Part shown: positions 1 to 64,000 of the stretch, one piece after another
Layout of the letters: the number at the start of each line of letters is the position of its first letter
Position numbering within the stretch: position 1 is the first letter of the stretch
Origin: Owenia fusiformis
Lineage: Eukaryota > Annelida > Polychaeta > Sabellida > Oweniidae
Reading direction: 5' to 3'
Length of the DNA: 64,000 nucleotides
Assembly: GCA_903813345.2 (NCBI GenBank)
Contig: CAIIXF020000002.1
Location: 9,670,650-9,734,649, forward strand
Made by a program: the position numbers and the translations under genes
Notes under the pieces: generated by a model
Told to the model about the DNA's origin: nothing
Databases searched by the model: none
What the model saw: only the letters and a program-made list of their open reading frames with translations

Positions 1-1664
1 GTGAATTTTGCGAGACAAAAATGGCAACCCATTTGAAAATAGGCAAGCTTTTGAACCAGGAGTCACAGGGGAGTTTTTTGTATTGATGTTGAACAAAAAC
101 TTCACTTTTTGAGATTTATGGGGAATCTTAACGACCTAAAAATCAGGAATCCTAACAACAGAGTTTTTAAAGCAAATGGTCCAAAAGTCGATTTCGCGAG
201 ACAGGTGGACAAAACATTTATCTTTTCTTAAATCTTTATTATGTGTTAAAAATCAACCTTACCCATTAAATTTTTTTTTAATGTTTTGAAATCAAGTTAA
301 TTTTATATTGGCTCTGTTTACTTCATATATCACCTGGAAGCATACTTCATAAACATATATGACCTTGAAATGAATCAACTTGGTTTTAAAGGCACCTGCA
401 GGTCAACAAAGTCACTGATATATTAAATTTGATTCATTCTCATATTGGGAAACTCAAAAAATTGATGATGACTATATTTTTATTAAGATAACAAAAAACT
501 GTATAAGAATTATAAATTTTAGCGGCAGAAAGATCATAATTATAATATCCTGTTTTGAGAATATATGTTATATTAAAAAATGTCTTTGAAAGAGAAGTTT
601 ATTTAAATATCCAAAATAAAAATTACAGACAAGCAAATAGTAGATTTGGCTTAGATCACACAAATTACATATAGAAATTGGTTGTCATTTCAAGCCTAGG
701 CCAAGTGGATGAATGTTTGTGATATGTATGGTATTTTAGAAGAGGAACAACACTTTCTTATGATTTGAGAGGAAGGTTGAGGAAAATACAACAAAAAGAA
801 AACTTCTGTTTGACACCCTTACATTATTTAATCTTGTAGCTAGGCAGTTCTGACTTTATTTTTAAACAGCTGATATCGCATAAAAATTCTTATGTAATTT
901 TACATCTTGCAAAGTTTATTTATTTATCATTCATTCAAAAAACTGGATTAATAGTGTGACAATGATATATCACACTGATATTTTTAAATTATGTCATCAC
1001 TGTTCCACAGCTGGTCTTCAAAACTAGACTTTCAATACCATTATATTTTTTAAGATGTTTTAGACCCCTTGTTGAATAATCTTTCCATGCAATAAAAATC
1101 AGAAAAAGGAGATCCTCTTTTGAGTAAATAGGTTCAATATTTTGAAAAAAATGTTGACATGGGGTTACTATTCATAATTTTTCGAATTGTTTGATTGATA
1201 TTTTTATCATCATGGTTACTTCACTTGAAAGAAAACATATTGTTTTAATAAATACCACAGTATTTATGCCCAGAAAGTACACATGGTGAAAGATATGACT
1301 GTCTAAAATCACTTGCCATACTTCATGTGGTCTTTTCTGAACATATGGAACAGCTTTAAGAAGTATTGAATGCTTACCTATATGCTTCTTGCGTCATATC
1401 AGTGCATGTCCTGTGTTGCCTTGCTCCACAGTTGGTACATGTGAAGAACTCCTGTCTGTCACGTACATTTTTACTGCAAAGGACGCACGGGTGACTTGAT
1501 GGTTGCCTTCGTGGCATTGTTCTACTGTCCTTGGATGAAGATGTAATCCACAATTATGTATATTTTATTTGTTGACTTCTCTGTTATATCCTTGTTGATA
1601 GCTTGTTGTATACTGATGACACAGTTGGAATTGTAGGCTGTATTTATACCCAAACCTCTGACAC
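1..1664. other. Intergenic, no gene recognised
   Basis: AT-rich sequence with stops in all frames. No coding exon, RNA gene or clear mobile element was recognised. Confidence 0.5.
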
Positions 1665-2035
1665 TTGTGCTACTCAAGTTGCTCAAATGCCTGCCAGTGT
1701 CATAGCAATTACTCAAATGCCATACTCAAATGCCTGCCACAGTAATTCCTTCCTCCAATATGTCATAGAATTAATCCTTGCTCAAATACGGTACTATGCC
1801 TGCCACAGTAAACCCTCATTCAAATATAGTAAAAAATTACTCAAATGCCTTCCAAAGTAAATCTTTGCTCAAATATGACATTGAATTCCTGGAATTAAAT
1901 TACTCAAATGCCTGCCACGGTAAATCCTTGCTCAAATATAGTATAGAATTGCTTAAATGTCTACCAAAGTAAATCTCTGCTCAAATATGTCATAGAAATA
2001 CTCAAATGCCTGCCACCGTTAATTCCAGGAGCAAA
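1665..2035. repeat. Degenerate tandem repeat of about 60 bp
   Basis: About six diverged copies built around ACTCAAATGCCTGCCACAGT followed by a TCAAATATG(T)CATAGAATT segment. Spacing and sequence vary, so the array is old. Short open frames across it are a by-product of the repetition. Confidence 0.7.
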
Positions 2036-2552
2036 TCCTCGCTCACAAATAAACTAAATTACATAACATAACCTAAATTACAGCTAATTAATTAAATGAT
2101 CATCAGGAAATCAGCAACTGAAAATCTTATACAATTATAATTAATTTCACATCTAATATCTAATTGTTTACCATAAAACTAATGCTTTTATATCATTATA
2201 AATACATTTGTACACACATCAAACACATGTTACCTACAAGAAGAAAAAACAATTGGATTAATTTTCTAAATCTAAAAAATAATATTGAATCAGTTTGTTG
2301 CTTTTTAATAATGCAATTGATAACAAGGGAAGGGATTATCTAGGCAATTAGAGACTAGCATCTTTAATCAGTGCTAAGTGCAAACTTTTTTTTTAACTTA
2401 TTTGTACCAATATTGTTGTGGTTTTATGCACTATGACCTTTTCCAGTCAATGTTACTTGGAAAAGAAATCAGTATACATTTACTCGTGTAAATTCAGTCA
2501 AAATTCACTAATAACCCAACCCATCACATTGTACCATACACAGACTGTATAT
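2036..2552. other. Spacer, nothing recognised
   Basis: AT-rich DNA between two tandem arrays. No exon or element was identified. Confidence 0.4.
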
Positions 2553-2805
2553 GGGGGTGAAATGTCTAGGGGGTGAAATGTCTAGGGGGTGAAACGTCTA
2601 AGGGGTGAAACGTCTAAGGGTGAAACGTCTAAGGGATGAAAAGTCTAGGGGTGAAATGTCTAGGGGGTGATACGTCCAGGGGGTGAAACGTCCAGGGGGT
2701 GAAACGTCTAGGGGGTGAAGTGTCTAGGGGGTGAAATGTCCAGGGGGTGAAATGTCTAAGGGGTGAACAGTCTAGGGGTGAAACGTCCAGGGGGTGAAAC
2801 GTCTT
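2553..2805. repeat. 16-bp minisatellite, about 16 copies
   Basis: Tandem copies of GGGGGTGAAATGTCTA with variants (AACGTCTA, AACGTCCA). It abuts the RNase H fragment that follows at about 2806. The minus strand gives a spurious proline-rich frame. Confidence 0.9.
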
Positions 2806-3186
2806 GATACCATTAGTACACACAAAAAACGTAAAAAGTCTGCAAAAGTAACTATCTCCAAAGAAGCAAGGCTGGATTTAGAAATGTGGCATACTTTCTT
2901 GATAAAGTATAATTCCGCTTCTTTTTTCCTACATCAAGAATTCGTCGACTCGGACACGCTACAATTATTTAGTGACGCTTCTGGCAATATCGGGTGTGCA
3001 TGGGTATTCAAAACAAAATGGTTCTTTTTACGATGGACAAACGAAACTAAAGAACTAGACATATCTACTAAAGAATTGATCCCAATCGTTATTAGCATGA
3101 ATACATGGGCTCACTTGTTTAAAAATCACAAAATATTGATACGCTGTGACAACAAAGTCATATGTGAATGCATTAGTTACTTTTAG
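2806..3186 (+). mobile_element. DIRS-like retrotransposon fragment (RNase H region)
   Basis: An open frame of about 125 residues resembles the RNase H region that follows reverse transcriptase in DIRS-type tyrosine-recombinase retroelements. The order is a KEARLDLEMWHTFL stretch, then LFSDAS with the first catalytic Asp, then the STKELIPIV segment with the Glu, then IRCDNK with the second Asp. The frame stops just after this last motif, so the end of the domain is missing. No reverse transcriptase lies upstream, where the 16-bp minisatellite begins. It is a dead 5'- and 3'-truncated fragment. Family assignment is from motif memory; a Ty3-type RNase H is the alternative. Confidence 0.75.
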
Positions 3187-4045
3187 TATTTGTAAAGTAC
3201 ATCATATTTTGATAATGTGTAATGCAAAAAAACGCATTGATACAAGATGACTCAAAGTGGTTTAAACTTCATATGGGGCCTTTAAATATATGTCATTGCT
3301 ATTTGTTTTGCAACTTGTTAAGTGAATACACACTTCCAGTTGTGTGAAGCAAGATTCTTCAAACGGCTTAACATTAGCAAAATTGTATACGTGAGGTTTG
3401 TAACGCGAATAGCATATTGAATAAAAACATTTCCTACTCGTAAAATACATTAAGATAATGCATCTTATAATGTATTCAATGTTATGGATAAAATTGCAAA
3501 ATACATACTAAAACTATTCTTATCGCAGTCCTAACGTTAATTATATACCAGGTAAAAGAGGGTAATTTTACTAAAATTCAAATGTGTATGCTATCATTGA
3601 AAATAGCTCTTTTCCAATTGTATGCTTTTGCTCATATAATCTGTAAACTACAATACAATAATTATTATATTTTTAGTTTAATAATTTCTGTGTTACTGGT
3701 AAACTAAAATTTTACAAGTAAAATAATGTGTTAAAAACCCAACAGCCGACATCGGCTTACGAGACACCATATAAATATACAAAGATAATCATATTCATAA
3801 CTAAAACATAAGGACATCTTAAGTAGCTTCTATTGATCAATGGTACATTGAATTATGCACTAAAAATATTTTCAGTGTGTGAAAATCATGATTTAAAGAA
3901 AAATAATTGATGAGCCCCCTCCCCTAAAATGCCCCCTATTGTAAAGGGGGTACTAAAGTTACCTTTCGTAGCTTTTCTCACTCTAATCTCCCAGAAACAT
4001 AGGTGTTTATATTTGGGAATATTCTCAATCTCAAATCTTGAATGA
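3187..4045. other. Spacer, nothing recognised
   Basis: AT-rich DNA with a short C/G-rich patch near 3915-3950. No exon was identified. Confidence 0.4.
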
Positions 4046-5258
4046 AATTACTCGTATGATTCACTATGAGAGTTTTAACGAAGAGTCGGAATACACAGTG
4101 TGGCAACTCATGAGAGTTTTAACGGAGAGTCAGAATCCACACTGTGGTAACTCGCATGATGCACTATGAGAGTTTTAACGGAGAGTCAGAATCCAAAGTG
4201 TGGCAAGTCGCATGATGCACTATGATAGTTTTAATGGAGAGTCAGAATCCACAGTTTGGCAACTCGCATGATGCACTATGAGAGTTTTAACGGAGATTCA
4301 GAATCCACAGTGTGGCAACTCGCATGATGCACTATGAGAGTTTTAACGGAGAGTCAGAATCCACAGTGTGGCAAATCGCATGATGTACTATGAGAGTTTT
4401 AATGGAGAGTCAGAATCCACAGTGTGGCAACTCGCATGATGCACTATGAGAGTTTTAGTGTGGCAACTCGCATGATGCACTATTAGAGTTTTAACGGAGA
4501 GTCAGAATCCATAGTGTGGCAACTCGCATGATGCACTGTGGGAGTTTTAATGGAGAGCCAGAATCCACAGTGTGGCAACTCGCATGGTGCACTATGAGAG
4601 TTTAACTGTGGCAACTCGCATGATGTACTATGAGAGTTTTAACGGAGAGTCAGAATCCACAGTGTGGCAAATCGCATGATGTACTATGAGAGTTTTAATG
4701 GAGAGTCAGAATCCACAGTGTGGCAACTCGCATGATGCACTATGAGAGTTTTAACGGAGATTCAGAATCCACAGTGTGGAAACTCGCATGCTACACTATG
4801 AAAGTTTTAATGGAGAGTCAGAACCCACAGTGTGGCAACTCCCATGATGCACCATGAGAGTTTTAATGGAGAGTAGAATCCACAGTGTGGCAACTCGCAT
4901 GATGCCCTATGCGAGTTTTAATGGAGAGTCAGAATCCACAGTGTGGCAACTCGAATGATGCACTATGAAAGTTATAATGGAGAGTCAGAATCCACAGTGT
5001 GGCAACTCGCATGATGCACTATGAGAGTTTTAGTGTGGCAACTCGCATGATGCACTATGAGTGTTTTAACGGAGAGTCAGAATCCATAGTGTGGCAACTC
5101 GCATGATGCACTATGAGAGTTTTAACAGAGAATCAGAATCCACAGTGTGGCAAGTCGCATGATGCACAATGAGAGTTTTAACGGAGAGTCAGAATCCACA
5201 GTGTGGCAACTCGCATGATGCACTATGAGAGTTTTAATGGAGAGTCAGAATCCATTGC
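4046..5258. repeat. 56-bp satellite array, about 21 copies
   Basis: The unit reads ACTATGAGAGTTTTAACGGA, then GAGTCAGAATCCACAGTGTG, then GCAACTCGCATGATGC. Several units share an identical internal deletion that joins GAGAGTTTTAG to TGTGGCAACTCG (near 4455 and 5030). Each of these is followed by the same CCATAGTG variant, which shows block duplication within the array. Confidence 0.95.
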
Positions 5259-6326
5259 GGTCAGAATAAACGTTCATTATAGCTTTTTAATTTTCACCAT
5301 TAGGTTATTTTGAACCGCATCGTACACAGGAACGGTTCAATTGAAAGTGATTGAAAGTGAATTATTCGATTAGCCCTATAAGTATTATTGCCCATTTTTC
5401 GGATCGAATCTTTTACATATTTTCGTATTTTTGTTATTTAAAGTTGCCAGAGTCTTTCTTTGAAAAGTAGGGTATCCGTTTATTGCAATGTATAGATTTA
5501 CATTAATGTTCAAAGGTGCGCCAAACTTTAATTTGACCCAAGAGATATATAAAACACTATTGATAGAAGAAAAATGGGAACATATAAAAATGCATTGCAG
5601 CTAATGCAAACTTATTGGACTTATTGGAGGATACAACAAAATTGGTAATATACAATTAATGATTGTATCTTCTCTCTGACTTCTAACAGCAATTTGCTGA
5701 AAATGTATTGCGAGTCCTGCATTTTTTGAAATAAAATGAATAATTTATATTTACAGATATTGTCAATGACTGTGTATAGTTTATTGAAATAAGTTTAATG
5801 TTGATATTTATCAGATTGAAAAGGTTATATAAAGACATCATCGCCACCTCCAGTCATTTGTTAAGGCGCCTGCGAGCTGATACTGAAAAGGTAAGAGCTT
5901 CATTTACGAGTATACTTCACAGGAATTCTAAAGGAGTGGTATCGATATGGAGAACTGATTTCAACAATGTTTTTCCCAATCATTGAAAACATTCTGTAAA
6001 AAAACACGGCATTTTATGTAATGTTGACTGATTGACTATAATTTAACACGAAAATTATTTAGAAATATTTTATATAACTGTTTTTTAGTGCAGTTGTTTT
6101 TGCTCCTTTCAATTTGATGATTTGCGATCACCGAATGGATTCTGTCTTTTAGTGACGTCACAATTAGGTCACCCAGCTTTAGATGCTTTATTTTGAGAGA
6201 TTATCTTCTATATTTCGTGCCTTATTGATTTATTTTTCACGAAAGCGTTCTATTTGACTAGATCAACATTCATGCTAAGCACATACCAAGTCTAAGGTCT
6301 TACTGACATGATTTAGATAGCGGTTT
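5259..6326. other. Spacer, nothing recognised
   Basis: No gene recognised. A 62-residue open frame at 5798-5986 has no recognisable domain and no splice or promoter support. Confidence 0.4.
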
Positions 6327-6361
6327 AGCGCCCCCCGATTTTGACAAAAACGGGGGGCGCT
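6327..6361. other. GC-rich perfect hairpin
   Basis: AGCGCCCCCCG at 6327-6337 is perfectly complementary to CGGGGGGCGCT at 6351-6361, with a 13-nt loop. It stands out from AT-rich surroundings. It may be the end of a mobile element or a structured RNA element. Confidence 0.8.
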
Positions 6362-6639
6362 TATAGGCATCGATGTTTAGTATGAATTTCACCCAAACTT
6401 CGCATATATATAGACAAACTCATGATCTAGTCAAATAGGCATACCTGGTAAATATCCGACCCATGGTTTTTATATAAGAAACGACAATATTTTTAGCTCA
6501 AAACTGCCACGTGTCCGCCATTTCGTGATTCCATCATGTCTAATATCATTTCTATATGACGTCATACCAATAAGACGAAATACGTGACAACAGTATCCAT
6601 AAACAAAATTCCTGAATTCTGATCGCAAAAGGTCAAATT

Positions 6640-6953
6640 GAGAATGAAATAAAATGTCTTTCCGAACCTTGTTGGAACAAAATAGCATATATACAACAGG
6701 TTTTTAGACCTCTCAATATTATAGTTATACAAAGGAATTTTTGGTTGATTTTAAAAAGTATTCAAAAAATTTAAAAAAAATCCCCCAAAATAGATAAAAA
6801 TCAAGATAAACCTTTTATTTCATTAACAAGATACTTTTTTGAAATCAACCAAAATTTCCTTTGTACAATTACAATATTGAGAGACCTAAACATGTTGTGT
6901 TTATGTCGTTTTGTTCGAATGAATTTCGGAAAGATGTTTCATTTCACTCTGGA
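6640..6953. repeat. Imperfect long inverted repeat (foldback/MITE-like)
   Basis: The arm at about 6640-6770 and the arm at about 6825-6953 are inverted copies. Paired landmarks include TTTAGACCTCTCAATATT/AATATTGAGAGACCTAAA, ATACAAAGGAATTTTTGG/CCAAAATTTCCTTTGTAC and TGTCTTTCCGAA/TTCGGAAAGATGT. The centre is A/T-rich. No protein is encoded. Confidence 0.75.
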
Positions 6954-7245
6954 AATATGATACCAAGAACAAAACAAGTGTTTGATGTGTTTTCTAAAAC
7001 AATATAGATGAAAGTATATAGTTTTCAAATTATATTGTTACCATTCAAAAGATGACCATTAAATTGACGATGTGTTAAATTTTTAGATTTTTCTTATGAC
7101 TGGTTTAAGAGAAACGTGTGTTCAAAACGTTCTCCATATCGATACCACTCCTTTGAATTATTGGTTTGAATTAAAATGCTTGTTGAAAGAATGTTTGAAA
7201 AACAATAGGTTCCATCGATTATCATTTCATTTATTACATATTTAA

Positions 7246-7311
7246 CAAAATGTTGAGATTTACAAAATCTCAACGAAAATCTCAACATTTTGTTTTGTTT
7301 TTAACACTTAT
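7246..7311 (+). mobile_element. Penelope-like element tail fragment (candidate)
   Basis: The segment from 7277, AAATCTCAACATTTTGTTTT followed by GTTTTTAACACTTAT, matches almost exactly the reverse complement of 34600-34635. An inverted copy of ACAAAATGTTGAGATTT precedes it at 7246. It lies about 50 bp upstream of the CAP start codon and may contribute to its 5' flank. The Penelope-like assignment rests on the longer copy at 34600-34670 and is tentative. Confidence 0.45.
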
Positions 7312-7363
7312 TAACTTTGTTTTTAATACTTTTTAACGTATTACGTATTTAGATAAGTGCATA

Positions 7364-10300
7364 ATGAATACGATGATGTTAGTGTCTTTGGCTGTTGCCA
7401 TGGCAATAGCAGTGTCCGCTAATCCAAGCGACCGATTGGCAGAACTAGAGGGACTTCAGCTTGAGAACGAGGCTGGTAGGTTACAACATTTCATTTGGAT
7501 ACATGTGCATTAAGAGCACTAAGTTTGAAAATTGGTTTAAATCAAACGACTGCTAGCTTTAATCCTAAATAACCCAAAACAATATTTTAATATTTTTATA
7601 TATATAAAAATAATTTAAAATATTGGAGAAAAATTGGGTCTCTAGATAATAATCTTCCACAAAGTTCTTTTAATCATATACTTCAATTTAAAGCCATATC
7701 TTTTGTTTACTAATGGATTTGGGTTTCGGGCTGTGTTTTATTTCAGTTAGTGGGGTAGAGAAAAGATCGGTCAGTCTTTCCCAGTATAGGACAAACCAAC
7801 TGAAAGCTCACAATGATAAAAGAGCCATACACAATGCTCCACCTCTCGTCCTTGAGTAAGTGCAGTTTATTAACTTTAGTGTCAGGCTCAAAATTCAATG
7901 TCAATATTACATTCGATATAATTTAAATATTAAAAATAATAATTAAAACAAATAAAAATGTACAATATATAAATATATCAAAATTTAAAAAAACAGGATC
8001 AAAGCATTTTGTTCAAAATATCAAGGCAAATATAATATTTGTACCAAATATCTAAACATTTTACCATTTCTGTTTGAACGTTCGGATCGAAAATTGAATG
8101 AATCCAGTTTGGAACGTTTAGTCATTTTTAATGCTGAGCATTGAACATCGAAGCTACAATTGAACTTGCAGTGAGATTTTTAAATATTAGAAAGTGGTAT
8201 GATTTAATAATAAATAGTTCACTGTTTACTCTATAAAGTAGAGAGGTTTCGCAAAATGTTTTTTTATCTCAACGTATCTAAAATCATAACACATTCACCA
8301 GATTTATGCATACATGAAATAGATCAATATTAAAACAAGATGCGTTTGCGGATACATTTAAGCATATAACACCTTGATTTGTGCGAAAGCGAAACGTCTC
8401 TACTGACTTCTTGCAAATCCGTTTCAGCGCTACGCTTAACAACGAGGCACAGGCCTACGCCGAGTATCTATTATCTAACAATAAGTTCATACATTGTTCA
8501 GATATACGGGATCAAAATATTCAAGGAATTGGTTGCGATGCATCAACAAGTGAAGCTGGAGAGAACCTCGCCAAGTCAGGGGGTATTTATTCACAAACAT
8601 TTTCTTCAGTACATAATAGTATACAGCATTGGGGCTACTAGGGTTGTTTTAAACTCGCAGACTCCGACACCTGGCACTCGATATAGACATAAAACTACTG
8701 TAAATCACCGTAGCATAAATATTTATTTTAAAACGATTTGGATGTAATAAGTAGCGATAACAAATACAGCAATAATGTACAGGGTGGGCCAAAAACGTCA
8801 CTTTTTTCATAACACTATAACTTGTTGTCCCAAACTACACGTACATACACCAAATTTTGCAGTTATATAGTGCCAAGGACTTCTTAGTAATAAAATAATC
8901 GTAACAAGTCCTTCAACTGGGATTATATTTGATCTAAAAGAGGATTTTAATTGGTCCGCAACCCTCTTTGATGATATCTTTTAGTCTTAGTCGCCTTGCT
9001 GAAATAGCAATATCGATGAAATGTTGACTAAGTTTCTTTCAACTTGTCTTGCAATTTTTGAGATTTGGTGCCTGCATTCCATTTCCTGGAGACCTTCCCA
9101 TACCCAATACTCACTGGGGTTTGCATCAGGGCTATTAGCTTGGTGATCATCAGACCATGTCAGTTCAGGAACATTTTCCAAAAATGTTAATTTCTTATGG
9201 CACACCACATGTTTGAGTGAGACGCTGGTGACATGTTATTTAAATAAAAGTTTACAATTCATAATACGTGGCTAGATTGTTACTTCAAGTTTCATTTGGT
9301 ACGCAAATTTTGATTTTGTATCAAAAGTTTTGGGTTTTGGACGTCTTGGGTATTGCTAGGTGACATAATTATTGTACATCATTGTACATCAACAATTGTT
9401 AGATTTACACTAGTGCGCTAAGACGTCTTAGCTAAAACGTTTTAGCGTTAAAACGTTTTACAAATGTAATGTAAATCCAGATTTTCTCAAGGGCTCTCGG
9501 CTAAAAGCGCTTAGCTAAAACGTCTTTAGGACTCTAGTCATAGCCAAGACGTCTTAGCGTTAAAACGTTTTACAAGCGAGTGTAAATCATAAGAGCTCTT
9601 AGCCCGTATTTTTGCGTTGCGCTGAACGAAAAATTTGAAACTCTCTGTTTACATGTGTCGCATGGTCCTTTTTGTCTTATCCCTTGTTCCCAATATCATC
9701 CCAAAAATAACGAGATGGAATTTTCAATATGGCCACTTAATTCAAAATGGCCGCCATTTTTCGTAAATACTAGTTGACGGATTTGGTTCAAATTTTATAT
9801 GCTGATGCCTAGGGACAAAGGAGCTACGCTGAAGAAGAGATTTTCAAAATGGCTGCTAATAATCAAAATGGCGGCCATTTTTCGTAAAAAACGTAATCTT
9901 TGATAACTCAAATACCAGTGAACAGATTTGGTTCAAATTTTATATGATGATGCCTAGGGGAAAAGTAGATTTCTTCAAGGAAGAATTTTTAAGATGGTGG
10001 CTTAATTTCAAAATGGCCGTCATTTTTCCTAAAAAACGTAATCATTGATGTAACTCAAATACTAGTTGACAGATATGGTTAAAATGCTGATGCCTAGGGA
10101 CAAAGGAGCTTTACTGAAGAAGAGATTTTTAGAATACTGCTAAATATCGAAATGATAAGTGACTTAAAGTCACTATCTAATTCTGAATATTACTCATGCA
10201 AACTACATTCAGTGCCATCTCTCTGCAAGTAGTAGTGGTTCTCCTCATGTCACGCAAAGCATTTTGAATCATTGGTAGGTTCTGGCAGAGAACATCAACC

Positions 10301-13300
10301 TCATTGGTGATTCTCTATCGTCGTGTACAATGTCATGTCTAAAACTTGGTCCAGGGGTGATTTTGGATTATTGTGCAAAAGGAATTTTTATAGGCATAAG
10401 CCTATAAAATTATCAAATCCTTCGACCGGTATTTGAGTTATTGCCCGGACACACGAACGGACGGATTCTTTATATCCCCCTCGAACTTCATTCGGTTGGA
10501 TAATTACTGCAAATAATAGTGATAAAAATATTTTAGGTCAAGTGGACAACTACGATGCGACTGCCCCATGGTACAATGAAGTGAACGAATATGACTTTTG
10601 TGATCAGGGGTTTAGCGAGGTAAGTACACAAGAATAGTATTGTTAGCCTAATTGTAACGTAAAAGTATTTCGGGTTTTCAGTACTTGTATTTGCAGACAA
10701 TGATGTGTTAATAACACAAAATTGATGTCATCAAACATAGTATTGAATAAATTATGGCTACTAGGTCACAACTTTTCAAAATATACTTATCTTTCTGGTA
10801 GGTTTATTCACTACTGCCACAAATACAATTTATAAACAGGCATAAAGTCCTATTGTTATGAAAATAGGGTTTTTTATGAAAATAGGCTATTCACTATAAT
10901 GTCCATCTATAGTTACACATTTCTTATGACTGGTCTACCGATTTCTGAACAAACTTTCAAAGCCATTCTAGTTCATTTCCCGAAGTCTTGCTAAGACATT
11001 TGATCTAATTAGTTCATCTATTCTTGCAAAATTAATTTCTCTTGACTTCAGCATATAAACAAAAGTCATCGGGCTCGAGGGCAGTAGAATATGGGGGTGT
11101 CCAAGTAGGCAATGACGTCCAGTATATTTTCATTGCGTCGAGTATTTTCAAAATTTCGTCATTTCCCACTTCATTTCTCTATATATCATGAAGCTAAACG
11201 TTGCCGACTGGAGGCTGCGCTTTTATTTCATACATAAGAAAGTTGCATATCTTGTCATTGAAAGGGTAAATAAAAAGAAATAAAACTCAATTCATGCATT
11301 CCCTTAAAAATTCAAAATATTTCCGTGCTTAACCCCCACCTTACAGAAAAACTAGGTTGTCATTTTATAATAATGAACCTGTTGCTAGGTAACCCTACTA
11401 TCACACCAAACTAGTTCTCACTACGTTCTTAAAAACGGGCTTCAACTGTGTACGAACGGACTGGACCTACTAAGAACCGTTTGGGATCTATTAACAAACT
11501 TCATCGAACGTACTCGAACGGGTAGGTCCTCTAGAACTTAGACAATGCTCAAAATGTTCTCGTGGTCGTCACGTTCTACAATTAGAACGAGTGACAACGT
11601 ACTAACGACGAGCTGGACGTACTACGAACGGAACCGTCGTACCTCAATCCTACTAGGGACGTTTTAACAACGAGTTGAATTGTCTGAGGACGTGTTGAGA
11701 ACGAGGTAGAACTAATTGCAAACGGGTTTAAACTGATTGAGAACGTATTTAACACTGCTTATGAACGAGTTAGCAAAAATATAGCTATCACACCAAACAA
11801 GTTGCCACTGCGTTCTTCAAAACTGTGTGCGAACGGAATGAACGTAGCTGCAACTTTCTAAGGTCTATTTACGAACTTTATGATCGTTCTCAGACGGGAA
11901 TGTGATTTTAGAATTTTGAATCGATTCAAAATTCGATGGCGACCATAACGTTCTGTAATCAGGTCATGTTGACCTTCTAGACTAAGGGACGCGTTCTACT
12001 ACGTTGCACACCGACGTGGTGCGACCTGAACGAACTGAGAACGAGAAGGACGTATTGAAGACTGTTTAAGAACGAAGAAGCTAATTATTTCAGACATATT
12101 TCCCGACCACAGCCAGATTGAGCCCGTTTTACGACGTTTTCGTAGGACTGGCAAGAACGGGTAAGAACGAGTTTGGTGTGATAGGGGGTTAAGGAAACAC
12201 TGTAAAACGATCACAGACTACGAAGTTAGAGTTCGGGTTACTCACTTCGAGAGCCATGTTCGATTTTGAAACGTATGGCTCTCAAACGGGGAAGTGGACA
12301 GCTGATTAATAGTGACCTTTGAAATCGAATTAAGTCGATCAGCGGCCTACTTTTGTTCTCTAACTATGTTATACATCATTATCATCCTTCTGTGCAAGTA
12401 TTGGAGCGCTGAAGTACTTCCTTTTCGATCAAGACTTGTAATTGTTAGTCGAGTGAATGTTTTTACTGCCAATTCGTTCGTTGCGTATCTCGCTCCAAGC
12501 AAACCGCCATATTGGAAATAGGTCTAAAAGCCCGGTCTAAAAGACATTCACTCGATGAACAATTTACAAGTCTTGATCGAAAAAGAAGTATTTCAGCGCT
12601 CTAATACTTACACGGATTGATGATACTGATGTAAGACACAGTTAGAGATCAAAAGTAAGCCGCTGATCGACTTAATTCGATTTCAAAGGTCACAATCATT
12701 CAGCTGTCCAAATGCTCCGTGGGAAAGCTATTATATCAAAATTCAAATAGCTTTCGCAGGAAGTAAAGTTCAGGTACCTCTATCTTGATCTATTGAAATT
12801 TTGCACAAAAACTAAAAAAAATGAAAAATCAATTTTCGAAATGTTTCAAGGTCAACTTAACTTGCTTCAAATAGACCAAGCATTTTTTAAACTCACCTAC
12901 AAGTTCTCAGGAGATCAAATTTGACCTCAACTTTGAGATTTGACTTTTGATTCTCCTTCAAATCGTTGAAAATACCTGCGAGGGTCTCCATGAGATTGCT
13001 TGCAATTTTGAATGTATACTAATATGTTACAGCAAACTGGACACTTTACTCAAGTTGTATGGAAGGGAACTACAAAGGTTGGTTTTGGAAGAGCAATTGG
13101 CGCGGGTGGAGTAAGTGAATTTTTTTTAAATATTGGTAGGGGTTTGGTCTGGCAAGAACACTATGCACAACAAGAGGGGGAGAAACCCCAGGGTTCAAAG
13201 ATGACATACGCTTATAATGTAAATCTGTATTGAGATGACATTGTCGCTGATTGGTTTAGCGAGTCGATCGTTGATTGGTTTAAAACTAGGTCAATTTGAA

Positions 13301-16300
13301 AACTTTGAAAACCAAGATGGAGGGTACGTTTTCGACAAAAGGAGGTGCGCGAAGGAGGAAATTGTATGTCATCAATTGAATCATGGGGTTTTCCCTCCTC
13401 TTATGCACAACGTAGAGTGGAGACACCTAAGAAAAGTCACTTTATTTCTCATTCTCAAACCTCTAGCTGCATCCCATTTGGATGAAACTAAATGGATTTG
13501 TTGACATGCTTATTGTGATTAAGATTACAATCGTGATCCAGCGTTCCGAAAAACTTCCCGTATAAAAACAATATGGCGGCTCCAGGCGAGTTTACTGGAT
13601 GAGTCTATTTTCAAAAAAATAGGGGAGTTTATTATACTCAGGTTTATTGAAATTGTCATCCTGAGATAAAACAATCCGCCGAAAAGATTACCATCTGTAA
13701 ACATTGAGAGGATGAATTATCCAAACGACACATGTACATGAGCCCACACAAATCCTTGTATTGATCCAAACAGCTTTGTTTTATTTACAGGATATTTCAT
13801 ACGTCCATGCTTTGTGCAAATACTTGATGGTAAATCTAGATCTCATTTTTTTTATTAAATACAAATAGAATATCGCAAACTTCACCAATAAGATGTGAAA
13901 TTGATTTGTCAAAATAAAAATCTACCTTTTATAACTGCGTGGCGATCTACACTTCACTATTGCTAGTATACATAAATTGGGAGAGCTCTTTCTACATTTA
14001 CACCAACCAAGGGAAAGATCAATACCCGGTGATTTCAGCGGGAAATGGCGTTCCGTTCAGTGTATGCGCTGCGCGCGCACGCATAAATGTGATTATCAAA
14101 TATATTTAGGGGAGGGCTATTTGATATAGTTTTTGGTCTCAGGCGCGACCCAGGGCTGTTGTCTTAAGGACATTTCGTTGAAAATGAGCCATACGGCTGA
14201 TAATTGGTAAGAGTTTGCGATCTTATAATGTATAACTGTTACTCAGACACATATTTTGACACGATTCTGTTGGAAATAAGCTTTGAACCGAGAGATATTC
14301 ACGATTGATATGCACATTTTTGATTATGCCATTGCTTTTCCATTGCACAATCCATGTATTGATAGAAGTAACATTAATAATGCAGATTGTTTACCTTCAA
14401 TACATGGCAGACACTACATATCGGTCTATTAAATACCAGTTTGTGCCTTAAATAGTTTTATATTTCCATCCACGGCCTGGAGCCTTGGTGTGTTTGTCTC
14501 TTATGTGTATGCTTGTGCATGGACTTCTAATCACTAGCAGAATTTAACATGATGCAAACTCGACATTATAACTCATGCTGTAACATTTTGACTTCGCTGG
14601 AAAACAATAGGAATTATTTTTCTTGCCAATCAATCATGAATCACAATCAAAATTTCTGAATGATCAATCAGGCAATGGTCCAAATCAAGTTATAACATTA
14701 TATGATATTCAGCAAGAAGTCCGGTAGAAATACAGAATATTTAAACATCAAAGCTGAAAGTTAAAAGCTAATCTGTCAATTTTCTGTCTGCAAAAGAGCG
14801 TTTACATTTGACACAATAACAGACTGAGGCTTTGAAATCTAGGATTCCCCAGGAAAATATGACGTCATACTAATTAGCATAAGGATTTCCCTATTGGTCT
14901 GGGTCGAGCCTTGTTCGAAAACACAATCCATAAATATCTGCTAATTTCTAAGGAGATAGGAAGTGTATAACGTGTTTATCGATTTTGTTTAAAGATTTAA
15001 TCAATTATGAAATTGTTTAAGTGGATAAAGTGGTCACACTTGCTTCAATTCATAGCGTAATCGACGGATAGAAACTGACCGAATTCCCGATATCCTACCC
15101 CGTATTGTTGTAGGCTACTAAGCACAGTGACCTACATAGGGCGCTATTACAAACAAGTACTGCACGAACCGATAAATTCCCGGGCATTGTAACGCCCTTG
15201 CACCAACCTGTACAACCTTGAGTATTATTTCCGGATCGCGCCTCTTATACTAAACGGCGAGCAACACCAAAACGAGCGTTCGAGTTAGCCAGTTAGTAAA
15301 CGATATGCCCTAGCCTTTAAAAGAATAAATGAACTTTCAAAGTTTTTAACATTAAGCAAATTGAGGATTTGGCTCATCTTATTTCGGAAATCTTCGAAAT
15401 TGAATACAGAAAACTTAACTTCAAATTTACATAAAACTTAGAATTCAAATATGTCTTCAAAGAAGAAAACGTTTGTCTTTAATTTTTAAAGATGCAGATC
15501 GCCTAAAATCTGAGGAAAATGAAAGTTCGGGCATTCTATTTATTATTTATTAATGGATGGTATTTTGTTTTACCCCAAATTTTGCTTTTGGTATGTTAGT
15601 TGTACAACATACCTGTCCTATTTTCAATTTAAATATACCACTTCTCTTGCACATTTCGTCAAAATTCGGATAAACTTAATAGGGTATAAATACTCGTAAT
15701 CAAAACCATATTACTTCACATACTGTTTGATGGAACATCCCGCATCATGTAAATTCACATATCGCATACAATGTAAGCTTACATAAAAACATATTATTTG
15801 AATGATAGTCATATCTGGAGTGCCCATGAATAATCGGGATGTCTCTTTCGTTTTGAACGAAAAGTCGGGAGAGAATCTCGTTTAAAATTGGGAGATTTTG
15901 ATTTAAAATCAGGATGTCTCGTTAAAAAACGAGAATTTTTAACAAAGAATCTGGAGATTTTGGGGAAAAAATCTGGGGTTTCGAGTAAAAATCAGGATGA
16001 GCACTAAAAATCGGAATTTGACAGGTGAGGTACAAGAATCTCAACATTTCTAGATCTGAAAAGAAAAGACAATTTGATTGTTCAATGTAATTGGCAATTC
16101 CTAAGATTTACCGGAACAATCAGTTTTTAAAACAGAATTGTTGCTTGATTTAATTTTAAGGTTCACACTGTAGACTCAAATACACGCAAACTATATGCTA
16201 ATTTTAGACATACGTGGTTGCCCGATACCTTCCAGGAGGTAATTCAGGAAAATATTACCTTAATGTCGGAGATGCCCCTGCCAGTTTGAACAGAGCTGCG

Positions 16301-17149
16301 TGTCCTCCAACTGCACCACCCTCGACCACAAGGATTGCTGAATGTCAAAGACTGGCGGGTATATTCAACATGAATCTATATTACGACGAAAATACTGACA
16401 AGCCCAGTGCCCATGATAAGCCTGCCTGCTCTTTGGTCTGTAAGTGACCTTTCGTCAATGTATGTTTACCAGTTCGATTGGGACACTTGGGTAAAACAAT
16501 GTTATGTGCTAGATTATAAATCGACTGATGCGCAGTTTTGGTGCGCGGGCCATGGTATTGGTAGTAAGATTTAATCATAACTTTTACGGCATTGCTAACG
16601 AGCTGTTTCTATGCACTTTAAATTGTCCGATCTCTTTCCGACATGTTCGATTATTTCTGACGGGGCTGTCGTATTTGTCCTCTTTTGCCGAATCTCTGAT
16701 TTTACTCGCTGCAAATGTGGCGTTCATCCCTGAGCAATAAGTGACCTGTAAAATTATCATGGGTGTTTAAAAGTTTAATTTAATGTTATCTTTGTTAACT
16801 TATGTCATATGTTTTTCCCGGTCAAATGTGTATGATAATATGTAACTATGTTTTTCCCGGTCAAATGTGTATGATAATATGTAACTATGTTTTTCCCGGT
16901 CAAATGTGTATGATAATATGTAACTATGTTTTTCAGGGTCAAATGTGTATGATAATATGTAACTATGTTTTTTTTAAATGCGTGGAAAAACTATATATTT
17001 ATGTAATATGGAGACCTAATAAATGTTTTGTTTAAAATACAGGTGATCCTGGTAACATTGTCTTCAGTTTTAATCAAATCGAAGGACAACTTGATTGTGA
17101 GAAGCGAGATGGTTCTACTGGGATGTGTGTGTCCAATGTGTGCACTTAA
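7364..17149 (+). CDS. Secreted CAP/SCP-domain protein, 7 exons, 291 aa
   Basis: Exons are 7364-7475, 7747-7855, 8428-8582, 10537-10619, 13033-13110, 16208-16439 and 17043-17149. All introns are GT-AG, the phases (1,2,1,0,0,1) join without a break, and the total is 876 nt including TAA. Residues 1-19 form a signal peptide (MNTMMLVSLAVAMAIAVSA). The CAP domain (about residues 50-200) has the His in KAHNDKRAIHNAPPL, AQAYAEYL, the Glu in GENLA, the Glu in WYNEV, the signature GHFTQVVWKG and the second motif VVARYLPGGN, so all four cavity residues are kept. A C-terminal extension of about 85 residues has seven Cys, ending CSLVCDP...DC...MCVSNVC. Its spacing recalls the Cys-rich end of ADAMTS proteins. 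CAP proteins are secreted and serve in defence, reproduction or venom; the role here is unknown. A polyadenylation-like AATAAA lies at 17367. Confidence 0.93.
8776..9225 (-). mobile_element. Tc1/mariner-type transposase fragment
   Basis: In intron 3 of the CAP gene. The minus strand at 9208-8987 encodes a fragment with a W-S-D-D-H-Q-A-N-SPDANP-S-E-Y-W-V-W pattern. This corresponds to the SPDLNPI-(x)2-W region around the third catalytic Asp of mariner-like transposases. CAGGGTGGGCCAAAAACGTC at 8779 resembles a mariner-type terminal repeat, on the side expected for the 3' end. No matching inverted terminus is seen on the other side, so the copy is truncated and inactive. Confidence 0.65.
9402..9588. 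mobile_element. Small MITE-like element, 187 bp
   Basis: Bounded by GATTTACACT (9402) and AGTGTAAATC (ending 9588). The inside is built from the palindromes AAGACGTCTT and AAAACGTTTT in several copies. No coding capacity. It lies in CAP intron 3. Confidence 0.6.
9715..10155. repeat. About 130-bp tandem repeat, three diverged copies
   Basis: Each unit contains AAAATGGC(C/G)GCCATTTTTCGTAA, TTTGGTTCAAATTTTATATG, ATGCCTAGGG and a GAAGAAGAGATTTT segment. A related single unit appears in opposite orientation at about 53750-53860. It lies in CAP intron 3. Confidence 0.8.
10450..10500. repeat. Dispersed repeat end with CGGACGGA...TATATCCCC motif
   Basis: CGAACGGACGGA, then TATATCCCCCTCGAACTTCA and a complementary TTCGG. 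Similar sequences lie at 20893-20950 and 55295-55345. They look like the end of one dispersed repeat family. Confidence 0.5.
11391..12191. mobile_element. Terminal-inverted-repeat element rich in GAACG motifs
   Basis: The left end TATCACACCAAACTAGTTCT (11399) mirrors the right end, where CGTTCTTACC is preceded by TATCACACCAAACT on the reverse strand (ending 12183). Flanking TAACCC is also mirrored. A third, internal terminus-like copy begins at 11789. The body is a degenerate string of GAACG/CGTTC motifs and has no credible protein. It lies in CAP intron 4. Confidence 0.7.
12296..12709. repeat. Long hairpin: 165-bp inverted repeat
   Basis: The left arm 12296-12460 and right arm 12544-12709 are inverted copies with high identity by eye, separated by 83 bp. 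Shared landmarks include GACCTTTGAAATCGAATTAA, GTCGATCAGCGGC, GAGCGCTGAA and TCGATCAAGACTTGTAA. It lies in CAP intron 4, so the primary transcript could form a long double-stranded RNA. Confidence 0.9.
13172..13402. mobile_element. Mutator-like MITE copy A (231 bp)
   Basis: Terminal repeats AAGAGGGGGAGAAACCCC and, on the reverse strand from the other end, AAGAGGAGGGAAAACCCC match at 15 of 18 positions. The 9-bp direct repeat ATGCACAAC flanks it at 13163-13171 and 13403-13411. It is in CAP intron 5. An inverted, larger copy lies at 54159-55262. A 9-bp duplication fits Mutator-like elements; no transposase is present. Confidence 0.88.
13412..15835. other. CAP intron 5, nothing further recognised
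   Basis: AT-rich intronic DNA without a recognisable exon or bounded element. Confidence 0.4.
15836..16020. repeat. Degenerate short repeats (AATC-GG-AG-TTT type)
   Basis: Irregular copies of motifs such as AAAATCAGGATGTCTCG and AATCTGGAGATTTTGG in CAP intron 5, ending about 190 bp before exon 6. Confidence 0.5.
16808..16970. repeat. 39-bp minisatellite, about four copies
   Basis: The unit is TATGTTTTTCCCGGTCAAAT followed by GTGTATGATAATATGTAAC. Copies are nearly identical, so expansion is recent. It lies in CAP intron 6. Because 39 is divisible by three, it leaves an open frame that is not a gene. Confidence 0.92.
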
Positions 17150-18142
17150 ACGACTGCTCGAGAGCCGAATATTGAAGACGCCGATTGTAATAAAGTTTAT
17201 GAAATACGGCTATATGTGAGCGCAAGCATAAGCCACGAATTAAATCTACTCTTTTGTCATGTTATCATATCTGACCAATCATATTAGCCAGGTATGGTCA
17301 CGTGACTTGTCTACATCAGGAGATTCAATCTGAAATTCATTAATGTTGTATTGCTTTTGGACTCAAAATAAAGTTAAATAGTGCATTAAATAATGTGTTA
17401 AATGCTTCCTATGGACTGGAATGTTTATTTGGCCTAAACATATACGATGCATGACATCATAGAACGTGTAGAAAACTTTTTTTTGTTTTTTTTTGGATAA
17501 CAAATATTTATGTTTATCATATTTACTTCTGATACGTGTTTCTTTTATTCATATTCACTCCATTTCACATGCATCTTACCGCGTCAATTCAATAATCTTA
17601 TTACCATTTCTTTACAATGAAATGTACAGGAAATATTTTGCGAGAATTATAATCATGTTTTCGTATTTGCTCTATTTTTATAGCCAAAGAGTACTTCGTA
17701 AATAAGTCAAAATATGTGAGTTTTTTCAAAATATCTGACTTACATTGAGTTATCAAGGAGGCGAGAGAAAATAAAGGTGACTTATCAGTACTATGTCTGG
17801 ACGTAGCAATTTATGCGTATGGTTCATCACCCCATAAGTTAATAGAATTCACCATAGTTACTACATTCCTAGGAAGATGCAGAAGATGATCTTAGACTAC
17901 TGAGACAACCTTAAAATGAGATTTTCACTCACTTGGGGATGTCTGATTGCATCGAAGGCCGCGCATCTTGCGAGGTCCGGAGAAATGATCCCCTGGGAAA
18001 TTTTCTTTCGAATACGTTATTTGATGCAATCTGAGCGTTTTTATCAACTTTAGATAGTTCTATTCTGATGAAACTTAACGGTTGAATTAATATGCAAATA
18101 CAGAATCATCAATAAATGTGCAAACAAATATGCATTTTATAA
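17150..18142. other. 3' flank of the CAP gene
   Basis: Contains AATAAA at 17367-17372, a plausible polyadenylation signal about 220 bp after the stop codon. Nothing else is recognised. Confidence 0.5.
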
Positions 18143-18203
18143 CACAGAGATCCGTGCTTGCGAACCACTTGTACATAGTGGTTCGCGGCCACGCATCTCT
18201 GTG
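18143..18203. other. 27-bp stem hairpin
   Basis: The arms 18143-18169 and 18177-18203 pair at 23 of 27 positions around a 7-nt loop (TGTACAT). The inner 10 bp (GCGAACCACT/AGTGGTTCGC) are perfect. The stem is too short for a typical animal microRNA precursor. Confidence 0.7.
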
Positions 18204-18470
18204 CGCGAGTGGAGAAATATCAAACTCCGAGGCAGTGATTGTCTTCAACATATCGAGGCACTGCATGGGAGTTTAGAGAAATATGTTCGGGAGCGAGGAA
18301 ATAGTGGTGCGCAACTAAAGATTTTACGTTCGCAATGTGAGAATCGTGGTTCGAGTGCAAGGAACGTAGTTCGCGACGTCAGTATCAGCAACCGTTACAA
18401 TTAGATACACTACTTAAGCATGGGCTTTCTCCCCGACTTTCTCTTTAAATCCCTTGACTTAACGAATTAT

Positions 18471-18774
18471 TTAACCTTTTGAATCCCAGGCTCTAAAATC
18501 GGTTGAAACTTGAAACCAGAGAATTTTTTCATTTTTTCCACCTTTTGACATTTACTACATACCCATACAACTTAGTGCTCAGCTTAGTAAAATAAGATAG
18601 CAGAGATCATTTCTACACGTTTTAAAACATTTTTTGTGTAAATTGGATGAAAATTGTTCAAATAAGAGCAATTTTTGTGAAAATTTTTGTGACGGATTTT
18701 CTCGTCCCTCTGGGTTTTAAGGTCATTTCTGAGGTGACGAGAAATCTCGTCATTCTGGGTAGTCAAGAGGTTAA
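18471..18774 (-). mobile_element. piggyBac-type MITE, copy 1
   Basis: Flanked by TTAA at 18471-18474 and 18771-18774. The ends are CCTTTTGAATCCCAGGC and, mirrored, CCTCTTGACTACCC. An inverted second copy lies at 37410-37688, with matching inner segments such as AGAGGGACGAGAA. TTAA duplication is the hallmark of piggyBac elements. No protein is encoded. Confidence 0.85.
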
Positions 18775-19170
18775 ATGAATGCAGGGATTCATTTTTCTAC
18801 CTCATTCTAGTGAAGTATTAAATGATCTGTTTTATGCAGTTAGATTAGAATTATGCGAGTTTATGTCATTTTCATTTCATTAGCTGTTACTATGGTAACA
18901 ATGTAACGAGAACAAAATTAGTTATGTCAACCAAAATCAACCATATGGTCAGAAGTAAGCGAAACGTTTTGCCCACAATTGTATCGCGTGTATGGTTTGT
19001 GCGACTCACAGGTCCATTTTTCGCAACTCACGATTTTGTTATCCATTACTTCTATTTACAATTGTTCATAATCATGAGGTACAAAGAAGGAAAAATGAAC
19101 CCTCGAATGAATTCTGCGTAATTCTGCTTGTGTAGAATCGACAGACTCTTGTTAAACATTTTAAACATAA

Positions 19171-20363
19171 CTAAATATTATTCTGCTGACCAGTGAATAA
19201 GTCTGCTTGTTGTGGGCTTTTTGGCATGTTCAATAAAGCCAATGTGGACAACTCTAATTCTCTCTGCCTTTCTTCCACAACATGTTCTTGTGTAACAGCT
19301 GGTGTTTGAAAAATGACAACGTGCTTCGATGTACCACGACACGATTTTATAAGGTGCCTTTTCATGTGTTCTTTACGAGAAAATGTACTATCACACTGTT
19401 GGCAACTGAATGGCTTTGGCCCAGTATTGTGTGTTAGCATATGCCGCTTAAGGTGTAGTTTTCGAGTGAATCGCTTGTCACAATCGGGGCAAACTAGGTT
19501 TAGTTCACCAGTATGAGTGGCTTTCACGTGGTATTCTAGGTGGTTTTTAATAAGGAATTTCTTGGGGCATTGATCACACATGAATTCTGGACGTTGATAG
19601 TTTGGGTCATGTCTTGTTAGCGTATGCTTGCGTAATGCGGCATTGGAAGAAAAAAGCTCTGCGCAGAATTCACATTGGATGCATTTAGTAATTTTTTTGT
19701 GTATCCGATTAACGTGATCTTTTAATTTGTCCTGCTGTTTGAAAGCCTTTGGGCAAGCATCACATTTGTATGGTCTCTCATCAGAATGTGCAGTCTTCAT
19801 ATGTTTATTTAGTTGCCTCATCTTGGTAAACTCCTTTCCACATTCCGCACAGACCTTCTTAACTTCCTCTGTAGTTCCCTGAACACTCATTTGAGATTCA
19901 CATGGTGTTTTAACCAGGACTTTACCCTCGTTAGCATTTGAGTCTTTACGCGCAGTGTGAATCAACGAATGCTTCATCAGCGTATCAACTCGTCGGAAAT
20001 CCTTGTTACAGTGTACACATTTATATGGACGCTCGCCAGTGTGAACAAGCTCGTGCCGTTTCAGGTGTTTTTCATATTTGAAACATCTATGGCACTCCAT
20101 GCACCGATGCCCTCCTGGACTTGATGTAATGACATCTCTTGGTACAGGAATAGCACGATCCGTGGGAGCGTTGGGTGAAGCGTTATCCACTGCGTCATGT
20201 GTATCTTCAAGAATTGCCTTCGCATGGAATTCCTTTATATGGTTCTTCATTAAAGATTTCATCTGGAAGTTCTTCGAGCATCTACCACACGTGTAGAGTC
20301 TGGACTTGAAAGAGCCATCAGATTTCAAAATAATCGAGCAAATGCTTTCCACAATATCCATTC
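19171..20363 (-). CDS. Terminal exon with nine C2H2 fingers
   Basis: The exon opens after CTTTCAG, two bases before an ATG, so it needs a phase-1 donor. Nine fingers are visible in order, beginning YTCGRCSKNF, HRCMECHRCF, YKCVHCNKDF, KVCAECGKEF, YKCDACPKAF, IQCEFCAELF, FMCDQCPKKF, LVCPDCDKRF and FSCQQCDSTF. The last ends H-x4-C, a C2HC variant. Fingers 1 and 2, and 3 and 4, are separated by long linkers; finger 2 to 3 has the classic HTGERPY linker. About 60 residues follow the last finger. C2H2 arrays bind DNA in the nucleus; target unknown. The satellite at 20984-22757 lies upstream in the preceding intron. A start at the internal ATG is a less likely alternative. Confidence 0.93.
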
Positions 20364-23300
20364 CTGAAAGCATAATAAAAAAGATTTAAACATTTTTTTT
20401 ATTATTTTTATGTACGTATAGTATGTTTGCTTGAATATTTTTCTGTACGTATAGTATGTTTGCTTGAATAATAATCACAAATTCGTCTTCAATTAGCCTT
20501 TTTAGATTCCTTTGCAGTATTCTCATAAATGTTTTCAATAACAGGATTTTAGGTTTTTAGTTTTCTTGACAAGTACCTTTCATGGCTAATAATTTAGGAC
20601 TTTCTCTCGTATGGATATTAGTGCCACCTAGTGTGTCACCTTTAGAAGTCAAATTCTTCGTGAAAGGGGATAGATAATCGGGCAATCAATTCAAAAGAAT
20701 ATTTAACAAGCTTCTTCTGAAAGGAAAAAAATATGACACTTGGATAAGTGGTAGTACATCACGGATTTGGTAGAACGTTTTAACTGTCCAATGTCTTATC
20801 TTAAAGACATTGGTCTTGGGTTTGCATGTGAATAGACCTTTCTTGTCTAAATAGACCAGATCATCAACAAATCTTGCCAGACTTGACTTGAAAGACGAAC
20901 GAACGAATGGACGGGCAGCTTTTCTATATCCCCTCGAACTTTAGTTCGGGGGATTGCTTTAATACATTCCACTCTATGATTGTATTCATGGGCCTTGGCA
21001 AATGGCCTTTTGTCTGGCACTCTAAAGATTTATACCACACACCACCGTGACATTACAATACAAAGTTTGATATCTATTTTGCTATAGCAGGGTGATTCAT
21101 GAGCCTTGGGAAATGGCCTATCGTCTGGCACTCTAAAGATTTATACCACACACCACCGTGACATTACAATACAAAGTTTGATATCTATTTTGCTATAGCA
21201 GGGTGATTCATGAGCCTTGGGAAATGGCCTATCGTCTGGCACTCTAAAGATTTATACCACACACCACCGTGACATTACAATACAAAGTTTGATATCTATT
21301 TTGCTATAGCAGGGTGATTCATGAGCCTTGGCAAATGGCCTATTGTCTGGCACTCTAAAGATTTATACCACACACCACCGTGACATTACATGTACAATAC
21401 AAAGTTTGATATCAAATTTTGCTATAGCAGGGTGATTCATGGGCCTTGGCAAATGGCCTATTGTCTGGCACTCTAAAGATTTATACCACACACCACCGTG
21501 ACATTACAATACAAAGTTTGATATCTATTTTGCTATAGCAGGGTGATTCATGAGCCTTGGCAAATGGCCTATTGTCTGGCACTCTAAAGATTTATACCAC
21601 ACACCATCGTGACATTACAATACAAAGTTTGATATCTAATTTTGCTATAGCAGGGTGATTCATGAGCCTTGGCAAATGGCCTATTGTCTGGCACTCTAAA
21701 GATTTATACCACACACCACCGTGACATTACAATACAAAGTTTGATATCTATTTTGCTATAGCAGGGTGATTCATGAGCCTTGGCAAATGGCCTATTGTCT
21801 GGCACTCTAAAGATTTATACCACACACCACCGTGACATTACAATACAAAGTTTGATATCAAATTTTGCTATAGCAGGGTGATTCATGGGCCTTGGCAAAT
21901 GGCCTATTGTCTGGCACTCTAAAGATTTATTCCACACACCACGGTGACATTACAATACAAAGTTTGATATCTATTTTGCTATAGCAGGGTGATTCATGAG
22001 CCTTGGGAAATGGCCTATTGTCTGGCACTCTAAAGATTTATACCACACACCACCGTGACATTACAATACAAAGTTTGATATCTATTTTGCTATAGCAGGG
22101 TGATTCATGAGCCTTGGCAAATGTCTACTGTCTGGCACTCTAAAGATTTATACCACACACCATCGTGACATTACAATACAAAGTTTGATATCTAATTTTG
22201 CTATAGCAGGGTGATTCATGAGCCTTGGCAAATGGCCTATTGTCTGGCACTCTAAAGATTTATACCACACACCACCGTGACATTACAATACAAAGTTTGA
22301 TATCTATTTTGCTATAGCAGGGTGATTCATGAGCCTTGGCAAATGGCCTATTGTCTGGCACTCTAAAGATTTATACCACACACCACCGTGACATTACAAT
22401 ACAAAGTTTGATATCAAATTTTGCTATAGCAGGGTGATTCATGGGCCTTGGCAAATGGCCTATTGTCTGGCACTCTAAAGATTTATTCCACACACCACGG
22501 TGACATTACAATACAAAGTTTGATATCTATTTTGCTATAGCAGGGTGATTCATGAGCCTTGGGAAATGGCCTATTGTCTGGCACTCTAAAGATTTATACC
22601 ACACACCACCGTGACATTACAATACAAAGTTTGATATCTATTTTGCTATAGCAGGGTGATTCATGAGCCTTGGCAAATGTCTACTGTCTGGCACTCTAAA
22701 GATTTATACCACACACCACCGTAACATTACAATACAAAGTTTGATATCTAATTTTGGAGATGAATTCTCAAAAATGAGATATGTTTGTGGAGAAACAACT
22801 AAACAGTTTTATGTCAAAAAAGACAACCGAAGATGCCTGGAGAAAAGCCGGAGATCTTCTTTGCAAACGAAGTTGGCCGAGGGTACTACGAATGGGAAGA
22901 GGACGTCTTTAATTGGTCAAAAAGAGAGACTCGGCATTGTCCGTCAGATTGAATCTGCAAAACTCGGTTGTATGTCTTACCTTCAAAAGACTCTTTTGCT
23001 TGATGGTTATATGGAATTCCAAATGTGTAACTTATTGCGTTGAGTTGCTGAGTTGTTAGGTCAGTCAGTTGAGTTAGTTTTATGTCAAAATAGACTTTGT
23101 TTGTTTGATGGTTATATGAAATTCCAAATGTGTAAAATACTTGATTGAGTTGCTGAGTTGTTAGTTGACGTGAAATTTCACTTCTTTATAAAGATGGCAA
23201 TTATTACGAAAGGGCCCAATTGGTTATATCATGACATATGGTAATACATGGCCATGGTTATTATATTTTACCATAGGCTTTCAAGAGTACTAGATGAATG

Positions 23301-26300
23301 TACATGTCTCAGTATTATCTTGAAAAAAATTGAATCCGATTAAAGTATAAAATATGTTTCATCTCATTTAAAATTAAACAAAATTGACCAATAAGAAAGA
23401 TGTCTCTAAATTTTCTCCTCAAATGTTGCATTGTGGCTAATTATTTAGGAACACATTTCAATAAAAATGTAATTTGTGAGAGAACTTAACACTTTCATTT
23501 TTTCCATAATTATGATGAAATCCATTTTGTATTGTATAATCAACATGCATGTACCACATGTATATAATTATATTATTATTTTTGAGTTATTTCTTTATAT
23601 TATACATGAAAAGAACAAAATATTTTTCTTGGAATGTGCGCAGGAAGCATTTTTTGAAAGGCGATACTCATGTAAGAATAATGGGAAGTAACATACCCTT
23701 CTCATCAAAACTGCATATTTATTTGTTCTATTCAGATAATATAGTAATTATAACGACTCCGGGCAGGCCTTGGGGCGAAGTGGTGGCCATAAAATCATTT
23801 ACCAATATGAATTTTTCTACTCTTTTGAAAGCCCATGTAAATATGATAATTGATTCACTACTCTCAGAGTCAGATGTGGAGAGAACTTCCCCGATAAATA
23901 CATTTGCAAACAAATTTCTCTTGAGTAAATATACTTTACTTTCTCTTTGTTAAAGTAACACTATGTTTATTTCAATTCCATATGTTGTACAATATCAGAT
24001 TATTACTTAATTTTAAAGTAACAATATGTTTATTCCATATGTTGTACAATATCAGATTATTACTTAATTTTAAAGTAACAATATGTTTATTTCAATTTCA
24101 TATGTTGTACAATATCAGATTATTACTTAATCTTAAAGTAACAATATGTTTATTTCAATTTCATATGTTGTACAATATCAGATTATTACTTAATCTTAAA
24201 GTAACAATATGTTTATTTCAATTTCATATGTTGTACAATATCAGATCTACAAACAGAAGAGGTAATGTGTTTAATTTTCATGTGCATATTTACAACTATA
24301 ATATTGAGACAATTCATTAGCCACATTTTATTTAACATTTCATATCTAATAACTAGAAATCTGATCCTACATGTACATTATACAAGGGGCTATCCAGATA
24401 TTTTGATTAAAATACTCTTGCACCATTTTAAATCACATTATTCACTTTGAGAGATTTGTATCAAAGTAAATAATGGATTAATCAACAGGTTTCCAGGATA
24501 CTGTTGTCCTTGTCGCCATATCAGCCATAAATCAGCTTTAATGTAACAAGAATACCAATATATTATAAATATATTACGATACATGTTGCATGTAGGCATA
24601 TGATTTCAGGTAAAATACAATGAAATAACGATTTTAAAGACATTTGTGAAACATGTATTTTTCATTCAAGAGAGCTACATATTACTTTACTATTCACACT
24701 TTGCATGCTTAGTTTGCAGATGTTTTAAGAGATTTCCACGATCTTTAAAAGCAGCTTGGCACAAGGAACAAATATGTGGTCGTTCATTTGAATGTACTAA
24801 TAGATGGCGCTTGAGGGAGCCCAATATATTGAATTGTTTGGAACAATATTCACACTGGTATTCTTTGTCAAGGACAGGTTGGTGAATTTTTTTCCTATGT
24901 TTCTTCATGTTGCCTTTATCGCTAAATCTTCTTGGACACTGATCACATGCAAATGGTTTTTCCCCAGTGTGGCTTCTTTTATGACGTTCTAATGCATAGA
25001 CTGACGGGAAACTTTTCCAACATTCTGAACATGGATAACTCGGGATGTTCAATTGGTTATTATCGTGTTTTGCTCTGACGTGCTTCAGCATATTACCTTT
25101 ATCAGAAAAGTCTTTTTGACAATGAGCACAAGTGAATGGCTTTTCCCCTGTGTGTTTCCTTATATGGCGTTTTAAACACCACGTATTCTGACATCGTTGG
25201 TTGCACCATGGACACAAATATCTTAACTGGGTGTATCTGTTATCAGGGAAACCATTTTGATAATCTGAGATTGATTTGTCTTCCAGGTTAAGTGTACCAG
25301 ATTCATTGTTTTCTGTTTTAACATGCATTTCCTCAGTCATAGTGTTAAAATAGTTGTTTTCATCATTTTGCTCTGTTTTCGTAAAACCACTCAATTCCGA
25401 CATGTCGTGACTGGGGAAGTTATTGTGGCAAAATTCAGGATTACTGTCACCAAAATCAGGATTATCTTGGGTGGCAAGATCTGTAAATACAAAACAAAAG
25501 GATGATAAAAATTTGAATTTTAAATATTTAAAACAACTGTAATAGTTAAACAAAATTATTGAGAAATGACCAAAACTCTATCATCCTTGTGTTTTGTCTT
25601 TGTGGAAATTTAAAGTTTGTCTTTTACAGACATATTTTTAGAGAAAACCAATTTACCATCAACTTTTGAGACGACGCTGAACCACAAATGTCCAGCATCT
25701 ATTTCAAAATTTCCTGCTACAACTGACAATTGAAGTCTTATGTATGGACGTAAGACAAACTATTCTATAGTGAGTTTTAACTAAAATATCTGTGATTTTA
25801 ATAGAATATGAATACTGGAGGAACATTCATTCTTTTTATCTTCGTGTAAATAAAAGTTATTCTATTTTAGAAACACAAAATCATATACATATACACCTGT
25901 ACTAAGAAAGCTCAATTTCTTGGCAACAATACACCATTTTAGGGGGGACCCTGGCTTGATCATTAGGGAGGTTTTTTAAAAATGTGTACGTGAATGTGTA
26001 GAATTATGGTCCTCTGTGGATTAGTTCTCCAATCTGTTTACTTGGGCGATTGAGTATACAGGTATACGGAAAATAATTGTAATTAAGTTCCTGGAAAAGG
26101 TAATTGACAACGGGACAGTATTCCCTGGTGGTCAGAATATTACATGCTCACCTACAGGTTCTGTTACTAACACATACATGTAACTTACCTTCCCTATTGT
26201 TTAATTTAATTAGTTTGAATTGAAAAATGTAAGCATTAATATTTTTCTATATTTCATTTCTATTTTTTGTAATATTTTGAGGAGTCAATTGCCTCATGGC

Positions 26301-29300
26301 TGGAATGCCCACAACAGTGTCAAGATATAGGGAGAGAAAATATTCTAGCATAGTAAGAGCATTCAATATACATTTAGCAAGTGTATCACAGGCCTTGAGT
26401 TTATTGATTTTCTCCCTATATCATGACATGTATAAATGCCCATGTCATATATTCCTTACATTTTCCTATTGTGTTTTCTTTCGTGTGTTAACATGTTGTC
26501 AAGCCTGCTGAATTTCCTCATACATAGGTTACACTGGAATCTTTTTTCCCCAGTATGGCAACGTCTATGATATTCCAGGTGTTGTTTCCGTTTAAATGAT
26601 TTCAAACAAATGTCACAATGGAATTTTCTATCAAGATTTGAAGGTTCGGATGATTTGTGCCAATTCATGACACCTTGGTTTGGTTCAAAGGGCACTGAAC
26701 TAGAGGCCATTGGAGCCAGTTTTGCCTTAGATGCCATTGTACTAAACTTTGAAGGACAATACATTTGTTCAAATGAACCACTATGAGGGATTGTTCTAGG
26801 TTCCCATATTGTGGCCTCCTCCTGGCCAGTCACTAATAAATTATAGCCATTCCCTGTGAGTTCTGACTTAATTTGTTCATGGGGCATTAAATTATTTCCA
26901 TAGTCATTTTTGTCATCATATTTACATTCAATAATTGCTTGATGACTGTCAATAGTTGATGTAATATCTTGATTTTTCTTTTCAGCTGATAAAAGTTGAT
27001 TCTCTTCTGCTAGTTGCGAATACATACTGTTATTGCCATTACCTGAAAATACAGGGTATCCAATAAGTTCTGTTGCCAAGTAAAAAATCTCTGTATGAAT
27101 AATTCATATTACCAGTGTCACAGTTGCACCATTCAAAAACTGTTCAAACAACAGCTACACGAAGAGATTGGACCATTTTTGTTAGTTACCATATCCATAT
27201 AGAAATATTCCAATCTCTTAATATAGGGTGAACGATAAAATATTTAGATTTGAAAGTACAATGGCAGAGAACTAGATGGATACCCTGTATAATTTACTCT
27301 TAACTTACATAATGTTCATAATCAGTTATTGATAGCCGAGTTCTAAATTCAAATATTTTGGACAGTTCTGGCTAACTTTTCGTACATGAGCAACCTAATC
27401 ACACATCAGATTGATAACTGTTGCTTGGCACACATTACTCATCCTCCGATCACAGGGCTTCAAAATCCAGAATATATTCTTCCTTTTGACCCCCTGCGAT
27501 AAGCAGTTAACATTTCCCCGATTAAGAACTCGCAATCTGATTGGCTGTCCCAACACTGCGACAGAAATCATGTATAAGTCATTGCGCATAATTAGATCAC
27601 ATGATTCAGTTAAACCGGGCACTTCCAAATTGGTTATAGCAGCGGGAAGAAAGAGGTACGAATTCTGGACACCTGCTTAGGAGGATGACATTACTAGATT
27701 TCAGAGCTTTTAATTGGATCATTACCATTCATCTATTAATGAAATGTCTGAGCAATGTTTGGAAGGGATTTTACACATAAAAAATCAACTGTTAGTGAAT
27801 GATAATAATGTAAAATTATATCTGTGATTTTAATGAGTTATGACCAAAAAGCATCCATAAAAACTTGAAATCAAGCCATCTTTCTGCTTAGAAATGCTCC
27901 AAAAGTGATGTTGATTTTTTTTCATTATTTATTTTCAAATTAAGCTAATTTTTGAACAGGGAGTCCTAGTGGTCTCTTTAACATTGATAATGAACAAAAA
28001 CAGTTATGCTGATGTATATAGTCTTTCGCCAACATATGACTTTCACTTTTATGAATGAATTATTTAACTTATAACTGTGTGAAAACTATGGGATACTTAA
28101 AAGTCAACAATAGGTGTGATGTTACCTCCTATTGACAGTTTTCTTAATATTAACCCAAAGCATTAATTATAAACAGATTAATTCACACCTTAGAGTTAAC
28201 ATGAGTTTAACAGGTGTATAGGTACAATGGATTTTTCATGCAGTTCCCTGCTGTAAAATTAAGATTGAATGTCTCTGTCATTGATACATTTTCGCATTTG
28301 GGGCTAGCAAATTTTGTCCTCACTTTCGATTCCACAGGCTGTTTTTACTGAATCACCCTATATTATTTTGAAGAATTTTGCAACCATTAATGAAATTCTC
28401 ACTTAATTAATTTTATTGGTTATGTTTTGCGCATTTTGCAATCTATTATCCTTCACTTCTATTGCACCTTTATGATAAAGGTTGATGGGCTGATTGTATG
28501 TTTAATTGTTTTTCATGCTCAATATTTCTTTCAAATGGTGCTTTTGTTTTATGATCAAATATAAGTATTTTCTTACCATCATCTGGATCTTTTGTGCTGA
28601 CAGTTTTATCCTTAGGGGTGTCTTTGTATTCAGTAGTGTCTTCCTCATTAGCCCAATTTGAACTATCATCATAGTTATCCTCATTATCGCCTACATCAGC
28701 ACTATCGAGGGTTATTGAATCTTCTGTTTCAATCTTAATTACAACACTGTCTAATTTTTTGTGCTGCTTTGAGCTTGAAGCAGTTTCATCATCCAAACTT
28801 CTTTTTCGTGTTTTTTTACCTAAAAATGCAAAACTTCCTACTTATCATATACTCTTAAGTTCTCATATTTAAATATTTCGATAGCATGAATGAAAAATAG
28901 AGATTGAATAATCAGATGATTAGAGAATTCAACCAAATATTTTGACAAGTAACGCAATAACATAATAAACAAATAATACATGTACCTTGTAATTTTTGGG
29001 GGCTAGTGTTGAAAGACGATAATGGTGTAATATCTCTAGGAGGTTCCTCACATATAACACCATCCTCTAATAATGAAAATGTTTGACTTGGTTCATAATG
29101 TGAGCCTCCATCAATTTCATATCCTAGTGGTTGCGACTCTGCTGACTTGAAGACTGTCCTGTGCATTTTCACGATAATATCCTTAGCAATGTCTTCACCT
29201 TGCGAAATACAAATGATGCCATCGATCTCAAGGGATTTACAAAATGAGAGCTGTTGAGTACACAGCTTGAGAACAGCATCTTGGATCGTCTGTGTGAGTA

Positions 29301-29319
29301 CTTGGCTTGATGAACTCAT
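19171..29319 (-). CDS. Zinc-finger locus with alternative 3' finger cassettes (minus copy)
   Basis: Constant exons are 29319-28986 (N-terminal module, ends phase 1) and 28819-28577 (acidic, phase 1 to phase 1). Three candidate terminal exons follow, each starting with an AG acceptor in phase 1 and ending in its own stop: 27042-26456 (2 fingers), 25480-24690 (6 fingers) and 20363-19171 (9 fingers). Joining the constant exons to each gives intact proteins of 387, 455 and 589 aa. The first, gene-proximal finger exons do not need to be spliced together: each is terminal. This is the layout of alternative-terminal-exon regulators such as Drosophila lola. The products are probably nuclear DNA-binding regulators sharing one N-terminal module. 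Alternative splicing is inferred from phase compatibility only. Separate genes with lost 5' exons is the alternative. Confidence 0.75.
20364..20983. other. Intron of the zinc-finger locus
   Basis: Holds a 33-bp direct duplication (TGTACGTATAGTATGTTTGC and following) at about 20409-20470. It also holds the dispersed TATATCCCC...TTCGGGGG motif at 20893-20950. No exon was seen. Confidence 0.5.
20984..22757. repeat. 111-bp satellite array, 16 copies, with higher-order structure
   Basis: The unit begins GATTCATGAGCCTTGGCAAA and ends TTTTGCTATAGCAGGGT. Variant positions (GAGCC/GGGCC, TATCTATTTT/TATCAAATTTT/TATCTAATTTT, TTTATTCC, AAATGTCTACTG) recur in the same order in units 7-11 and 12-16. This gives a five-unit block repeated twice (about 21656-22211 and 22212-22767). 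It is inside the intron between finger cassettes. Confidence 0.95.
22758..23951. other. Intron of the zinc-finger locus, nothing recognised
   Basis: A plus-strand open frame running from the satellite to 23043 has no known domain and starts in repeat sequence. A short duplication (GATGGTTATATG(G/A)AATTCC) occurs near 23000 and 23110. No exon supported. Confidence 0.45.
23952..24246. repeat. 63-bp minisatellite, about 4.7 copies
   Basis: The unit is AAAGTAACAATATGTTTATT, TCAATTTCATATGTTGTACA, ATATCAGATTATTACTTAAT, CTT. One unit has a short deletion. The period is a multiple of three, so an open frame runs through by chance. Confidence 0.92.
24247..24689. other. 3' flank of the six-finger cassette
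   Basis: AT-rich, probably the 3' untranslated region of the cassette exon that ends at 24690. No other feature was seen. Confidence 0.4.
24690..25480 (-). CDS. Terminal exon with six C2H2 fingers
   Basis: The exon opens after TTGTATTTACAG in phase 1. A leader of about 100 residues, acidic and rich in Asn, Glu and Asp, precedes six fingers: YLCPWCNQRC, FTCAHCQKDF, YPCSECWKSF, FACDQCPRRF, YQCEYCSKQF and HICSLCQAAF. Classic HTGEKPF linkers join fingers 1-2 and 3-4, and HSNERPH joins 5-6. Alternate fingers share SDKGNM-type helices, suggesting internal two-finger duplication. The stop follows the last finger by two residues. Predicted nuclear DNA-binding cassette of the locus; target unknown. 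Confidence 0.93.
25481..26455. other. Intron or 3' flank between finger cassettes
   Basis: AT-rich. No additional finger motif (Cys-x2-Cys ... His-x3-5-His) was seen in any frame. Confidence 0.45.
26456..27042 (-). CDS. Terminal exon with two C2H2 fingers (minus locus)
   Basis: The exon opens after TGTATTTTCAG in phase 1. A leader of about 140 residues, polar and rich in Asn, Ser and Glu, comes first. Two adjacent fingers follow, FHCDICLKSF...HRRCH and FQCNLCMRKF...HERKH, joined by an HTGEKRF linker. The stop comes three residues after the second finger. This is the cassette nearest the constant exons of its locus. Its two-finger C-terminal layout resembles the plus-strand cassette at 41047-41474. 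Confidence 0.92.
27043..28576. other. Intron between acidic exon and first finger cassette
   Basis: No further finger exon was seen. Open frames at 27395-27680 on both strands have no domain. Read-through past the 28577 donor would add about 35 residues to a stop at 28470, a possible short isoform. Confidence 0.45.
28577..28819 (-). CDS. Acidic linker exon of the minus zinc-finger locus
   Basis: The exon runs from a TTTTTAG acceptor to a GTAAGA donor. It is 243 nt, phase 1 at both ends, so it can be included or skipped without changing frame. It starts with a basic patch (KKTRKRSLDDE) that could be a nuclear localisation signal. Next comes VVIKIETEDSITLDSADVG, whose IKIE fits a sumoylation consensus, then an Asp/Glu/Asn-rich stretch with SSNW. 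The plus-strand exon 33884-34192 has the same order: a basic region, VKRE, ITLD, acidic residues and PSW. Confidence 0.85.
28986..29319 (-). CDS. N-terminal exon of the minus zinc-finger locus
   Basis: Starts at ATG 29319, shortly after a TATTTCAG acceptor at 29331, so a non-coding exon lies further upstream. The first 60 residues contain LTQTIQDAVLKLCTQ, KSLEIDGIICIS and IIVKMHRT. They align with the plus-strand paralogue at 33310. I do not recognise this module: it is not BTB, KRAB, ZAD or SCAN by any motif I can see. A divergent tail with HYEPSQT follows, and the exon ends at a GTACAT donor in phase 1. Start choice is by alignment with the paralogue. Confidence 0.85.
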
Positions 29320-29331
29320 AGTTTGCAGTAC

Positions 29332-30650
29332 CTGAAATATGCCAAAAAATTGGAATGTGTTGCATAAATGTTTGTTTTTCAGAATTTGATGGTTGCAGTG
29401 ATAGTTTTTATGCTTTTTACTTACATACATAACGTATATGTGGTATATGTGTGTAATTTGTACTTTCTTTTGAATACGATGATATAGATTTCATAACGTA
29501 TACCTACATTTAGTTCCCTTTAGCTCCAAAATAATGGAAAGGAAGGGAATACTTCCCGATCCTCTTATGAAATCTAGCGGTTCGTTCAGTGCAATGCAAT
29601 ATATCACATTCCAATTTTTTGATTTCACAAAATGCTCTAAATCTCGGAATTATGATTGTTTCACAGATAAAATACACAATGCAATTGATAAGAACATGAA
29701 ATTACTATCATATTGCATCAGATATTTCCTTATTTGTCTTCACATGACGTTCGTTACGACAAAAAGATTTATTTGTGGCGTGTCACAGCTCTCTAAATTG
29801 AAGGTAACCTAATTGAAAAAGTTGGGACAAAAGAATTTGTCTTTTGTTTGATAATAAGCTGGGTATGTATTTAGGATAAATATTGAGAGAATGCATACCA
29901 ATTGAGAGATTCTTTTTCAGACTTCGATATATAACTCAATGCCAGTGCATTTCGATAAATTGGACTCCAGATGTTAAATCAATTAATTTGGTTGTGTCAG
30001 TGTCAATGAATGGTTCATGACAGAATCTTACTCGAGTCTCTAGCTTACAGCTAGACGAAACTTCATTGATTTCGTATGTACTGTGCTACACGCACCTACA
30101 CGCACCTAGAACTCATTTTTAATAAATTTTATAAATATTTTTAAGAATATTAATCATATTTAGGATGAAGCGTTGCTTGTCTGGATTTAGATATTTCAAA
30201 ATTTCATTTCGGAGTTTCAACACATGGTGAAATTTTCTCGCTGTAGCTAAAAATGGCTTCCGGTTCTGGACGTGAATAACATTTGAAATTATTCTCGCTT
30301 AAAGAAATGAAATATAACAATAGATTCAGACGGGGATGTGAGCTGGTGTTCTTCAAATCTATACATCAAGGTATATTTCATATTATTATGCCATATTTAC
30401 TGTGCGTGTGACACAATGATTTACGATATTTATAATACTAAGGCAGCTCAATCTTCCTCCTCAAAGCCGGAATATAGAGAAGGCTTTGGACCGAAGTAAA
30501 CAGAATCCATGATGAATGTGAATATTGACAACTGTGACATCACATTGTTTATTAGCCAAACCACGAGCAATCCAAGAAATGCAAATGCTTTGCATATAAA
30601 TTTATTTTTCATACTCTACTGTGGTCTCATGATTGCATATTTTTGGGATG
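29332..30650. promoter_or_regulatory. Divergent interval between the two zinc-finger loci (minus side)
   Basis: Must hold the promoter and 5' non-coding exon of the minus locus. No TATA box or CpG-rich core stands out by eye. A plus-strand open frame at 29534-29812 has no recognisable domain. Confidence 0.4.
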
Positions 30651-30654
30651 TATT

Positions 30655-30977
30655 TGTTACGGTATCTGGGTGGTGGGTTTTGGAGGGTTAATGTGATATC
30701 ATCAGCTTGACCTCTGAACCCTGACTCACTTGCTAGTATTGCTAACTTCCCACTCTGTTCCCTTGCCATATATGGTGAGTCACTTGCCATATATGGCTAA
30801 GACACTTGATACATCAGAGAGGGTATATAACTGACATCACGCATTCTAATCAGAGAGTCACTCCATTTCAATCATCGAACGAACATCTCCTGTTGGATCT
30901 CTTGGATTGTGTTAGAAACGTTATTTCAATATCTGGATATATAAACCTCGCACAAACACGAACCGAAACGCGCAACA
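30655..30977 (+). repeat. Left LTR (323 bp)
   Basis: TGTTACGG...CAACA, with a TATA-like box at about 30825. Paired with 32525-32847. Confidence 0.92.
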
Positions 30978-31059
30978 TTGGGGGCCAAGCCGAATCAAAG
31001 CCAAGCTGTATTGAAAGAGCAACAGTAATTTTGTAAGTTAATTTTGTATTTTGGTCACT

Positions 31060-31413
31060 TTAATAAGCATTTTTGGAAATCATGGCACAATCAGATCGGG
31101 ATCTGTCAAGAGCATCAATGAGTGATATTTCAGTAGATTGTGTTGCGACTGTTGTAAAGGCTGCTGCTGTATTAAAAGGAACATGCAACGGCGATGTAGT
31201 CACTACTGATGGCAATGTTATTGCAGGTGGTAAGGAAAAAGACACAGAACCAGCTGTAGTAGGGTTAGACTTTATAACATCCCGAAGGGACATTACCTCA
31301 GCCGCCAGCTCCTCTTTTTCCCTAATCACATCCTGCAATTCTTCCCTGTAGCGTTCAGCTTTCTGCAGGCGCACCTTATTCAATGCCTCCCCATACATTC
31401 CAGTATAATCCAA
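31060..31413 (-). CDS. Antisense open frame inside the LTR element
   Basis: 117 codons opposite to the direction suggested by the primer-binding site and polypurine tract. The first 50 residues are strongly helical and charged (RYREELQDVIREKEELAAEV), as in a coiled coil; the rest is rich in Thr, Ser and Val. It is not a recognisable retroviral-type protein. It may be captured host sequence or chance. Confidence 0.3.
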   Translation of the reverse strand: MDYTGMYGEALNKVRLQKAERYREELQDVIREKEELAAEVMSLRDVIKSNPTTAGSVSFSLPPAITLPSVVTTSPLHVPFNTAAAFTTVATQSTEISLIDALDRSRSDCAMISKNAY

Positions 31414-32524
31414 AGTTAATTAGATTTGATGTATTTATATCAAGAATATCAACCACTGTTTGATGCGAGATTTTCAGTGTCAGTTAAAATTAAAACATAT
31501 GTTATGATAACGGTTAGGTAAAATTGTTGTTATATAATACTAAAAATACATGTACAGTCAAGCAGTTAATTACTAATCATATTATTAGATATTAAGATTA
31601 ATTATCAATTAATTTTTTGAAGTATTGAATTTATTATGTCAATTAAGAATATGGTTATTGAGATTTTAAATATTATAGTATTATTGTAAATAACTGTGTA
31701 TTCATACTGTTATACAAGGGAATATCTTGTCTACTCCAGAAATCCAAAATAAGGGCTCTGCCAAAGCATTGCAGAAGTGATTTCTTGAGTAGGCTAGTTT
31801 AATAACCTAAAAACCGACCAGTGGAAATATTTATCAGGCAGCATTTTAGCCTATTTCAACAGATTTGTATATATGTGTATATTATATTATAACTTAGTTA
31901 TTACAATTAGAATGTTATTTGCATGTTGAAATTAATTATTTCAACTTTTATTCTATTTTGTGTAGAGGTTTAACTATATTGCCATGATATGTTAAATGGA
32001 GTATATTCTTTTATCTTTAAGAAATGGTTTGTAAGATTGATGCTGTAAGCTAGAAGTGTATAAATATTTCTATTTACGCCACAAAGATGGCATGGCAGTA
32101 CATTTTAGTGCCTTTCAGTGTATAAAGATCCACTACCTCAAATATCTCTTAAGTACTGTAATATTCGTGGTTTTCTTTGAAAAGACTACCTTAAGGGTGG
32201 TGGTATGGCTTATGAAATTGATTGATTATGAAGTGAAAATATCAAGTAAATCTGTTTTCTTTTGAAGTTAATAATTTTGAATGTGCATGATTAAAATTGT
32301 GCAAGATTACTGTAGTTCACACTTATGCATAATATACATAATTAAGATTGTGCAATATTAATGATATTTATATTTATTCATGTTATAACATGTATGTTTA
32401 TTGGAACTTGTTTCAAAATATAAATAAACTTTGGATTTGAATTCTGATGAAATGCGGTGATGGAGGTTATATGCCCTCTGGTTCAGTTGACAGGAGTCAA
32501 CAGTGTCTTGTCCGTGGGGGGTAG

Positions 32525-32847
32525 TGTTACGGTATCTGGGTGGTGGGTTTTGGAGGGTTAATGTGATATCATCAGCTTGACCTCTGAACCCTGACTCACT
32601 TGCTAGTATTGCTAACTTCCCACTCTGTTCCCTTGCCATATATGGTGAGTCACTTGCCATATATGGCTAAGACACTTGATACATCAGAGAGGGTATATAA
32701 CTGACATCACGCATTCTAATCAGAGAGTCACTCCATTTCAATCATCGAACGAACATCTCCTGTTGGATCTCTTGGATTGTGTTAGAAACGTTATTTCAAT
32801 ATCTGGATATATAAACCTCGCACAAACACGAACCGAAACGCACAACA
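32525..32847 (+). repeat. Right LTR (323 bp)
   Basis: Nearly identical to the left LTR. Preceded by the purine run GTGGGGGGTAG and followed by the TATT target duplication. Confidence 0.92.
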
Positions 32848-33309
32848 TATTGACACTCAATCCAAATGAGGTTGATTTTAGTCAGATCTAATTCTAGCAA
32901 TGCCCATGGACCTCTTTCCCCATTATGAAATCGTCATTCTTATATTATATCTGATGTAACAATAGCTTCTTCTTTATCCAATTTACTAAAACAATAATTT
33001 TTGGATGTAAAATTCATAAATGTAAAAAGTTGTGTTTCTTGTCTGTTTATCATATTAGAATCAAATATATGACCTCATTTTGTATTCTGGCCATTGCCAA
33101 AGATGATTTCACAATTTCGGTCTTTTAACAATGAACAGAATAAAATTTTCGGTCATATATTAGGCCATAAATCATAAAATCTTGGTTTTTATTCCTTACT
33201 TAGAATATTACAATATAATATAATGTTTCTTTTTAGGCCGAATAATCCAGATGACACGATTCTAGTAGCCTACAGCCAAATTAACAACTCCTACTGTACT
33301 GAAATCACA

Positions 33310-33706
33310 ATGGGTTCTACAAATGCGATGTTAACGCAAATCATCCAGGATGCAATTCTGAAACTTTGCACACAGAATATTATATTCCACAAATCGCTTG
33401 AAATAGATGGTATAATCTGTATATCACATAGCGAGGAAGATAAAGACATGGTCATCAAAATGCATCGAACAATTGTTAAACCTGAAAATTCAAACACTCA
33501 TTGGAATGACAGTTCTCTGCATAATATCCATGTTCAAAATACACCATTGGTATATGCTAAATCTCCAAGAATAACTGAGAATGTACAACATTATGAACCG
33601 CCAAAAGTTAATTTAATTCCCATCGCAACAGCAGAAATCCCAGGTGGTCAAGTTGCAAACGCTGCAAAGTTAACTATTAAAGGCAATGTAGTTAATGATA
33701 TTAAAG
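33310..33706 (+). CDS. N-terminal exon of the plus zinc-finger locus
   Basis: Follows a TTTCTTTTTAG acceptor at 33236, with a short 5' leader before ATG 33310. The first 60 residues (LTQIIQDAILKLCTQ, KSLEIDGIICIS, MVIKMHRT) match the minus-locus module. The region after it is divergent but keeps HYEPPK. It ends at a GTAATT donor in phase 1, as in the paralogue. An in-frame upstream ATG at 33223 lies before the acceptor and is not used in this model. Confidence 0.85.
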
Positions 33707-36700
33707 GTAATTTAGCTATGTAGTTTAAATTTTCGAATAGTCTCATTGAATTAAAACTCTACATTAAATATTTTACTTATTAATTTGTTAAGTGTACTAA
33801 TCTTACTAAGAGTCTTATATTATTGTTGCAGCTATCTTTCTTCATTTGATCTGATATCATTATTTTGTTTCAACACTTTTCAGAAGAAACTTCAGAAAAA
33901 ACTCAATTAAAGAAATCTTCAAAAGACAACAAACGACCAATTAGCGAATCTTCTACAACACACTCCCCCAATAAACAGCCACGCCTTGATGATGACCCCC
34001 AATCTTCACCAAATGCCCCACCCCCATTAGCAGAGGACAGTATAGTTAATGTGAAGAGAGAGGTTGAGGAAGAGATTACACTTGATTATGACAATGGGGC
34101 AGTTGATGGGGCTGAGGAGGGACAAGATGAGCCTAGCTGGCTGGACAGTACTCCTTTGAAAATATCTCCCTCAGGAGCAGCTTCAAGTACAGGTGGGTGG
34201 ACAACTTGAAGTGTACTAAAACCTGTGCAAATGGGACTTCCTGAATTTGCCAAATATTGTTCCTTGTAGATGGGTATAGAAAGGGTTCATAATCACAGCC
34301 AATCTGCAACAGTACCATACGGTACCGTTCTGGAAATGGCACTGTATGGTACAGTGAAATATGATACCATACGGTACTGTAGACTGAAACAGTACCGTAC
34401 GGTAGCATACTCTTAATGTACCGTACGGTAGCATACTCTTAATGTATCGTACGGTGCCATACTCTTAATGTATAGTACGGTACCATGATTTTAGAGTGTG
34501 GATTGGGAGTGTCAATATGACTTTGCTCTTTGCAAAACAGAGGGAAGTTCCATCAGACAGGTTTTATTGCCTTATATAGTGTAATGTCGTAATATGTTTA
34601 TAAGTGTTAAAAACAAAACGAAATGTTGAGATTTAGGAATTTTCGATGTATTCATACATCTTCATCAGGTTAATTGATTATCATTTTCATACAATTATGA
34701 CATCACAATATCCAGGTACGGGTAAAATTTAAATTACAATTACAAGAATTAATTATGATCGTGGCCCTCAACATTTTGTTTAGTATAATGTCAATAAACG
34801 ATATGATAAAAATGATTGTGATATGTCTCAGATGCAAATTCTTTTTAATCATCTTGAACTATGTGGAAGTAATCACTTATTCCAACATATTTAAAAAATA
34901 GATTTGATATTGATTATAATTACAAATTCCCAGAATCATTTGGATCTTAATTTTTTAAATAATCAAAACTGGGTTCTGTGTGGGAAATACATAACACACT
35001 TACAGAAAACCTTTGGTGCCTTACGAAACCAATGGTCATTTTTTAATTTAAATACATGAGAATTTGGATATATTTAATAATATTTATGTTGAAAATACCC
35101 AATACTAATGATTATTTCTGTAACATCCTTGGTCTGTGTTTAATTTCTGTAACAACCTTGGTCTGTGTTTAATATTTTTCATATCTCCCATATATGTCCC
35201 CAACATTTGATTTTAGACACTACATGTAGCTATTAAATAATGTTTACGTGTATCTCCTGTCTCCCCAGCATTAGATCAATTGAGCACTGAAAATGAACCC
35301 ATGACACCCATAAGATCAATTTATACCCTATCGAATACTGAACCATCCAGCCAAGCAGTTACAAAAAGGACTGTAAAAAAACTTGGAAGACCACTGTGTA
35401 TATTTACAAAAGGAACTTGAATAGGTGTGATGAGCACTGTAGCTGATATTGCAATTGGACATAGAATAAGAGAGAACAGTGGTTCTAGGATCTTAAGCCA
35501 CCTGTATTTCAAACAACTTTCAAAGCTTATTATGATGAAATTGCTAAACTTGGACGTTAGTATATTGAAGCCCATGAACTGATGTCTATTCCATATGTAG
35601 GAAAGATTGTCAGAATTTTACAAACTGCATGTAGTAGGGACACTGACATGGACTCTATTGTCCCATTTCATACATGTTGAAACATTATTGTGCTTAAGAA
35701 AGGACTCAAAAGACCACTTAACAAATGGCCTTCATTTTCTGGTTTCAGCGGGAGTGACGTATGGGAATAATTCCATATACGAAGGGGGAACATTTACCGT
35801 GTTTGAATCTGAAGTGAAAAATGTGCAGAGGATGCCAGACCAAGAGGATACCATGAAGGCATCATTGAACTGCAAGATTTGCAAGAAAGAATTTGGATAT
35901 GCACATGTGTTGAAAGTACATATGCGGACTCATACTGGAGAGAAGCCATTTGTTTGCAAGTATTGTAATAAATGTTTCAAAACGAAACAAAATTGTGAAA
36001 CCCATATAAGGATTCATACTGGCGAGAAACCCTTCCAATGTAACATATGTATGCGCTTGTTTAACCAGCTTGGATCTTTACAACGTCATAAGGAGCTGAA
36101 GCATATGCGTAAAAATTCCTTCCCACCAACAATGGTGACTCCAATGGCGCCATCTGTTTAACACAATTATTAGTAAAATGGAATCGCGAGATCTCATTGT
36201 CCTGGTTGATTGATCTGTGACTGCATATTGACTTTGACTGTACCATTTTAAATCTCAACTTATTTCAAGATAACGCAGAACTGCCATGACATTTTTGATT
36301 GAAAGTGATTTTGTTTTAGCCATTTTTAGGCAATCATATTACCCTTTTTTATCTTGAAAGATTGTGGATATTAAGCATGAAGGTATTTTCTTTAAAGGAA
36401 TCTACTCTTTCATATACATTTACAGATGTGTGTGATATTTATTTATGCATAACTCAGTGTTGACAGTTACAGTTATAGATGAAGCTATTGTACAACAACT
36501 AAAGATATTGTTCAAATGTTGACAGTTCTTGAAAAATGAATTTTTGAAAGGTTAAATCAACATTTTCACCAAAGAAATTTTCATAACTAATGATATGTGG
36601 ACAATAAACATTATCCCTTGAGTACTCAGATATCCCTTGAGTACTCAGATATCCCTTGAGTACTCAGATTTTTTCCATTCAGAAATAAGTTTCCTTACAG

Positions 36701-39700
36701 TATGTGTTCACCGATGATTGTTTTTTGGGGGATGTGGGGATTTTGGGGATTTTAACAATATTTTAGGGAACTGCTTGGTCATTTAAAGATGCAGTCTAAC
36801 TATATATATTGAGTTACTGAAATACTGTGTGAGGGATCATCTCAAAAAATTGCACTGAACTTTAAGTGCGAATCATTGACTGCTGGACCGCTCATTCACC
36901 CACCATTGTTTTTGAAACAAACCTTTTTGAAAATACATATTCAAAATAAAAAGTCAGTATCAAGTGAAGGAAATGACCGTTACCTTCCCATTTAAGATGG
37001 CCATTACCTTCGCTTAATACTGACCAGTGATATAGAACAATAGTTTAAGTAAATGAAGCGGTGTCACACCATCCACCAATTTAACTGAACTATAAGGACA
37101 TAGAGTTCAGTGTGAAACACACAAGGTGGACCTTTTTTCCATGTGTTATTTACTCTCAAAATCTGAAGGTCTACAGATAGTTATTGAAAATGAAAATCTG
37201 CCAAATAACAATCCACAATTGTAACTTTAAGTTTGTTAATTTATATATTTTTATACTGATATGTTGATTAAACATGTGTGTTTACATGAAAAATATACCA
37301 TTTAGGGAGCTTCCATGATATAAAAAATGACCATGAAAATTACCATTAATTGTCAAGTCTTGTGCTTAATTGTCAGAATTTGTAACTATGGATTTATTGT
37401 TCTTTATTATTAACCTCTTGACTACCTGGAGTAACGTCACCTGAGAAATGACCTTGAAACCCAGAGGGACGAGAAAAAAATGTTCACTAAAATTGCTCTT
37501 ATTTGAACAATTTTCATGCAATTAACATGAAAATTGTTTTTAAATGTGAAGAAATGATCTCTGCCATCTAATTTTACTAAGTTGAGTATCTAAATTTGTA
37601 TAAGTATGTAGTAAAATGTCAAAAGGTGGCAAAAATGAAAGATTCTCTGGTTTCAATCACTTTTAGAGCCTGGGATTCAAGAGGTTAAGATGATATTATT
37701 GTCAAAAGGACCATGAATGGACCGATTTATATTCAACCACAAGCCTAGTATATGGACCAGTGCTGTAACCTATTTGCTGAACTTCTTTCGTTAAGTACTT
37801 GCATAAAATTTAAGTTAAAAGACCAAACTCTTAAATACAGTAAAATCATCAAATGGGGCTCATGTACAAGCCATTCACTTTTAAATGACATGTCTAACTG
37901 TACGTATATTGATTGCTTTACATTAAAGATCCAAGTACTGGATTAGTCATATATAAAGGGATAGGTCCCACAATAGATTGCCAAATGTATAATGCTATAT
38001 ACTTACATAGACTATGTGTAACAATGTCATATATTGAATGTACAGTACACATGTATATTATGAAATGTTGTGACAGTATATATTATATCTTATTCTTTGG
38101 ATCCGTCAGTTTTAAGACCAGTTTTAATTGACTGAGCATTTAAGGAATTGATTTTATGCAACTTTTTGAAATAGCATTTTTTTACAATTAGACGATGGTG
38201 GTCCAAATAAAGGATTGTACAAATATATGACTCTCTATTTTCGGCTCAAGTTGTAATTTCATTTATGTGTGGTCTGTAGTTTCAGATTGAATCATTACAA
38301 ATATCAATTTTGGACCACCCTGTAACTTTTGATAGAAATTTGTGAGAAATGTGCATGTTCTGACTGACTATTATACTGACATGGTATAAATGTAACTTCC
38401 ATGTATCTTGTTCTGTTATGTGAAATGGAGGGAAAATGATCCATTTAAAACAACAAAACCCAACTGAATATCAGTTACTAGTTTATAACTAGTCATATAT
38501 GATCTGTTAAGTGAACTTCTGTTTTATATAGTCATGTATATAAATTGGCTTTTAGTATTGTAAGTAGCTCTAATGTTATGTGTCAAAAGGGGTATAACCA
38601 GGGGCAGATTCATGGATGGGATGCACCCGCTAATTGTCAACTTAAAAATCATACAAGCTAAAGTTTTTTTGTGTGAGAATTCCAACATACAAAGTTCTGA
38701 ATCTGCCCTTGATGATACCATATATAGTAATAGCTATTCTCTCGTTAAATCTCTTTTAAAAAGAGGAATGAAGTGTATAATAATTATGATGTACTGAAAT
38801 TAGATTTCACCCCAGGGGCTGGCTCAAAAATCTGAAGCTGATGTTTAGGCAAGAAAAAGCAAAAACAGGGGGTTTAGAGATGAGCCTCAGTTTAACTTGG
38901 CAAAATTTTGGCATTGATTTTTGACTCAGTCCCTATGTATGTACCAGATACATGTATTAGTAGTAATGTTTTTGTTGCAGTATTTTTAGGGTTCTTATGT
39001 GTAAAAGTCAAATATAATTTGGCAACCTTTATTTTGCTACCTCCTTAGAGGAGAAACCTACAGGGTGTCCAAAAAATTGAACCGAGACGAGACAGTCATG
39101 GAATAACTCAGTGAGTGATATAAGGACAGACATTTTAATTATCATGTGAATGCTTCACTAGATAACTCTGTTGACCTTTACAGAAAAGCTCATTTTTGTA
39201 CCATCCATTTTCCATCTTTTTAATTCCATACAGTTTACATCAGTCATGATAGAGATCATTTTGAGCATGTCATAATTTCTCAAGAAGCAATTTACCAATT
39301 CCTATGAATGTTTAAATGCTAATTGGAAAATGAATTTTTATCATGCGAAAAATTAAGCTTTTTGATGAGAGAAAAAAGAGTAATTTCATTTTCACTTTGG
39401 TACAATTTTTCGGACACCCTGTACAACAGTTATAATGACTTTCAGTGGAGGAGTGAATTTAGAGCCTCCATTGAAGTATTATTACGTATTGGATGATAGT
39501 ACTTTGCTCCAAATCACCCACACAGGCCCATAGCCAGTTTTTGCTAAGGGGGTTCACTTTTCTAGAAACTCCAAGGGGTTCACTTTTGACAAGTTTGACT
39601 TGAAATCACTTGAAAAGTGTTCCAATGGTGAAAAACCTCAAAATTTTGAGGGGGGAGCCCGAGCCAAACTCCCCTGACTATGGGCCTGCCACAGTAGAAT

Positions 39701-41474
39701 GAATGCCTCAATTCAATTGAAGCTTTTACCAGAGAGCATACCAGAAACTTCGAAACAGCATTTTTGGCTACCTCCCGAGTGGAGAAACCATATTCAGTTA
39801 TATTCAGTAAATATCTTTCTATTCATGTATTCAATTTTAATGAAAGAGTAAAAGTTCTACAGGGTTCTAATTTAGGGAGAGGATGGACCAATTGAGCTTA
39901 TTGGACCCAACCCTTTTTAGGAGAACACATTTTTGACATGAACTTTTAAGGTAAAGAAATTTAAGGCTCTGGTGATATGGTTGAGAGTTGCTGACTTCTG
40001 AAATACTGTTAGTCTGAAATAAGCAAATTTTGAGATGTTTAAGAAAAAAATCTGGTTTGTTTGAAGTATATAACAAAAGGGTCACCCCCTCTCCATAGTC
40101 TCCAAAGGTCCACCCTCTGTCTAGTACCTGGTAGAGTAAATCGTCCATAATTTCACATTGTAGGTGTTTGTTTGACTGGTTTATATTTGTCACTCACTAA
40201 ATTTGTGTATACTGCATAGTATTGTGTGAGGTGCTATTTTAGTTAGCAATATAGATTTTTAGATCTTTATTTTTTATGTGCTATATTTACTTATATATGT
40301 ATACAATACTGAATAAACTTAGAAATCCAAAATAACTGTGTTCTGTAATTCAATGTGTTAAGGTGGCTTAACACCCTCAAATTGATATTCTATTAAATTC
40401 TCATGACATGGTTTATGTTTCAAAATCAAACTAAAATAGTCAAATTCAGGACAAAAAACTCCACAAAGTAACAAAGCCCAACATAGTACTGCATTAAAAC
40501 ATAGAAATGGATTCTGATATGAGCTTATTTACAAGGCAGCTAGATAAGTTCCTAATGTTTTTTTCTGGTTTGTATCTTGGAGTGAATGAATAAAATGGGG
40601 TTACGCTCATCATTATGGGTCTTGTGCATAAAGATTCCCATTTTCAATATTACAACTCATTTTTGGCTTTTTGAATTTTAGATCAAATCTCAAAAAGTTT
40701 TAATCAGTGTGTATATCCCATAATATTGTGGTCGCATAAATTAGGTCATGCTGCAAAATATTGTGTGCAGTGAAACCAATAATTAAAAAATATGCATACT
40801 GCTCGAAATGAATATTTTTACTGCACTTCTTCAAAATGCTATATTATTATTGTCTCGTGCTGTTGGGTGTGATCTGTCTGGGCGGGTGCCACACGGGGCA
40901 TGCTCGCTTAATTACTTGGCAGCTGTTTTGAATTTTCTAATCAAAAGTGTGATTCATAATGTATCGACTATGTGTTTTGTTCATACAGCATCCAACACAT
41001 AAAGTTGATGTTTCAACCATTTACAGAATTAATTGGCACTTTTCAGTTCAAGCTGCAAAAACTATAAAACCTGGGGAGGCCCTTCCATCATGGTATTGGA
41101 TGCAAGGGGAAGTGTCCAGCATTGCTGATTCTTTAACACAGGACCCTGCATCACTTAGCAACAGAAGACAACAATCAGAGACATCCAGCTATGAGCACCA
41201 CCTATCATCCACACAGACATTCAACGACCCTATTATATCATTCAACGAATCAATGAATAAGACGAGTACATCTACAAAACAAGTCAAAGAAAAGAAAAAA
41301 GTGTCCTGTCATATTTGTCTGAAACAGTTTGGCAAAAATCAGCACTTGGGCTATCATATGAATATTCATACTGGAGAGAGGCCATTTGTATGTGATATAT
41401 GCAAGGAGTCTTTTGGACATCCATATAAGCTGTCAAAGCACAAAGCCAAGTTTCATCCTCAGCCTGATTTATAA
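33310..41474 (+). CDS. Zinc-finger locus with alternative 3' cassettes (plus copy)
   Basis: Constant exons are 33310-33706 (ends phase 1) and 33884-34192 (phase 1 to phase 1). Candidate terminal exons with phase-1 AG acceptors and their own stops are 35269-35420 (short, no finger, probably decayed), 35749-36161 (3 fingers) and 41047-41474 (2 fingers). Joined products are 285, 372 and 377 aa with no frame break. It mirrors the minus locus at 19171-29319, head to head, with the same exon order and phases, so the pair arose by inverted duplication. The product is inferred to be a nuclear regulator whose DNA specificity is chosen by terminal-exon splicing. Transcript evidence is lacking. Confidence 0.75.
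33884..34192 (+). CDS. Acidic linker exon of the plus zinc-finger locus
   Basis: 309 nt between TTTTCAG and a GTGGGT donor, phase 1 at both ends. A Lys-rich start (LKKSSKDNKRP) is followed by SPNKQPRLDDD, a Pro-rich stretch, then IVNVKREVEEEITLDYDN. VKRE fits a sumoylation consensus and aligns with IKIE in the minus-locus exon. An acidic tail ends EPSWLDSTP. Reading through the donor adds only a few residues before a stop, giving a possible finger-less isoform. Confidence 0.85.
34311..34487. repeat. Palindrome-bearing minisatellite
   Basis: Repeats of TACCGTACGGTA-type palindromes. The second half is a 26-bp tandem unit, CCGTACGGTAGCATACTCTT then AATGTA. It lies in an intron of the plus zinc-finger locus, about 120 bp after the acidic exon. 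Confidence 0.85.
34600..34670 (-). mobile_element. Penelope-like element 3' end (candidate) with hammerhead-like core
   Basis: Read on the minus strand: CCTGATGA, a stem GATGTAT-GA-ATACATC, then GAAA, then AAATCTCAACATTTCG and GTTTTTAACACTTATAA. CTGATGA + stem + GAAA is the core of hammerhead ribozymes, which are known from Penelope-like retroelement ends. One extra A separates CTGATGA from the stem. The tail is shared with 7277-7311. No reverse transcriptase is nearby. Confidence 0.5.
34671..35268. other. Intron of the plus zinc-finger locus
   Basis: AT-rich, with a direct repeat of TAACA(T/A)CCTTGGTCTGTGTT near 35130-35170. No exon was seen. Confidence 0.4.
35269..35420 (+). pseudogene. 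Short non-finger terminal exon, probably decayed
   Basis: Starts after a strong CTGTCTCCCCAG acceptor in phase 1, compatible with the acidic exon. It codes about 50 residues (LDQLSTENEPMTPIRS..., KRTVKKLGRPL) before TGA at 35418. Past the stop, the same frame (VADIAIGHRIRENSG) and then, after a shift, another frame (FQTTFKAYYDEIAKLGR, YIEAHELMSIPYVGK) still look protein-like to about 35690. This suggests a longer cassette broken by a stop and a frameshift. A genuine short isoform is the alternative. No zinc finger or other known domain is seen. Confidence 0.5.
35749..36161 (+). CDS. Terminal exon with three C2H2 fingers (plus locus)
   Basis: Opens after TTTTCTGGTTTCAG in phase 1. A leader of about 40 residues precedes three contiguous fingers: LNCKICKKEF...HMRTH, FVCKYCNKCF...HIRIH and FQCNICMRLF...HKELKH. 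They are joined by two classic HTGEKPF linkers. About 20 residues follow to the TAA. Contiguous fingers with canonical linkers indicate DNA binding over about 9-10 bp; target unknown. Confidence 0.92.
36162..37409. other. 3' flank of the three-finger cassette and intron
   Basis: Contains a 19-bp tandem triplication (TATCCCTTGAGTACTCAGA) at about 36613-36670. No exon recognised. Confidence 0.5.
37410..37688 (+). mobile_element. piggyBac-type MITE, copy 2
   Basis: TTAA flanks at 37410-37413 and 37685-37688. The ends CCTCTTGACTACCTGG and, mirrored, CCTCTTGAATCCCAGG match copy 1 at 18471-18774 in opposite orientation. No protein is encoded. Confidence 0.85.
37689..38598. other. Intron, nothing recognised
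   Basis: AT-rich DNA in the plus zinc-finger locus without finger motifs. Confidence 0.4.
38599..38711. mobile_element. Short hAT-like MITE candidate (113 bp)
   Basis: The ends CAGGGGCAGATTCA and, mirrored, CAAGGGCAGATTCA match at 13 of 14 positions. No clear target duplication is seen. Confidence 0.55.
39061..39421. mobile_element. Mariner-type MITE, 361 bp
   Basis: Termini CAGGGTGTCCAAAAAATTG and, mirrored, CAGGGTGTCCGAAAAATTG; further bases to about 26 also match. TA dinucleotides flank both ends (39059-39060, 39422-39423), as for Tc1/mariner elements. No transposase. Confidence 0.88.
39523..39688. mobile_element. Short TIR element with CAGGCCCATAG ends (166 bp)
   Basis: CAGGCCCATAGCCAG at the left is mirrored by CAGGCCCATAGTCAG at the right. 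CCACA flanks both sides. Inside are repeats of GGGGTTCACTTTT. Non-coding. Confidence 0.75.
39689..41046. other. Intron before the last finger cassette
   Basis: No exon recognised. The minus-strand open frame at 39867-40193 has no domain or splice support. Confidence 0.4.
41047..41474 (+). CDS. Terminal exon with two C2H2 fingers (plus locus)
   Basis: Opens after GGCACTTTTCAG in phase 1; a nearby alternative AG at 41026 would give phase 2 and does not fit. A Ser/Thr-rich leader of about 85 residues comes first. Two fingers follow, VSCHICLKQF...HMNIH and FVCDICKESF...HKAKFH, with an HTGERPF linker. The TAA comes six residues after the last His. It is convergent with SDAD1, whose last exon ends about 650 bp downstream. 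Confidence 0.9.
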
Positions 41475-42125
41475 AAATGAATGATGCAAATAATTTTGCG
41501 TAAAATCTAGAGACTTGTAGCCCGGCGTAATTAACACATCTCTTGACTAAAAAAAGGAAAAATCTGAACAAAAGCAAATAATGGTGGTTATAAAAATATG
41601 TTACAGATTCTTGATGGTAACATAAAAGTATCAATGCAATAAAATCTTTTGATTTGATGTTATCAATATTGACTTTATTATACAGTATATATATTTGATT
41701 TGTCAAAATAAATATACATTTCATAGTCGAATTAAAAAACGTGTTCTTTGAGAGGTCGCTTACTAAAAAGTCCAACATGAGCGTAAATAGGACATTCATT
41801 CCCAAATGGAGCTAGAAAATGTTGGTACTTTGAAGTATTTATTTTTCAGTTGGGTGTTCACTTCAGCAGTCATTCAACTGTAGACATGATGTAACCATGA
41901 TTCATATTCTAATAAAAATGTCATATTTGTTATAATTAGAGAAAAAGTCCATATTTCCATTCAACTATATTCCTTTGATAAAAAGTCCATATTTCCATTC
42001 AACTATATTCCTTTGATAAAAAGTCCATATTTCCATTCAACTATATTCCTTTGATAAAAGAAGTTTCTATGTGCCATGATGCAGTCTCTATTTTCCATTG
42101 AATAGTTTCTATTCGCCACATGTCT
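41475..42125. other. Convergent 3' flanks of zinc-finger locus and SDAD1
   Basis: Probably 3' untranslated sequence from both sides. It includes a 38-bp unit (AAAAAGTCCATATTTCCATT, CAACTATATTCCTTTGAT) in three near-identical copies at 41943-42058. Confidence 0.6.
41943..42058. repeat. 38-bp minisatellite, three copies
   Basis: Three virtually identical units; the array ends about 70 bp from the SDAD1 stop codon. Confidence 0.9.
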
Positions 42126-45100
42126 CTATTTGCCATGTTTCTGCTTTTTTAACAAGGACCTCTTCAATGCCATCTGAAAACACATGCAAATGAAATACAT
42201 TATTATTGTAAGTTGTATTGTAATTATGAGACCAAAGTGTTCCTTTTCATTCCAAATATAATATTTCAAATAGGATAAAATGGAATTTAATTAGCCCCTT
42301 TACTATACCCGAATTGACAAAAAAGAAGTCCCAGAATTTTTCATACTTATAATGTTGGCAAAATGCATCATATTTTCCAAATCAATTAACATGTGTGTTA
42401 TGGGTCTTACTTAACGTTTTTATATTTTAACCTCACATATATTATATATATATTGGCAAACACTGAATTATGCTCAGGTAGCCATCCAAATTATTATGCA
42501 CCTGTTTATCCTGATACGATCTATGATTCTTTGTCTTTCTCACTTTATGCTTCACCATTTCGAACGGTTTGTTCTTCCGTTTTTCCCGATTTGTTTGCCC
42601 GATATCCTCTCGTTTATACCTCGCTCCAAACTTCACAGTGTCATCTCTACCAGCCTGAAAAGTTATGTTTAATATATCAAATACCAAATATAGCGAGGCA
42701 AGGATGAGGCAGACGAGACTTTTTTAACATCCTTTGAGAAATATTCCCCGAGTAATGACAAGTTGTAAATCAATTGTATAACTTTTATTAATTTTTAATC
42801 TTAAATCATCAATTTTTGATTCAATTGTGAACAATCTCATTATGTAAGGATTATCATCATGCTCTTCCATCGTTCTTCACTTTTTTCTTCCTCGCTAAGT
42901 CACTGCCTACTTAGGACCCTTAACAAACACTTCCTTAGTCACAATAATAATTTGCAGTCATAGAGATAACTAATATACCTATTACAGTACATAAATGGCA
43001 GCAGGAGGCTCAAGAATGTTTGACATGTTGGGACATCAAGGGAGTTATTGAGTAAACTATTTTCATGGGACATGAAGGGACAAGTTTTCTGACAAAATAG
43101 CGCTATATTTCAGACATCATCGGACAAAATGGGACAACATGGGACATGATGCCCGGGGGACAAGAGCGGACAAGTTGGGAGAAAACGGACAAAGTCGAAC
43201 ATTGTCCCATTGGTGTACGGCTAGCTTTACTTACCATAAGACATGTACCTAACTGACATCATTTATTTACATGAACATGTTTAAGCGATTTCCACTAATA
43301 TGTGGTGAGAATTTAAATTCATCCAATATGATGATCTACTTACCATAACTGTTTCTAGCCTTGATTCTTTGTCATGCTTCCTCTTCTTATGCACTCTCTC
43401 AATATCATCTAGTGATACAATCTCTCCACTGAAAATACATGAATAACATGACTGCCCATTGACAAATATATATTAATTTGACTGTACAGTAAAACCTGCA
43501 TAAATGGAACACATTTGGTACCTCTAAAAAGTGTACCACTTGGGAGGTGTTCCACTTACAGAAGTTCATTTAAGTCAATAGGTTGAGGAGCTTTTGAAAA
43601 GCACACTTATGGAGGTGTTCCACTTATAGATGTTTTCCACTTTACTGACTGTACTTGTGAAAGGAGGTAGTTATCATTCAAATCAGCCTATATAACCGTG
43701 TTATATTGCGTTACAGTAAACCCAGTCTTAGTGAACACCTTTCTCTACTGAACACCTGTGTTTAGTGAACAACACTCCATTATTTTACATTGACTACTGT
43801 ATAAAATCCCCTCTCTGTAGTGAACACCTACCTACAGTAAACACATTTTTGTTACTCCAGAGGTGTTCAATATATACAGGTTTTACTGTATTAAGATTTA
43901 ATTTTTTTGACAGTTGCAAGTACGATATTTACATTTCATATATTTATTTCAAATAACAAAACTTAAAACAATTTAGTCATTAGAGCAATCCTGTTGAGTT
44001 GATCAACTATAACTGAAAAATAACCATGATTTTAAATAGTTTTTTAGTACAGATGAGGACACAAGGTTTAAAAGACACTACTCAACATAGGAGACACATA
44101 TTCAATAAGAGACACATATTCAACATAAGAGACGCATATTCAACATGATGCCTCAGTCATATTTAATGTATGGCAGCCATGGCTTCCCAAAAATGAGGGA
44201 ATTATGCAGCATAAGATATAGGGATGAGCAGTCTGATGTAGATTCTCTATATTGATTTTGTGAAGCGTAATGGCTGACATACACCCACCATAGAGCAAAT
44301 GTGACAGATTTTCAACATATCATACTGTACCTTGACTTAGGTTTTGCAATATCATACTGTACCTTGACTTAGGTTTTGCAATATCATACTGTACCTTGAC
44401 TTAGGTTTTGCAATATCATACTGTACCTTGACTTAGGTTTTGCATCTATATCTATTACATCAGACTTCCTTTTACTGCCCTTCCCATGTCTGAACTTTGA
44501 ATCCTGCATCTGTTTTGATAACTGAGCTGCGGAGACTTTCTGAAACTCATCCTGTGAGAGGATACGCGATTCCACTATCTCCCGAGCTTTACTGATCTTT
44601 TCCTCTGGCGCCATACCCTCACATGGGTCAACTGCATTCTGCAAGTATGGGTAATGTTGATGTTTCATTCGTCAACACTCACAAGCATAAGATAAAGAAG
44701 GGATATGATAAATGTAAATGTGGTTACTTGGGATTCATTAATGGGAAAATTGGTTATTGGAGGAACAAAGCCATTTTTTATATTTTAGGCTTTTAGGCTC
44801 AAACCTTGTTTCAACATTCAACAATTTTAACACACTTTTAGGGAAACATTCACAGATAATTGATCAAAAACATGAAGTTCACTTATTCTGTCACCCTCAT
44901 CCTTAGAGTTCACTTACCTCATTCTCATAGTTCACTTCCAGTTTAACCTCATCTCCCTCATCTTCAGAGCTCGCTAACCACATCTCTCCATTCCCTTTCA
45001 TCCTCATTGTTTCACTTACCTCAACCTCCTCATCTTCAGTATTCATTTACCTTATCACCATCATCCTCATAGTTCCCTTATCACCCCCTCATCCTTATAT

Positions 45101-45210
45101 CTTTCATATCTCACTTACCTCGTCCAACTCATCCTCAGAGTGAGAAACATCAATCCAACTTCCATCATCGCTGTCATCGGAATCCTCACTACAAGATTCC
45201 CAACCATCAT
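42126..45210 (-). CDS. SDA1 domain-containing protein 1, C-terminal exons only
   Basis: Five exons on the minus strand: 45210-45119, 44638-44427, 43428-43344, 42654-42502 and 42173-42126 (TAG). Phases 1,0,2,0,0 join cleanly to about 195 residues. They match the end of SDAD1, a nucleolar factor for 60S subunit assembly and export. In order: an acidic DDGWESCSEDSDDSDDGSW then IDVSHSEDE; PEEKISKAREIVESRILSQD; KRKSDVIDID; GEIVSLDDIERVHKKRKHD; QTNREKRKNKPF; RSYQDKQ; and a basic ending KRSLLKKQKHGK. The first exon has a good acceptor (CTTCTACTTACAG), so upstream exons are expected. I found none in the remaining 19 kb. Either the N-terminal two-thirds lies outside the window or this is a partial copy. 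Confidence 0.88.
43487..43888. mobile_element. pogo/Tigger-like MITE, 402 bp
   Basis: In the SDAD1 intron between exons 44638-44427 and 43428-43344. Perfect 12-bp ends CAGTAAAACCTG are flanked by TA on both sides (43485, 43889). Inside, GTGAACACC and AGGTGTTCCACTT motifs recur, and a second terminus-like CAGTAAACCCAG occurs at 43715. Non-coding. Confidence 0.85.
44317..44444. repeat. 32-bp tandem repeat copying an SDAD1 5' splice site
   Basis: Four exact units of 32 bp at 44317, 44349, 44381 and 44413. Read on the minus strand, each unit holds TGCAAAACCTAAGTCAAG followed by GTACAG, that is, the last 18 bases of the exon ending at 44427 plus its donor. The intron therefore has four identical donor sites in a row. 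Confidence 0.95.
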
Positions 45211-46342
45211 CTGTAAGTAGAAGAACAATGACAATATGGTTAATGAGGGCCATTATAAAAACTTTTTGTTTGCCCCGAGTCCCTTGATTTTTGGTTACTA
45301 TGGCAACCATTACTAATTAAACATCTACTTTTTACTAAATATATTTTACTGAACTAAGAAGTCAATCAATGTTGCACATTCTATGAAAATTCCAAAAGAA
45401 TATATTTTGAAAATTAAAGAAATCAGAGATATACATGTATTATGAGAACTTTATGATCAGCCCTCAGATAATAGTTCAGGTTAAAGGTGTCTTATTCCTT
45501 TAAAAATAGTGGAAATGGTTAATTAATCAAAAAATATCTCCTGGATTTTACCCATGTTCTGAAATAATCTTGCACCAATGTTTTAAGTGGTGGGGTATTC
45601 TATGATTTTTAACAGATTTCACCATACCGTACACTTATTCATTTAGTGTTTTAATAGTTTTCTCATGAATAATTTCTCATGAAAAATTATCTTGCAAATT
45701 TGTTGAAATTTCTACCAGAAATCACCTCCTTCCCCTCCACACCTATCCCTTTTCCAACTTACAGCCGTGTATCTGTGTTGGAGATAATTATGAGAAAAGG
45801 GTGAATATATTCCTTCACCATTAAATGTTGATACAATTAAATATAAGAAGGGATTACCTATAGAATATTTTATTGTTTGAACTAAGTGCAGGTAATCCCT
45901 TCAAAGGAGCTTGATGAATCTATAATTGTGTATTAATATAACGAGCATTAAACAGTATCAGGATGAACAGGTTGTGATTAAATCCTATCTTTGGTTTTAT
46001 GCAGCATCTTTCAGAGAATTATTTCCCCGATAGTGATCAATTTACATCACTATTTTGATTATATCCGCATTGCTTCTTCATTGCTTTACAAGGTTAATTC
46101 CAAGAGGAATGAGTAAGTGTCAATGCAATAAATACAACATACAATGTTATTGTAAGTTTGTAGTTGCCATGTATTGTATATGAACAAATATGATGGCAGG
46201 TATGAAAGATCATTGTCAAATCTTGTTATCATACAGTTCTGGTTTGCTATAGTTCAACAAACTGATATTTTGATCACTGCTAGGCCTAATAAAGTAAAAA
46301 TGTTTTTCTCTTGCCAATATAAAATAAAAATCTGAATGATTA
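45211..46342. other. Upstream of SDAD1 exons; hairpin
   Basis: No SDAD1 N-terminal coding was found on the minus strand. A perfect 13-bp inverted repeat GAAGGGATTACCT/AGGTAATCCCTTC lies at 45847-45859 and 45890-45902. Confidence 0.5.
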
Positions 46343-46910
46343 TACAGGGTGACACAAGACATTTCATGTACATGTAGATTCCATCATAAATGTACAAGGC
46401 ATTAACATGCAAAATGTCACCACCTGCCATTTGTTACAGCCACCAAACCAAAGTCATCACCATCAATCTACCTTTAGTAATAGAAGAGAAAAGTCCGAAA
46501 GCTCTTTGGAAATATAAACACTTCCGGTAAATATTCTGACATTTATCCTTCAAACTGTGACATTTATGCTTATATTTCGACATATATATGATTCTTACAT
46601 ACCAATACGATCAAAAAGGTTACAAACATACCAAATGAAAGGTGATTTCCTGGTCAAACTTGCAAAAGTTGGTCCAAACTCACACTCGATCCCTCCACTC
46701 CCTCCAATACGCATGTGCAGCGATGTTAAAAATAAGGCGGTGACTAGAGAGCCTACATTTTAAGGTTCTTTAGCACTTCGGCCAAAGAGCCTTAAACTTT
46801 ATGCATGTACAAGCCACTCTAGTATATTTCAATGGTATAGAGATAATATGTTATGAAACATCAGATTTTGGATTATATGTACAGATAAAAGAAAATTGTT
46901 TCTACAGTAT

Positions 46911-47291
46911 AATGGTAAGGATATTTCATGTGCAACTTGGATTAGAGCATTTAAGTGCAAAGTAGATACCAAACTCTTAATTATTCATTGGAAAACATTA
47001 CACAACGTATATCCATGTTATGAGATTTTAAATGGTTTTAGAATTAGAGATATTTCTTTTTAAAATTGTAATGTAATTGACAATGTTAAACATAATTTTT
47101 ATGAGTGTACAAAAATAAGGGATATATGGAAATTTTTGGATAATATCACTTTTGAACAAATTATAGGAATAAATAAGTATAAGAATTATAAAGAAGTTTT
47201 AATAGCCAGGAGGGAAATACAAATTTTCAATAGAGACAAAACTGGAAGTATACATGCATATTTTGAAAATGAAAAACTGTACAGAAATTAA
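46911..47291 (+). mobile_element. LINE 3' end (reverse transcriptase C-terminal region), broken
   Basis: One frame of about 126 codons with an internal TAA reads like the end of a LINE polyprotein: HWKTLHNVYPCYEILNGF, then CNVIDNVKHNFYECTKIRDI and WKFLDN. The Cys/His pattern fits the zinc-ribbon-like region after the reverse transcriptase domain of L2/CR1-type LINEs. Only the end remains. Confidence 0.65.
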
Positions 47292-47377
47292 ACAATGTAA
47301 CTGGGTCTATGTATAATTATATTATTTATATATGTTTTATTATTGAAATATAGATTTTACAAAAAGAAAACACACTC

Positions 47378-47440
47378 TAGTTTTGTGGTTATGGCGTTCG
47401 CCTAGTACTCCCACGGCGCAGGTTCGATTCCATGTTGGTA
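47378..47440 (+). repeat. tRNA-derived (SINE-like) sequence
   Basis: GTGGTTATGGCGTTCGCC resembles an A-box region, and GGTTCGATTCC is a near-perfect B box, spaced as in tRNA genes. Arms do not pair well enough for a functional tRNA. It lies just after the LINE end. Confidence 0.6.
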
Positions 47441-48489
47441 CAATTTTTTTCATTATGAAGTTTGTTCTCTGAGGTCCGGATATTATGTACACAATTTTTT
47501 AAAAATTCATGGGCTCGCTCCAACGCTCAACCATCCATGTTTAATGAAATTAATCACTTGTATTGGCTTTACTATATTCACAAGATTACAGAATACGGGG
47601 AATCCCATTTGAAGGTGGCAAAAAGTATGAAGGAGACTTTGGGATGAAGAAAATGATCTTGTTAAATTCTAGATACAGCACATCATGATGCAGTTTATCG
47701 GGAATGTAGGGACATCAGCCCGGGGACATCAGAGAGAATACACTTCCAAATCTATTGCATATTAGATTCCTATGCCGATTTTTTAGGATTTTCAAATGAC
47801 AAGAGGCACAAAATATTTTTTAAATTTTTTGCAAAAACTTCCCTCCTTCATTTGTATCAACGTTTTTTAGGCTAGCCTCCAATTGGGCATCACTAAATGT
47901 GACCTCAACACCATTCTCCCAAGGGCCTATTCTAAATATCAAAATCGTTACTGATTACTAGTAGTAAAATTGAACAAGTATATGACTGCTCCAAGTTGCA
48001 GCACCACGAAGGTTACTGAACCTTTAAAAAGCCAAATTTAGAATGAGGATTGAAAAGGTCGTAAGAACTTTTTTCGGTAGACCGGAAGTAAATTTACGAG
48101 TCGAGTAAAAAGTGATAATGTTCTTTTTATGAAGTGGGGAAGTCAAAACAGTTCTTATAGGAAGTCAAAGTAAGCATTCAAAGACCATTTAGAAGCATTT
48201 AAAATCAAATCAACGGCAAAATTGAAATGACTAAAAACTTTGTGTTTCCTTCTTCGTTTTCTTCGCGGACCTCAGAGAAGACACTTCCGGTTTAATAATC
48301 GGTGAGTTTATCGATCAAAAAATATATTTTTATGAATATCTCCGGTATCTGCTAAAATATATAGTATGTTAATTTGTGTTGATTGTTAAATTACAAAACA
48401 GGTTGAGTAAAAATATGTCAAAATCGTTTGATCTCGTCCCAGAAGCAATATTTTGTCATTTCCGTCACTTAGAATTCCTTTAGGCTGGC

Positions 48490-48640
48490 TCTCTAGCAAA
48501 ATTGGCAATCAAAATGCTAAAGAGCCTTAAAATTTAAGGCTTTCTAGCCAAAATGCCAAAGAACCTTAAAATTTAAGGCTCTTTAGCCAAATGGGTTACC
48601 AAAATGCTAAAGAGCCTAAAATTTTAGGCTCTCCAGTCAC
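48490..48640. repeat. Three near-palindromic AGCCTTAAAATTTAAGGCT units
   Basis: Copies of AAAGAGCC(TT)AAAATTTAAGGCTCTTTAG-like palindromes at about 48515-48547, 48556-48590 and 48605-48633, within the right arm of the 2.6 kb element. A related diverged copy is in the left arm at about 46760-46802. Confidence 0.8.
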
Positions 48641-49151
48641 GGTCTTATTTTTTACATCGGGCTGCGCATGCGTATCGGAGAGAGTGGATGGATCGGTAAA
48701 TCTTGTGACAAACAGCTTACGAACTTCTCTTATATTACTAAGGGTAGAGTATACCATTGATAGTGCTGACTGTGCACCAAACACCATTTGTTTCAGACAC
48801 CAACCACCAAACACTGTCCACAAAAAGTTGGAGACTATAACAATATGTTATATATAAAATAAATATATTACAATATGTTATATATAAAAACTTGTTTCAA
48901 ATATAGATGACTGAATTTTTTTGTCACCCTGTACATAATGTTTTCCGTATAACAACAAAACTGTGATAATTGACCAACATAAATAATCAAAACAAACAAA
49001 TATAATTTCTAATAGATACAAAGTAAACAAAATCTTCACTAATGAACAACAACGACACAATATTGATGAATCGAAAGAAAATTCATAGTTTATTATTCAT
49101 ATAGTGTTATAATCTGCAACTTGGTATATACAATTACTGTATTATAACAAT

Positions 49152-49400
49152 GCATTTGGGATTAACGGATATATGCTACAGTCAAAAATGTATAAATAGT
49201 ATACTCAAACAATGTACTTAGATTAAACAAACCATTTGGATTAAAGGATATACTGTTTCAGTCAAAACTATATAAATAGTACACAAAAACAATGTATTTA
49301 GATTAAATAAATGCACTTGGATCAAAGTATATAATGCTTCTCTCAAAACCATATAAATAGAATATCAAAACAATGCATTTGGATTAAAGAACATATGCTA
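49152..49400 (+). promoter_or_regulatory. Tandem-repeat promoter of the lectin-like gene
   Basis: Three to four diverged units of about 80 bp start at 49152, 49232, 49313 and 49375, each with (G)CA(T/C)TTGGATTAAAG. The first three contain TATAAATAG (49191, 49271, 49352). The last TATA box lies about 43 bp before the first in-frame ATG (49395), a suitable distance for a start site near 49382. Confidence 0.65.
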
Positions 49401-49427
49401 CCATCGAAACTGAAGACCACTATACAT

Positions 49428-51552
49428 ATGAGACACAGTAATGCAGACAAACTGGGACTGATGGGGAACTGTTCCCTTAGACTACTATTTACACTATGGC
49501 TCTGGACAATCCTGGCAGTTCAAGGTAAGGGAAAACAGTCAATCCTATAGGGGTTGGCTCAAAACACTTGATTTGCATCCAAATAAATGGAATGAATTTG
49601 GTGAAAAACAACATTTATTGGGCATGTACTAAATCACTGGATTTTGCACATACTTATACCCCTGTGATGTGGTATAACATTTTATTTTTTTTAAATGTCA
49701 AGTTAACTTTGAGGGATAATTAAATTTGAAAATTGTTTTAAATAGATGAAATCTAAGTTCATTGAAAAAATTCCTATTTCTCTATGACCAGTGCCGAGTG
49801 CTGTTTGTGATCATCTGAACCATATGGCTGTAATAGAGTAGGGTGACATCTTTTAATCATGCAAAAACTTATTATTGCCACATGAACATTTCAGGTACCT
49901 ATGGGTCAAATGTTAATGGTCAAAAGGTCAAATGTCCTAGAACCTCCAAGTCAAGCAATGGAATATGTTACGCTATGGTGACATCACACTGTGCCAATTA
50001 CAGCACAGCGCACTTTGCTTGCAATGGACTGAGGGGCGATGGGATAGAGAACCCTCATCTGTCATCTATCTCTAACAACACTCTCGACTCGCTCCTAATT
50101 CAGGAATACAATGGTGGCAAAAGGTATGTATATACAGGGTGTCATAATGGTGGGAAACATATGCCCATACAGGGTGTCCCACAAATATTGATAATAGATT
50201 GATTGGTTCATGAAAACACAATAAAATTCTGCACTAAGAGCTGATGTGAAAAAGTCAGTCCACCCCAGTGGTGATCAAACCCGTCCTCTAAAATTTCAAA
50301 TGGTAGAAAACAAGAAGGGACATCCTTAAATATCATTTTTATTTTGTTTCCCCATGAACGACCAAACAGTTCAAAATGTCCTCATACTTATATGTGTATA
50401 CATCAATTCCTTTGACTGCTTCGTGGGCAATTATTTCTCAACTCAAGTAAAAATCTGACGTTAAGATGATCTGCATTTTAAGATTCTATTCATTTGATGG
50501 CAAACTGGAGGAAGTTAGAGATGATACAGTGTTCTGGGTTGCTAGGAGAGATGACAACAACAATACAGGTTGCTATGTGATACAAGTCAACACAGGGAGT
50601 CTTATTAAACAAGAATGCAGCGAGGAAAACAACTTTATTTGTGCATTAGGTATTTTATCCAAAATGTTTCTTACTATTCAGTGATAACATTTACAATTCC
50701 CAAAATTAAGAATCAAACAAGATCTTTCAAACATACGTGGCCTGTGCTAGTCTTCCAAAAATCTACCATCCTACACTTGGGTACACATTGCACTTTCACA
50801 AGATAATATTCTATGGCCCTCAGAGCCTCATAGCTATCACCTGTGAAAGTGCTACTGCATTAGGTATTCACCTCAACAAAATGAAATATTTGCACAATAT
50901 AATCAAATACATGTTGTCAAGCTATAAGTCAGTTAATGCTCCCGTACCTCCATTTTGTGTTGTAGAAACTAGAGGACCATGGATGAACACATTGTATATG
51001 GACCCAACCTTTGAACATGAATTCATCTGCCCTGGTACACCTAAATCAGCATACAAGCTTACCAGAATCTCCACACTGAAATTCCACACAAGGGAACCTA
51101 TTCTTATGAAAGAACCAGACTATGATGGGAATCTAGAGACTGAGAACAGCACTGCATTTAGTGGAAATCTAGAAACTAATTCAACAACAGTGACATCGAA
51201 AGAAACAAAAGAGATTTCTTCAACAGAAGCAACGCCATCTATAATGAACCATAATACAGTACAAAACACTACAATATTAACCTTGAAAGACAACAGGACT
51301 CAAAATATATCTGACCCCAAAGAGAACAACATTAATAAGATGGAGATCATAGTCCTACATCCAATTAAAGGAATTTTTGTCCATAACACAGACTACCACA
51401 GAGCCAAACGGAGGCATTATGAGCCAACAGAGGCCAAGCAAGCAGCTTTTGTGGGTTTTCCACCAGTTTGTGCTATGGTGATATTCCTGGTTGTTATTGT
51501 GCTTCTTGATCTTCCGAAAATCAAGCATGATCTGATAAATGGGTCAAAATAA
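49428..51552 (+). CDS. C-type-lectin-like type I membrane protein, about 370 aa
   Basis: Exons: 49428-49524, 49895-50123, 50483-50649 and 50933-51552, phases 1,2,1, total 1113 nt with TAA. An in-frame ATG at 49395 could add 11 residues. A hydrophobic leader (LRLLFTLWLWTILAVQ) acts as signal peptide. The ectodomain has KCPRTSKSSNGICYAMVTSHC, then FWVARRDDNNNTGCYVIQVN and CSEENNFICA, recalling the W...C...C end of a C-type lectin-like domain, though sugar-binding EPN/WND motifs are absent. A second Cys-containing stretch and a Thr/Ser/Asn-rich stalk with many N-glycosylation sites follow. A transmembrane segment (FPPVCAMVIFLVVIVLLDL) and a short basic tail end the protein. The last acceptor (50933) is weak; 50863 is an in-phase alternative. 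Confidence 0.72.
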
Positions 51553-51720
51553 GGGACATGGGGTCTACATTTTGACACGGGATATCATTAGTGGGTCAAA
51601 ATAAGGGACATTGGGTCTACATTTTGACATGGGATATAATTAGTGGGTCAAAATAAGGGACATGGGGTCGACGTTTTGACACGGGATATCACTAGTGGGT
51701 CAAAATAAGACTCATGGGTA
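51541..51720. repeat. 52-bp minisatellite overlapping the lectin-like stop codon
   Basis: Units start at 51541, 51593, 51645 and 51697 (partial), each with GGGTCAAAATAAGGGACATG. The first unit contains the gene's last codons and its TAA stop. Confidence 0.93.
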
Positions 51721-53006
51721 TATCATGTCTCATACTTTGCTCCATGCTTAGTAAATGGTTAGTTTGCCATATATTTGAAGAAAAGTACTTTTATATCAAT
51801 TCCAGTTATGAGAGATATTCCAGTTGATTGGTTAGTACTGATACGTAGAAAAGATGTAGATTAATAATATAGGCCTTATAGAAAACCTAAAACCCTCTGT
51901 TCCACATTTAAGGGCATAGTCAAGATGCAATATAGGTGAGGCAAATATAATTGAAAGGTGAGGCAAAACCAAAACCAAAGAGGACATTTTTGTACTTCTA
52001 ATATGTGACATAAATATCACAGTAAGTTCCAGTCAAGGAACTGTCTAAAGCATATTTTTCTGTAAAATTTTAGTGCAGCATTTGCCTCGCCTGCCTACAC
52101 CTAACTATGCCCATGGCATCAATAATTGTGGAGAAATAATTTAATATTACATATCGAAATGTTGTTTGCCTTTGTTCTATTATTTATATACATGTACGGT
52201 ATGTCCATATTGAACATCTTTAGTATTCTAGTATTCATATTGTTTAAAATAGATGGCATGCTAGGGCAGTAGAAATAAAGGATTGGTTAGTTAAGCTATT
52301 TAATTGTTGATGTTTAAAAATACAATTGTCAGAGAGGAAGACCCCTCATTGGATATTAAGGAAATTACAATACTAATTCTTTTAATTCCCTTCCCTTCTC
52401 CCCTACCCCTGGGACAATCAAGGAGAGAAGATTATTACAAAATTTCACTCACATGTTAAAATATCATGTTTATTGCGTATGGTACTTTTGCGTGAATACT
52501 CTACAACTCCAAATAATTAACTCGGAATGTCATTTTGATTTTAGTAATCGTGATACCTAGCTAGGTCACAGTGTTCTTATGTCATGTTTACTATCCATTA
52601 TCACGATCTAATAAAAGCTGAACTCATGAAGAAAGTATTACCCAAATAAAATGTAATATATACGGCATGTCTTTTCACAAACTTTTTGAGAGGAAATTGA
52701 CAATTGTATGTAACAAATATGTTTATGCTATCTTAAATGAGTAGTGAAAACAAATATTTCCTCTATTTGAAAAGTATAACCTATACCCATTGATTACAGC
52801 TTTTCACATATTGTCACACATTTCTGGGGTTTTAATATTTTAATCTAAGATCTAATTTCAAGTAAATTGATTCTCTATTGGATCTGTGCCACTAAGTATT
52901 CTCACACATTTCAGGGGTTTTGACAAGAAACATTATTTGGGTATAACTTTTCCTTTAATGCTGATTATAATCATACATTTTCACTTTTCTGTTTAGGAAA
53001 AGATTC
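51721..53006. other. 3' flank of the lectin-like gene
   Basis: AATAAA-like sequences occur near 52274. No other gene was recognised. Confidence 0.4.
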
Positions 53007-53012
53007 ATCAGT

Positions 53013-53394
53013 CACACCGGAATAGCCTGACAACGGTAAAGTCAGATGCCGTTGTCACAAATGGCGGACATAACGTTCAATGACAACGGAATCTGAATTT
53101 GGGATAATTTACAAAGATAACAACAGCATATGGTAAATTATTTAAAATTCAGATTCCGTTATCATTGGCGATATCGAAGACGCCATATTGTGGCGATTCA
53201 CGACCCACTTTGATCAAAATTGGGATTTCATATGATATATCATCACAAGAGCTTAATACTCGTACATGCACAAAATTAGTGACAATAAAGTCCCATGAAA
53301 GAGGACCAAGTGATTGAAGAGTTGAAGTGACGGTTATGTTCACCATTTGTGACAACGGTATCTGACTTTACCATTGTCAGGCTATTCCAGTGTG
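53013..53394. mobile_element. MITE with long terminal inverted repeats, 382 bp
   Basis: The ends CACACCGGAATAGCCTGACA and, mirrored, CACACTGGAATAGCCTGACA extend as inverted repeats for about 60 bp (AAGTCAGAT(G/A)CCGTTGTCAC). ATCAGT flanks both sides (53007-53012, 53395-53400). The interior has a second inverted pair around CAGATTCCGTT. Non-coding. Confidence 0.88.
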
Positions 53395-54149
53395 ATCAGT
53401 GGACATGTGAAAATTATGTGACTATTTCACCCAAGTCCCATAAGCTTACAGCTCCATGTGCTTTTTCAACAATGAATACATTTTTAGACTAAAAAGGCAG
53501 CTCCATGAAATAGCAGATCTCACTGAACAAAATCGTATATATATCGAATTGCTCAAAGCACAAACCAGTTCAAGAGAGAGATTGACAGCTTTCTGAAGGA
53601 TGAGATGTTCATGTATAGAACAATGATGACTGATGAAACATAGGGCCCACAGGGGATTAAATAGGACTATCCTCTTTCCAGAACCATTGGTAATCAGGTA
53701 ATCATCAATCTGAACATTTCATGATAAAAAATAAAAATGACCAGGTAGTATGAATTTTGGCAAAATTTAAATTGCTGCCATTTTGAATTGAGTGGCCATC
53801 TGAAATTCCTTCTCAAGCCAAGGAGGATTGGCTCCCAGGTTTCCAACAATGAAAACATCGAAATGTCATTATTTTCTGAAATTAAAACTAACTTTAAATT
53901 CAATATAAACAGTTCAAAAGATTCAAGCCAATATCTCAATCATTTCTTGTGAGTTTTGGAATTTTTCGTTAGGAAATAAGACCAAAATTAAAGATTCAAA
54001 TTTTGAAGTGAACAAAATGGCGGCTGTTTGAATTTGAATTTTGTATCACGACATGCCCATATATGGGACAGGATATTGATGTTGCACTCTGGGAGCAAAT
54101 CCTATGCCCACACAGTCCAAAATCTATCAACTGGTATTTGGATTTTCAT
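53395..54149. other. Spacer with one diverged unit of the 9715-10155 repeat
   Basis: About 53750-53860, GCTGCCATTTTGAATTGAGT then GGCCATCTGAAATTCC, resembles in reverse the units at 9715-10155. Nothing else is recognised. Confidence 0.5.
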
Positions 54150-54186
54150 CTCAATAGAAAGAGGAGGGAAAACCCCATGATTCAAT

Positions 54187-54620
54187 TACCCAAATGCGAG
54201 TAGGTAGTTACCAGTTTCACCACCAGGTGGCTGATTCGGGTCAATTAACATGGCAGGTATATAAGAAAGTTCCCTTAAACTTCAATATTATCAATTTAAG
54301 AGGCTCAATTTTCATATAACCCTTATGCGTCTGATACTTATACTAATGAAAATATGTCCAGTAAAGCAAAATATTATCTGTCTACTAAAAGAAAATATAT
54401 TTCATTTTTTGTGATTTTATAGCATGGGGTCTATGGGGAATCTCCCCGAGCTAGAAGTTACATTTTCAAAGAAAATTAATTTTTCAAAGTTGATAAACAC
54501 TTTTTAAAACCATATTTCTAGATGTAATTTTACATGTAGATTTCAAATATGATATTACTTTGACTGAATTTTTAATTTTTAATGACGTAAATCCATATTA
54601 TTTCTACTCGCATCTGGGTT
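54187..54620 (+). mobile_element. Nested MITE 1 (about 434 bp)
   Basis: Ends TACCCAAATGCGAGTAG and, mirrored, AACCCAGATGCGAGTAG. It interrupts ATTCAATTGATGACATAC, which is intact in copy A. An AT (or ATT) duplication is seen. The interior contains CCACCAGGTGGCT and is inverted relative to nested MITE 2. Confidence 0.88.
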
Positions 54621-54705
54621 ATTGATGACATACGATTTCCTCCTTCGCGCACCTTCTTTAAGTATATTTGTTTGCCCTCCATCTTGGTTTTCAAAGTTTT
54701 CAAAT

Positions 54706-55138
54706 AGACTAGATGCGAGTAGAAATAATCTTGATTTACGTCATTAAATATTCAAAATTCAGTCAAAGTGATGTCATATTTGAAATCTACATGTAAAAGT
54801 ACATCTAAAAATATGGTTTCGAAAGTTGTTTATCAACTATGAAATTTTGTTTTTTTTGAAAATGTGACTTCTTGTTCGGGTTGATTCCCCATAGAGCCCA
54901 TGTTACAAAATCACAAAAAGTGAAATATTTTTTCTTGTATTGGACAGATAACATTTTCGTTTACTGGACATATTTTAATTTGCATAACTATTAGATACAT
55001 AAGGGTTATATGAAAATTGAACCACTAAAACAGATGTAATTTAAGTTAAAGGGAACTTTCTCCTATACTCGCCATGCTATCTGACCCGAACGAGCCACCT
55101 GGTGGTGAAACTGGTAACTACCTACTCGCATCTGCGTT
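54706..55138 (-). mobile_element. Nested MITE 2 (about 433 bp)
   Basis: Ends AGACTAGATGCGAGTAG and, mirrored, AACGCAGATGCGAGTAG. It interrupts TTTTCAAATTGACCTAG, intact in copy A. It is the same family as nested MITE 1 in opposite orientation, with AGCCACCTGGTGGTGAAACT shared on the reverse strand. Confidence 0.88.
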
Positions 55139-55271
55139 ATTGACCTAGTTTTAAACCAATCAACGATCGACTCGCTAAACCAATCAGCAACGATGTCATC
55201 TCAATACAGATTTACATTATAAGCGTATGTCATCTTTGAACCTTGGGGTTTCTCCCCCTCTTCTCAATAGA

Positions 55272-55944
55272 TGAATGGTGCCATAAATGGAGAGACGGAC
55301 AGATGACTTCTCTATATCCCTCACAAACTACGTTCACTGGGACAAAAACTATTAGGAAATAATTAAGGAGATAAAAAAGTTGATGAAGTGATATATTCAT
55401 TTTGATTGCTCAAATAGCCGTCCTTTAATTAACAATAAACTGGTCTTTATTCTGAATTCATTTCAGACGGGAAGTAAAAAAGAAGTATATATCACTATGA
55501 GTCTAATTAACTATGCATGAATGCAATTACGAAAATGATTCTCCAAACATTAAGATCTAAAACCATCATTTATCAACATCACGCTAATGAAGACGTCTGT
55601 ATCAACAACAAAGTGTTGGTATTGAATATTTTTAATGGTTTAATACAATGTCACCTTCGTGCGTTAGAGTAGTCATCAACTGAACACTTATCTCTTCTTA
55701 ACAGCATAATATAGGCATCAATCATAAAGTTCTATTATATTAACTGATAAAAGAAATGTCAAGTAAGATCTTGGTCGTGAAAGTAAGAGATAAAATCCTC
55801 GTTCCGATGCACGTATAACGCTAATCATAATGCTAAACTTGTGATAGATACAACATAAAATAGGTCATTATGGTATTGTTATTAATGTTCGTTTAATAAG
55901 AATCGGAGAAAAGGCGAGATCAAAACATACACAATCAAACTGAA
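55272..55944. other. Spacer with dispersed repeat end
   Basis: 55295-55345 carries GGACAGATGACTTCTCTATA then TCCC...GTTCACTGGGAC, like 10450-10500 and 20893-20950. No gene was recognised. Confidence 0.45.
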
Positions 55945-55993
55945 ACAAACAAACAAATAAATAAACAAACAAACAAGCAAACAAACAAACAAA
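55945..55993. repeat. (AAAC)n simple repeat
   Basis: Tandem AAAC with some AAAT and AAGC units, followed by a direct duplication of AAAGCATGGAATATGGTC. Confidence 0.9.
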
Positions 55994-58900
55994 GCATGGA
56001 ATATGGTCTAGAAACAAACAAAGCATGGAATATGGTCAAGAAACCTAGCCTATATTTAACTCAAAAATCATAAGATCTGTAGAAAATTGTAATATTTTCC
56101 TGCGTATGTAGGAAAAACGTAAAATATCTTGATAGGCAATCTTCTAAAGGCTCATCAACTTTAATGTTTGTTTCAGGCTTTTATAGTAAGTTACCCATAA
56201 AACAGGTTCATAATAGTACTCATTTTGGTTTAATTACCATTATATGCAGATAACGTAATAAATACTATGCATGATAATAGTACAATAACGTCATTTCAAA
56301 GGGCAATATACTGATATATTGGACCAAGAGCCGAAGGCCCATTGGTCTAATATTTCACTATTTTGCCTGTGTGTCGGGGAACATTGCCGGGCTATTATAT
56401 CCATTATTGGCCCGCTTCTATGACATCATTGCTCAGGTCAATGTAGTAAAATATAAGCCTTCTAATACTAATACCCCTAGAACAGGCCCGGTAAGGTGGT
56501 AATAATGAAATTAAATGAATAATGCTGAAATAAATATCAACGAGATAAACAAAACAACCATATACCATATTAAGCCCATCAAGAATGAAAAACAACTAAT
56601 ACCAACAGTAAATAAATTACCTAATCCTCCTTCTGGTTTTAACAGCACATAAAACAAACAGTTATGACAAACAACAATGAAACAGCCATTTGGGATCAAA
56701 TGTGGCCAATAAATTCAGAATGATATCACTTAAAGCATTTAATAATGATAATTGCAAGTGACTCTTAACCAGAGAGGCAACTCATCACCAAGAGATGGAA
56801 TGTTATACTAAAGTTTTACATAAAACCAAGAGAAATGAATGGAATAACTGAATGATGGTTTCATGAACACCTTTTATGAACACCATTTAAACTCTAATAT
56901 GAACTCCTATAAAAAAACAACTTTGAAAAACAATTCAAATCTACAAGAACAACTTTCATGAACACATTTATGAACATCATTTAATATCTCACATTGACAC
57001 AAACAACAACTTTTATGAACACATTTTAGGAACACAAATTAAGAATACCTTTTGTGAATGCCTTTTATGAAGATGGCTTAAACGTTTCTTTAATGAATAC
57101 TTTTTAAGAAAATTATTAACAATATGGCAGCTATGACTATATCTATTTGAAGTGATACTATGAGAAAACCAATGAAAACCTTTTAGCATTCCGAGAAATT
57201 CCCGTTGAAACAATTTGATCGAAAGACCACGATTAGTGAATAATTTATTTATGGGATAATGGACCAGAACTAGGCCACCCTATCACCCATTACTGAGCCA
57301 TCAGCAATATTTCATCCTAATGAAATTAAGGCTTCTATAAAGGATCGCAGACAATTGTTTTCATTATCTCAATGAAATATTGATATTCTTAATCATGACC
57401 ATTCCTCAAGTAGTGTATACAGTGATCTCCCCAGGATTTTTTCTCAAGTGGGTGCAAAATTCTCATTTTCACAATTCGGACCAATATTGGTCAAAATATG
57501 CCTAGTTTTGATGATTTTCTCATTTTCAAGTGGGTGCAATTAATTTTTAGGTGGGTGCAAGCCTATTTTCAAAATCTCAGATGGGTGCTGTGCCCACTTG
57601 CTTCAATGGTGGGGAGACCACTGGTATGTAATTAACAATTTTCCATTATTTTCCCTTCCAGTTGTCAATTCCATTCCATCAAAATATTCCTACTCATCAC
57701 ATTTCCTAATAGACTTCGAAGTACAATTTGGTTTTTATATTTGGTTTAATATTCCATTTAGACAATTTACAACCTGGAAATTGATCCAACAAGAAAACAA
57801 AGAAGATAAAAATTGAAAGCAAATGCGTGACAATTATACATGATTCCAGTGAAAAATTCAGAACAAACTGTGTTTGTTTTTTGGCATTCGTTTTTTGATC
57901 TTCTTCTTATCATGAAATATTCTTGCTTGACAATAATCAGAATAAATCTGTGTTTGCGTGACATATTCTGTCACGCAAAAACAACAGGCATGACTTTAAT
58001 TTCTTTAGCAAATGTATGACAAATGTGCAAATTGAGGGACATTTGGATAGCCTAAATTTAATAAAATGTAATACATTACAATTGCAACAAACGTGTATTT
58101 TGCAACAAATAAATTATGGCAGATGTACAACATTATCGACATCATAGAATTTACAAGAGTGAAACAGATGAATAATACTGTCATAATTACATGTATGAAA
58201 ATGGCAAAAATGCAACTCACTTGTATACTTAAAGTATCAGGGAACCAAAATATTGGTTTGGAACATTTGGTTTCAGAACAGAGCACCTTGTCCCTCCCTC
58301 TCCAAATTTTTTATTGAGCATCTATAGTTTTTGTTATTAGTCTTTTTAAATGCATTGCAAATCCGATAAATAGGCTTGGCAAAAATGGCAAAATATTTTA
58401 TCTCTAAAAAGCCAACACAGTATCCTTGCGACATACTTCAATATACAAGCCCTGCCACGGTACTATTCCATAAACTTATCTAAGCTATATGGCCAATGGC
58501 TGGACCTTAAATAGTTATCCTATTCATTGTTGGTAAACTCATGGACTTGCAGAATCTCTACCTACTGTAGATTAATACTGCAAATTTTCTAAAAGATTTC
58601 TATATACGTACATATTTTCTGTCCAAGGTTTAATGATACAGGGGTCTAATACATATATGCAATACATAATATATAGGAGACATCAATAGATGCAATACAG
58701 GAAGTGTTTTCAACTTTTCAACTCAAGAAGCACCCTTATGATGTAAAAATCCTTCCTCAAGACAATGGCAATCTTCTTTAGCTCTTCCCATTAATTTTGT
58801 CATTAAAAATTGATAGGCAATGTATACCATATAAGAACTGATCCTTGACGATGATAATCATTACAGGCTGAGCTCAAAGTATAAAGCCCCACTCCTCTTA

Positions 58901-59218
58901 GATATTATCATACAATAGGTGTCCAAGATGGATAAGCATGAAATATCATTCTAGCATCTGTTCTAGCTAATACCCCACTGAATGTAGGATATGTTTTATG
59001 GGGGCTTTAAAAGCTTAGAATCCTCGTATATCATTTTATTGAACAACAGTACAACGTCATATTTCTAATCAACAGGTTTAAGTAGCCATTAAGTAACAAC
59101 AACACTGCACTGCAACACTGAAAAATCAATTTCCAAAAATAACCTTACAGCCTGCACTTTTCCTGCCTACGGGATTTGATTAGAGTAGGAAGAATTGAAA
59201 TGGTTCACCTAGAATGAA
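55994..59218. other. Intergenic, no gene recognised
   Basis: Contains an imperfect palindrome around 56318-56352 (TTGGACCAA...TTGGTCTAA with GAGCCGAAGGCCC inside). It also has degenerate TTATGAACACC repeats at 56860-57060 and GTGGGTGCAA repeats at 57450-57600. Open frames have no recognised domain. Confidence 0.4.
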
Positions 59219-59475
59219 GATGATAAGACAAACAGGTCAGGGGTTTCACTAGAATATCTCACAACAGGTTAAATAAATGAAAACAGGCAAAATTAATAGA
59301 AATGATGAATTTAACATGGAATAGTTGAAGTCCCTAAAAACAACAGGCAAGATGATAAGACAATCAGGACAGGGATTTCACGAGAATATCTCACAACAGG
59401 TTAAATAATTGAAAACAGGCAAAATAAATTCAAATTATGAATTTAACATGGAAAAGTCCCTAAAAACAACAGGCA
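59219..59475. repeat. About 132-bp tandem duplication
   Basis: Two copies starting GATGATAAGACAAACAGGTC and GATGATAAGACAATCAGGAC (59351). The second has a short deletion before the CCCTAAAAACAACAGGCAA end. Confidence 0.88.
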
Positions 59476-60086
59476 ATTTTGTGAAAACAACCTGTGAAAA
59501 TCACCTGTTGCCTGCTGCTAATGAACCCCCTGCAGGATATAATTACGTCCTAAAATTATGAAGCAACAATCTGCATTAAGATGTAAAGTTAAAATTGAGT
59601 CAAAGATGTTCTACCAAAGATTTTTCTCAGTTGGTTTCACAATTTCATCTATTTTCCTCTTAATGATTTTCCGAATGGCAACAAATTAGCAAATTAGCAA
59701 ATGGGGCTGGTGCAACTGAGCTACTTGCTTGAATGCTGGGAACATCACAATTGAATGTTCCTGCTTGATCCAGTGGATAATTCATTGGTTAATTTAAAAC
59801 ATAGGGTCAATACAAATCATATGCTTTGGGCTGATGTGAAAAATTCACTCTACCTTGGTGGGTACTATAACCCCTCCCCCAATTACATGTCAAGTCACCT
59901 GTAATATCTCAAGTAAAGTAAATGAGGCTGATCAACACTCTAATCCCTCAAATCATTTTAGAAATCAATATGGTTCATATTTGTAAGTTGTTGCTATTCA
60001 TCCTGATGCAACATAACTATCATCATTAATCATCGTTAATAATGCATGTATGACATTTTGCGGCTTCTTTAATGAAAATAGAACCC
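59476..60086. other. Intergenic, no gene recognised
   Basis: AT-rich, no exon seen. Confidence 0.4.
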
Positions 60087-60256
60087 TACAAGAAGATGTC
60101 ACATTGACATCGCACTACAAGAAGATGTCACATTGACATCGCACTACAAGAAGATGTCACATTGACATTGCACTACAAGAAGATGTCACATTGACACCAG
60201 CCTTCAAGAAGATGTCACATTGACATCACACTACAAGATGTAACATTGACATCATG
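60087..60256. repeat. 29-bp minisatellite, about 5.5 copies
   Basis: The unit is CTACAAGAAGATGTCACATT then GACATCGCA. Later copies are more diverged. Confidence 0.92.
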
Positions 60257-61464
60257 GGTCATTCTGACAATGATCCAAATAGAGTATATCAACCGCTTTT
60301 ATGAGACAAAACATCACATGAAAATATGAACTTTATCTATCCTCTAATTGGTCAGAACTTATATTTACCTACTCATATCAGCTGATCTGCAATTAGTAGA
60401 TATAAGCAGTACATATTGATTATGCCATTGGAAAGCTGCATCAAACAATTCTATCATTATCACCACGAAAAGGATATTGACACCTTGTTGCAGCTACATT
60501 AGACAATTTAAATATTTACCATATTTACTCTCTTTCAGAACATATATCAGAATATCTTACTTTTCTTATTGTTTCGCCCTTAGAAGAGTCCTCTAAAAAT
60601 GTATTGGCGCATGTCTGAGTGTGTTTGGGTCATATAAACTGGTACAATCTAAACTTTCTATATTTTTCCTATTTACATTACCATAAAATAAGATAAAATC
60701 TAAATAGAAATAAAAGATTTTGCTTTTTCAAAATTTTGTTTCACCTCACAACCTCTAAAGATTTGCTCCCTCCCCAAAAGGACATTAAACAAATATTTAT
60801 ATTTGAACGGCCTTGAACAAGAAAAGAAGTTATATTTTGAAGTAGGGTAATTTTATATGTGAAACAAGCGATGAGAAACTAAAAGGAAGCTGGACTCTGT
60901 ACTTAAGATCTTTTGAAGAGAAATTCAAGATGGGAGCTTAATCCCAACATCCAAATGCTTTTACTGGTCAAAATGTAATATTGACCAGCTTTTATTGAGA
61001 TATGTTAAAGCATTGAAGCACTCTGAACACTGTCGCAATTAAGTTCATTTCTCTTATCATAACACACCAGCTGAGTTTTATGATTCCATGGGACATTCAC
61101 CTGAATAATTTTATTCAACATTTCCAGATTTTATGAGTTATCGATCAAATTCATTAGCGAATGTACAAATCACAAAATAAACAAGAGAAGACAAAAGATG
61201 AATGTGCCCTTTAACTTTCTAAAGCCCAGGGGTTGTATAATCATTTGATTGCTACTTTGCTTAATTGTTTACTTTTTCATAGCAATAAACTGTTCAAAGA
61301 CCCCTATTGATTCACAGAAACAATAGATACATTTGATCTAATGACCCAAACACTGTTGGCTTGTGGTGCAAAGAGAAAGACTTGCGTCAACCGTCGGACA
61401 TGAAGGATGGAACTGAACAAAAAAGGACAATGGAATGGAACAGTATATTTAGACTACAAATGCA
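60257..61464. other. Intergenic, no gene recognised
   Basis: AT-rich, no exon seen. Confidence 0.4.
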
Positions 61465-62090
61465 TCATAATTAGGGGTCAGAGGGTTAATTGAAACCGCA
61501 GTGCTCCAACTGTCATTGGCCTTGGCGGTTCATTCAGTTCAGAAAAATCATTTGGTTCTGTTTTTAACGAAACCTTGAATGTGGGAAAATTACCATTTGT
61601 AAATGCATGATCCCTGAAATAATTTTCAGTATTTAGTAAATACATTTGTGAAATATCAAGACATAGCCGATAACATGAGATTAAATACATGGCAATCATA
61701 CAGGCTAGTTTTTAGATTCTTATGAGCATAGCAATAAGAACAGAATAACCGAACAAATAACCGAACTGAGAGATTTAAAAACCGAACTGCCTGGCAACTT
61801 TCAGTCAGGGGTGGGTGATTGTCCAAAAAATTCAGTTTCAGTCAGGGGAGTGCAATTGTGGCATAAACAAGCCAAGAAATAAAATTTATTTTTTTTGAAA
61901 ATTGATGTAACTTCCTTAAAAATTGAGCTGGAAGCTTCAAATAAAAAGCATTTTAAAGCTCCTTTCTTCTTCTTTCTCATGACTTATTTTCATTGGTTAT
62001 GGGGGTGGGATGCACCCATCGCACCCCCCTGGCTACACCTATGAGGCTACCAAACCAAAAATTTTAAAAGTGTCTGACCCCTGATTATAA
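61465..62090. mobile_element. Candidate TIR element with AGGGGTCAGA ends
   Basis: ATAATTAGGGGTCAGA near 61467 is mirrored by ATAATCAGGGGTCAGA ending near 62088. No target duplication is clear. A minus-strand open frame at 61478-61699 starts at one end and has no recognised domain. Confidence 0.45.
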
Positions 62091-63411
62091 CGTTAACATT
62101 AATGGCATGGCATTAAGTACATGTATACAATATACATACAATAACTTGAATATATACCCAATACTTATGTTTAATTACCGCCAATGTTTATAACTTTCAC
62201 AATTCTTTAGTTCGTTAATTTATGGAGTAAGGGGTATAATGATGATCAATTAAAAACAAAATTGATTTTTTCTGCAAGTGCTACATTTTCTTTCAGGCTT
62301 TTAGCTAACTTTTGCCAAGACGGTACACTCTCTAAAAAAAAACAAAGGGTTTAATTTTTGACAATTTTCGCCCAAAATCAAGCAAAAACTACTCAAATGG
62401 TAAAAAATGCATGAATTTGCCCTCACCCTTGAACCCCCCTCCCTGGCTAGGGGCCTGCACCTCCAAATTTTGATAACCAAGTCAAGTAATAGGAAACGGG
62501 ACAGTGTTGGGCAAATCCCCATATCAGTCATGTGAATACAGATATGAAAAATACATGAGTTGAAAGTACATGAAAGAATTTATATTTTTCAGAAATGTTC
62601 TCATTCATGAGATTAACCATTATCGCTACTGTTATTTCCTGTTACATATGCTGTTACGTATAATATGTTGATGACAATAATGTTACTTGATGTCAATAAT
62701 GTCACTCTGATGTCAATAATAGGGTTTGTTGTTCCTGTGAATAGCCGCTTTATAGATATGGTCACTTTAGCAACTAAGTCAGGATAATGTAATAAACACC
62801 TATAAAACATTGTAACACTATTTTGAACAGATTATTGGGCATGAACTGTGGTGTTAGAAGTTAGAGTCCCATTAACAAAGGTTGTGAGATCAATAAACAC
62901 ATAAACAAACCAATATCCTTTAATGTCATAGATAAATGTATTCAAGGGAATGAGAGATAACAGATCTGCCTACTAATTCCTTATATACAAGATGTCTACA
63001 AATGAAGTCAATGTAGATGTGATTTCATTCGCAAAATACAATAAAAAACGAGTGAAATTAGCGAGGAAAAAATAAATAGTCATGTAGTTCATACACTAAA
63101 TTGTTTAGAAGTGCAAGAAAAATTGATACCTCATTCAAATTTTTGAAAGATATCATGGGATATAAGTCGAGCAGACGGATTTTTCCTGCTAGCAAATGAT
63201 TCTCATTAAGATAGTGGATGATGCTTATACAACACGCCTATCATAGGACAGAGACTAATTACACAATTAATCTATACTATTGTTATATTCTTTGTAAACA
63301 CAAGAATCGCTGAAGCTGATTGGAATATACAAGTACAATTATATTGTGACAACATAACTAGATTAATAAGAAAATACACAATATACGGGGACTGAAAATA
63401 AATATACAAAA
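62091..63411. other. Intergenic, no gene recognised
   Basis: AT-rich with short repeats (GATGTCAATAATG(T) near 62670-62720). No exon seen. Confidence 0.4.
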
Positions 63412-63491
63412 TACAGAATCTAATGAAATAATATCGCCAAAATGAGGGTATTCAGAATCTAATGAAATAATATTGCTAAAATGAGGGTATA
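63412..63491. repeat. 41-bp tandem duplication
   Basis: Two copies of CAGAATCTAATGAAATAATA then T(C/T)GC(C/T)AAAATGAGGGTATT. Confidence 0.9.
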
Positions 63492-64000
63492 AATTTCATT
63501 AAAGTAGATATAATTCATTGAATAATTAATGACACGATATAAGTGTTTTATGGGTGTCATAAGGTGGTAAAAAACTGTTCAAACATAGAAACAATGGCAA
63601 AATGTTTTGGTTGAGTGGATTGATAGATCAGTTTTAAATATCTGATCTTGCTGAATGCTGTATCAGTTCAATTATTGTCTGATATAATAGTAATCAAGTC
63701 ATTTACTGCTACTTTAGTAAGTTTTAACGAGAACGTCAATTCAATCAACTAAGTCAACTTAAAGAGACAACATCGACATCGGCGAAATCGCAGAATATTA
63801 TAAAATATCAAACTGTGAGACGTAAAGGAAATATTATGTAATAATATTCAATAGAAAAATCAAAAATTGGAAAAAGTACAAATACACATATTTTTAGAAT
63901 GATCAATTAGATCAAAAGGTTTTGGATATTAGATTGATTGAAGATAAATGTGGAAAAGGTTCAGTGGATCAAATCCTAGAAATCTATATGTTATGGAAAA
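63492..64000. other. Window end, nothing recognised
   Basis: AT-rich, no exon seen. Confidence 0.4.

Follow-up and report, generated by a model that had tools for sequence, protein, structure and literature searches.

The 64,000 nucleotides of DNA from the annelid Owenia fusiformis (Oweniidae) analysed here (contig CAIIXF020000002.1, positions 9,670,650 to 9,734,649; hereafter the window) contain two zinc-finger loci in head-to-head order. They are members of a family with about 31 loci in Owenia, and each is probably a single transcription-factor gene whose alternative last exons give rise to several proteins. In both, a constant front of two exons, encoding an N-terminal module and a linker, would be spliced in phase 1 onto one terminal exon with its own stop (Table 1). 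The exon anatomy is real: GT donors are found throughout, both constant parts close in phase 1 when the joins are checked in the sequence, and all six joined frames stay open to the stop. The coordinates, the phase-1 AG acceptors and donors, the stops and the six open joins given in an initial annotation of this DNA are correct in every number, and its finger counts of 2, 6 and 9 on the minus strand and 3 and 2 on the plus strand hold provided that the last finger of m3, of the C2HC type, is counted, the strict C2H2 pattern finding 8 in this exon. The mirror-image order of exons and phases that it described was also seen and extends to the intron sizes, as the introns between exons A and B have 166 and 177 bp in the minus and the plus locus and cassettes m1 and p1 lie 1,534 and 1,556 bp from their respective constant parts. 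In the minus locus a candidate AG acceptor of a 5'UTR intron is located 12 bases upstream of the ATG of exon A, and m3 lies 8.2 kb away from the constant part. The gap before m3 contains a satellite array (20984-22756), and an in-frame ATG is present near the start of m3.

Table 1. Exons of the two head-to-head loci (positions within the window)
Feature	Position	Strand	Description
Constant exon A, minus locus	29319-28986	-	ATG and module of about 55 aa; residues 1-111 including linker; family HMM match and join
Constant exon B, minus locus	28819-28577	-	Linker containing a basic stretch and the SUMO-site/SIM-like motif IKIETEDSITLD; phase-1 donor ATG|GTAAGA
Terminal cassette m1	27042-26456	-	2 C2H2 fingers, own stop; joined protein 387 aa
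Terminal cassette m2	25480-24690	-	6 C2H2 fingers, own stop; joined protein 455 aa
Terminal cassette m3	20363-19171	-	9 fingers (8 C2H2 and a last C2HC), own stop; joined protein 589 aa
Constant exon A, plus locus	33310-33706	+	ATG and N-terminal module; identical to the N-terminal part of P0016/P0017
Constant exon B, plus locus	33884-34192	+	Linker with VKREVEEEITLD motif; phase-1 donor CAG|GTGGGT; identical in P0016/P0017
Candidate fingerless end	35269-35423	+	Good acceptor; joined protein 285 aa
Terminal cassette p1	35749-36161	+	3 C2H2 fingers, own stop; joined protein 372 aa (P0016)
Terminal cassette p2	41047-41474	+	2 C2H2 fingers, own stop; joined protein 377 aa (P0017)

With their five finger cassettes, all of which match C2H2 Pfam models (E <= 0.001), the loci belong to the C2H2 zinc-finger factors; m1 and p2 score under the curated cut-off of PF00096 and pass that of zf-C2H2_6. 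Fingers 2, 4 and 6 of m2 are mutually alike (5-8 of 12 core residues). Using the family HMM, two modules and no others were found in the window, one in each locus, so that both are also members of the Owenia module family.

For the plus locus the joins are seen in public O. fusiformis proteins. P0016 and P0017 are letter-identical over their full length to the constant part joined to p1 and p2, respectively, and since two of the six predicted proteins agree with public records in every letter, the exon joins are more than chance. The splicing logic of this locus is thus visible in P0016 and P0017 as public protein records, which come from an annotation that is partly ab initio. The gene set combines RNA-seq assemblies, curated splice junctions, Augustus and PASA, and 31,678 of its 31,903 transcripts have RNA-seq support (PMC9977687, section 18). 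Both isoforms are deposited as unnamed proteins. The earlier idea of a constant part with interchangeable ends is borne out by these records for the plus locus with p1 and p2, and for the minus locus it is the exon anatomy that speaks for several alternative finger-bearing terminal exons. From the six ends proposed, p1 and p2 are in the public set, and among the 35 family proteins found there was no record identical to the fingerless join or to any of the three minus-locus proteins. The searches used the minus constant part as query and then module profiles of 14 and 24 rows, and no minus-locus protein was recovered even though the minus module itself was a row of the larger profile. The minus locus has an intact constant part with the motifs of the family in the alignment, and its three cassettes are probably used in the same way.

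In a rough acceptor model made for the present analysis no AG scores higher than the phase-1 site in any of the three minus cassettes or in p1 (four of five finger cassettes tested), with m3 having the highest score of the set; for the minus cassettes this is expected once in 27 cases by chance if phases are equal. The acceptor of p2 is outside the top five, though P0017 confirms the site, and because a confirmed site was missed we use the scoring as supporting evidence only. It bears on the unlikely alternative that the minus finger exons, above all the distant m3, are separate genes with 5' exons of their own and that alternative ends occur in the plus locus only. Such genes would fit with the three minus joined proteins being absent from the searched protein set, with the array-containing gap and with the ATG near the m3 acceptor, but for every minus cassette the best acceptor agrees in phase with the constant donor, the plus locus has the mirror image of the exon order and intron sizes, and the m1 fingers share 50% identity over 64 aa with the end that P0005 joins to a family constant part. 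For m3 itself a separate gene is possible, as it combines its distance and its in-frame ATG with having no AATAAA or ATTAAA within 1.5 kb past the stop (first at +1622). PolyA hexamers follow the stop of m1 at +51 (AATAAA), m2 at +148 (ATTAAA), p1 at +442 and p2 at +164, and the 35269 exon has neither hexamer before 35967, already inside the next cassette. With a background frequency of about 1.2 per kb for either hexamer, their presence less than 450 bases past the stop at four of six ends says little, and none except perhaps the +51 site stands out.

The window pair is one pair within a large module family of O. fusiformis. The minus constant part alone as query gave 15 Owenia proteins at E <= 0.001, and query and profile searches together gave 35 module carriers, 34 from O. 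fusiformis and P0023, which lies on a 20,064-base ENA contig. The window loci score E 1.8e-32 (plus) and 7.3e-27 (minus) with the family HMM, both being rows of the profile. All O. fusiformis carriers but one (33 of 34) are listed with a chromosome-scale contig of 35,751,742 bases, the exception being P0034 with a contig of 39,792,004 bases. We counted 31 different N-termini among the 35 proteins, 30 of them in the O. fusiformis-labelled ones, which with the minus locus makes about 31 loci in this worm, a figure that is approximate because some records are partial and loci were counted by their N-termini.

Four protein pairs have an exact N-terminus in common (235, 253, 262 and 279 aa), and three of the four carry two different ends on it, namely P0016/P0017, P0004/P0005 (first 262 aa common, one protein ending without fingers and the other with two) and P0014/P0015 (253 aa); in the fourth, P0008/P0009 (279 aa), the partial P0008 merely stops where P0009 continues. 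P0015 apparently contains a finger end that is cut at an internal site and then joined to a second end, and because one end seems to be spliced into another there, serial use of cassettes may occur in the family. That the finger exons of the window are joined in series into one bigger protein, as P0015 could suggest, is nevertheless very improbable, since no cassette lacks a stop of its own, and it is at these stops that P0016 and P0017 terminate. P0004, in which Pfam matches neither fingers nor any other domain, shares its front with the 2-finger P0005 and is a precedent for the exon at 35269; this site may also be an upstream acceptor of the p1 exon. As for the other ends of the family, zf-C2H2_4 is matched by 19 and zf-C2H2 by 18 of the 35 proteins (Pfam, E <= 0.01), P0028 has a homeodomain (E 3.6e-20), P0035 a CUT domain in addition to fingers, just above the cut-off (25.6 vs 24.4 bits), and P0020 a possible BEN end with a match below the cut-off (18.7 vs 23.2 bits).

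How the two loci are related to each other was analysed with a tree of 32 constant parts, in which three of 29 branches are starred and several ends are long. The initial annotation had them duplicated by inversion, which is neither favoured nor rejected by this tree, as a tree constrained to join plus and minus is as likely as one without the constraint (p-AU 0.516); an inverted duplication is therefore possible but not established. We are rather doubtful that both arose when a complete multi-cassette locus was duplicated locally in inverted orientation: the plus module shows 73% identity to P0001 and 62% to the minus module, no starred set unites the two loci, and the best cassette match of m1 is P0005 and not a plus cassette, even if mirrored order and phases, the similar intron sizes, the equal likelihood of the constrained tree and an identity of 53% over 58 aa between the fingers of m1 and p1 would agree with it. 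Relatives of both loci are listed on the same contig, and with about 31 loci in the family the head-to-head order may have come about by chance.

The front module has about 55 aa and is predicted to form a helix (residues 3-23) followed by a hairpin of two strands (29-38 and 47-56). This model, calculated from 32 rows for residues 1-62 of the plus locus, has a mean pLDDT of 87.9 and a pTM of 0.66, with four of five models at 84.8-87.9 and one at 59.1. Its comparison with the PDB gave no convincing match, which is not the same as a new fold. No Pfam family is above its cut-off in either constant part; at E <= 0.1 there was no match for the minus part and for the plus part two sub-cut-off matches at chance level, and BTB, KRAB, SCAN and ZAD were absent from both. 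BTB is also absent from the 24 Pfam families matched by the 35 family proteins (E <= 0.01), in agreement with the earlier claim of an N-terminal module other than BTB. The module could belong, in diverged form, to a domain family which is common in other spiralians and was overlooked here, a reading that we consider conceivable but not probable. The protein search depends on shared 5-residue words and P0023 may come from another species, but the profiles of 14 and 24 rows gave no match labelled with another organism at E <= 0.001 and neither constant part passes any Pfam cut-off. The module may serve as a homo- or heterotypic interaction domain.

The linker has no regular structure in a predicted model of low confidence. 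It contains a composite of a psi-K-x-E SUMO-site-like motif, a hydrophobic SIM-like stretch and acidic residues, which we take to be putative SUMO motifs. This composite was found in 20 of 32 distinct constant parts compared to a mean of 0.44 after shuffling, with a loose pattern devised after the alignment had been seen and with paralogues, not independent sequences, as rows; in P0025, one of the 20, it sits elsewhere. As isoform duplicates, P0004, P0008, P0014, P0016 and P0017 were left out of the motif count and of the tree, the last two being replaced by the plus part from the window. The composite suggests that these proteins may be under SUMO-dependent control.

With a constant front spliced to alternative ends, the choice of fingers would change the DNA target while module and linker hold partner and regulatory contacts constant, with DNA binding by the fingers being predicted. 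The common module might let isoforms and paralogues meet one another or a shared partner, as BTB does in lola (PMC1947980) and the TTK group (PMC11426971). The best-known example of a single interaction domain serving many DNA-binding ends within a gene is that of the arthropod BTB factors. The worm loci share with Drosophila lola a constant front and alternative terminal ends, but lola has common BTB exons and about 20 C-terminal ends, whereas the worm has no BTB match, three candidate ends per locus and about 31 loci. In lola the common N-terminal exons are joined to unique terminal exons mostly encoding C2H2/C2HC fingers, three isoforms being fingerless (PMC1947980). TTK-type BTB factors (ttk, br, mod(mdg4), lola) all carry a BTB domain, unlike the small helix-hairpin module of the worm, and according to PMC11426971 this BTB type is limited to arthropods except for a few plant cases ascribed to lateral transfer, none having been found in the annelids searched. 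A classification of the worm loci as lola-like BTB genes was rejected, since the defining BTB domain was looked for with Pfam and not found; they would work like lola without being BTB genes.

In the literature searched, with Owenia among the terms, no description of such loci or of the module was found, which agrees with the initial annotation. What is new is a non-BTB front module on several DNA-binding classes, the lola-type architecture being already known. In expansions of KRAB, SCAN and ZAD zinc-finger genes, many clustered C2H2 genes of one lineage likewise carry a short module at the N-terminus. There each gene usually has its fixed finger exon and homeodomain or CUT ends are not known, in contrast to the worm family, whose ends include both and whose constant parts have no such Pfam match.

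We regard it as evenly balanced whether the family is an independently evolved annelid counterpart of the arthropod TTK-type BTB factors, with a small module unrelated to BTB in about 31 loci mostly on one chromosome, connected to C2H2, homeodomain, CUT and BEN-type ends by phase-1 last exons and by shuffling at the gene level, and with a partner- and SUMO-dependent front. If true, this would be a second, unrelated invention in a spiralian, pointing to an architecture favoured by evolution and not to a quirk of BTB, and an unnamed protein domain would be described. The module family may also be relevant to the C2H2 repertoire of O. fusiformis, for which PMC12550047 gives 454 C2H2 genes expressed at gastrula vs 235 in Capitella but, within the co-regulated embryonic cluster, 178 vs 187.

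More than half of the 4.0-kb spacer between the head-to-head zinc-finger loci is occupied by an LTR-type element, whose direct repeats of 324 bp are 99.7% identical and which has TG...CA termini flanked by the 4 bp TATT. The element is young, and its open frames are few and short; the longest, lying on the minus strand, has no Pfam match.

Coordinates of the features in the window
Feature	Position	Strand	Location
LTR-type element	30655-32847		between minus and plus zinc-finger loci
Longest open frame of the element	31060-31419	minus	inside LTR-type element
Six-finger cassette	24690-25480	minus	
Satellite	20984-22756		long intron separating cassettes 25480 and 20363
Inverted pair	18471-18774 and 37410-37688		
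Palindrome 1	54182-55143		
Palindrome 2	12238-12766		
SDA1-domain match	44384-44671	minus	
RNase H match	2782-3186		

Within the six-finger cassette, fingers 2, 4 and 6 have 5-8 of 12 core residues in common, against just 2-4 of 12 for the odd fingers and 0-3 for odd-even pairs. As the even fingers are thus more alike than the odd ones or the mixed pairs, the residue pattern suggests that this terminal exon grew by a two-finger unit. The satellite of the minus locus has a unit of about 111 bp, with 93-98% identity between shifted copies.

Most of both loci is bracketed by an inverted pair of about 300 bp and 81% identity, which is probably a dispersed element and could be misread as the trace of an inversion. 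Two large palindromic inverted repeats were also found (palindromes 1 and 2, 81% and 77% self-complementary, respectively), and these are mobile-element-like. Two further frames gave weak matches below the cut-off: one to an SDA1 domain (E 4.5e-4), possibly an exon of an adjacent SDA1-like gene, and one to reverse-transcriptase RNase H (E 0.0018), perhaps a retroelement remnant.

Among other O. fusiformis proteins carrying the N-terminal module of the two loci, P0014 and P0015, compared by the sequence runs they share, offer a case in which one finger end is apparently spliced onward, mid-finger, into a second end. In P0028 the module is joined to a homeodomain; for this protein an engrailed fusion ranks first among the PDB matches, with PDX1 next.
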